Positions 1-38,291 of a stretch of 38,291 bases of DNA are shown in pieces. Location of the stretch: assembly GCA_011959805.1 (NCBI GenBank), contig BLMC01000023.1, forward strand, positions 1 to 38,291, given 5' to 3'. Numbering within the stretch: the first letter of the stretch is position 1; every line of letters starts with the position of its first letter. A program made the position numbers and the translations under genes. Under the pieces are notes generated by a model. The model was not told the origin of the DNA. It searched no databases and saw nothing but the letters and a program-made list of their open reading frames with translations. Source of the DNA: Lachnospiraceae bacterium (GTDB lineage Bacteria; Bacillota; Clostridia; Lachnospirales; Lachnospiraceae).

Positions 1-301
1 AAAAGTTGCACCGCAACCCTTGACAACATCAAAACAAAATAGGATAGGTTAAGAGGGGATATAGGCATATTTTTGCTTATATCCCCTTGGTTGTGCTTTT
101 AAACGACAAATCAAAAGATACAGAATTTCGAGTCCGAAATTTAAGAAATCCCATAAACACAGGCTTTCTGGCCACTCGGTTTGGAGGTCTCAAGGTTGTG
201 CCTTACAATAATAATATAATCTTTAACAAGTATTAAGGAGTTGCACTTAAAGCCTAAGTGTTCTATCTTATAGATTTTTCATTTGAAAGGAGAAAAGAAT
301 T
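1..301. other. non-coding end of an integrative element, upstream of the integrase
   Basis: No convincing gene is visible here. Two frames are open for the first 40-50 bases, and either could be the tail of a gene that begins outside the window; neither is recognisable. The stretch holds a hairpin at 54-87, a small perfect inverted repeat at 124-141 (AATTTCG / CGAAATT) and another near 245-262 (CACTTA / TAAGTG) just before the integrase ribosome binding site. Inverted repeats between the last cargo gene and int are common in Tn916-like elements, so these may be recombinase or regulatory sites. That role is inferred. Confidence 0.4.
54..87 (+). terminator. hairpin, possible terminator
   Basis: GGGGATATA at 55-63 pairs with TATATCCCC at 78-86, with one further A-T pair outside. 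The 3' side runs into TTGGTTGTGCTTTT rather than a clean T run, so termination is plausible but not certain. It would end transcription of a gene to the left of the window. Confidence 0.4.
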
Positions 302-1636
302 ATGGCAAAAAATAATGACACAGGCCTCTTTCCGTGGGGCAACAATAATGAATTTTGGGGTTATCGTATCACTATAGTAAAAGACGGAAAGCGAAAAGAT
401 ACTACAAGCAAGCTTTCCGAATCGGGAGAACCCTACAAAACAAAAGCACAAGCAAAAAAGGCAAGGGAGTTGCGGTTAGCGGAATTACGAGCACCTAAAC
501 CAACTGCCACATTTACCGATTGCAAAGTATCAGAAATGTGGACTTATTATTTAAAAAATACCAGCAATGGAAAAGCAACGGGAACAGTAAAAAAATATAC
601 TTCCCTATGGAAAAACCATATTTCCGTAGAATTTGGGGATAAATATTTCTCTGAAATTAATGTATCAGATTTGGAAGTCTTTTTGCAGGAACTCTACAAT
701 AATGATTATAGCTACAAATATGTAGAAAGTTTTTTAAAGCTATTCTATCAGCTTTGGGGATTGGCATATAAAACAGAACACATTGACCCTATCAGATATA
801 CAAGAATGTTTGTTGACAGTGGAACAAAGTTAAAAATGCCAAAAATCCGACAGGAAGATGCCGAGGAGTACAATATTATAAAAAATTATAACTCCTATGA
901 AATCAGCCAGATTTCTGAAATTTTCAAACAGGGAAATTGCTATACTGCCTTTTTGCTTGGCTATTACTTAGGTATTCGGATTGGGGAATGTTTTGGTTTA
1001 ATGTGGCAAGATTATAATTGGGAAACCCACAAAATCAAAATTAACAAGCAGATGATTGTCGAAAACGGTGTCTTTTGCCTTAGACCAGTAAAAACATTAA
1101 CTGCTGTCCGAGAAATAGATGTACCCGACATTCTCCACAACCATTTAAAAGACCTTATCCGTAAGCAAGCAAATCACCCTACAGAGGCTTACTTATTAAG
1201 AAAATCTGAAATTGTGATTGACAAAACCAAAAGAGACTATAAACAAATCATAGGTGGAGATTTTATAAACAGAAAAGAAAACGGTGAACTTCTAACCGTC
1301 AATTCTATTAAATTCTGGGCGAAAAAAATCAAAGCTGAAACGGGTATTACTTTTAAGTATCATTCTCTTAGGAAAACACACTTGTCTATGCTTGCGGCTG
1401 CTAATGTTCCTGCAAAGGAAGTCATGCAACGAGCAGGACACAAAAAACTAGATACCACAATGAAATACTATATTAATTCAACAAGCACATCAAAAATGTT
1501 TTTATTATCCACTCTCAACAGTATTACCACTGATGAAATGGAAATTGAGGTGCTTGACAATGAGGGCAATAAGCAAATCATTAAGGAATCAACCTATATT
1601 AGGCGGCAAAGTGTATCTGCTGTTATTCCTCATTAA
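302..1636 (+). CDS. int: tyrosine recombinase (integrase) of an integrative element
   Basis: Site-specific recombinase of the phage integrase/Tn916 Int family. It catalyses integration and excision of a mobile element through a covalent 3'-phosphotyrosine intermediate. The 444-residue protein has the family layout: an N-terminal arm-binding-like region with AP2-like character (residues 10-60), a core-binding SAM-like domain (about 70-160) and a catalytic domain (about 200-410). Visible catalytic residues are R226 (GIRIGECFGL), K264, H354 and R357 (HSLRKTH), H380 (AGHKKLD) and the nucleophile Y389 or Y390. ATG 302 has an AGGAG box 9 bases upstream. No excisionase gene is seen; it may lie left of the window. 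The gene points at a displaced rubrerythrin end 75 bases downstream, as expected for an integrase next to its attachment site. Confidence 0.95.
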   Translation: MAKNNDTGLFPWGNNNEFWGYRITIVKDGKRKDTTSKLSESGEPYKTKAQAKKARELRLAELRAPKPTATFTDCKVSEMWTYYLKNTSNGKATGTVKKYTSLWKNHISVEFGDKYFSEINVSDLEVFLQELYNNDYSYKYVESFLKLFYQLWGLAYKTEHIDPIRYTRMFVDSGTKLKMPKIRQEDAEEYNIIKNYNSYEISQISEIFKQGNCYTAFLLGYYLGIRIGECFGLMWQDYNWETHKIKINKQMIVENGVFCLRPVKTLTAVREIDVPDILHNHLKDLIRKQANHPTEAYLLRKSEIVIDKTKRDYKQIIGGDFINRKENGELLTVNSIKFWAKKIKAETGITFKYHSLRKTHLSMLAAANVPAKEVMQRAGHKKLDTTMKYYINSTSTSKMFLLSTLNSITTDEMEIEVLDNEGNKQIIKESTYIRRQSVSAVIPH

Positions 1637-1689
1637 GGTTGTGTTTCAATGTGGGTTTTCAAAGTACCTATGTCTGAAAAGCCTGTAAA

Positions 1690-1725
1690 ATAAGATTTTT
1701 CAATTTATTCTATGACGAAGCAAGA
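1690..1725. other. putative attachment-site junction of the element (in the rubrerythrin gene)
   Basis: The reading frame of a rubrerythrin C-terminus becomes recognisable at about 1711-1714 and is unrelated sequence before that. The integrase ends 75 bases to the left. The simplest reading is that this is one end of the integrated element and that the crossover lies in or next to the start of the recognisable rubrerythrin codons. The exact core cannot be set, because the other end of the element is outside the window. Confidence 0.45.
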
Positions 1726-1770
1726 CATGGAAAGGCATTCGAGGGCTTATTAAAGAGATACTTTGGTTAA
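1711..1770 (+). pseudogene. rbr: displaced 3' end of a rubrerythrin gene
   Basis: The frame reads YDEARHGKAFEGLLKRYFG followed by TAA. This closely matches the C-terminal end of the short rubrerythrins of anaerobic Firmicutes, including the DEARHGKAF diiron-ligand helix (the E and the H are iron ligands in the family). Only about 19 codons remain; the frame to the left has no rubrerythrin similarity and no start. Rubrerythrin reduces hydrogen peroxide in anaerobes. The fragment is best explained as the part of a chromosomal rubrerythrin gene separated from its body by insertion of the element carrying the adjacent integrase. If the element carries a copy of this end at its other side, the interrupted gene would be restored there; this cannot be seen here. 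Confidence 0.7.
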
Positions 1771-1805
1771 TCAAAAATGCTGTAAAACCAATTTTTTGAA
1801 GATTT

Positions 1806-1843
1806 AGGGGTGTGTTGGAGTAATCCGACATCCCCCTATTTTT
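1806..1843 (+). terminator. rho-independent terminator of the rubrerythrin remnant
   Basis: A 14-bp stem with one mismatch and G-T wobbles (AGGGGTGTGTTGGA at 1806-1819 against TCCGACATCCCCCT at 1824-1837, loop GTAA) is followed by ATTTTT. It lies 36 bases after the rubrerythrin stop and fits the native terminator of that gene. This supports the view that sequence from here on is resident chromosome. Confidence 0.75.
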
Positions 1844-2029
1844 GTGTAAGCAGTGGTGTATAAATATGGATTTTATTGTTGTCCTTGATATTTTTTTAAA
1901 TAAGCACCCAAGGTTTATATGTAATTATAATGCAGAAAAAGGCAAAGAAAGAGTTGAGAAGATAGTTTTGTAATTCATAAGAATTAAAAAAATTGACAAA
2001 AAATTTATTGGATAAGACTACAGTATTTG

Positions 2030-2046
2030 TTTCACATAGTTTTCAC
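2030..2046 (+). promoter_or_regulatory. candidate response-regulator operator (TTTCAC direct repeat)
   Basis: TTTCAC occurs at 2030-2035 and again at 2041-2046, exactly 11 bases apart. OmpR/PhoB-type regulators typically bind direct repeats spaced one helical turn apart. The same arrangement is found at 4946-4962 before the exporter genes, and the locus encodes an OmpR-type regulator. The rest of 1844-2141 is AT-rich and holds a TTGACA at 1993-1998 without a good -10 partner. Confidence 0.5.
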
Positions 2047-2072
2047 TTTGATAGCACATCAATTTCAAATGT

Positions 2073-2122
2073 AAGTGGTATTTTTTCTATATAGGAATTT
2101 TCCTATATAAAAAATACCACTT
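2073..2122. repeat. long inverted repeat before the peptide gene
   Basis: AAGTGGTATTTTTT at the left (2073-2086) is mirrored at the right end (AAAAAATACCACTT), and the centre reads TATAGGAA-TT-TTCCTATA. The two arms, 23-25 nt long, are complementary except for a 2-base CT bulge in the left arm, with almost no loop. The AGGAGG ribosome binding site of the next gene starts 9 bases later. It could act as an attenuator or cruciform operator, or be a small palindromic element. A T run precedes rather than follows the hairpin, so it is not a plain terminator. Confidence 0.7.
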
Positions 2123-2141
2123 GTAGAGAGGAGGATGTAGT

Positions 2142-2270
2142 ATGTTTGAACTATTATCAATGTTAAACGGAACATCATTAGACGAGGCTATGTTGACAGA
2201 CTTTGTCCCTGCCGCAAGTGCGGGTGGAGCAATTTTAACGATTATTGTTGTCGCAATTGTTCCTATGTAA
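2142..2270 (+). CDS. possible 42-residue peptide, or displaced N-terminus of the S49 peptidase
   Basis: ATG 2142 has a near-perfect GAGGAGG box 8-9 bases upstream, stronger than needed for a chance frame. The product has an acidic and polar first half (TSLDEAMLTDF) and a hydrophobic C-terminal run (AILTIIVVAIVPM) that follows an AGG. Two readings are possible. First, it is a short secreted or membrane peptide; the GG before the hydrophobic part resembles a double-glycine cleavage site, and the downstream two-component system and ABC exporter fit a peptide locus. Second, it is the signal-anchor start of the next gene, an S49 peptidase, put out of frame by an indel: the S49 frame overlaps it in the -1 frame and has no start codon of its own. 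No family was recognised. Confidence 0.45.
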   Translation: MFELLSMLNGTSLDEAMLTDFVPAASAGGAILTIIVVAIVPM

Positions 2271-2941
2271 GTTTCATTGACAGGCGATGGATTATTCATA
2301 CTATCAGTTATTTACAAAGAAAAAAATCTATTGATGCCATATTATTTAGAATAGATTCGACAGGGGGATCATCAAGTGCAGCATATGATATATACAAAGC
2401 AATCAAGGAAATTTCAAAACATAAATTAACAGTAGTTTCGATCGGCAATTATGCAACTTCAGCAGCATATTGGATTGCTCTTGGAGCAAAAATTATATTT
2501 GCAAATTCTACAAGTGTTTTGGGGGCAATAGGTGTTGTTACAGCGAAACCGAATTTTTCTGGATTGTTAAGCAATATAGGAATCGAAGTTACTACTAATA
2601 AACTAGAGGATACATCGGTTACTAATTATTTTGAGGAATGTAGCAAAGAAATCAATGAAGAAATGAAGGCATATCTTGATGAAGTGCTAGTATATTATAA
2701 GGATGCGATTAGTGAACATTGTGGAATAGATAGCAATAGGCTGGATGATGTATCCCAGGGACAAAATTTTTCAGGAAGTTATGCAATAAAAAATGGGTTA
2801 ATTGATAAAATAGGAGGTATGGAGCAAGCATTAGAGTATATAAAATCTCAAATTGCTGTGTCTGAAACAACTTATCTGTTTTATCCCCAAAATAAAATTC
2901 CCCTTTTTATTAAAAAAATATTTAATATACACCAAGTTTAG
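2150..2941 (+). pseudogene. S49 family (SppA-like) serine peptidase, no in-frame start
   Basis: From about 2310 the frame reads as a signal peptide peptidase A-like protein: ISYLQRKKSIDAILFRIDS with TGG (the RIDSPGG-type strand), then NYATSAAYWIA, whose serine (codon 2459-2461) matches the SppA nucleophile, then SVLGAIGVV, and a C-terminal GIDSNRLDDV...YAIKNGLIDKIGG typical of SppA ends. SppA enzymes use a Ser/Lys dyad and degrade signal peptides and other membrane-linked peptides. The frame is open back to a TGA at 2147-2149 but has no plausible start or ribosome binding site; the strong one upstream serves the overlapping 42-codon frame instead. A TTG at 2519 would omit the catalytic serine. 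The gene is therefore probably frame-disrupted at its 5' end, or needs frameshifting. Membrane-anchored S49 enzymes sometimes accompany peptide-stress loci. Confidence 0.6.
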
Positions 2942-2970
2942 GAATATATTTTGAGTCTTATTCAAATAGC

Positions 2971-2999
2971 TTGCACGTGAATAGGAAAGATAATATAAT
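2971..2999 (+). promoter_or_regulatory. sigma-70 promoter of the two-component operon
   Basis: TTGCAC (2971-2976), a 17-base spacer, and a perfect TATAAT (2994-2999) lie just upstream of the AAGGAG box and ATG of the response regulator. This is a near-consensus housekeeping promoter, so the regulator and kinase should have basal expression independent of the upstream genes. Confidence 0.75.
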
Positions 3000-3021
3000 T
3001 TCTCTAAAGGAGTTGAATTAT

Positions 3022-3693
3022 ATGGCTAAAATTTTAATCATAGAAGATGATAAAAATATGCAGGATATATTAAGCGAGCTTATATGTGCTAATGGTCATA
3101 AATGTCTTACAGCAGATGATGGAATAGACGGATTAGAAATTGTAAAAAATTGTCCAATAGATTTGATAATACTGGATGTTATGATGCCTCATTTAGATGG
3201 ATTTTCAGTCTGCAAATCGATCAGAAATATTTGCAATGTTCCTATAGTGTTTTTGACTGCGAAGGAAAGTGAAGAGGATAAGTTGAAGGGATATGAACAG
3301 GGTGGAGACGACTATATTACGAAACCATTTAGCCTTAAAGTTCTTATGGCAAAGGTGAACGTTCTTTTACGAAGGTCTACATTTTATCATGTAGATGAAT
3401 TACATAGTGGAATCATAACATTAATAACTTCAACACATAAGGTATATGTATCCTCACAGGAAATCGAATTGACTTATAAGGAATTTGAATTATTACAGTT
3501 TTTTCTACGCAACGAAGGGCAAGTATTTTCAAGGGAACAGCTCATCAATCGTATTTGGGGATATGAATATGAAGGAAATAGCAGAACTGTTGATTCACAT
3601 ATAAAGACATTACGGCATAAACTTGGAGAAATTGCTAGCCAATATATTGTTACGTTGATTCGTTCTGGTTACAAATTTGAGGTGAATGAATGA
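3022..3693 (+). CDS. OmpR/PhoB-family response regulator
   Basis: Cytoplasmic transcription factor of a two-component system. Receiver domain at residues 1-115 with the acidic pocket E8-D9-D10, phospho-acceptor D52 (LIILDVMMP), the conserved T in FLTAKE and K in DDYITKPF. Winged-helix DNA-binding domain at residues 130-223, ending in the typical RTVDSHIKTLRHKLG and RSGYKFE. The start at ATG 3022 (MAKILIIEDD) is set by the AAAGGAG box and by alignment with the paralogue at 8117-8788; an upstream start would fall on the promoter. It overlaps the kinase gene by 4 bases. It likely controls the exporter operon downstream and possibly the peptide gene upstream, through the shared TTTCAC repeats. 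It resembles regulators of lantibiotic and cell-envelope-stress exporters. The target assignment is inferred. Confidence 0.93.
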   Translation: MAKILIIEDDKNMQDILSELICANGHKCLTADDGIDGLEIVKNCPIDLIILDVMMPHLDGFSVCKSIRNICNVPIVFLTAKESEEDKLKGYEQGGDDYITKPFSLKVLMAKVNVLLRRSTFYHVDELHSGIITLITSTHKVYVSSQEIELTYKEFELLQFFLRNEGQVFSREQLINRIWGYEYEGNSRTVDSHIKTLRHKLGEIASQYIVTLIRSGYKFEVNE

Positions 3694-4766
3694 AAAATTT
3701 AATACAAGAAATGGAGTTGCATTCTATACAAAAAAAGATACTATTGATATCAAAACTTTTCGGAGTCATATTAGGAATCTTATATATAATAGCACTAAAA
3801 TCACCTAGCGACAATTTCGCTTTATACGGATTATTGGTTGTTATTGCCGCAATTATTTTGATTGCAGATCATTGTTTGAAAGTATTTATAACCAACCCAC
3901 TGATAAAGATCAATCAGATTACAAATAAAATTGCAAATTTAGATTTTTCAGAAACCTGTAATATATTATCAAAAGATGAATATGGAGAATTATCTCAGAA
4001 TATTAACAAGATGGCTGCTAATTTACAGAAAGCATTAAAAGAGCTAGAGGCTATTAATTTGCAGTTAGAAAAAGATGTACAGCAGAAGGAACAATTACTT
4101 ATTGAACGGAAAGAGTTGGTTGATAGCCTTTCTCATGAAATGAAAACGCCAATTGGTATTATTAGAGCATATGCGGAAGGGATGGAAAATAATGATGATC
4201 TTTTTTTGAAGGAGAAGTACACCAAGATTATCATTGGAGAAACGGAAAGAATGAGTAGATTAATATCTACATTAATAGATTTATCCGCACTAGAATCTGG
4301 CGCTTATGCTTTACATACAGAACGATTTGAATTTATAGAGTTTGTCGAAACTATAGCCGGAAGGCTTTTATTAGATATTCCAAATTGTAATTTCGAGTTT
4401 CAATATGATTTGCCAGAAAACAAAATATATGTATGTACTGACAAACATCGAATGGAACAAGTCATTGAGAATTTAGTTTTGAATGCTAGAAAAAACGTTT
4501 GCGATCAGGGGATTTTAAAAGTGACTGTTGAAGAAAATTTAGATATTGTCAAATTTCGTATATTTAATCAGGGAAAATTCATTCCTGAAACCGTGATTAA
4601 AAAGATATGGAATAAATTTTATCGTACATTGGAGACAGAATATGAAGGAACTGGTTTAGGATTAGCAATAGTTGCCCAGATATTGACAATGCAGGAATAC
4701 ACATACGGTGTAAAAAATAAAATGGATGGGGTTGAATTTTATTTCTCCATTCCCAAAGTATTATGA
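3690..4766 (+). CDS. membrane sensor histidine kinase
   Basis: Partner of the preceding response regulator (ATGA overlap). Two membrane helices (about residues 16-37 and 43-66) enclose only a few external residues, so this is an intramembrane-sensing type as in many antimicrobial-peptide sensors. A HAMP-like linker (67-120) and coiled coil lead to the HisKA box with H149 (LSHEMKTP). The HATPase domain has the N box (ENLVLNARKN) and G box (EGTGLGLAI). At 358 residues it is normal length for the group. Small sensing loops of this kind usually work with a partner exporter, here encoded downstream, rather than binding the signal alone; that is family knowledge applied by analogy. Confidence 0.92.
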   Translation: MKNLIQEMELHSIQKKILLISKLFGVILGILYIIALKSPSDNFALYGLLVVIAAIILIADHCLKVFITNPLIKINQITNKIANLDFSETCNILSKDEYGELSQNINKMAANLQKALKELEAINLQLEKDVQQKEQLLIERKELVDSLSHEMKTPIGIIRAYAEGMENNDDLFLKEKYTKIIIGETERMSRLISTLIDLSALESGAYALHTERFEFIEFVETIAGRLLLDIPNCNFEFQYDLPENKIYVCTDKHRMEQVIENLVLNARKNVCDQGILKVTVEENLDIVKFRIFNQGKFIPETVIKKIWNKFYRTLETEYEGTGLGLAIVAQILTMQEYTYGVKNKMDGVEFYFSIPKVL

Positions 4767-4774
4767 AAATATTT

Positions 4775-4803
4775 GATACTGCTTGTGGCGGTATCTTTTT
4801 TTG
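4775..4803 (+). terminator. terminator of the two-component operon
   Basis: GATAC (4775-4779) pairs with GTATC (4791-4795), with an inner GC/GC pair, and is followed directly by a run of eight T. It lies 9 bases after the kinase stop and separates the kinase from the exporter genes. Confidence 0.8.
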
Positions 4804-4816
4804 TAAAAATCCACTA

Positions 4817-4943
4817 AATTTCACACGAACTCCCATCTGCCCGCTTTGGCGGGCATACTAATCAGGATGGGTGAAATTTTAATTTCACACGAACTCCCAT
4901 CTGCCGCTTTGGCGGGCATACTAATCAGGATGGGTGAAATTTT
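4817..4943. repeat. two tandem copies of a 63-64 bp hairpin repeat
   Basis: Copy 1 (4817-4880) and copy 2 (4881-4943) are identical except for one missing C in copy 2. Each begins AATTTCACACGAACTCCCAT, has a GCCCGCTTTGGCGGGC stem-loop in the middle, and ends GATGGGTGAAATTTT. The outer ends (AATTTCAC / GTGAAATT), the CCCATC / GATGGG pair and the inner GC stem nest into one long hairpin. A third partial copy of the first nine bases follows at 4944. The near identity indicates a recent duplication. The repeats sit between the kinase terminator and the exporter promoter, and each end carries the TTTCAC element proposed as the regulator site. Confidence 0.9.
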
Positions 4944-4945
4944 AA

Positions 4946-4999
4946 TTTCACACTAATTTCACAGCAAGCGCACAAGAATTTCAAGTCATAATTATATTA
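4946..4999 (+). promoter_or_regulatory. candidate operator and promoter of the exporter operon
   Basis: TTTCAC at 4946-4951 and 4957-4962 are 11 bases apart, as at 2030-2046. A -10-like TATATT lies at 4994-4999, about 37 bases after the start of the second repeat, with no consensus -35. This is the usual layout of a promoter activated by an OmpR-type regulator. The assignment to the regulator at 3022-3693 is inferred from proximity and spacing. Confidence 0.5.
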
Positions 5000-5031
5000 T
5001 AAAGGAAATTAATAACAGGAGGATGTGAATC

Positions 5032-5187
5032 ATGGAATTTTTAGAAATGGAATGGTACTGGTGGGTTGTTATAATTATAGCTATTATAGTAGTGATTCCA
5101 ATTAAAGTAAAGTTTATGAAATGGTGGACAAAAAGAGAACAGGATAAGAAACAGGAAAAAAGAGATAAATGGGGGGATAGTGAATGA
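5032..5187 (+). CDS. 51-residue single-pass membrane protein of the exporter operon
   Basis: Small protein starting MEFLEMEWYWW, then one strongly hydrophobic helix (about residues 11-24) and a highly charged, Lys/Glu/Asp-rich tail (KREQDKKQEKRDK), which by the positive-inside rule should face the cytoplasm. It has its own AGGAGG box 8 bases before the ATG, and its TGA overlaps the ATG of the ABC ATPase, so it is translationally coupled to the exporter. No family was recognised. It could be a small subunit or regulator of the exporter, or an immunity protein. The coupling and ribosome binding site make it very likely a real gene. Confidence 0.8.
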   Translation: MEFLEMEWYWWVVIIIAIIVVIPIKVKFMKWWTKREQDKKQEKRDKWGDSE

Positions 5188-6032
5188 TAGAAGTAAAAAA
5201 TCTAGTATTTTCTTATGGAAAAGATAAGGAAGTCCTGCACAGCCTTGATTTTAAAGTCGAACAAGGTGAAATATTTGGATTCCTTGGACCAAATGGTTCT
5301 GGGAAATCTACCACCCAGAAAATATTGACGGGAATATTAAAAGAATATAAAGGAAAAGTAAAAATATTTAATCAAGATATGGTGAATTCACAAACATCTT
5401 TTTTTTTCCAGAAAATAGGAGTATTGTTTGAATTTCCATATTTATATAATAATTTAAGTGTATTAGATAATTTAAATTATTTCTCTTCTTTTTATCCAGA
5501 AAAACAGTTGCGAAACCCTATAGAATTACTCGAAAAATTGGAATTTAAAACAGATTTTCTAAAAAAACCAGTTTCATCTTACTCTAAGGGAATGCGTCAA
5601 AGGGCAAGTATGGCGAGAGCTTTAATAAGTAACCCACAATTGCTATTCTTAGATGAGCCGACCAGTGGCCTTGATCCTTCCGGAGCAGTTTTGTTTAGAA
5701 AAATAATTGAAGAAGAAAAGCGTAAGGGAACAACTGTATTTCTTACAACACATAATATGGTTGATGCAGATTTGCTGTGTGACAGGGTTGCGTTTATCTC
5801 AAATGGAAACATTGTGGCTCTGGATACTCCGAAAAATCTGAAAGAAAAAAACAGTAGCCATCAGGTTCTTATTGAATATGTGTATAAGGGAGAGAGAAAA
5901 ACGGAAATTGTTGAAGCAGACGAACTGAAAAAAAATATGATGTTTGCACAAGATGAAATTATTAGCATTCATTCTAAAGAGCCAACTCTGGAAGATATGT
6001 TTATAAAGTACACAGGGAGGAGGCTGGATTAA
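5184..6032 (+). CDS. ABC exporter ATP-binding protein (BcrA/LanF type)
   Basis: ATPase of an ABC-2 exporter. Motifs visible: Walker A GPNGSGKST (35-43), signature SYSKGMRQR (132-140), Walker B LLFLDEP (153-159), D-loop SGLDP and H-loop H190 in LTTHNM. At 282 residues it is the single-domain form. It should energise the two membrane subunits encoded next (gene ends abut: TAA then ATG). ATPases with this YSKGMRQR signature are typical of bacitracin/lantibiotic-type detoxification exporters. With the sensor kinase upstream, export of or resistance to a peptide or envelope-active compound is likely, but the substrate is not shown by the sequence. Confidence 0.93.
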   Translation: MIEVKNLVFSYGKDKEVLHSLDFKVEQGEIFGFLGPNGSGKSTTQKILTGILKEYKGKVKIFNQDMVNSQTSFFFQKIGVLFEFPYLYNNLSVLDNLNYFSSFYPEKQLRNPIELLEKLEFKTDFLKKPVSSYSKGMRQRASMARALISNPQLLFLDEPTSGLDPSGAVLFRKIIEEEKRKGTTVFLTTHNMVDADLLCDRVAFISNGNIVALDTPKNLKEKNSSHQVLIEYVYKGERKTEIVEADELKKNMMFAQDEIISIHSKEPTLEDMFIKYTGRRLD

Positions 6033-7034
6033 ATGCAAAAATCACTTCACTCATTAATAAAAAAAGATTTTCAAATGATGATTTCTGGAAAGTTTTTTCT
6101 GTTAGCATTGGGGTCGTTGTTGCTTTATACGCTATTTATCAATTTTGGTTATGTGAATTTTATGAGAATGCCGGGATATGGTATATATTTGTATGTGCCT
6201 CCAGAGGAATCCTTTCCAGAACAGCTTAGGGAGAAAGTTGTGGTGGTTCAGTCAGAACAGGAAATCTATGAATGTTTATCGAAAGATACCAATGGAGTTG
6301 GGATTTTATACAGCGAAAGTGCTACAAAATATATCCTGTATTACGGCAGTGATACATTGGATAATCATAGAATTGCTTATGCACAATCTATGTTAGAGGG
6401 AAAAAGGTTTGAAACACCTATAGTTGTAGGAAAAAATACGGATGAAATGAAACAAAGAAAAGAGATGAGCTGTGAATTATTGTTCATTGAAATCGTTGCA
6501 GTTGGTTTTTTGGGAATCGCCTCCATTTTATTTAAAGAAAAACAGATGGGAGTCATGCGGGTATATGGAATCATGCCAGCTCCTAAAGCACTGTTTATTA
6601 TATCAAAATTGATAGTTTTTCTGGTTTCAGATTTAGTATTTGCGGCACTGTTAACGCTTTTGAACGTAAAATATCCAGACGCAACACATATATTACCAAG
6701 AGTGCTTTTACAGACAGGAATTTTATCTTTGATTATGGTTCTTGTTGGAATGGGATGTTCATTGCTGATAAATGATTTTAAACAGTTTTCACTGGCTTAT
6801 TTGGTTGTTGCTCTATTTATTTCAGCACCAGTATTTTTTTCCGCAAATACTTCAGTACAAAACAATTGGATTTTATGGCATCCGTTTTATCATCTTTATA
6901 TGGGAATGAAAAATGCGTTTTTTGATTTTCCATCAGAAGGAATTGCTTATTTCCTGCTTTGCTTCGGCGGTATTTTCTTGCTTTTCGTATTGGTGAAAGC
7001 GGCATTTATACAGGAATTTAGTAAGGAGGGATAA
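6033..7034 (+). CDS. ABC-2 type exporter permease, first subunit
   Basis: Integral membrane protein of 333 residues with an N-terminal helix (about 18-42), a soluble external region (about 45-145: PPEESFPEQLREKVVVV onward), then about five helices to the C-terminus. This one-plus-loop-plus-five arrangement is usual for ABC-2 permeases. It begins immediately after the ATPase stop and carries an AGGAGG box inside the ATPase end. With the next gene it probably forms a heterodimeric channel. Sequence similarity to the second permease is low apart from topology. Confidence 0.85.
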   Translation: MQKSLHSLIKKDFQMMISGKFFLLALGSLLLYTLFINFGYVNFMRMPGYGIYLYVPPEESFPEQLREKVVVVQSEQEIYECLSKDTNGVGILYSESATKYILYYGSDTLDNHRIAYAQSMLEGKRFETPIVVGKNTDEMKQRKEMSCELLFIEIVAVGFLGIASILFKEKQMGVMRVYGIMPAPKALFIISKLIVFLVSDLVFAALLTLLNVKYPDATHILPRVLLQTGILSLIMVLVGMGCSLLINDFKQFSLAYLVVALFISAPVFFSANTSVQNNWILWHPFYHLYMGMKNAFFDFPSEGIAYFLLCFGGIFLLFVLVKAAFIQEFSKEG

Positions 7035-7035
7035 T

Positions 7036-8046
7036 ATGGACGGAATTATTTATCAATTAAAATCAGTTAGAAAAGATAAAATGTGTATCATGTCCTTTTT
7101 TTTGCCCGTCGTATTAGCAATTTTTTTGACTGTTATGGGTGGAATTGATCTTTCTTCGTTAGAGGAGGCAGATTTTGCCATATGCCAGCGGTATTTTTCA
7201 CCAGAAGATATTGAGTGGTTAAGTAAATATGGAGCTGTTCATACTTATGAAACGGATGAGGAGCTAATTGCTGCAGTAAATGACCCTGCCACCAATATTT
7301 TGGGAGTTCAGAAAACAGGAAATTACATAAAGGTATTGATATCAGGAGATGAATTAGAGATATTTAAAGAGATAGCGGCATCCCTTCCTGTGATATATGA
7401 ACAGCGTATGGATACCAGCAACTTAAAAATAGAAGTATTACCACAGCCAAACTTCATCTCAAATTATAAATATGTTTTTATTGCTATAATTTTGATTATC
7501 GCTATGTTTATGGGATGTGTTTTTAATGCAATGAATATGGTTTCTGAAAAGGAAGAAGGTATCATTTTCATCAATGAGATACTTCCGATGACAAAAAGGC
7601 AGTATATATTTCAGAAAATTTTTATTGGATTTATTTTTGGATGTCTGTCCTCAATTTTAACGGTATGTTTCAGTTTACGTTTATCCCTAAGATATATTCT
7701 GCTTATAATGTTACTTATTGTATTGTCTGCATTTATTTCAGCCTTGGTAGGTATGATGATTGGAAAATGGGCAGATGGAATTTTAATTGGTATTGCTTAT
7801 ATAAAAGTCGCAATGATAATATTTATTGCGGTTCCGCTGGTTTCATATCTTTTAAATTTAGGAAAAACAACAATTGGTAAGCTATGTTATCTTGTACCTT
7901 CTACAGCAACATTTGAAGGTATTATGGCAATGATTAATGATAATACTATGGAGGCGGTAAAATCTATTATCATTATGATTTTTCAATGTATTATATGGCT
8001 TCTTATCTTTTTAGCAATAGAACAAAAAAAGTCATATAGAGATTAA
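7036..8046 (+). CDS. ABC-2 type exporter permease, second subunit
   Basis: 336-residue membrane protein with the same plan as its neighbour: N-terminal helix (about 17-37), external domain (about 40-150) and about five or six helices (YVFIAIILIIAMFMG onward). Between helices it has NMVSEKEEGIIFINEILPMT, the amphipathic segment found in ABC-2 permeases that contacts the ATPase. It starts 1 base after the previous stop. The operon ends at the hairpin just downstream. Confidence 0.85.
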   Translation: MDGIIYQLKSVRKDKMCIMSFFLPVVLAIFLTVMGGIDLSSLEEADFAICQRYFSPEDIEWLSKYGAVHTYETDEELIAAVNDPATNILGVQKTGNYIKVLISGDELEIFKEIAASLPVIYEQRMDTSNLKIEVLPQPNFISNYKYVFIAIILIIAMFMGCVFNAMNMVSEKEEGIIFINEILPMTKRQYIFQKIFIGFIFGCLSSILTVCFSLRLSLRYILLIMLLIVLSAFISALVGMMIGKWADGILIGIAYIKVAMIIFIAVPLVSYLLNLGKTTIGKLCYLVPSTATFEGIMAMINDNTMEAVKSIIIMIFQCIIWLLIFLAIEQKKSYRD

Positions 8047-8050
8047 AAGC

Positions 8051-8083
8051 TCCTCCAAATCAAAAGTTTGGAGGAACTTTAGT
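8051..8083. terminator. bidirectional hairpin terminator between convergent genes
   Basis: TCCTCCAAA (8051-8059) pairs perfectly with TTTGGAGGA (8067-8075). T runs on both sides are modest. It lies between the exporter operon (plus) and the orphan response regulator (minus). Confidence 0.65.
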
Positions 8084-8116
8084 TCTTAAATTTAAAAACG
8101 AATATTTAGTATATAC

Positions 8117-8788
8117 TCAATTTCTCACCTCAAACTTATAACCAGAGCGAACCAATGTGATTATATATGAACTGGCATCACCTAATTTGTGGCGTAATGT
8201 TTTGATATGAGTGTCAATGGTACGAGTATTTACATCATACTCGTATTTCCAAATTTTCTCAAGTAATCTTTCTCGTGAAAAGACCAGACCAGGATGATTT
8301 ATAAAAAGTAATAAAAGTTCATACTCTTTATGAGTTAAATCTAATTGTAGATTATTTACGAAAACTTCTCTTGCTGCTGTATTAACTTGGATTATTCCAG
8401 CGTTTAAAAGAGGAGTAGACTCGGAAAATGCTCTTCGTCTAAGGAGTGCGTTAATTTTAGCGTTTAGCACCTTTATGCTAAATGGTTTTGTCATATAGTC
8501 ATCCGCCCCTAACTCATAGCCTCTTATTTTATCTTCTTCTGAGTCCTTAGCCGTTAAAATAATAATTGGTACATCGCTTAATCTACGTGCTAGCTTACAT
8601 ACCTCAAATCCATTTAGATGGGGAATCGTAATATCTAAAATAATTAGTTCTATTGAGTGGTTTTTGACAATGGACAAGGCTTCTATACCATCATCAGCCG
8701 TGTAGCAAATATGTCCTCTGCTTTTTAAATAACTAGAAATAATATCTTGCACACGCTTTTCATCTTCTACAATTAGTAAATTTGCCAT
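8117..8788 (-). CDS. orphan OmpR-family response regulator, paralogue of the upstream one
   Basis: 223 residues, the same length as the regulator at 3022-3693 and clearly related throughout (shared TADDGI, LTAK-SEEDK, GYE, DDY-TKPFS, HIKTLRHKLG, LVRSGYKFEV-type ending). Phospho-acceptor D52 (LIILDITIPHLNG) and the receiver lysine are intact, as is the winged-helix domain. No histidine kinase gene adjoins it; it may be phosphorylated by the neighbouring kinase or by one elsewhere. It follows a broken XRE-type regulator on the same strand. Its opposite orientation and separate location suggest an independent or duplicated control gene rather than part of the exporter operon. Confidence 0.92.
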   Translation of the reverse strand: MANLLIVEDEKRVQDIISSYLKSRGHICYTADDGIEALSIVKNHSIELIILDITIPHLNGFEVCKLARRLSDVPIIILTAKDSEEDKIRGYELGADDYMTKPFSIKVLNAKINALLRRRAFSESTPLLNAGIIQVNTAAREVFVNNLQLDLTHKEYELLLLFINHPGLVFSRERLLEKIWKYEYDVNTRTIDTHIKTLRHKLGDASSYIITLVRSGYKFEVRN

Positions 8789-8821
8789 ATTGTGGTACCT
8801 CTTATGTAAATAGAATATAAA

Positions 8822-9053
8822 TTAATCCTTAAAAAACTCATCATAATCTACATTAAATATATTTTTCAATATTTTAAGGTCACTTGCCTTTATATTTCTT
8901 CTTCCGGCTTCAATATTTGCCAATGTACTTTAAGATATAATGCTGCCAGAAAGTTGGCATATGTTTTACAACCTGCATTTGTGTCAAATTATTATTCATT
9001 CTAATAGTTTGCATGTTTTGCCCTAACAGCACATCGTGCAATATCCACTGCAT
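8822..9053 (-). pseudogene. broken XRE-family helix-turn-helix regulator
   Basis: The start is good: GGAGGGGG box, ATG 9053, then LLGQNMQTIRMNNNLTQMQVV, the first helices of an XRE domain. The rest of the domain, STLANIEAGRR, then NIKASDLKILKNIF and a VDYDEFFKD end, is present but in another frame, and the frame change is next to an in-frame TAA (SIIS-stop-STLANI). At least one indel and one nonsense change have therefore destroyed the gene. Rejoined, it would be a compact regulator of about 75 residues. It sits directly upstream of the orphan response regulator and may once have been co-transcribed with it. Confidence 0.75.
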
Positions 9054-9216
9054 AATCCCCCTCCTTGTTTGTGACTGATTAGTAACTTTTATTCCTATAA
9101 CACCAATAAAAAACAATCACTTGGATAATATCAAAACAATAAATGAGTTATTATACAATTTATAAAAGTATTTTGCTGATAGTAGTAACTTTTAATAAAT
9201 TAATCTTTATAATATG

Positions 9217-9768
9217 TTATGATAGTATAATTGCGTTATCCAATCGCTCATAGATTAAGTCCGTCATACCATTATATGACCGTGTATGAATTAATCTTAA
9301 CCGAATCTCTTGTTTTGCATTTTCAAAAAGTCGAATGCCAGCACCCAAAAGTATTGGTACTATAGTAATATAATAGCAGTCAATTAAATCCTCATTTACT
9401 AACTGTTGGATAAGATTGGCTCCGCCACATATCCATATATCTTTTCCGCTTTTTTGTTTTAGACTTTTTATCAAATAAGCAGGGTCCATATTTACAAATC
9501 GTATTTTTTCAGAGGAAGTCTGTTCATTATGTGTAATAACATAAGTGGTAAAATCGTTATATACCCACTCTTTGGGTGAAAGTTCAGTCACAACTTGATG
9601 ATAAGTATTCCAACCCATTAGAATTGTATCAATATTTTTTACAAATTCGGAGTAAACATCAATATTCTCATTATCATTGCCCTGCCCCTTAAGCCAATCA
9701 ACGCTACCTTTACTATCCGCAATATATCCATCAAGGCTCATTGCAATAAATAAACTAATTTTTCTCAT
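9217..9768 (-). CDS. RibD C-terminal / dihydrofolate reductase-like family protein
   Basis: 183-residue cytoplasmic protein of the DHFR-like RibD-C family (YyaP/YwjB group). It opens with MRKISLFIAMSLDGYIA, the hallmark start, and has IDTILMGWNTYHQV (cofactor and substrate pocket), DIWICGGANLIQQL (the nucleotide-binding GG loop) and VPILLGAGIRLF near the end. These proteins bind NADPH; the physiological substrate is not established for most of them. The start is supported by GAGGAG 9 bases upstream. It is a single gene, divergent from the sigma factor, and shows no link to its neighbours. Confidence 0.9.
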   Translation of the reverse strand: MRKISLFIAMSLDGYIADSKGSVDWLKGQGNDNENIDVYSEFVKNIDTILMGWNTYHQVVTELSPKEWVYNDFTTYVITHNEQTSSEKIRFVNMDPAYLIKSLKQKSGKDIWICGGANLIQQLVNEDLIDCYYITIVPILLGAGIRLFENAKQEIRLRLIHTRSYNGMTDLIYERLDNAIILS

Positions 9769-10030
9769 GTTTCTTTATCTCCTCAAATCTGAATTTGTAT
9801 AAAATGATTATATCATAATTTGTTTTATAATAACTCTTTTTTGAATAATATTTTTATCTGTCTATATAATGTAATGTATTATAGATAATAGACAATTGCT
9901 CAATAATAAAAGATTTTTCTCTAGTTGATTGTTAATATAAAATATTTTTTATTGTAACCAATTCTTCTTCTGCGTTGTATTATTAGTGAAAGGCTTTTCA
10001 ATGACAGATAAAATTACCAAAGGAGTGCTC

Positions 10031-10513
10031 ATGAGACAGTCGGTACAAGAACTGGCAACATTATATCAAAGCAACCTCTTCGCTGCAGCATTTAATATTT
10101 GCAAAAATGCGCAAGATGCAGAGGATGTTGTTCAAGATACACTTGTCCAGTATTATACAATCAAAAAGGAGTTTGAAAGTGAGCAGCATATACGTGCGTG
10201 GCTAATACGAGTAACCATCAACAAAGCCAAAAATGTCACACGCACTTTTTGGCGGCGCAACAAAATTTCGATTGAGGATTATATGGAAACGCTAGTTTTT
10301 GAGACACCACAAGCAGAGAATTTATTTGAGATAGTGATGCACCTTCCTGAAAAGTACCGCATTGTTATCCACTTATATTACTACGAGGACTATGCAGTTC
10401 GTGAAATCGCGGATATCTTAAAGCTGAGCGAAAGTAACGTAAAAATTAGATTATCGCGCGGTCGCGCGCTGCTCAAAGAAGCATTGAAGGAGGAATGGGA
10501 TGATGACAAATAA
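10031..10513 (+). CDS. ECF-type sigma factor
   Basis: RNA polymerase sigma-70 family protein of the extracytoplasmic-function class. Region 2 is LYQSNLFAAAFNICKNAQDAEDVVQDT with the DAEDVVQD helix and an RAWLIRVTINKAKN end; region 4 is LPEKYRIVIHLYYYEDYAVREIADILKLSESNVKIRLSRGRALL. About 160 residues with ATG 10031, chosen because AGGAG lies 5 bases upstream and the family usually starts close to this point; ATG 10001 and GTG 9986 are alternatives that add 10-15 residues. The next gene overlaps its end and encodes a membrane protein, the usual partner arrangement for regulated release of an ECF factor. A TGTAACC...CGTTG pair upstream (9954-9977) could be a self-regulated promoter, but its spacing is short. 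Confidence 0.9.
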   Translation: MRQSVQELATLYQSNLFAAAFNICKNAQDAEDVVQDTLVQYYTIKKEFESEQHIRAWLIRVTINKAKNVTRTFWRRNKISIEDYMETLVFETPQAENLFEIVMHLPEKYRIVIHLYYYEDYAVREIADILKLSESNVKIRLSRGRALLKEALKEEWDDDK

Positions 10514-11150
10514 GGACCGATACAAACAGGCGTTTTCTGCACTTTTGTCCTCCCAGCAATTTCAATTGAAGGAGGAAGAAATGGCGCAAATTCATAACAA
10601 ACACAAAAAAAATATTGCAGTCGCAGCAGCAATTGCATGTGCCGTCGTTATCGGTGGTTCTGGAACTGTATATGCCGCAGACATTGGTGGTATTCAGGAA
10701 AAGCTTTCTGTATGGCTTTATGGAAAACAGACCGAAGTAGATGTCACCGAAAATGAGAATGGCGGATACACCCTTTCCTACGATCGCGGAAATGGAACAG
10801 AAGAAATGTCTGCTTATGGCGGTGTCAGCATTGATCCAAACGGCAGTCAGACTTGGCTAACTGCTGATCAACTTGCCACAACCATCAGTGCGTCTGCCAG
10901 TATCGAAAAAGACGCGGACGGCAAAGTATGGATCTATTATTATGACCAGAAACAAGATATAACAGATCTGTTTGACAAAAATGGTATTTGCCAAATCACA
11001 ATGACACATGAAGGGAGAAGCATCTTTCTGACTATCTCTGAAAATGAATACGGTGGATATTCTTTGACACAGACTGATGACACCCCAGAGACTTCTACAA
11101 GCACCACGACTACCACCACCACTACAAATATTATCACCACAGAGGACTAA
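10503..11150 (+). CDS. membrane-anchored partner of the ECF sigma factor, with extracellular domain
   Basis: About 215 residues. A short cytoplasmic part (1-37, KDRYKQAFSALLSSQQFQLKEEE) is followed by one membrane helix (about 38-60, IAVAAAIACAVVIGGSG), then an outside domain with repeated NENGGYTLSY / ENEYGGYSLTQ strands and a threonine-rich tail. It overlaps the sigma gene by 11 bases. The layout is that of an anti-sigma factor, but no ZAS zinc motif is present and the cytoplasmic part is short, so it may be a sensor or regulator of another type. Two ATGs lie in tandem (10500 and 10503); the second gives the better distance from AAGGAGG. Confidence 0.8.
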   Translation: MTNKDRYKQAFSALLSSQQFQLKEEEMAQIHNKHKKNIAVAAAIACAVVIGGSGTVYAADIGGIQEKLSVWLYGKQTEVDVTENENGGYTLSYDRGNGTEEMSAYGGVSIDPNGSQTWLTADQLATTISASASIEKDADGKVWIYYYDQKQDITDLFDKNGICQITMTHEGRSIFLTISENEYGGYSLTQTDDTPETSTSTTTTTTTTNIITTED

Positions 11151-11200
11151 TTTAGAATCGAGTAGGGAAGATAAATCTTCCCTACTCGATTCTAAAATTT
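11151..11200. terminator. perfect 22-bp bidirectional terminator
   Basis: TTTAGAATCGAGTAGGGAAG plus AT pairs without mismatch with its complement, separated by a 2-base loop (11173-11174), and is followed by ATTTTC. It starts directly after the stop of the sigma partner gene. The stop codon of the convergent TPM gene lies within the right arm (11192-11194), so both convergent operons share it. Confidence 0.9.
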
Positions 11201-11998
11201 TCTTCCCCCGCCACCATGTGTCCTGCCAGAGGAAGAAACATGTGTCTTAGAACCACTGCTAGAGCTGCTCTCTTTCTGTCGTACTTTTCGGTCAACATAC
11301 GAATACAGAAACAGTTCTCTGGATTCTGTCACATGCATACTACCGTTCTTTATATACGCTGATGCAGTCGGCTGAGACTGCACTGATTTCATGTTAAAAC
11401 GCATCACAACAGTAGTAATAACTGCTAAAAACAATCCAATTAGCAGAGCCCTACTAAAATAATATCCAATGGAAAACGGCTTTTTGGGAAGTGCACTAAC
11501 ATCATATGGTTCACTCATCCTTGCCTGCGCAATAAACTCATCACAAAGGCGCGCAAAACAAGTAAATGCATCCTCATAATCGCCGTCACCCAACGTCAGA
11601 AAAATTTGTTCTAATATATAAGTTATCCCCGCATCCGTAAACACAGTAATCCCATATCCTGACGTGGAAATCCACAAATCTCTATCTTCCATACTCACAA
11701 GAAGCAGTACGCCATCTCTTTCTACCCCAAAACCATAACCATTCTCATCATACAAATCATCTGCGTATGCTGTAGGTGTTTTTCCATCAAGCGTATTTGT
11801 TGTAACAACAACAATATCAAGCTGTTGTCTATCACTAATCTCATCCAGCACTGCTAAAACCCTACTCTCTTGTGCATCTGTCAATAAATCCGCCGAATCC
11901 ACAAGTCTTGAAGCAGTTTCCACCTCCGCGAAAGCCACTGTGCCAAAGGACAGACAGAGTATAAGCATCAACATAAAAGTCCAAATATGTTTTCTCAC
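11192..11998 (-). CDS. TPM-domain membrane protein (YdjH/YgcG-like)
   Basis: 268 residues. A signal peptide (about 1-25) ends AVAFAE-like, followed by an extracytoplasmic TPM_phosphatase (Psb32/YgcG) domain (about 28-150: VDSADLLTDAQESRVLAVL, LDIVVVTTNTLDG, DGVLLLVSMEDRD, ISTSGYG), one membrane helix (about 175-195), and a short cytoplasmic tail rich in Ser/Gly ending HGGGGRKF, the family's glycine-rich end. GTG 11998 is chosen because AGGAGG lies 8 bases upstream; a GTG at 12007 would overlap that box. It is the last gene of a three-gene operon matching Bacillus ydjI-ydjG-ydjH content. In Bacillus these proteins form a membrane assembly linked to PspA and envelope stress. Confidence 0.85.
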   Translation of the reverse strand: MRKHIWTFMLMLILCLSFGTVAFAEVETASRLVDSADLLTDAQESRVLAVLDEISDRQQLDIVVVTTNTLDGKTPTAYADDLYDENGYGFGVERDGVLLLVSMEDRDLWISTSGYGITVFTDAGITYILEQIFLTLGDGDYEDAFTCFARLCDEFIAQARMSEPYDVSALPKKPFSIGYYFSRALLIGLFLAVITTVVMRFNMKSVQSQPTASAYIKNGSMHVTESRELFLYSYVDRKVRQKESSSSSGSKTHVSSSGRTHGGGGRKF

Positions 11999-12010
11999 AA
12001 TTAGCACCTC

Positions 12011-13096
12011 CTAAAACAGCCACAACAAATAGCTAATGCCAAATGCTGCGATGCTGAAAATACCCCATAAACCAAACAGCCATCTTACAAAAGCGCTGTT
12101 GTCTACGGGCAGATTGCCAATCAACTTTCCAGTCTGTCCATTCATTGCAAAAGTGTATTTGGTATTCTTCCAAGTCGTATTTAGTATCCACACAGGATAT
12201 AACGCATAGTGCGCTTTTCCATTTTGAAGGCGAATACTGGTAGATTCTGGAATTACTGAAATATAGCCTTGAACCGTTTTTGCAAAACTATCCTGTGTGC
12301 TCTTCTTGACACGCTCATTTGCACGCTCAATACTTTGCTGTGCATCCACATCATATTTATCTGCTAGATACCCAGCTAAATACGCCGTCTGAAAATCTAC
12401 TGCTTCCCCAAAATTAAATGGTTCTAAAGATTCCATCAAATCATCTGGCATTTTGGAAGAACCATCTACTGGAACGCGCTCAAAGCAGATTGTTCCACTG
12501 CGTATTACCGCATAGTGGTTAGTCTGTGTATAGTAATAATTGCTGTCACTCCAACTGCGAATTCGCGTGGCTCTGTAGCGAATATTTGCCTCTGCCTCCG
12601 CGTCAAAAAGCCAAAATGACACATAAATTCCTTTTACTTCGTCAATATGATTCTGGTCTTTAAACACTTTGGGCAAAAACGGTTTATTTTTATAGTGTCT
12701 TTGTAATGCTTCCTTTGCCGCCTTTTTATCCAGTTTAAATGGAATCACATAATCTGGTTTTAATGCGCCGGAAAACTGTCCCATCATTACTACAGGATTT
12801 CCACAGTAAGGACAAGAAGTCGCCGCAGTATTTTCGTCTCCAATAATTTCTCCGCCACAAGATTTACATACATATGTTCTAAGTCCGTCCACCTCTCCAT
12901 CTTGCCACTCAGGGTTTGACGAAACTTCCCACTCCATCTGGTCTGCCTGCTCGTTCTGTAACTCGTCATCATATCCAGCTAGTGTCTCCATCTCAAACTC
13001 TGTATCACAGAATGGACACTTCATTTTCTGAATGGAACTGTCAAATGAAATCGCACCACCACAACAGGGACACTTATATTCCTTTAATTGAGCCAT
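12011..13096 (-). CDS. zinc-ribbon membrane protein (YdjG-like)
   Basis: 361 residues. Two TFIIB-type zinc ribbons at the N-terminus: YKCPCCGGAISFD...MKCPFCDTEF (about 8-33) and YVCKSCGGEI...SCPYCGNPV (about 76-101). A long central domain (PDYVIPFKLDKKAAKEAL onward) precedes a C-terminal membrane helix (about 338-360). This matches the YdjG family of TFIIB-type zinc-ribbon membrane proteins. It starts 5 bases after the SPFH gene stop with AGGAGA, and its own stop overlaps the ribosome binding site of the TPM gene, so the three are translationally linked. Probable role: membrane organisation or envelope-stress scaffold together with its neighbours (inferred from the Bacillus operon). Confidence 0.85.
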   Translation of the reverse strand: MAQLKEYKCPCCGGAISFDSSIQKMKCPFCDTEFEMETLAGYDDELQNEQADQMEWEVSSNPEWQDGEVDGLRTYVCKSCGGEIIGDENTAATSCPYCGNPVVMMGQFSGALKPDYVIPFKLDKKAAKEALQRHYKNKPFLPKVFKDQNHIDEVKGIYVSFWLFDAEAEANIRYRATRIRSWSDSNYYYTQTNHYAVIRSGTICFERVPVDGSSKMPDDLMESLEPFNFGEAVDFQTAYLAGYLADKYDVDAQQSIERANERVKKSTQDSFAKTVQGYISVIPESTSIRLQNGKAHYALYPVWILNTTWKNTKYTFAMNGQTGKLIGNLPVDNSAFVRWLFGLWGIFSIAAFGISYLLWLF

Positions 13097-13101
13097 TCTT
13101 G

Positions 13102-14412
13102 TTATCTCCTGTCATTTTCGTCAAAGACATCCCCACACTCCGGGCAAAATTTGGGTGGATGCGCTGGATCTTCTGGCTCCCAGCCGCACTTGTCACACCG
13201 ATAAAGCGGGGTTCCCTCTGGCTTCTTTGCGCCGCAATTTTGACAGAATTTACCCTTATTCACGCTGCCACACGAACAAGTCCACCCATTATTTTCAGGC
13301 TTTGGCGCACCACATTCTGGACAGAATTTTCCTGTTGAGACCGCACCGCAAGAACATTTCCAGTTGTCAGTAGACGCAGATGTCGGAGCTGGAACAGGTG
13401 CCTGCTGCTGTCCCATTGCAAACAAGTTCTGCGCATTTGTGCCACCTGCATTCATTGCCATACCCATCCCCACAAAACCATTCATCGCGCCGGAAGCATT
13501 TCCTGCTGCAGTCCGCATCGCATCCGCCTGCGCGCCAACCAATGTAGCACCTGCCATATTTGGATTTTGCAAAACAGCTGTGCGTTGAAGTTGCTTAATC
13601 ATCTCTGCATCCTCTGGCGGCAGTGAAACTGACCCGAGTGCAATGCTAACAACTTTAAGTCCGCGCAACTTGCCCCACTTGGTAGAAAGTGTATCGTTCA
13701 TGGCTTCCTCTAATTCCGTATTGTGCGAGACAATCTGGTTTGGACGTAACTCCAAATCCGACAATTTGCCAAACGCCGGCTGTAATGCGCTGATAAACTC
13801 TGTTTTTAACTGTTTTTCAATCTCATCTCTAGTATATGCCTGTTCTACATTGCCACAGACCTTTGCGTAAAATAGAAGCGGATCTGCAATCATATAAGAG
13901 TACACTCCCGAGCAGCGTATAGAAACATCCACGTCAAGGCCAAGCCTAGAATCTACAACGCGAAATGGAATTGGATTTGGCGTTCCAAACTTGTTATCCA
14001 TAATCTCCTTGACATTAAAATAATAGACACGCTGATCTTTTCCTGTATCGCCACCATATGTAAAGCGCTTGCCAATTGTGCGAAATGTATCAGCAATCCC
14101 CTTTCCAAGACTGCCCGAAAAAATACTAGGCTCTGTCGAGGTATCATAAGTAAACTGCCCTGGTTCTGCACAGACCTCAACAATTTTCCCCTGCTCTACA
14201 ATAATCATACACTGTCCATCTGCAACGGCAATACCAGAACCATTGGAGATAATATTGTCGTTGCCTTTGGTGTTAGAAGAACGACTATTAATGCGTTTTT
14301 GTCCTTTCACCACAAGTACATCCTGCTCTAATGCATCACAATAGAAAAATTCTTTCCACTGGTCAGCAAGTGTTCCACCGACAGCCCCAATTGCTGCTTT
14401 GATAAGTCCCAT
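13102..14412 (-). CDS. SPFH / virion-core-like protein with C-terminal zinc ribbons (YdjI-like)
   Basis: 436 residues from ATG 14412, which has GGAAAGGAG upstream; an upstream start would read through the leader. The N-terminal glycine-rich helix (GLIKAAIGAVGGTLADQW) leads into an SPFH-like domain (about 25-270, with QCMIIVEQGKIVEVCAEPGQ and DVSIRCSGVYSYMI). A low-complexity Ala/Gly/Met region (about 300-350) and three short zinc ribbons at the end (CSCGAVSTGKFCPECG, CSCGSVNKGKFCQNCG, CDKCGW...FCPECG) follow. This is the YdjI-type SPFH protein. In Bacillus, YdjI with YdjG and YdjH anchors PspA at damaged membranes. No pspA gene is present in this operon. Confidence 0.88.
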   Translation of the reverse strand: MGLIKAAIGAVGGTLADQWKEFFYCDALEQDVLVVKGQKRINSRSSNTKGNDNIISNGSGIAVADGQCMIIVEQGKIVEVCAEPGQFTYDTSTEPSIFSGSLGKGIADTFRTIGKRFTYGGDTGKDQRVYYFNVKEIMDNKFGTPNPIPFRVVDSRLGLDVDVSIRCSGVYSYMIADPLLFYAKVCGNVEQAYTRDEIEKQLKTEFISALQPAFGKLSDLELRPNQIVSHNTELEEAMNDTLSTKWGKLRGLKVVSIALGSVSLPPEDAEMIKQLQRTAVLQNPNMAGATLVGAQADAMRTAAGNASGAMNGFVGMGMAMNAGGTNAQNLFAMGQQQAPVPAPTSASTDNWKCSCGAVSTGKFCPECGAPKPENNGWTCSCGSVNKGKFCQNCGAKKPEGTPLYRCDKCGWEPEDPAHPPKFCPECGDVFDENDRR

Positions 14413-14753
14413 AATAATACTCCTTTCCAAATTTAAAGTTTTTGTTACAATATTCTTATACATGATTGCTACAATGATTATGAGCGTGCAAATTGGTTCT
14501 ATTTCAGCAGAACGGACTCGCACGCCATTTCTTATCTATTATACCAAGTCTCTGGCAAGACGGCTAGACCTAGCCACAAAAAAATAGCAAATTGTAACAA
14601 TCGGGGCACTAAAATTCAAAAAGCCATCAGCGTTCTTGCTGCGCGCTTCTACAATCCGCCAAAGGCATATCGGAAGAAAAAATGACTCCCGCCACTAATA
14701 CGAATAAGTTGCTTACTGCCTATAGCGACGAAAATCATTCCATATCTGATATC
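14413..14753 (-). promoter_or_regulatory. leader and promoter region of the SPFH operon
   Basis: No gene is seen. On the minus strand an extended -10 box (TGGTATAAT; TATAAT at 14538-14543) has no clear -35. Just upstream is a perfect palindrome GGCTAG-GT-CTAGCC (14562-14575 read on minus) in the -35 zone, a possible operator. The transcript would start near 14531, and its leader can fold into GCGTGC / GCACGC with an inner GTTCT / AGAAC stem (14484-14525). The rest, 14576-14753, shows no recognisable feature and no clear terminator for the large gene to the right. Confidence 0.45.
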
Positions 14754-17700
14754 TTATTTTTTAAATTCTATCTCTTGATTCTGATTGTAATCGTTGATTT
14801 TAGAGATTATTTTATCATAAATTATTCTATCTCCTTGATAATCTTCTCTATATCTAATAAGTGCATCTTTTAAATCTATTATTTTGTCTACAATATCATT
14901 TTCTACTTCTCCATCCAGCAGACAATTAACAACTTGGCTTATCTTACATATATTCAGATTAGAATCCCTGTCCTTAAGTATCTTATATTGATTATTATCT
15001 TTTTCTAATCCAATATACATTGCCGCCAAATAAGTATTGACAGCCTTTTCTTTCAATGCACTTTCAGCATAAGATTCTGCGATGAATTGCATCTTCCAAA
15101 TGCGTTCTCTTGTATTATCCGCGTTTTCGATGTTCTCATAAAAATGAATTGCATTTTTATAAAGTTCATCAATAACAGGCTGTGCTTTTTCATATTGCTC
15201 AAGATGAATATATGTCCTAATCCTATCACTTGTAATATACCAGTAATTTCCATTAAACTTGCTAAACTCATATAAGTTTAAAATGGGAATTACGATTTGC
15301 AGAGCCTTTTCTAAACAGTAAATCTGCATTTCATAATTCTCTACATATCGATAGGAATCTGCTGCATTTTTCCATATTTCAATTTTCTGTTCCTCATCAC
15401 CTGCTTTTTGCAACTGATGTTCTGCCAATATATGATATTCACATTTCTTTCTAAGTGTTATTATCTGATTATCCTCATAATCCTTATCATTTGACAGTAT
15501 TTCTGCCTTTGTTTCATACAACAAACTTTGAATATAATTGTCCTGAAGTTCATACTGTAAGTAAAATTCTTGTGCCAAATCGCAATTTTTTTCTGCTTCC
15601 TTTATAAACTGATAGGGATACTCATTAAAAAGTTTTGCATATTCTATCAATAACATTACATGATACTTGTCAAACCCATCTATTTTTGTGTTTTTTGCAA
15701 TAAAACTTAAAATTAGCTTTTCCTTAATTTCTTTTGTATTATAATCACCAATTCTATCTAAAATGGTAAAAATTTCTGCAAAACAAATATTCTCTTTCTT
15801 TATATACTCTACAATAAAATCAAAAATCTCCTCTTGTATTTCATTATTTCCAAGCATTTTGTAATATTTAATACACTCCTGCCACAATAACTCCTTTTTT
15901 TGAGATTCCATTTCAATCTTGTACAAAATATAATATGCCGCAAGAACATATAGCACTGCATAAGAGCAATCTTCTTTTAATGTATCTGGTTCTTCATAGT
16001 GTATAAGTTCCAACGCATATGTCTTTGCCTTCTCAAAATCTTGTAATTCTATCAAATTGTTTATTAAATCCATACAAATATAAGACGTATATGAAAAACA
16101 GGCATCTGGATCTTTCTCATTTGCTTTGTCGCAGTCTAGCACTTTTTCTAAACATTCAATCCCTTTTTCTGGGTTCCCCATTTTTAAGTAAATATGTGCA
16201 ATACTCTGCATTACACTTTCATAACTTTCGTCATCCTCTTCATAAGCTTTATTATAGTATTCAATTGCCTTCTCATAATTCTGTTCTTTCTCATATTTTT
16301 CGGCCAATGCGCTGCAAGATATATCATGTATATAATGATAGGTGGTTACACCTTCCTTTTCAATAATAAAATCTGCACTTTGTCCACTCATTTTCATTCT
16401 TAATGCATCAATTTGTTCCTGATACCAATATGCTTTTTCTACATCTGAGAAAAAATCCGATCGATATAAAAAGAAATAATCTTCCCCGGAATAAAAATCT
16501 TGGATTTTTTTATAGTAATTCTCTTTCTCGTCTACTGTATAAGAAGACTTTGGCAGCAATTCTGTTACAATATCATACATTTCAATAATTTTATAATAAA
16601 TCCGATCCAGATTCGGATTGTGCTCTGAAGAATACCACCACATATTCTCTGCAAGCATATTATCCATCTCACTGGCAAGGTTCATATATTCTCTAATCTT
16701 ATCATTTATATCTTGTGCATGGTATTGACAGCACATCATCGCTTTATCCAACAGTCCTTCCATTTGTCCAAGTTGATTTGCCAGATAATCTTCTGTTTCA
16801 AGCTCTGATTCAATCATGTCCTCACAGTCATTAAGCAACCTAATTTTCTTTTTATAAATTTGTTGCAAAATATCATAGCCTTCTTTGCTGTCCTGAAGCA
16901 AACAGATTCGTTCCGCCTCATCAAGCTTATCTTTCTTAGCAAATAACAAACATAGTTTTGCATAAACAATACTTAAGCCAGTTATTCTGCTCATAAACAC
17001 ATCAAATACTTTAGTTTTCATTTGTCTTTCTAAATAACTATCAGTGTCAGCAGCAATATATCGATTCATACCATAAACAATATTGGGACAATTTTCTGCA
17101 TTGGGATTCAAATTTTTATACATTAGGTCTTGAATTATCTGATGAAGTGAAATCTTATCCGATTTTTCGTTGTATTCGATCCAACCTCTTTTGATTAATT
17201 GCTTGAGCTTTTCTGAAATATGGTCTATAGGACAAATCTCTTCAAATTTTTGTTTTTTTATCCGTATATTTGCTAATAATGATAAGCTTCCTATCACTTC
17301 TTTTTCTGTGTCTTCAAATCCCGATACATCAAACAAAGTTTCCAGATGATGATTGATAGACTCCGCGCGAAGACGATGGTCCTTTCTTTGCTTGACGCTG
17401 ATCTCTTTCGTATTTGTGGTTCCTTCTTTTTGCATAAAACATTCAAGTAGCTCTGTGGGAGCTTCCTCAGAAACTCTTAAATATTTTGCAATCATCTCAA
17501 CCGTCATTGTATGATAATCCACGTATTCTACTAATTTTTTAATTGCAATTGTGTTTTCTGTATCATATGAAATCTCATTATAACTTGAAAATAAACGCAA
17601 AACATCCTCTATATTTTCCATTTTATCAACAATGATTTGCTGATAATTATAGTCTCCAAAATTCATTCTCGATGTTACAATAAATTTACATGGACAGCAA

Positions 17701-19031
17701 AATAATACTTCCAGATGCTCATCAAAATCCACATCAAAATTGTCAATAATTATCAAATCTTTATCGCTTACTGTTTGTTTTAAAATCTCTATCTTTCTTT
17801 TGAAATAATCAATATCACTTTCTTTTTCATCTCTTTCTACATGATTTATCGGAATCTCATCATTCACTAACGATACAATATTTTTGTCAAATACAGCAAA
17901 TACAATTGTATTATATTGATTTCGATATCTATTTGCATATTGTTTTGCAAGCTCTGTCTTTCCAATTCCACCAATGCCTGAAAGAAATAACAATTGATTT
18001 TTCTCCATAATATGATGCATATCATCAAGTTCTGATTCTCTCCCAATAAAACAGGCTGTGTTATACTGAAACGAATCAATAAGATACACAGCATCTATAT
18101 CCGAGAGTGAAATCAATGTATCTAAACAATCAATCACTTGTTGCATATTCTTCCATCTTGGAATAATAGATGCTGACAATGTATTTTTAAAAAAGTCTGT
18201 TAATACATAAAAGAGTTGGGGCCGATATTTTTCGCTAAAATACTGCATTTTATTCAATTGATATCTGCTGGAAATCCTGCACTCTTCCAAAGTAACCTTT
18301 CTGCCAAATAACTGATAGAACATTACTGCTCCAACGGCAAAAATATCTGTGTGCGTTCCTATTTTATTTATTTTTCCTTGAATCTGCTCAGGCGGTGAAA
18401 ATCCATCGGAAAATGTCAATCCAAATCTTTTTGCTGACGACATCTCTTCTTTTCTTATTACAGAGTCAAAATCAAACAATAAAATATGTTCCTCTGTCTC
18501 AGGAAGAATAAATATATTTTCCGGCTTGATATCAAGATGCAGATATCCATTATCATGATATTTTTTTATTAATTCAGCCAAACTTTTCATGTGTATTAAT
18601 AATTCTGTTAATGACCGATCTTGATATTTGCTATAATCAGCCCCTTCACTTAAAGCCACAATGATATAACAAGTATTGTTACAAAAAAAGATATCCGAAG
18701 AGTTTGTGGTAGAATTTATTAATCCCACTGTATTTGCTATCGCTACATTCCTTTGATACGCCTGAATAAATCTCTCCTTTGCAGTTATAAAATCATCTTC
18801 ATGTGTCCCAAAAGGCACAAGCGCACCATTATCAGTTCTTGTCATAAGCAAATAACTTGGATAACATTCCTTAATTCTAGTACAATGTACCACACCAATA
18901 GAATCTGTATACTCTGCGTCATATACAATGCAGCTTGCACCACGACCAACTTCTGAATTGATTTTAATCTTTTTGTTGTTAGATTCTTCTAACTGATATC
19001 CAATTTGTAATGCAACTCTATTATCTTTCAT
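14754..19031 (-). CDS. Ser/Thr-kinase-like, STAND (NB-ARC) NTPase, TPR fusion protein
   Basis: 1425 residues with three parts. (1) Eukaryotic-like protein kinase fold, residues 20-300: glycine loop GRGASCIV (29-36), lysine K54 (RIKE), catalytic loop HLDIKPEN (165-172, D167), DFD at 187-189 where DFG is usual, SPPEQ (APE-like), and DIFAVGAVMF. (2) STAND NTPase, 325-640: Walker A GIGGIGKT (352-359), Walker B LIIIDNFD (426-433), the SR sensor in KFIVTSR (449-455), then a winged-helix-like region (LHQIIQDLMYK). (3) Helical repeats, about 700-1420, including clear TPR units such as NYEKAIEYYNKAYEED and KAIEYYNK-like copies. STAND proteins are signal-activated switches in which repeats sense a ligand. 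The kinase may be the effector; an HRD-to-HLD and DFG-to-DFD change leaves activity uncertain. It lies 64 bases after the nrdD-like gene on the same strand (GAGGA box), probably in the same operon. Confidence 0.85.
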   Translation of the reverse strand: MKDNRVALQIGYQLEESNNKKIKINSEVGRGASCIVYDAEYTDSIGVVHCTRIKECYPSYLLMTRTDNGALVPFGTHEDDFITAKERFIQAYQRNVAIANTVGLINSTTNSSDIFFCNNTCYIIVALSEGADYSKYQDRSLTELLIHMKSLAELIKKYHDNGYLHLDIKPENIFILPETEEHILLFDFDSVIRKEEMSSAKRFGLTFSDGFSPPEQIQGKINKIGTHTDIFAVGAVMFYQLFGRKVTLEECRISSRYQLNKMQYFSEKYRPQLFYVLTDFFKNTLSASIIPRWKNMQQVIDCLDTLISLSDIDAVYLIDSFQYNTACFIGRESELDDMHHIMEKNQLLFLSGIGGIGKTELAKQYANRYRNQYNTIVFAVFDKNIVSLVNDEIPINHVERDEKESDIDYFKRKIEILKQTVSDKDLIIIDNFDVDFDEHLEVLFCCPCKFIVTSRMNFGDYNYQQIIVDKMENIEDVLRLFSSYNEISYDTENTIAIKKLVEYVDYHTMTVEMIAKYLRVSEEAPTELLECFMQKEGTTNTKEISVKQRKDHRLRAESINHHLETLFDVSGFEDTEKEVIGSLSLLANIRIKKQKFEEICPIDHISEKLKQLIKRGWIEYNEKSDKISLHQIIQDLMYKNLNPNAENCPNIVYGMNRYIAADTDSYLERQMKTKVFDVFMSRITGLSIVYAKLCLLFAKKDKLDEAERICLLQDSKEGYDILQQIYKKKIRLLNDCEDMIESELETEDYLANQLGQMEGLLDKAMMCCQYHAQDINDKIREYMNLASEMDNMLAENMWWYSSEHNPNLDRIYYKIIEMYDIVTELLPKSSYTVDEKENYYKKIQDFYSGEDYFFLYRSDFFSDVEKAYWYQEQIDALRMKMSGQSADFIIEKEGVTTYHYIHDISCSALAEKYEKEQNYEKAIEYYNKAYEEDDESYESVMQSIAHIYLKMGNPEKGIECLEKVLDCDKANEKDPDACFSYTSYICMDLINNLIELQDFEKAKTYALELIHYEEPDTLKEDCSYAVLYVLAAYYILYKIEMESQKKELLWQECIKYYKMLGNNEIQEEIFDFIVEYIKKENICFAEIFTILDRIGDYNTKEIKEKLILSFIAKNTKIDGFDKYHVMLLIEYAKLFNEYPYQFIKEAEKNCDLAQEFYLQYELQDNYIQSLLYETKAEILSNDKDYEDNQIITLRKKCEYHILAEHQLQKAGDEEQKIEIWKNAADSYRYVENYEMQIYCLEKALQIVIPILNLYEFSKFNGNYWYITSDRIRTYIHLEQYEKAQPVIDELYKNAIHFYENIENADNTRERIWKMQFIAESYAESALKEKAVNTYLAAMYIGLEKDNNQYKILKDRDSNLNICKISQVVNCLLDGEVENDIVDKIIDLKDALIRYREDYQGDRIIYDKIISKINDYNQNQEIEFKK

Positions 19032-19095
19032 AATTATATCCTCTTGTATGCCTTGACACGCATACCAATCAATAGCTTAAAAAGCCTTTTTAAAC

Positions 19096-20763
19096 TTATT
19101 CCTCACTCATAAAGTTCATAGACATATGCACCGTTCGCTGCTGCAATTCTTTTCTTTTTCCTGCTGTAAAACTTTTTTCTTCAGAAAGGTATCCTGACAC
19201 TCTTCTAAGTCTTCTAATTTTATCAGACTTACAACAGGGACAACGTTCAATAATTCTTCCAGTAAAACCGCAACAACAACAATTGTCCATTGGAAAATTA
19301 ATCCCAATATAATTGCAATCATTTTTATATGCATATTCAATAATCTCTTTTACTGCTTCTATATTTCTTTCGGGCATTTCCTTCAACTCCACATAAGTAA
19401 TGGAACCGCCATTGCACAAACGATGAAATCTACCTTCAAAGTCAATTTTCTCTTTATAGTTTAGTTCCATTGTTACAGGAACATGAAAGGAATTGGTATA
19501 GTATCCTTTTTTACAAGCCTTAAAATTCTTACCCATATTCTCATTGTCAAACTGTGCAAAGTTCCCTGTCACGCCTTCCGCTGCTGTTGCCAACAAAGAA
19601 AAATTTAGTGTTTCCTCTCGTGTTATCTTATCGGTGTAGTCTCTCATGCGTTCTATTATTTCAATTGCCATTTTATAATGCTTATCTATTATAGAAGGCA
19701 TTTCAATGTCTTTTCCTACTATTGTGCCAATTGCATCCCACAAGCCAATAAATCCAATTGCTAAGGTTCCATTCTTTAACATTGTAAAAGCATGATGTTT
19801 GTCTGAATCCAAATAGTATTTTTCATCATAGTATTCCTCAAACATTCCTTTCTCACACAATGTATGAAATCTGTGAAGTAATACTTCCTTTGCACTCTCT
19901 AGGTTTTCGTCTAACAGAGAATAAAAGGTTTCCATATTGCCATTGCACTGATAAGCCATCTGTACTAAATTTAATGTAACACAAGCTATATTTCCTCTGT
20001 TCAATGACCCTTCCCGTCCATTTACATTGGTGACAACCCTTGTTCTACATCCCATAATTCCAATTGTCTCAGGCAAATACATTTTATTGCTAATGCTATC
20101 ACAGTTAAAATAAGTTGGTATCATTCTCTTGGCAGTTACGCTAAGTGCCTTACAATACAAATCATAATTTACAGCATTCTGCTCAAGATTTATCTCCCTT
20201 TTCATCTTAAAAACCATATTGGGAAAAATAAACGGATTTCCTCTATCATCTCCTTTTTCATATGCCTCAAGCATTCGTAACGTTGCTCTTCTGCCATTCA
20301 AACTGGTGTCCAGTCCAAAATTAAATGTAACATAAGGCTTTTCACATCCTTTTCGCGTGCTCATATTCAGGTCAAGAAAAAACTCATGAAATGCATCGAT
20401 TATTTCTGTATCGCTCTCCCCTCCTACATAAGATGCAATATCCGAATCAAAATTGATAAATCCAATTCCCCCCGACTGCCTATTTGCTAAATCCACAATT
20501 TTCCTATATAGTGCACACAGCATTCCTCTAAAACTTCTGCTGCGATTGCCAATCATATCCATTACAGAAACTCCCAAACAATTATAGGTAATGTCATAGT
20601 ATTCTAAATCATGGATATGGCAAGTTCTGTCTCGATGCTTTTTTGCGTTTTTTTCAGGCACAATATTATTAAGAACCTCGTTTTTTCTATAGTTTTGCCC
20701 AGCTTCTAATATTTCACCTGCTGGATTTCTCTTTCTGTCCGCCAAATCTATCATTTTCTTCAT
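19096..20763 (-). CDS. nrdD: compact class III (anaerobic) ribonucleotide reductase-like glycyl-radical protein
   Basis: 555 residues, shorter than ordinary NrdD (about 600-750) and without an N-terminal ATP-cone. Recognisable family features: HIHDLEY (49-55) and TYNCLGV near the N-terminus, SGGIGFINFD, NFGLDTS...GRRAT, FIFPNMVFKMK, the MGCRTRV segment with C239 as the likely thiyl cysteine, a C-terminal zinc ribbon (cysteines 495-498 and 508-511, CGFTGRIIERCPCC), and the glycyl-radical site RRVSGY with G524. The reaction in the family is reduction of ribonucleoside triphosphates to dNTPs in strict anaerobes. Loss of the ATP-cone would remove overall dATP feedback. It starts 5 bases after the activase gene and is followed by the kinase-STAND gene, which is not a normal nrdD setting. 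A function other than housekeeping dNTP supply is possible but unproven. Confidence 0.85.
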   Translation of the reverse strand: MKKMIDLADRKRNPAGEILEAGQNYRKNEVLNNIVPEKNAKKHRDRTCHIHDLEYYDITYNCLGVSVMDMIGNRSRSFRGMLCALYRKIVDLANRQSGGIGFINFDSDIASYVGGESDTEIIDAFHEFFLDLNMSTRKGCEKPYVTFNFGLDTSLNGRRATLRMLEAYEKGDDRGNPFIFPNMVFKMKREINLEQNAVNYDLYCKALSVTAKRMIPTYFNCDSISNKMYLPETIGIMGCRTRVVTNVNGREGSLNRGNIACVTLNLVQMAYQCNGNMETFYSLLDENLESAKEVLLHRFHTLCEKGMFEEYYDEKYYLDSDKHHAFTMLKNGTLAIGFIGLWDAIGTIVGKDIEMPSIIDKHYKMAIEIIERMRDYTDKITREETLNFSLLATAAEGVTGNFAQFDNENMGKNFKACKKGYYTNSFHVPVTMELNYKEKIDFEGRFHRLCNGGSITYVELKEMPERNIEAVKEIIEYAYKNDCNYIGINFPMDNCCCCGFTGRIIERCPCCKSDKIRRLRRVSGYLSEEKSFTAGKRKELQQRTVHMSMNFMSEE

Positions 20764-20768
20764 TGTTA

Positions 20769-21254
20769 TTATTCCTCCGCATAAATAGACAAACTTATTT
20801 CATTAATTGTTTCCTTGTCAATAAAATACATTTTTTGATTTGATGAGCCAACAAATTGTATATTTGGATTTTTCAAGTTATTTATAAATTCTCCTGTCTT
20901 GATATAATTTAGAAACTTTAGTAATCGTTTGGGAACTTTCTCAAACTCCCATCCTGTATACAAACAAATATTATATCCCTTTGACTGTAAGCACTCCACT
21001 AAAGTAACTAAATTTTCTAACTGCTCTAAAGGTTCCCCTCCTGAAATTGTAATTTTTTTGTTGCAGCACTTCTTGTCTATGTACTTTATTAATTGCTCAA
21101 TCTCTATCATAACTCCCTTTCCATGTTCCTTGATTGCAGCATTGTGACATTCTTTACAGTTTTTGCTGCATCCTTGCAGAAATAAAACGCTTCTAATCCC
21201 CGGACCATCATCGCAGCTGTTTTCCAAAAACCCTGCACATTCAATTGTGTTCAT
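20769..21254 (-). CDS. nrdG: anaerobic ribonucleotide reductase activase-like radical SAM protein
   Basis: 161 residues, normal NrdG length. The radical SAM cluster motif is C29-x3-C33-x2-C36 (QGCSKNCKECHN), preceded by the DGPGIRSVLFLQ signature and followed by ITISGGEPLEQ (the GGE SAM-binding motif). The enzyme uses an iron-sulfur cluster and S-adenosylmethionine to make the glycyl radical in the partner reductase. It is the first gene of the operon; GGAGG lies 12 bases before ATG 21254, and its last codons contain the ribosome binding site of the nrdD-like gene. Expression is probably set by the motif-containing promoter 70-110 bases upstream. Confidence 0.9.
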   Translation of the reverse strand: MNTIECAGFLENSCDDGPGIRSVLFLQGCSKNCKECHNAAIKEHGKGVMIEIEQLIKYIDKKCCNKKITISGGEPLEQLENLVTLVECLQSKGYNICLYTGWEFEKVPKRLLKFLNYIKTGEFINNLKNPNIQFVGSSNQKMYFIDKETINEISLSIYAEE

Positions 21255-21324
21255 TTTCTTTTAAAACCTCCGTTGTTCCTAATCATTGCAATTTCTATTT
21301 CTTTGTGATTAATTTACACTTCAA

Positions 21325-21365
21325 ATTATAACTGCTTTAATATATAAGTTTGTAATTGTGATTTT
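21325..21365 (-). promoter_or_regulatory. promoter of the nrdG operon with the shared 19-base motif
   Basis: Reading the minus strand: AAAATCACAATTACAAACT, 17 bases from the end of ACAAAC, then TATAAT (21325-21330). ACAAAC sits in the -35 position and does not match a housekeeping -35, as expected for an activator-dependent promoter. The same motif and spacing precede both glycine-zipper genes (23402-23445 and 38190-38230). Confidence 0.7.
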
Positions 21366-21541
21366 GTCTCTATTTGGTCTTATGTCGGTAGCGCACACCA
21401 CAATACAAATACCAATAACATTCTTAACATGATATTTTAATTCTCATTATAATTTACTTTAGACTTTGTTTTGCACAGGTATCTGATCAGTGTAAAAAAC
21501 ATTAATCTATAATGTTAGTATACATCATTTTTTGTAGATTT

Positions 21542-21569
21542 TTGAACTATTTTCAGATATAATTATGAT
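21542..21569 (+). promoter_or_regulatory. probable promoter of the divergent regulator gene
   Basis: TTGAAC (21542-21547), a 16-base spacer and TATGAT (21564-21569) lie 33 bases before the ATG. A second possible -10, TATAAT at 21558-21563, overlaps. The remaining intergenic DNA between this and the nrdG promoter (21366-21541) is AT-rich and shows nothing else recognisable. Confidence 0.5.
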
Positions 21570-21602
21570 AATCAAAATTTATTATAATTGGAGGTTCTTT
21601 TT

Positions 21603-22925
21603 ATGAATGATGGCTTTACAATCCACAATCAAAATGATATTTATGATTATTGTTATATTGATTTTTTGGAGGAAGCTGTTGATTATCTCATTAATCCCGA
21701 TTCTTTTCGTTCATTTGGTAAAGGATTGACTGAATTACTAATAAAAAAAGGCTATTCAGGAGATACGACTAATGTGAAAGAATTATCGACATATCTAATT
21801 GAAAGATTAAGAAAAATAAATTCATCAATTGGAGCTGGAACTGTGAATTCTTGGTTTTCTGGAAATCATAGTCCAAAGATTGAGGCCGGCAGCAGAAATA
21901 AAATCTATGAAATTTGTTTTGCCTTAGAACTATCATACGAAGAAACAGTATGGTTTTTTCAGCATGTATATTATGACAGGGCATTTAACTGCCATACGAT
22001 AACAGAAGCTATCTATTATTATTGTTTCTTACATAACCAAACCTATACAGACGCGCAGGAAATTATACAGTACGTTGAAAATGCTCCTACACTTGCTACA
22101 GATTCAGAAGAAACTGCAAACTATACGCAATTTGTCAAAAATCATATTGGTGAACTTCAGTCTGTTGCAGAACTAAAAGAATTTTTAATCCAAAACAAGC
22201 AAAATTTTAATTCTTGGAATAAAAGTGCCTTAAAAACACTTAACAAGTTAGTCCTTGAACTGCTCGGTCCTCCTGAAAGTAAAACGACAATTGATACTTT
22301 AAGACAAACGATTAACAAAAATCAAAATAAAAGCGAAAATAAACTAACCTTTGATTTATCATATTATCAAAACTGTGGGTTATTAATAAGAGAACTTTTA
22401 TTCGATTCTCAAAATCCCCTTACAAACACTACAAGTTCTCCTGCACAGTATATCTATGAATTAATAGAAAACAAAAATATCCAAAAAAATAATTTTATCT
22501 TAATCCGTAGCTTGGAAACGACCAAAATTTCTCGAAAAAGTGAAAAAGTTCCAGTGCCATATATTGTACGCAACAATTTCCCAAGTCGCAAAATAATATC
22601 AGATGTTCTTTCAGAAGACAAAGTTTTGGTTTCAAAGTCCTACGATTCGATTCGTAAAATGATTATACTACTTGATTTTTGTCGTTTTTGGATAACTGTG
22701 AAACTTGAAAATGAAGATAGTAATCTCTCCATAGATGATTCATTATCAGAGATTTATCTTGAAGAAACAAACGCTTGTCTATATCAGTGTGGCTATGAAG
22801 AGTTATATGCTGGCAATCCTTACGATTGGATTTTTTTGTGTTGTGCCCGAAGTGATAATCCTCTCGAATATTTTAGATTGTTCATTGGAGAGTTATGGGA
22901 AAAAGAATCGAATGATACTGAATGA
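21603..22925 (+). CDS. putative DNA-binding regulator, divergent from the nrdG operon
   Basis: 440 residues from ATG 21603 (TTGGAGG box 9 bases upstream). The N-terminal part (about 30-130) has the look of an atypical helix-turn-helix: ERLRKINSSIGAGTVNSWFS, SPKIEAGSRNKIYEICFALE, LSYEETVWFFQHVYYDRAF and EAIYYYCFLHNQTYTDAQEI. This layout, a WF/WL-G-x-P segment followed by CFAL-LD-EE and F-x-x-x-x-EAIYYFC, recurs in uncharacterised regulators of Firmicutes. The rest has no family I can name and ends YDWIFLCCARSDNPLEYFRL. A decayed copy of the last 45 codons is found at 37758-37901, again beside a glycine-zipper gene. Divergent placement makes it the prime candidate to bind the shared promoter motif. 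Confidence 0.75.
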   Translation: MNDGFTIHNQNDIYDYCYIDFLEEAVDYLINPDSFRSFGKGLTELLIKKGYSGDTTNVKELSTYLIERLRKINSSIGAGTVNSWFSGNHSPKIEAGSRNKIYEICFALELSYEETVWFFQHVYYDRAFNCHTITEAIYYYCFLHNQTYTDAQEIIQYVENAPTLATDSEETANYTQFVKNHIGELQSVAELKEFLIQNKQNFNSWNKSALKTLNKLVLELLGPPESKTTIDTLRQTINKNQNKSENKLTFDLSYYQNCGLLIRELLFDSQNPLTNTTSSPAQYIYELIENKNIQKNNFILIRSLETTKISRKSEKVPVPYIVRNNFPSRKIISDVLSEDKVLVSKSYDSIRKMIILLDFCRFWITVKLENEDSNLSIDDSLSEIYLEETNACLYQCGYEELYAGNPYDWIFLCCARSDNPLEYFRLFIGELWEKESNDTE

Positions 22926-23017
22926 TAACTGCTTAGACTTGCTAAACTCTTCCACCTGTAAAAACTACTTTATGTTTTTATAAATTTTGTGATGTGGTAA
23001 ATATATGTTTATAAAAT

Positions 23018-23097
23018 AAAGAGTGTCTGAAAAATGTTTTCTGTCAGATGAGTATCACGCAAATGACAAAACTATTTTTCAGACACTCTTTTAAAAT
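23018..23097. terminator. 18-bp-stem bidirectional terminator, member of a dispersed repeat
   Basis: AAAGAGTGTCTGAAAAAT (23018-23035) pairs perfectly with 23074-23091 around a 38-base loop, followed by TTAAAATTTT. It separates the regulator gene from the convergent glycine-zipper gene. Its arm plus the adjoining GTTTTCTGTC recurs at 27291-27401 and, in part, at about 37965-37989, so it belongs to a dispersed palindromic family. Confidence 0.8.
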
Positions 23098-23158
23098 TTT
23101 ATACGAATCTCACTTCATGCAATAAAAAGTCTTCTATTTTTAAAGCGATAAAAATATA

Positions 23159-23359
23159 TTACCTTCTGTCTATTTCGCTTCCTATTTTATCGCCCCCTAA
23201 CAAGCCGATAATTCCACCGATAATTGCACCTGGAATTGTACCTGCAATCGCTCCAATCGGTCCTCCTGCAATTCCAATATGAGCACCCTTTACAGCTCCT
23301 GTGACTACTCCAACTATCATTCCGCCCAAACCACAAACAATTTCATTTTCTCTTTCCAT
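23159..23359 (-). CDS. 66-residue glycine-zipper mini-protein
   Basis: Starts MERENEIVCGLGGM (ATG 23359, AGGAGG 7 bases upstream) and is dominated by Gly/Ala/Ile with G-x-x-x-G spacing (GGMIVGVVTGAVKGAHIG, then GPIGAIAGTIPGAIIGGIIG), ending in a charged tail KIGSEIDRR. Two membrane-crossing hairpin helices are plausible. Glycine-zipper mini-proteins include pore-forming toxins, class II bacteriocin-like peptides and membrane-stress proteins; there is no signal peptide and no typical double-glycine leader. A truncated second copy lies at 37988-38146 with conserved upstream DNA. The shared promoter motif ties it to the nrdG operon. Function unknown. Confidence 0.85.
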   Translation of the reverse strand: MERENEIVCGLGGMIVGVVTGAVKGAHIGIAGGPIGAIAGTIPGAIIGGIIGLLGGDKIGSEIDRR

Positions 23360-23401
23360 GATGTTTCCTCCTAAAACAAGTTTGTTTTTTGTTGCATCAT
23401 T

Positions 23402-23445
23402 ATGATAACACATTGGATTATATTAGTTTGTAATTGTAATTTTTT
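23402..23445 (-). promoter_or_regulatory. promoter of the glycine-zipper gene with the shared motif
   Basis: On the minus strand: AATTACAATTACAAACT (one base different from the nrdG copy in the ATCAC part), 18 bases, then TATCAT (23402-23407) overlapping CATAAT. The -10 is about 43 bases before the ATG. Confidence 0.65.
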
Positions 23446-23589
23446 CTATTAATATTTATATATGCTATTTTTACGTGAAACTGTCCATATAGCACAGACA
23501 AAATATATATTTCTCTTCTCTCCACTTCGCGCGGGGCGTCTGTCAGCTTCTGTTGATATTTTTCCTTTAGACGTCCACGTGCATAATAA

Positions 23590-23629
23590 ATCCCCCTGCC
23601 CTCTACCAATCACTAGAGAACAAGGGGAT
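23590..23629 (-). terminator. terminator of the sugar transporter operon
   Basis: Minus strand: ATCCCCTTG pairs with CAGGGGGAT (one wobble), enclosing a second CTCTA / TAGAG stem, followed by TTATT. It lies 7 bases after the stop of the last permease gene. The 140 bases to the left of it, up to 23446, hold no recognisable gene. Confidence 0.6.
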
Positions 23630-23636
23630 AAAACCA

Positions 23637-24656
23637 TTATGCCTTTTTACTTTCTTTTACTTTGGCAAATATTGCCTGTAACAGAATAAAGAAGCAAAGT
23701 AATATCGCTGTAATAATATTCGCCCACGAGCTAACAAGCTTTCCGTTTGATTTCACAAGCGTTGAAATTGTACCGTTTATTAGCACACCGACCAAAGAGC
23801 CAAGAACATTGCCCACACCGCCAGTCAAGAGTGTTCCACCAATAACAGACGAAGAAATGGCATCCATTTCCAAACCAGTTGCCTGTGTGGTGGTACCGCA
23901 CATGGTATTTAGACAATAGCAAATACCACCAATAGAAGTCAATAAACTACACAGTGTATAAGTCATCAATTTCGTTCTTTTAACATTCAGCCCCATCAAT
24001 GTTGCAGATACCTGATTGCCTCCTACTGCATAAATACTTCTGCCAAACTTTGTATATTTTAGCATCAGGAAAACAAGAATTACAACTAAGAGTGCTACAA
24101 CAACCGTCGGCCGAATAAACGGTGTCTGATAAATTCCCTTTTTGTTGACATATCCACCAAATGGAATGCTGATTTTAGTATTAGAAATTGCCGTAAACAA
24201 TTTGTCCGAAACAATACTTACTTGATCCTTACAGATAACTGCGGTCATACCTCTGGCAAAAAACATGCCGGCCATCGTAACAATAAACGGCTGAATCTCA
24301 AGATACGCCACACAATACCCCTGCACCAATCCAAAGATAGCCCCAATCACCAACACCAATATCATCAACACTGGGCTACTCATACCCCAACGTTCCATGC
24401 CAACTGCAAGAAACATACAATCCATAGCAATCAGAGAACCAACTGAAATGTCAATGCCCCCCGTCAGCATTACACAAGTCATACCGGCTGCGACGGCAAT
24501 CAATCCTGCATTATTGATAAGTACATTCAGAAAAGTCTGAAGATGGGTAAATCCTTTGTTCGCATAAATAATGCAGCCACCAGCATACATAACAACAAAC
24601 AAAATTACAGTGATTGCCAATAATATATTATTTCCTCCAAGCTTTAATTTTTTCAT
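23637..24656 (-). CDS. yjfF: sugar ABC transporter permease (YjfF-like)
   Basis: 339-residue membrane protein of the BPD_transp_2 (ribose/galactose-type) permease family, with about ten helices. Typical segments: GLIAVAAGMTCVMLTGGIDISVGS (split here by family comparison), QPFIVTMAGMFFARGM, the KFGRSIYAVGGNQVSATLMGLNV loop that contacts the ATPase, and ISSSVIGGTLLTGGVGNVLGSLVG. Fourth gene of a ytfQ-ytfR-ytfT-yjfF order operon, the order known from the Escherichia coli galactofuranose transporter. Starts 2 bases after the preceding stop. It forms the channel with the other permease. Confidence 0.9.
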   Translation of the reverse strand: MKKLKLGGNNILLAITVILFVVMYAGGCIIYANKGFTHLQTFLNVLINNAGLIAVAAGMTCVMLTGGIDISVGSLIAMDCMFLAVGMERWGMSSPVLMILVLVIGAIFGLVQGYCVAYLEIQPFIVTMAGMFFARGMTAVICKDQVSIVSDKLFTAISNTKISIPFGGYVNKKGIYQTPFIRPTVVVALLVVILVFLMLKYTKFGRSIYAVGGNQVSATLMGLNVKRTKLMTYTLCSLLTSIGGICYCLNTMCGTTTQATGLEMDAISSSVIGGTLLTGGVGNVLGSLVGVLINGTISTLVKSNGKLVSSWANIITAILLCFFILLQAIFAKVKESKKA

Positions 24657-24658
24657 GC

Positions 24659-25720
24659 TTATGCCGCCTCCTTTGCTCCTGCCTTTTTAGCGGACAGTTT
24701 TTTGAAATAATCTTTTACCGGCTGCGACTGAATAACTACAATTAAGATTACCACAATTGCCTTAAACACGGGTGCCTGTGCAGAAGAAACACCCAGTGCA
24801 TACAATGTTGTCGTAATTGCCTGAATTGTATAGGCACCGATAATGGAACCTGCCAAATTAAATTTGCCGCCGCCAAGACTATTGCCTCCCAGTGCGACTG
24901 CAAGGATTGCATCAAGTTCCATATTTAGACCAATGTTATTGGTATCGGCAGAATAAATCCTACAAGTTGCAACCAGACCAGCGATACCTGCGCACAGACC
25001 ACAAATCACATAGCATAGTAAAATAATTTTTGCAGAATTAAAACCAGAAATTCTGGAAGCTTTTTTGTTGATGCCGACACTCTGTATATACGTTCCAAGC
25101 GCTGTCGATTTCAATACAATAGAAGCGATTGCTACACAGATTGCTGCAATCAAAATGGGTGTTGGAATAATACCGCAGTACGCACCAAAAAATTGAAAAG
25201 AAGGAACACGCACATACACAATATTACTGTTACATAAAAGCAGTCCAATTGCCCTGCCCGCAGACCACAAAATCAGTGTGGCAACCATAGGCTGTATATT
25301 CATATAAGCCACTAAAAAGCCATTGAACAGACCACATACACAAGCAATTGCAATCCCTGCAAGCATTCCTACCCAGAGTGGAACAGCATATTCACTCACA
25401 TTAGTCACACCGTAACCTGCAAGCAACATACAGCAAAGACCACCAGACAAACTCATTACAGAACCAACAGAAATATCTGTACCTGCCGACGCGGATACCA
25501 CCAATGTCATACCAATTGCTAGAATCGCCACCTCACTACCGCGATTCAATACGTCAATTAGACGCCCATACAAAATACCATTGTTAATACTTATCGAAAA
25601 GAAACCAAATGGAGCATTCCCGCTTGCAATATCGTAAATTACATTGATCATCATGACAAGAATCATACTAAAAATTGGCAGAAACAGCTTCATTTTTGTA
25701 AGTTTTTTAACTTTATCCAT
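24659..25720 (-). CDS. ytfT: sugar ABC transporter permease (YtfT-like)
   Basis: 353 residues, same family as the next gene but distinct. Signature segments: AILAIGMTLVVSASAGTDIS, the ALGTYIQSVGINKKASRISGF ATPase-contact loop, and LDAILAVALGGNSLGGGKFN. About ten helices; the C-terminal tail is Lys/Ala-rich. The start ATG overlaps the TAA of the ATPase gene (TAATG), giving tight coupling. With the yjfF-like product it makes a heterodimeric sugar channel. Confidence 0.9.
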   Translation of the reverse strand: MDKVKKLTKMKLFLPIFSMILVMMINVIYDIASGNAPFGFFSISINNGILYGRLIDVLNRGSEVAILAIGMTLVVSASAGTDISVGSVMSLSGGLCCMLLAGYGVTNVSEYAVPLWVGMLAGIAIACVCGLFNGFLVAYMNIQPMVATLILWSAGRAIGLLLCNSNIVYVRVPSFQFFGAYCGIIPTPILIAAICVAIASIVLKSTALGTYIQSVGINKKASRISGFNSAKIILLCYVICGLCAGIAGLVATCRIYSADTNNIGLNMELDAILAVALGGNSLGGGKFNLAGSIIGAYTIQAITTTLYALGVSSAQAPVFKAIVVILIVVIQSQPVKDYFKKLSAKKAGAKEAA

Positions 25721-27237
25721 TATTTTCCACCTCCCGCAATTGCTTTCATGACACCTTCTTGCGTCAAGTCGTCACCGCTAATTTCCCCGACTTTGGCACC
25801 ATCTCTAAGCACTGCCATACGATTGCAGGTACGAAGCATTTCTTCTATCTCTGAGGAAATAAACATCACACTCTTTCCCTCATCCGCCAACTTAAGCACC
25901 AACTTTTGAATCTCGGTCTTGGTTCCAATATCAATACCACGAGTTGGCTCATCAAGAATCAAGAAATCAGGGTTGGTCGCAAGCCACCTTGCCAGAATCG
26001 CCTTTTGCTGGTTTCCGCCGGAAAGCTGTTTAATTAGCGTTTCCCTACTTGCAGTCTTGATTTGTAGCATCTCAATAAATTTGTCTGCAATTTCAATCTG
26101 TTTTGCCATTGGAATTTTCTTAAAAATGCCCTGTTTTGCTTGCATTGCAAGGATAATATTTTCACGGACAGACAAATCACCAATAATCCCTTCTGCTTTT
26201 CTGTCATCTGGTAATAATCCCATTCCCAGATTCATAGCGTCAATTGGATTTTTAATGGTGACTTCTTTTCCTTTTACTTTCAATGTACCCGTCTGTGCTC
26301 TATCCGCACCGTAGATTGCACGTGCCAACTCACTTCGCCCGCTGCCAAGCAATCCAGTCAGGCCAATAACCTCGCCTTTATGTATTTCCAAGTCAAATGG
26401 TTTAATCGTTCCCGCATGACTTAACCCTTTCGCGTCAATGACAAGCGGCTCTTTTGATTTATCGCCGCTCCCTTCTTGTTTAATGCTGGCAAGGTCATCA
26501 AAATCTTTTCCCATCATAGCCGCAACCAACTTCACACGAGGAAGTTCCTCAATCGTATACTCTCCAACCAACGTGCCATTTCTAAGCACTGTAATGCCAT
26601 CACACACTTCATAAACCTGTTCAAGGAAATGTGTCACAAACATAATGCCAACACCTTTTTCACGAAGTCTTCTCATCATGACAAACAATTTTGCAACCTC
26701 GTTGTCGTCCAATGAAGAAGTTGGCTCATCCAGAATTAAAACCTTGCAATCCATATCCACTGCGCGGGCAATCGCAATCATTTGTTGTAGTGCAAGCGAG
26801 TATTCTTCCAAATTCTGCGTCACATCAACATCAAGTTCCAATTCTTGCATTAATTTTGCAGCCATCTCATTCATTTTCCTTCTATTTACCGTGTGAAACT
26901 TTGTCATTGGTTCCCGACCGATAAATAGATTTTCTGCCACGGATAAATTGGGACACAAGTTGACTTCTTGGTATACAGTAGAAATTCCTTTGCGCTGCGC
27001 ATCGAGGGTATCTCGATTTACAATAGGTCCGCTAATACCATCGAGATGAATCTCTCCAGCTTCAAACTTATTGACCCCGGTAAGACATTTAATCAGTGTG
27101 GATTTTCCGGCACCATTTTCGCCCATGAGCGCACGAATTTCGCCCTTTCTTAGATTAAAATCCACATTTTGCAACGCTTTTACACCGGGAAAGGTCATAC
27201 AGATTCCTTTTGCACTCAAAACAATATTTTTGTCCAT
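25720..27237 (-). CDS. ytfR: sugar ABC transporter ATP-binding protein, two ATPase domains (YtfR-like)
   Basis: 505 residues with two fused nucleotide-binding domains, as in all RbsA/MglA/YtfR proteins. Domain 1: Walker A GENGAGKST, signature of the LALQQM type, Walker B VLILDEPTSSLD. Domain 2: GLLGSGRSELA (the usual degenerate Walker A), LSGGNQQKA signature, LILDEPTRGID. ATG 27237 (MDKNIVLSAKG) is chosen for its GGAGATGGCG context; a start 16 codons upstream would lack a ribosome binding site. It powers uptake by the two permeases downstream. Confidence 0.92.
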   Translation of the reverse strand: MDKNIVLSAKGICMTFPGVKALQNVDFNLRKGEIRALMGENGAGKSTLIKCLTGVNKFEAGEIHLDGISGPIVNRDTLDAQRKGISTVYQEVNLCPNLSVAENLFIGREPMTKFHTVNRRKMNEMAAKLMQELELDVDVTQNLEEYSLALQQMIAIARAVDMDCKVLILDEPTSSLDDNEVAKLFVMMRRLREKGVGIMFVTHFLEQVYEVCDGITVLRNGTLVGEYTIEELPRVKLVAAMMGKDFDDLASIKQEGSGDKSKEPLVIDAKGLSHAGTIKPFDLEIHKGEVIGLTGLLGSGRSELARAIYGADRAQTGTLKVKGKEVTIKNPIDAMNLGMGLLPDDRKAEGIIGDLSVRENIILAMQAKQGIFKKIPMAKQIEIADKFIEMLQIKTASRETLIKQLSGGNQQKAILARWLATNPDFLILDEPTRGIDIGTKTEIQKLVLKLADEGKSVMFISSEIEEMLRTCNRMAVLRDGAKVGEISGDDLTQEGVMKAIAGGGK

Positions 27238-27290
27238 ATCGCCATCTCCTCTCCAGAGTTTTTCTGTAAAAATGAATGTACACAACAGTA

Positions 27291-27401
27291 GAGCATGTTT
27301 GAAAAATCATTTCTGCGCGCCGCGCGTACCAGTTTACACAAACTTCCCTATTCTCCTACAAACACTGTACATCAGACAGAAAACATTTTTCAAATATGCT
27401 C
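27291..27401. repeat. dispersed palindromic repeat between binding protein and ATPase genes
   Basis: GAGCATGTTTGAAAAAT (27291-27307) pairs with 27385-27401 with one mismatch, around a 77-base interior. Read on the minus strand, the arm continues GAAAAATGTTTTCTGTC, matching the hairpin at 23018-23091 and the partial copy near 37965. This is probably a REP- or MITE-like element of this genome. Confidence 0.65.
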
Positions 27402-27419
27402 TTGCAGCGCCAAATATGT

Positions 27420-27446
27420 GAGGGGAGAAAAACAAGTTCTCCCCTC
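27420..27446 (-). terminator. hairpin after the binding-protein gene, possible attenuator
   Basis: GAGGGGAGAA and TTCTCCCCTC form a perfect 10-bp stem with a 7-base loop, 40 bases after the binding-protein stop. There is no T run on the minus strand. Hairpins in this position often stabilise the upstream mRNA or dampen readthrough, which would make the binding protein more abundant than the ATPase and permeases. Confidence 0.6.
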
Positions 27447-27486
27447 TGCCAACACATCTTTTCTGTTATAAATCTATAGGAACAAA

Positions 27487-28617
27487 TTAATATGCACGAC
27501 CATCCAATACTTCCTGACTCATTGTTACTGCATAGTTGCTTGTAATTCCCGGTGCCACAAATGCTTCATCTTTTACCAATGTCCATGCATCAACCGCTTC
27601 GCCTGCCTGCAATTTCTTAATAACGTCTTCCGCAAAACCTGCCTGCAAAGGATTGCACTCTACGTTGCAAGTAATCTTTCCATCAAGAGTATACTGAAGA
27701 CCATCATGTGTTGCGTCGAAGGAAATGATTGTCACATCACCATCAACACCATATGTAATGCCTGCTGCATCCATCGCATCCATTGCACCGTAAGCCTCGT
27801 TGTCATTCTGGCACACTACAACGTTGAAATCGCTGTAAGACTTAATAAAGGACTCCATAACTTCCTGTCCGCCTGCCTGTGTAAAATCACCAGACTGAGA
27901 ATCAAGCACTTTCCAATTTGCGTTCTGCGCAACAATATTGTTAAAGCCTTCTGTACGTCCAAGTGTTGCAGATGCACCTACAGAACCCTCGATTACAAGA
28001 ATGTTTGCATCCTCGCCATTTAGGTACTCAGCAAGCCAATTTCCTGCTGCCTCGCCCTCTGCAACCATATCGCAGCCAAGTGCCGTTGTATAGAGTGATG
28101 GATCTGCATCCACTGCACGGTCTACAATCAATACTGGAATGCCTGCATCCTTTGCTTCCTGAAGAACGGTATCCCATCCTGCGGACTGAATTGGAGCGAT
28201 ACAGATATAGTCTAACTCCTGCTCAATAAATCCACGAACGGTTTCAATCTGAACTGCATGGTCATTATCGCAGTCTACAAAAGACAACTCATAGCCGTTT
28301 TCTGCGCTGAATGTGTCCTGATAATTTTTTGTGTTTGCTGCACGCCAGTCAGACTCATGGCCAACCTGCGCAAAGCCTACACTGATAGTTTCACCGTCTG
28401 CTGCGGGTGCTGGTGCTTCCGCCTGGCTCTCCGCGGGTGCTTCTGCCTGACTTTCTGCTGGTGCTTCTGCTTGACTTTCTGCGGGTGCTGGGTCTGCTTC
28501 CTGATTCTCTGCTGGCGCAGGTTCCTGATTTGCCGCTGGTGCATCAGAACCTCCACAAGCGGTAAGGCTTGCAACTGTCATTGCTGCAACGAGTAACGAT
28601 ACTACTTTTTTCTTCAT
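27487..28617 (-). CDS. ytfQ: sugar-binding lipoprotein (YtfQ-like, galactofuranose/galactose type)
   Basis: 376 residues. Lipoprotein signal with lipobox LTAC (C21), then a flexible linker rich in Ala/Pro/Glu with three near-identical AESQAEAP-type repeats (about 30-72), then a periplasmic-binding-protein type I domain. Close resemblance to YtfQ: SVGFAQVGHESDWRAANTKN, IAPIQSAGWDTVLQEAKDAG, VLIVDRAVD, VGASATLGRTEGFN, SQSGDFTQAGGQEVMESFIK. YtfQ binds galactofuranose and related forms in Escherichia coli. Good ribosome binding site (GGGAGGA). It is the first gene of the uptake operon. No galactofuranose-releasing or catabolic enzyme lies near, so the exact sugar is inferred only from family resemblance. 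Confidence 0.92.
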   Translation of the reverse strand: MKKKVVSLLVAAMTVASLTACGGSDAPAANQEPAPAENQEADPAPAESQAEAPAESQAEAPAESQAEAPAPAADGETISVGFAQVGHESDWRAANTKNYQDTFSAENGYELSFVDCDNDHAVQIETVRGFIEQELDYICIAPIQSAGWDTVLQEAKDAGIPVLIVDRAVDADPSLYTTALGCDMVAEGEAAGNWLAEYLNGEDANILVIEGSVGASATLGRTEGFNNIVAQNANWKVLDSQSGDFTQAGGQEVMESFIKSYSDFNVVVCQNDNEAYGAMDAMDAAGITYGVDGDVTIISFDATHDGLQYTLDGKITCNVECNPLQAGFAEDVIKKLQAGEAVDAWTLVKDEAFVAPGITSNYAVTMSQEVLDGRAY

Positions 28618-28672
28618 TTTTATTTCCTCCCAAAATGATCTTTGTCAGAAGCTTTTTAACTCCTGTAAGATA

Positions 28673-28701
28673 ATTTTAACGCAAAATTATTTGTGAATCA
28701 A
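28673..28701 (-). promoter_or_regulatory. promoter of the sugar transporter operon
   Basis: Minus strand TTGATT (28696-28701), 17 bases, TAAAAT (28673-28678), about 55 bases before the ATG. Spacing and sequence fit a housekeeping promoter. Confidence 0.7.
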
Positions 28702-29312
28702 CCTTGTTTTGTGCATTTTATATAATTTCGTACAAGTAAACAATACAAATTTATGCATATTTCATGTTTTTTTGGTACTAATTCTATATAATAAGTATAA
28801 TATCTTATGATTTAGTGTAATATTTTATGATTTTAATGCAAAATCAGGGTATTTTTGACAGAATTTGCGTATTGAATTCTTTTTTATTTACAAAAAAATT
28901 GAACAAATTATTAAGAAACTTTGAATATTTTAAGCAATGTATGAACAAAATAAGAAAATTTTCACTATTTTATTGAATGTAAAATCGAAAAATAAATCTG
29001 GAAATATTGTGTAGAGACAATTTATTTTCCCTACTTGCACATTGGACGTGAATAGCCTGCATAATTCCTCTTTGCGTTCGTATGCATAAAAAGAAGCACA
29101 AAAGTTGTCCGTTATAACCAAATATGTTAAAGAAAAAGGGCTATCGGTAAAATGATATGCCCTCCTTCAATCAATCTTTATGCACAGGAAACATAGAAAA
29201 TATTTTCCTGATGGTACAAGCTTAACTACTTCCATAAAACATAATAATTTGCGACAATACGCAATAGCGGACCATCCTATCAATCATTGATTGTAAAAAC
29301 TGTATCCATTTC
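28702..29312. other. AT-rich intergenic region without genes
   Basis: About 610 bases between the sugar transporter promoter and the end of hsdR. No start codon with a ribosome binding site leads into a plausible protein on either strand, and no strong terminator is visible after hsdR; a short TCAATCA / TGATTG palindrome lies near 29279-29293. Nothing else was recognised. Confidence 0.6.
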
Positions 29313-32300
29313 CTAAGCCCCTCTCTTATATCGTGTATACACATACGTATAAATTTTCTGTCGGTAATCTGAAATGCTAACTTCGTCATAGCATACTGGT
29401 AATTCTGCCCAGAGTGTATCTCGAATAAGATTCTCTATTTCCGCTCTTGTATCTTGTTTATCCGTCCAATGATCAAACTCAGAAATTTTGGCTTTTATCT
29501 TCTGAAGCAGTGTAACCGCAACCCCTTTCAGTTTCTTAATATCATTTTTATTCAAATCAGCTCGAAACAGCATATCATACAGAGAAAGTTCCTCATCACT
29601 TGTAAAACCCTCGCGCGCATAACGCTGTTCTTCCTGATTCATTTGATTTGCCAAATTCATCAAGTCCATAAAAGTCTTTTCAATTGTCGCTCTATCCTGC
29701 TCACTGTTGTAATCATTAATAATTTGCTGATATCGCTCATAATAATTAATGCGGTCAGGATTTGCAAACAACATTTTATTCAATTTCTGCTCAAGAACCT
29801 CCTCTAAATCCTTCATTACCAGATTCTTTTTGTGAACCTTTGCAAATTCTCTGGAAAGTAAATCAAAATCAATAGCACTAATATCAAACCAATGTGGTTT
29901 TTCGCAAACCTTCATGGAGATAGGCTCAGTTTCTATGTAAGAACTAATAATATTATTAATTTCAATCATTAAATCTGTGGTGTCAATTTTCTTGCGCTTT
30001 TTTTGAAGTTCTCCATAAATGGCTGCAATCGCTTCACACTGTTTTCGTGTGTGTCCTATAACATCCGTTCTGTTAGCATACTTAATCAATCTATTTAATT
30101 CCGAAGCATACGTCGTAAAAGTCTTTTTATCTTGGATAGAACCGCATACTGCATTGGCTGCATTCTGCAAATAAGAAAGTTTCTTAAAGTCTGTTGCGCC
30201 AATTAACATTTCCAAATCAAAATTTTTCTCTAGTAAAAAAGATTCCGCTTTGCCAATTGTCTCCACAATTCGCACAATCAACTTGTCTTTATCTACTGTA
30301 GGGTCTGTAACAGGATTGCCTTCTATGTTTGTGGTATAATCTGCAAGCGCTTTTCTAAGTGCCTTGACAATACCAATATAATCGATAATCAATCCATTAC
30401 TTTTTCCTTCATCCACACGATTTGCACGCGCAATCGTCTGCATAAGCGTATGTGCTTTTAAAGGCTTGTCCAAATACAAACAAGACAGACATTTCACATC
30501 AAAACCAGTAAGCCACATTGCACAGACAAATACAACACGAAATGGATTTTTACTGTCTTTAAATTCCTTGTCTAGCTTACGCTTTTCCATCTTTGCACGA
30601 TGATATTTAATATCGAACCCCCATTTCTGAAAGGTCTGAATTTCATTTTGGTCTTGGCTGATAACAACAGCCATCTCTGTTTCCTGCATCCATTTTAGCT
30701 TGCACTCAAGTGATTGCGCTTCTTGTTGCGTAGCCTTCTTAATTTCGGCTTTTAAACTTTTAATTTCTTCTTTCCAATACTCCTGAACAAATTCATACAT
30801 ACGAACACAAGTCACTTTATTTAAACAGACAAACATCGCCTTTCCACTTGTCCACAAGTCAGTATAATGTCCAACAAAATCTTTTGCAATCGCGCGAAGT
30901 CTTGGCTCTGCAGTAAGTATGTGGATTTCGTTTGCAAATTCTTGTTCTAATTTACCTTGCTGATTTTCATCAATATCTGCATTTTCAATCGCCTCTAAAA
31001 TCTGATTTGTAATTTCTGGATTTTGTAAATCGAGAATTTTCTCACCGCGATTTTCATAGTAAAGTGGTACAGTTGCGCCGTCTTCAACCGCTCTCTTAAA
31101 GTCATATATGGAGACATAACCGCCAAAAGTACGCGCAGTAATATTATCATTGGAAAGCAATGGTGTTCCTGTAAAACCAATACGAGCCGCTGTTGGTAAC
31201 AGATCCATCATGTTATTGGCATAGATACCATTTTGGCTGCGATGTGCTTCGTCGGACATAATAATCACATCATGATCCAAGTAAATTGGCTCTGGATTTG
31301 ATTGATGAAACTTTTGTATCAAAGTAAAAATAAAACTTGGATTGCCATGCAACTTCTGTATAAGGTCATTACCGCTTGTGGCAATATACTGTGAAGCCTT
31401 TATATCTTTCCCCAGCAAGCCACAGTTTTCAAACGTATCACTAATTTGTGTATTTAATTCCTCACGATCTGTAAGAATAACAAATGTAGGAGCGCCTTCT
31501 ACTTTTCTGCGCACTTTTTTTGCAAAAAACACCATAGAATAGCTCTTTCCTGAACCCTGTGTATGCCAAAATACACCTAATTTTCCATCGTTCAACTTTC
31601 TCGCAGCATAGGCCTTGATCGCTTCATTGACTCCAAGATATTGGTGATTTCGGGCAAGAATCTTTGCTGTACGTCCATCAGAATGGTCGTAGAGAATAAA
31701 ATTCTCAAATAGGTCAAGAAAGTTTTCCTTTTTGCAAATGCCGCGCAGCATGGTTTCAAGCGCTACACTTCCTTCATCTGTTTCTGCAAGACGTTTCCAC
31801 TCATGAAAAAATTCAAACTTGCTTCCGAGAGTGCCTATCTTAGCCTCCACTCCATTGGAAAGCATCACAAAAGCATTGTAATAAAATAGTTGCGGAATGG
31901 TATCCTGATAATCTGTATAGTTACCATCATAGGCATTCTGCACATCTATTGTGTTGTTTTTTAATTCCACAAACAACAGTGGAATCCCATTGACAAAACC
32001 GACAATATCAGTTCTGCGGTGATATAAATCACCCTCAATTTTTAACTCTTTAAGCGCTAGAAAATTATTGTGATCTGGGTTTTGAAAATCAATCACAGTC
32101 GCTTTCTTTATCTCTGTTTGACCGTTTGGTTTTTTTACTGTGACAGGAATCCCATCACGAATCAAAAAATACTTTTCCTCATTCACTTGTAAGAGAGAAG
32201 ATGTAGAAATTCTATTTTCTAAAAGTTTCTGTGCCTCTAAAATCTGGTTTTCATTTATCCAAGGATTAAATTCTTTCAGTGCCTTGCGAAAATAGCGAAG

Positions 32301-32456
32301 CAAAAGGACTTCATGATAACTTTCTCTGCCAAAAGTGCCATCTTTTCCTAATCGTTCTGCATGATAGGCAAGTTCAACATCCCACTTTAACTCATTATGA
32401 AGTAGATTGCAGGCACTCTCTTGGATAAGAATATTTTCGGAATAATCGTTACTCAT
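29313..32456 (-). CDS. hsdR: type I restriction enzyme, R subunit (motor and nuclease)
   Basis: 1047 residues. N-terminal PD-(D/E)xK nuclease domain with D150, E164 and K166 (RTDIVGF...LFVELKN); superfamily 2 translocase with Walker A GSGKS (301-305), DEAH box (402-405, SDEAHRSQ) and the TGFD / QTIARANR motifs; C-terminal helical domain that binds the methylase core. HsdR pumps DNA past the bound complex and cuts unmodified DNA at a distance. Start ATG 32456 has AGAGGTGA upstream. Last gene of the hsdM-hsdS-X-Y-hsdR operon. All catalytic motifs look intact. Confidence 0.95.
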   Translation of the reverse strand: MSNDYSENILIQESACNLLHNELKWDVELAYHAERLGKDGTFGRESYHEVLLLRYFRKALKEFNPWINENQILEAQKLLENRISTSSLLQVNEEKYFLIRDGIPVTVKKPNGQTEIKKATVIDFQNPDHNNFLALKELKIEGDLYHRRTDIVGFVNGIPLLFVELKNNTIDVQNAYDGNYTDYQDTIPQLFYYNAFVMLSNGVEAKIGTLGSKFEFFHEWKRLAETDEGSVALETMLRGICKKENFLDLFENFILYDHSDGRTAKILARNHQYLGVNEAIKAYAARKLNDGKLGVFWHTQGSGKSYSMVFFAKKVRRKVEGAPTFVILTDREELNTQISDTFENCGLLGKDIKASQYIATSGNDLIQKLHGNPSFIFTLIQKFHQSNPEPIYLDHDVIIMSDEAHRSQNGIYANNMMDLLPTAARIGFTGTPLLSNDNITARTFGGYVSIYDFKRAVEDGATVPLYYENRGEKILDLQNPEITNQILEAIENADIDENQQGKLEQEFANEIHILTAEPRLRAIAKDFVGHYTDLWTSGKAMFVCLNKVTCVRMYEFVQEYWKEEIKSLKAEIKKATQQEAQSLECKLKWMQETEMAVVISQDQNEIQTFQKWGFDIKYHRAKMEKRKLDKEFKDSKNPFRVVFVCAMWLTGFDVKCLSCLYLDKPLKAHTLMQTIARANRVDEGKSNGLIIDYIGIVKALRKALADYTTNIEGNPVTDPTVDKDKLIVRIVETIGKAESFLLEKNFDLEMLIGATDFKKLSYLQNAANAVCGSIQDKKTFTTYASELNRLIKYANRTDVIGHTRKQCEAIAAIYGELQKKRKKIDTTDLMIEINNIISSYIETEPISMKVCEKPHWFDISAIDFDLLSREFAKVHKKNLVMKDLEEVLEQKLNKMLFANPDRINYYERYQQIINDYNSEQDRATIEKTFMDLMNLANQMNQEEQRYAREGFTSDEELSLYDMLFRADLNKNDIKKLKGVAVTLLQKIKAKISEFDHWTDKQDTRAEIENLIRDTLWAELPVCYDEVSISDYRQKIYTYVYTRYKRGA

Positions 32457-32470
32457 ATGGTCACCTCTCT

Positions 32471-33556
32471 TTAAATTAAATCAGGTATTCTCTTATCACA
32501 TCTCTTTGCATTGGTATGTGCTAACACTTTTCCGACACTTGTTATTGAAAAACCTCTTGAAATATCTTCCCACCAAACTCTAACAGTTCTTAAAGACTCA
32601 AAAGAATCCCACATATCCATAAATTTTTTATTTACTTCATCTTGAAGTTGATCATCAGTATCATACATATCCCATATTGAATATAAAGCATTAACTTCTT
32701 TCTCATTCAAATTTCTTGTTCTATTTGCATTAACCAATTCCATATTATGAATGGCATCTTTATTAAATATTGGCAAACATACATGCCCATCTAAAAATGG
32801 ATTATTAATTAAAACTTCCTGAGACAGCTTGATATTTGCTAATAAGTCTAGTGTCCGTCTATAATTATCTGACTGCTTTTTTATACCAATACAAGCATAT
32901 CCATTTAATTTTTCTGTATAATATTCTGAAATCTTTTTCATACTACCAAACGTATTAATTCTGATAGCACCTAAAACGTCTAAATGATCAAGCCAATCTA
33001 CTCCTTCTGGTAATTTTTCATAAATAAGCCTTGTAAAAAGCTGATTCAAATTTTGAAGTCCTTCTTTTGCTGTTTCTTGCATTGGTACAAATGAGCTAAT
33101 TGCATGAGCTACTGTAAGGGCACAAAGAGCATCATTATCAATCATCCCTACAATTTCTGTCGCTTTTTGAATCCCTATTCTATTTTTCCTATTAGCTCCT
33201 TTTTCAACATGTGCAATTATTAATTCCGTTAATAGTTCATAGTCCTCTTTCCTATCAGAAACTGCAGCCGAGCGCTGTGCATTTTTTAATTGTACTTGAA
33301 ACACAGGATCAGCGAACATTGGAATGGCATTTTCTATTTCCTCAATTCTAGGTAACAACTTATTTTCAAAACATGTTATTCTTTCTTCAGCAATCCTATA
33401 TGCTTCTTTTGTATAATCCTGAATTGACATAGGAACTAATGCCTTAAAAATATTGGCAACATCATTTGCTGAAAATCCATTATTCACTGTAACTGATTCA
33501 GCCTGAATCTGTTGTGCATCATCTCCTGCTTTTTGTATCTGCTTGCTATTTTCCAT
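32471..33556 (-). CDS. LPO_1073/Vpar_1526-like accessory protein of the type I system
   Basis: 361 residues, soluble, mainly helical. The N-terminus carries the motif QIQKAGDDAQQIQ followed by VNNGFSAND; then YTKEAYRIAEERITCFENKLLPRI, DPVFQVQLKNAQRSAA, DYELLTELIIAHVEKGANRKNR and IDNDALCALTVAHA. From memory this resembles the LPO_1073/Vpar_1526 family found with restriction and other defence genes; function unknown. ATG 33556 is preferred over TTG 33571 because GGGGGTG precedes it; it overlaps the small membrane gene by 11 bases. Its position between hsdS and hsdR implies co-expression with the restriction enzyme. Confidence 0.75.
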   Translation of the reverse strand: MENSKQIQKAGDDAQQIQAESVTVNNGFSANDVANIFKALVPMSIQDYTKEAYRIAEERITCFENKLLPRIEEIENAIPMFADPVFQVQLKNAQRSAAVSDRKEDYELLTELIIAHVEKGANRKNRIGIQKATEIVGMIDNDALCALTVAHAISSFVPMQETAKEGLQNLNQLFTRLIYEKLPEGVDWLDHLDVLGAIRINTFGSMKKISEYYTEKLNGYACIGIKKQSDNYRRTLDLLANIKLSQEVLINNPFLDGHVCLPIFNKDAIHNMELVNANRTRNLNEKEVNALYSIWDMYDTDDQLQDEVNKKFMDMWDSFESLRTVRVWWEDISRGFSITSVGKVLAHTNAKRCDKRIPDLI

Positions 33557-33824
33557 TTCTAACACCCCCAACCTGCGTTTGTTCTGCCCTATCTCCTGCT
33601 TTTTGCGTCTGTTTTATGGTATTTCTAATTTTATTCTCTCCCTTAATATTTTTATCTTGCAATCTAAATTCCTGTTGCTGTTTTGCATCATCTCCCGCCT
33701 TCTGTCGTTGCTTTCCTTTATTATGAATACCAATCTGATATCCGCCAATTCCTCCTATAATCACTCCTACAATTCCTGATAAGATTGTTGTCCCAATTCC
33801 ACTAAATATCCATTCATACCACAT
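33546..33824 (-). CDS. 92-residue membrane protein with two QKAGD motifs
   Basis: One N-terminal glycine-rich membrane helix (about 8-32, TTILSGIVGVIIGGIGGYQIG) followed by a polar, basic, glutamine-rich tail. The tail contains RQKAGDDAKQQQ and TQKAGDRAEQTQ, near copies of the motif at the start of the next protein (IQKAGDDAQQIQ). It starts 2 bases after hsdS ends and overlaps the next gene, so it is part of the operon. The shared motif suggests that the two accessory proteins interact, perhaps tethering one to the membrane; this is inference. No family was recognised. Confidence 0.8.
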   Translation of the reverse strand: MWYEWIFSGIGTTILSGIVGVIIGGIGGYQIGIHNKGKQRQKAGDDAKQQQEFRLQDKNIKGENKIRNTIKQTQKAGDRAEQTQVGGVRNGK

Positions 33825-33826
33825 AT

Positions 33827-34972
33827 TTAAACCTCAATCCTTCCATCCATAAGTTTGGGTAAAAGTCTATTTCTTGCTTCTTTTATTAATTGTATTTGAG
33901 CATTCAATATCTCTATTTTCTTATGATAACTCTCACTATATATATTAAAATATAGTTTTATATTCTTAGTAGGAATATAAACTTGTATTTCTTCAAGCAT
34001 CCGCTTTGTAAGAAATTTAATTGTAGAACCACTTGCTCCTTGAAATAAACTTTTCATATTTGCTCTAACCGCATAATACAACAAAAATAAATTACTTTTA
34101 TTAATTGGAGAAAATATATATGTTCTCTGATAAGCTTCAAATTTCCCTCTATAAAGTTTAACATTAAAATCTCCATTACCCGCTAAGATTACAGCATCAC
34201 AATCAAATGAATATGATGGAGCTTTTATTGGTTCTTGTGCACAAGTAAAAAATAAATATTCTCCATCATTCGTTCCATAATTAGCATCTTTTTTACCTGT
34301 TAATATTGGTGCAATATCTACTAACCCAACCTTTTTCCACCCCTCTGGTACACCATCAACAACTTTCGTATTTTCATACCCCGGAAAATGCAAATCCACA
34401 AACCATTCCTTATATAAACACTGTGCTGCTTCCTCTAACAATTTAATTTGCTTTTGGTTATTTTCGATAAGGTCATCAAAAGGTTTCAATATTTTAACAA
34501 CTTTTTCTTGTACATCATATGATGGAACTTCTATTTCCATTTTCCGAAGCGCTGTAAGACTAATTGTCCTTTGTGCTGCTCCAAGTGCAACTGTATCAGC
34601 TTTCATATAAAAATCTCTACTAAGCATCATATAATATAAGAATCTTGACACTATTTTTTTTGGATCTGGACGTAAAATTGCAATATGTCTTTGAAATACA
34701 AATTTTTGTTCTTTATCTATAAATACGGGGATTCCAAATGACCCCACAACAGAATAAAGAATATCTCCTGTATGCGCCCTTCTTTTATCATTCAAATTAT
34801 CATAATACTCCTGAGAAACAAACATTGTACCAGTAAAATCAAGTTTGTTTGTATTTGTAATATTTGAAATCGTTACAAAGGAAATACCACTATCCGATTT
34901 GGGTGGTGGTTGATGATCTCCATCCGCAATAGAAATGCAAACATCCTCCAGCATTATTTTTGTCCAACTCAT
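33827..34972 (-). CDS. hsdS: type I restriction-modification specificity subunit
   Basis: 381 residues with two target recognition domains: the first about 1-165 (MSWTKIMLEDVCISIADGDH start, QRTISLTALRKMEIEVPSYDVQEK end) and the second about 210-350 (WKKVGLVDIAPILTGKKDANYG, SGSTIKFLTKRMLEEIQVYIP). Each is followed by a coiled-coil spacer (LIENNQKQIKLLEEAAQCLY and KKIEILNAQIQLIKEARNRLLPKL). Each domain reads one half of a split DNA target. ATGA overlap with hsdM. No second hsdS fragment or invertase is visible in the window, so no sign of phase-variable shuffling. Confidence 0.93.
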   Translation of the reverse strand: MSWTKIMLEDVCISIADGDHQPPPKSDSGISFVTISNITNTNKLDFTGTMFVSQEYYDNLNDKRRAHTGDILYSVVGSFGIPVFIDKEQKFVFQRHIAILRPDPKKIVSRFLYYMMLSRDFYMKADTVALGAAQRTISLTALRKMEIEVPSYDVQEKVVKILKPFDDLIENNQKQIKLLEEAAQCLYKEWFVDLHFPGYENTKVVDGVPEGWKKVGLVDIAPILTGKKDANYGTNDGEYLFFTCAQEPIKAPSYSFDCDAVILAGNGDFNVKLYRGKFEAYQRTYIFSPINKSNLFLLYYAVRANMKSLFQGASGSTIKFLTKRMLEEIQVYIPTKNIKLYFNIYSESYHKKIEILNAQIQLIKEARNRLLPKLMDGRIEV

Positions 34973-36789
34973 AACCCCATCTCCTTCATATTCTTTGAGA
35001 TGGTATCCATCAAGTCATTTGATTCTGCCTGTAATGCTAATAGTTCTTGGTGAATTTCTGTCATACGTTCTTCAAAGTTTACACCATCCTCCTCCACTGG
35101 CGCTACACCAACATAGGCTCCCGGTGTTAGCGACCAACCTTTTGCCTCAATCTCTGCAATCGTAGCAACTTTGCAAAGCCCAAGAACATCTACATATACG
35201 CCATCACCAAATTTTTCATACAGCCAGTTTGCTTCCTTGGCAATTGTAAGCATTTCAGAAAGTTCTGCAAGCTTAATATCATATTCTTCCTGTGTCTTTT
35301 TCTTTTCGCGCTTTTGCGCTTCTTCCACAGCTTTTTTCGCTTCCGCTCTAAGACTTTTTTCCTTTTCTAAAAGCACTTGTACTTGTTCCACAAAAGGTTT
35401 TTTACTGTTAAGAATTGTATGGTATTCTTCCATAAGGCTAGAATATTTATCTATTTCACCACGATACAGCCATACAATTGCATTGATATTTTTAAGCTGC
35501 CACTCTGACCATTCATTTAAGGTACGGTCAATTACTGTATAATAATTTCTCACATCAATAAAAAGTATGTTGTCCTTTTTCGTTTCATCTTTCCCTTTAT
35601 CAAAAAACCAAAGGGAACAAGGAAGCGACTTTGTGTAGAAGAAATTATTCCCAACGCTAATCATAATGTCTACATGACCTGTCTTAATCAGTTTTTCTCG
35701 AATATCTTTATCCTTGCCTTGACTATCTGTAGAGGAAGAAGCCATGACAAAGCCAGCACGTCCATGCGCATTTAAATAGCTGTAAAAATAGGAAATCCAG
35801 AGATAATTTGCATTTCCAACTTCTTTATTTTTATTCACACTTGGCATACCAAACGGCAATCTACCTGCACTTTCACATGATTCTGATTTTACCTTGTCCA
35901 CATTAAAAGGAGGATTTGCCATGACATAATCACAACAACCATTCAGATTATGCGAATCATGATAAAAACTATTTGCTTCATCACCAGATTGAATAACCCC
36001 AGTAAGTCCATGAACCGCCATGTTCATCAGACAAAGTTGCGCATTGTACTCCACCTTTTCCTGACCATAAAAAGTCATTGTGCTATTTGCATTCATACCA
36101 GATTGATTGACAAAATCTCCAGATTGAATAAACATTCCGCCGGAACCACAGGCTGGATCAAGGAGAACACCACTAAAAGGCTCAATAATATTTACAATCA
36201 TTTTCACCAATGATTTCGGAGTGAAAAACACCCCGTCATCAGAGGCAATATTTTTGGCAAACTTGTTGAGAAAATATTCATAAATGCGTCCAATAATATC
36301 CCCGCCCACTTCATCAAGCGCACTATTATTAAAAATGCGAAGAAGTTCTGACAAAATTTCATCCGAAAAATTAGTATAGCTCTTTGGAAGAACCCCTGTG
36401 AGTTGTTCACTCTGGTCTTCAATAAGCAACATTGCATTGTTCACCACTTCACCCAGACTTGTCATTGTATGGCCATCTTTATTTATAAGTTCCATAACAG
36501 AGATATCCTCTGGAAGATTTAAGAGATAATCATATTGTGCTTCTTTGGGTAGAAATAGCGCGCTCTTTGCTATAAAATCACTTGCTTCCACTGGCAAAAC
36601 ACGTCTCCCACGGGAAGGACGTCCTTTTAAGATTTCCGTCTCTACCATTTTAAACCTGCTGTATGCATAGCGCAGAAAAATAAGGCCAAGTACCGGCATA
36701 CAATATTGATTTGATGTAAGTTTAGAACCAGAACGCAATAAATCCGCGGACTCCCACAATTCATTTTCTAATTTACGAATATTTATCAT
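34969..36789 (-). CDS. hsdM: type I restriction-modification DNA methyltransferase subunit
   Basis: 606 residues. N-terminal helical domain (ELWESADLLRSGSKLTSNQY), then the N6-adenine methylase fold with SAM motif DPACGSGGMF (211-220) and catalytic NPPF (292-295). A long C-terminal part includes a charged coiled coil (about 480-540, KEKSLRAEAKKAVEEAQKRE). It methylates adenines of the HsdS-defined target and, with HsdR, cuts unmethylated DNA. First gene of the operon; GGAGGA precedes ATG 36789. Confidence 0.95.
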   Translation of the reverse strand: MINIRKLENELWESADLLRSGSKLTSNQYCMPVLGLIFLRYAYSRFKMVETEILKGRPSRGRRVLPVEASDFIAKSALFLPKEAQYDYLLNLPEDISVMELINKDGHTMTSLGEVVNNAMLLIEDQSEQLTGVLPKSYTNFSDEILSELLRIFNNSALDEVGGDIIGRIYEYFLNKFAKNIASDDGVFFTPKSLVKMIVNIIEPFSGVLLDPACGSGGMFIQSGDFVNQSGMNANSTMTFYGQEKVEYNAQLCLMNMAVHGLTGVIQSGDEANSFYHDSHNLNGCCDYVMANPPFNVDKVKSESCESAGRLPFGMPSVNKNKEVGNANYLWISYFYSYLNAHGRAGFVMASSSTDSQGKDKDIREKLIKTGHVDIMISVGNNFFYTKSLPCSLWFFDKGKDETKKDNILFIDVRNYYTVIDRTLNEWSEWQLKNINAIVWLYRGEIDKYSSLMEEYHTILNSKKPFVEQVQVLLEKEKSLRAEAKKAVEEAQKREKKKTQEEYDIKLAELSEMLTIAKEANWLYEKFGDGVYVDVLGLCKVATIAEIEAKGWSLTPGAYVGVAPVEEDGVNFEERMTEIHQELLALQAESNDLMDTISKNMKEMGL

Positions 36790-37184
36790 TTGGTTTTATC
36801 CTCCATTGTATTTTTATAGTTTCTTATCTAGTCAATTATGCTTCTTCTATACTATCGTTATGACAGATAAACGATGTGGAAAAGAACTCCATTTTTATAT
36901 GTGGCTCATCCCACTCCACAAGCCCCCTATCTATAAGAAAAATATAATTTAGTACCGCTTTTTCTTTTTATCTTAACATATATAGATTGATTTCAAAATA
37001 CTTTTATTATGATTTTGCAGGATCCCGTTTCAGGCAATGTTACTTCTCACAGGTAGCAAACTGTTGAATAAATCTTTACACCCTTTATATAATCTGTTAT
37101 GGTTAAGATGTAACAATCAGTATAAATCAAAAGAATGACGGATAAAATTTAGTACCTTTTCGTATTGTTTTGGGAGGTAAAAAA
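36790..37184. promoter_or_regulatory. divergent control region between hsdM and a small unknown gene
   Basis: 395 bases without a gene. An inverted repeat ATCGTT-N10-AACGAT (36854-36875) lies about 70 bases before hsdM. Nearer to hsdM on the minus strand is a TTGACT box (in AATTGACTAG) with an imperfect -10. This is a possible operator and promoter for the restriction operon. The remainder, 36876-37165, is AT-rich with no clear signal; GGGAGGT directly before 37185 serves the plus-strand gene. Confidence 0.4.
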
Positions 37185-37676
37185 ATGGAGCATTGGAGAG
37201 AAAATTTAAAAAATAAGCCTCTGAAATATTGGATTCGGATTGAAATTGAAGAAATAGTAAAGGAAAAATCAATTGACAGAAAACTATTTTATGAATATTC
37301 AAAAACAAAGTACCAAAAAGTTATCAATAGATTTTATTATGCATTTGTAGATTATAAGAATTATCCAGAAGTTGAACTCCGTTATTGCTGGTTGCATTTT
37401 CGACAGGAACTAACGCAAATAGATTTCGTTAGCGAAACAATTGGTTGGAAATGTATGCTTGCAAAAATAAAAGAACAGTTATCTTACGATTGGAATAAAA
37501 AGATTTATCTAATTCTTTCTGATGGTTGGGTTTATGAAGGATATATTGATAGTATCATTGATGTGCTTAATGAAGTTGATGGACTGTTGGAAGATTTTTA
37601 TATTGTTACTCCGCAATTCGATAAATTTGCGGCATATTCTGATGATGGCCAGTGCCTAATTTTTTATGAAAAGTAA
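37185..37676 (+). CDS. 163-residue protein of unknown function
   Basis: Soluble, aromatic- and Lys/Glu-rich protein (MEHWRENLKNKPLKYWIRIE start). The second half reads KKIYLILSDGWVYEGYIDSI, then LEDFYIVTPQFDKFAAYSDD and an end in LIFYEK. This W-x-YEGY ... LEDFYIV ... FD arrangement resembles small proteins of the DUF6756 or immunity-like type, from memory and with low certainty. ATG 37185 is set by GGGAGGT 8 bases upstream. No membrane segment or signal peptide. It stands alone between the restriction operon and the decayed regulator-peptide module. Confidence 0.75.
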   Translation: MEHWRENLKNKPLKYWIRIEIEEIVKEKSIDRKLFYEYSKTKYQKVINRFYYAFVDYKNYPEVELRYCWLHFRQELTQIDFVSETIGWKCMLAKIKEQLSYDWNKKIYLILSDGWVYEGYIDSIIDVLNEVDGLLEDFYIVTPQFDKFAAYSDDGQCLIFYEK

Positions 37677-37757
37677 TATTGTGTATTAAAATTTATTTTA
37701 GCGATTCTATTTTAGATAATATTTACTTTTCAACATTGAATTGACCATAATTGTTAA

Positions 37758-37901
37758 ACAAAATACGGTTATGAAGATTTATATGCCGGAAATGCTTATG
37801 ATTGGATTTTCTTATGCTGTTCCCGAAGCGACGATCCTATTGAATATTTTAGATTACTCATGGGAGAGTTATGGAAAAAATCCAATGATACTGAATGCTA
37901 A
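37758..37901 (+). pseudogene. decayed copy of the 3' end of the divergent regulator gene
   Basis: From 37764 the frame reads YGYEDLYAGNAYDWIFLCCS, then RSDDPIEYFRLLMGELWKKS and NDTEC-stop, matching the last 45 codons of the gene at 21603-22925 with a few substitutions and one codon missing. A TAA at 37755-37757 closes the frame upstream and there is no start. As with the intact gene, a glycine-zipper gene follows on the other strand. Confidence 0.85.
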
Positions 37902-37987
37902 TTGCTTAACTGTTTTGTATTTGTATGAATTTTATGACATATCAAACATTTGTTTGCAATATAAAGTGTGTCTGAAACTGTTTTCTG

Positions 37988-38146
37988 TCAAGAGTGTATT
38001 ACACAAATAACTGCACACGGAATTGTACCTGCAATCGCTCCTACTGGTCCTGCTGCAATTCCAATATGAGCACCATTTATAGCTCCTGTAACTGCTCCTG
38101 CTATCATTCCACCTAAACCACAAACAATTTCATTTTCTCTTTCCAT
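37988..38146 (-). pseudogene. truncated second glycine-zipper gene
   Basis: The first 43 residues closely match the 66-residue protein at 23159-23359 (MERENEIVCGLGGMIAG, then GAHIGIAAGPVGAIAGTIP). The sequence then runs into CAVICVIHS and a stop at 52 residues instead of the second zipper and charged tail. Compared with the first copy, about 170 bases are missing: the 3' end of the gene and the right arm of the terminator hairpin. The start, AGGAGG box and upstream promoter are conserved, so a short peptide could still be made. Confidence 0.75.
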
Positions 38147-38189
38147 GATGTTTTCCTCCTAAAACAACTTTGTTTTTTGTTACATCATT

Positions 38190-38230
38190 ATGATAGCACA
38201 GGAATTATATTAGTTTGTAATTGTGATTTT
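38190..38230 (-). promoter_or_regulatory. promoter of the truncated glycine-zipper gene with the shared motif
   Basis: Minus strand AAAATCACAATTACAAACT, identical over all 19 bases to the nrdG operon copy, then 17 bases from ACAAAC to TATCAT (38190-38195). Conservation here, next to a decayed gene, is useful for defining the functional motif. Confidence 0.65.
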
Positions 38231-38246
38231 AATATTTTATGATGTT

Positions 38247-38269
38247 GGGGTCAAAAGGTATTTTGCCCC
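38247..38269. repeat. short imperfect palindrome at the window edge
   Basis: GGGGTCAAAA and TTTTGCCCC form an imperfect stem around GGTA. The function is unclear because the sequence is cut off 22 bases later; it may be the edge of a terminator or a repeat element. Confidence 0.4.
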
Positions 38270-38291
38270 CTATGATACCACGGATTGCTCC

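What the first reader, a model, noticed from the sequence alone, without database searches (positions are those of the whole stretch)
21325..38230. One 19-base promoter motif shared by the nrdG operon and both glycine-zipper genes
AAAATCACAATTACAAACT (minus strand) occurs before nrdG (21347-21365) and before the second zipper gene (38212-38230), and with one change before the first zipper gene (23425-23445). In each case ACAAAC occupies the -35 place, 17, 17 and 18 bases from TATAAT/TATCAT/TATCAT. The genes are otherwise unrelated, so this is more than duplication: it points to a small regulon driven by an activator or alternative sigma factor. The divergent protein at 21603-22925 is the best candidate.
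Basis: partly seen in the sequence, partly recalled or inferred. Interest (0 to 1): 0.8.

Follow-up and report, generated by a model that had tools for sequence, protein, structure and literature searches.

The report
XRE-regulator promoter motif of a STAND-kinase regulon
A 17-19 base promoter motif beside an undescribed DNA-binding protein recurs at the same kind of locus in distantly related gut bacteria, which points to a small inducible gene programme that in some relatives includes an antiviral viperin gene.

Summary
In detail: AAAATYACAATTACAAACT stands 17, 18 and 17 bases from a -10 box before nrdG, zipper 1 and zipper 2 (3 hits, 0.10 expected). The zipper copies are duplicates, with a third on contig C213, so this genome alone offers two independent promoters. 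Relatives decide. The 440-residue protein belongs to an unnamed family with a kinase-STAND-TPR-like gene nearby in 29 of 30 loci. A motif search without prior on 22 intergenic regions returns gAAATCAgAATTACAAAcT. Motif plus -10 gives 19 hits in 13 of 24 loci, permuted motifs 0.16; the gap is 17 in 13 of 15 exact motifs. On the tree 13 of 15 homologues on one side of a 100/99 branch have sites, 0 of 9 on the other. Residues 37-126 model as an XRE helix-turn-helix. Best reading: the 440-aa protein activates these promoters, which lack a usable -35. Targets include nrdG-nrdD, the kinase gene, SPFH and zipper genes, and viperin in two relatives. Distant targets are few. Binding, activation and signal are inferred.

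The parts
21347..21365 (-). motif AAAATCACAATTACAAACT before nrdG
   Evidence: exact; recovered without prior by EM
21325..21330 (-). -10 box TATAAT, 17 bases from ACAAAC
23425..23443 (-). motif (one change) before zipper gene 1
23402..23407 (-). -10 box TATCAT, 18 bases from ACAAAC
38212..38230 (-). motif before zipper gene 2
   Evidence: exact
38190..38195 (-). -10 box TATCAT, 17 bases from ACAAAC
21603..22925 (+). 440-aa regulator of an unnamed family: XRE-type HTH (residues 37-126) plus a helical C-terminal part
21424..21453 (+). sigma-70-like promoter TTAACA-18-TATAAT (11 of 12) that could serve the 440-aa gene
   Evidence: consensus match only; that scan found 14 sites against 12.8 expected by chance
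20769..21254 (-). nrdG-like radical SAM activase, first gene after the nrdG motif
   Evidence: Fer4_12 3e-26; TIGR02491 90.8 bits, below its cut-off of 126.1
19096..20763 (-). NrdD-type glycyl radical protein without the N-terminal ATP-cone region; third NrdD of the genome
   Evidence: PF13597 407 bits, TIGR02487 370.5 over cut-off 326.35
14754..19031 (-). Ser/Thr kinase - STAND NTPase - TPR protein (1425 aa)
   Evidence: Pkinase 52.5 bits over cut-off; STAND/AAA_16/NB-ARC matches under cut-off; TPR matches; kinase-loop and Walker A motifs; kinase part resembles defence kinases PD-T4-6 and MkoA
13102..14523 (-). SPFH/Band_7_1 protein with zinc ribbon
   Evidence: zinc-ribbon match under cut-off; 230-base gap before it, own promoter possible but not above chance (2 found, 1.4 expected)
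12011..13096 (-). zinc-ribbon protein (YdjG-like place in the cluster)
   Evidence: all matches under Pfam cut-offs
11192..12007 (-). TPM-domain protein (YdjH-like place)
   Evidence: PF04536 104.4 bits, cut-off 22.1
23159..23359 (-). glycine-zipper gene 1 (66 aa)
   Evidence: PF13488 20.6 bits, under its cut-off of 25
37988..38146 (-). glycine-zipper gene 2, shortened duplicate (52 aa)
37749..37895 (+). remnant of a second 440-aa gene (last 50 residues, one stop)

Best explanation
The motif is the binding site of the 440-residue XRE-type protein encoded beside it, and the protein acts as an activator at promoters that have a SigA-type -10 but no usable -35. The site covers the -35 place at a fixed distance, so the bound protein can stand in for, or hold, sigma region 4. 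The 440-aa protein is switched by the kinase-STAND-TPR protein of the same module, which would be the sensor (inferred from linkage only). On stimulation it turns on a small set of operons: the sensor's own operon (positive feedback), nrdG-nrdD, glycine-zipper proteins, and in relatives SPFH, KAEK-type small proteins, radical SAM genes, IRG-like GTPases and viperin. Shown: motif, spacing, orientation, agreement with the protein's tree, modelled HTH. Inferred: binding, activation, sensor role, signal.
For: De novo EM on 22 upstream regions finds the same motif, 12 of 22 with posterior >=0.96 (L083 among them weak), log-likelihood 120.7 against 48-57 in 8 Markov controls that were given fewer starts and iterations. 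Bipartite pattern: 19 hits in 13 of 24 loci, permuted-motif mean 0.16, maximum 3 in 300; all 19 on the strand opposite the 440 gene; gap of 17 in 13 of 15 exact motif heads (the pattern letters were chosen after seeing sites, so this count is partly circular, one search is not). On the tree 13 of 15 rows on one side of a 100/99 branch have a site and 0 of 9 on the other. In 392 genomes of the order a longer pattern has 6 exact hits, 5 of them in G000 and G182, both with site-clade homologues. Distant sites before target-like genes: zipper on C213, 2 of 4 sites in G643 C71 about 40 bases before KAEK-type genes, a gene with weak zinc-ribbon matches in G182/G639 C90. XRE-type HTH in the model. 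The sigma-70 scan does not flag the nrdG and zipper-1 promoters.
Against: No binding or expression data. L065 and L084, on the site side of the tree, have no site. In L063 and L069 the site is not before the kinase gene. The sister side lacks the motif before its kinase genes; 4 of its members carry a related site antisense to the end of the 440 gene. Genome-wide in 24 genomes: 51 hits against 27 in the reversed control, but 32 against 27 once the 19 module hits are set aside. In 392 genomes: 29 hits at up to one mismatch against 23 in the control, so only the exact hits stand out; one of the 6 exact hits (G532 C186) is in a 76%-complete genome with no homologue found, and G440, with a homologue at 3e-105, has no hit. 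Sequence evidence for the HTH is weak (hhalign P 0.029, probability 1.7%), and structural Z stays under 8 with unrelated rows from 4.8 down.
Confidence: 0.75

Rival explanations
1. The 440-aa XRE-type protein binds the motif as a repressor, as many XRE proteins do; the operons are off until the sensor removes it.
For: SaPI repressor and Stl are among the leading structural matches (Stl and PrgX as repressors recalled). The site overlaps the -35 place.
Against: A repressor does not need a fixed 17-base distance to the -10 (13 of 15 exact heads), and the nrdG and zipper-1 promoters have no TTGACA-like -35 to block.
Confidence: 0.15
2. The motif is read by another factor (a sigma factor or a global regulator encoded elsewhere), and the 440-aa gene is merely a neighbour.
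For: Some sites lie on other contigs than the 440 gene (C213, G643 C71, G639 C90), and one genome without a detected homologue has an exact site.
Against: Exact long-pattern sites sit in genomes with site-clade homologues (5 of 6), the motif follows the protein's tree, and the -10 is SigA-like.
Confidence: 0.08
3. The shared motif only reflects duplication of one promoter within the genome.
For: The three zipper promoters are duplicates.
Against: The nrdG promoter differs from the zipper promoters outside the motif and -10, and the same motif stands before unrelated genes in other species.
Confidence: 0.02

Closest known systems
RRNPP/XRE regulators (PlcR, ComR, Rgg, PrgX)
   Same: leading structural matches of residues 37-126; N-terminal HTH followed by a helical part; several are activators (recalled)
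   Different: the linked partner here is a kinase-STAND-TPR protein; a cognate peptide was not looked for
AfsK/AfsR (SARP-STAND-TPR activator, Streptomyces)
   Same: Ser/Thr kinase, STAND and TPR parts combined with an activator whose site overlaps the -35 of a promoter with a poor -35 (PMC10936776, passages seen)
   Different: here kinase, STAND and TPR are in one protein and the DNA-binding part is a separate XRE-type protein; the motif's ACAAAC is 17 bases from the -10, whereas the SARP 3' repeat is 8 bp from it
BrxR and PafBC (WYL-domain regulators)
   Same: BrxR-family genes lie beside defence systems; PafBC activates promoters with suboptimal -35 (PMC9122601 passages; PMC10936776 passages)
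   Different: BrxR is a repressor; no WYL domain matched in the 24 members
Bacillus subtilis pspA-ydjGHI envelope-stress operon
   Same: window genes 11192-14523 repeat the SPFH/band-7 + zinc ribbon + TPM set (PMC11237479 and PMC9239133, passages)
   Different: no PspA among the cluster proteins scanned; sigma-W control of the B. subtilis operon is recalled
Prokaryotic viperins
   Same: the gene after the motif in L071 (site 9577) and L073 passes the NCBIfam viperin cut-off (250.1 and 259.6 against 180)
   Different: not in the window; here tied by a promoter motif to the kinase-STAND module

Membership tests
XRE-type helix-turn-helix regulators | XRE-type HTH fold | tested here: met
XRE-type helix-turn-helix regulators | binds a specific DNA site | not testable with these tools
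   only co-occurrence and agreement with the tree
RRNPP quorum-sensing regulators | C-terminal TPR peptide-binding domain and cognate peptide | tested here: inconclusive
   helical C-terminal part in the model; peptide gene not searched
sigma-70 family sigma factors | sigma region 2/4 domains | tested here: not met
   no Pfam sigma match in 24 members; none in NCBIfam for the window protein
SARP/AfsR activators | SARP DNA-binding and BTA domains fused to STAND-TPR | tested here: not met
   no such Pfam match in the kinase-STAND-TPR protein or the 440-aa family
WYL regulators (BrxR, PafBC) | WYL domain | tested here: not met
   no WYL match in 24 members
PSP-type ydjGHI cluster | SPFH, zinc-ribbon and TPM genes together | tested here: met
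   (zinc-ribbon matches are under cut-off)
PSP-type ydjGHI cluster | PspA in the cluster | tested here: not met
   no PspA match among the proteins of 11192-21254; rest of the genome not searched

The most novel reading that the evidence does not exclude
A bacterial counterpart of an interferon-type programme: a STAND kinase senses phage or envelope damage and, through a dedicated XRE-type activator, switches on one promoter class that drives antiviral and membrane effectors (viperin, IRG-like GTPases, a ribonucleotide reductase without ATP cone, NERD and SPFH proteins, glycine-zipper proteins), the set varying from species to species.
Probability: 0.3. Interest if true: 0.9.

Novelty: new variant of a known kind. 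Interest (0 to 1): 0.7.

Why it matters
If right, an unnamed protein family gets a function, a DNA site and a partner in one step, and the motif becomes a tool: genes behind it in other genomes are predicted members of the same response. In two Selenomonadales relatives the gene after the motif is a viperin, followed in one of them by a second radical SAM gene and two IRG-like GTPases, so the motif ties antiviral-type genes to an inducible regulator, which one reporter assay can test.

Tried and rejected
Alternative sigma factor: disfavoured (no sigma domain; SigA-type -10). Pure duplication: rejected as the sole cause. Further own-genome matches: the two with 2 mismatches (C30, C45) and the bipartite match on C2 lie inside reading frames and are taken as chance; the nineteen with 3 mismatches were not examined one by one. 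One-mismatch 19-mer hits in four family genomes with no 440 homologue at 1e-5 (G054, G067, G128, G279): no bipartite site there at up to 2 mismatches. Exact bipartite hits G639 C39 and G646 C41: overlap reading frames. Plasmid and phage records: no 440 homologue at 1e-5. De novo search in the sister clade: weak motif (61.8 against 40-52), looks like a -10 region, not pursued. Profile search of solved-structure sequences: one chance-level row (E 7.1). VIA rows for the part after residue 126 are unrelated-looking and low, which shows nothing about its fold; that part was not folded alone. Foldseek against PDB could not be run. Papers: searches listed no paper that I recognised as describing this 440-aa family with a kinase-STAND gene; only listings and the passages were seen, no whole paper.

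Full report
Observation. 0.10 matches were expected in the window. The genome holds four exact matches of the Y form and none at one mismatch. The fourth precedes a third zipper gene on contig C213. The zipper-2 locus is a decayed duplicate of zipper 1 with a remnant of the 440-aa gene beside it, so within this genome the independent promoters are nrdG and zipper.

The neighbouring protein. The 440-aa protein has no useful match in Pfam, NCBIfam or PADLOC. Homologues occur in 13 of 299 genomes of the family and 13 of 392 of the order, own included in both, and at 23 named loci. Five of the 12 loci fetched around the homologues are the same contigs as five of the 23, judged by equal contig length, which leaves 30 distinct loci besides the window. 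In 29 of 30 a gene matching the window's kinase-STAND-TPR protein lies in the same stretch, in the distant loci over part of its length only (for L073 the row was cut from view and the gene is seen). The exception, L085, has a C-terminal piece of such a gene on another contig.

Motif in relatives. EM with random starts over 22 regions between the 440 gene and its divergent neighbour returned the same motif: 12 regions with posterior 0.96 or more, L083 among them weak; log-likelihood 120.7 against 48-57 in 8 controls, which had fewer starts. The bipartite pattern with at most one mismatch has 19 hits in 13 of 24 loci, against a mean of 0.16 and a maximum of 3 for 300 permutations of the motif letters. 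Its letters were chosen after sites had been seen, so the count is partly circular. With no -10 demanded, 13 of 15 exact heads have TANNNT at exactly 17 bases (22 of 34 with one mismatch). All 19 hits lie on the strand opposite the 440 gene. Aligned sites show conservation in AAA-TCASWATTACAAA and the -10 (both partly by selection), a weak TACA block in the spacer and a G before the -10, and about 0 bits in the flanks. The head reads as two hexamers, TYACAA-TTACAA.

Tree. A 100/99 branch separates 15 from 9 of the 24 proteins. The 13 with a site are all among the 15; L065 and L084 are the two without. None of the 9 has one. The label count (1 change, 0 of 500 shuffles) set the 13 against the 4 antisense-site rows and left 7 rows out.

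Genome-wide. In the 24 genomes the pattern gives 51 hits, against 27 for the reversed pattern; without the 19 it is 32 against 27. Of the 17 exact hits, 12 lie at the 440 locus (one of them at the remnant in the window), and two more precede the C213 zipper gene and a gene with weak zinc-ribbon matches (G639 C90). The other three (G639 C39, G646 C41, G000 C2) overlap reading frames. In 392 genomes of the order a longer pattern has 29 hits at up to one mismatch against 23 in the control; 6 are exact: three in G000, two in G182, one in G532 at a contig end, in a genome with no homologue found. G440, with a homologue at 3e-105, has none.

Targets. Window: nrdG, nrdD and kinase-STAND-TPR in a row, then SPFH, zinc-ribbon and TPM genes after a 230-base gap. 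The NrdD lacks the N-terminal ATP-cone region and is the third NrdD of the genome. Relatives, gene after the site: kinase gene (L066, L067, L068, L070, L074), nrdG with nrdD and kinase following (L064), NERD with nrdG and nrdD following (second site of L074; the next called gene after its third site, about 1 kb on, is EcsC), SPFH (L085), zipper (L063), DUF3846 with a KAEK-type gene further on (L069), viperin (L071, L073). In L071 a second radical SAM gene and two GTPases follow; the first passes the IIGP cut-off (35.0 against 24), the second just misses it (23.3), both pass MMR_HSR1. In G643 four one-mismatch sites lie at a cluster of four KAEK-type genes, two of them about 40 bases before such genes, beside an SPFH gene 56% identical to the window's. 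L072 has IRG-like genes and a viperin remnant.

Mechanism. The -35 place reads ACAAAC, one of six letters of TTGACA, and the consensus scan does not flag the nrdG and zipper-1 promoters, while an 11-of-12 match lies before the 440 gene (whose total is near chance). Fixed spacing and a missing -35 argue for an activator that helps sigma at the -35, as described for AfsR and PafBC (PMC10936776, passages). The kinase-STAND-TPR protein as sensor rests on linkage only. That the response is antiviral or against envelope damage rests on target content: viperin and IRG-like genes in relatives, type I restriction genes at 29313-36789 of the window, and the SPFH-zinc ribbon-TPM set known from the B. subtilis pspA-ydjGHI operon (passages).

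Noticed in passing
window 19096-20763: NrdD-type protein without the ATP-cone region, 22-24% identical in local alignment to the two other NrdD proteins of the genome (C42, C3), with MGCR, RVSGYL and Zn-type Cys motifs kept; relatives in the modules of L064 and L074.
   Followed up: partly
L071 8725-9549 and L073 8971-9804: Viperin genes directly after the motif promoter; in L071 followed by a second radical SAM gene and two IRG-like GTPases.
   Followed up: partly
L133 4089-6258 (G643 C71): Cluster of four similar small KAEK-type genes (DUF4112 match under cut-off) with four one-mismatch motif sites, beside an SPFH gene.
   Followed up: partly
L075 11202, L076 7302, L077 11208, L078 11201: In the sister clade a related motif with a -10-like box at 17 bases lies just past the stop of the 440 gene and points into it, so it would make antisense RNA.
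   Followed up: no
window 29313-36789: Type I restriction-modification genes (HsdR, HsdS, HsdM) between the two zipper loci.
   Followed up: no
L172 295-333 (G532 C186): Exact long-pattern motif at a contig end, in a genome with no 440 homologue found; several neighbouring frames begin with zinc-ribbon-like CxxC motifs.
   Followed up: partly
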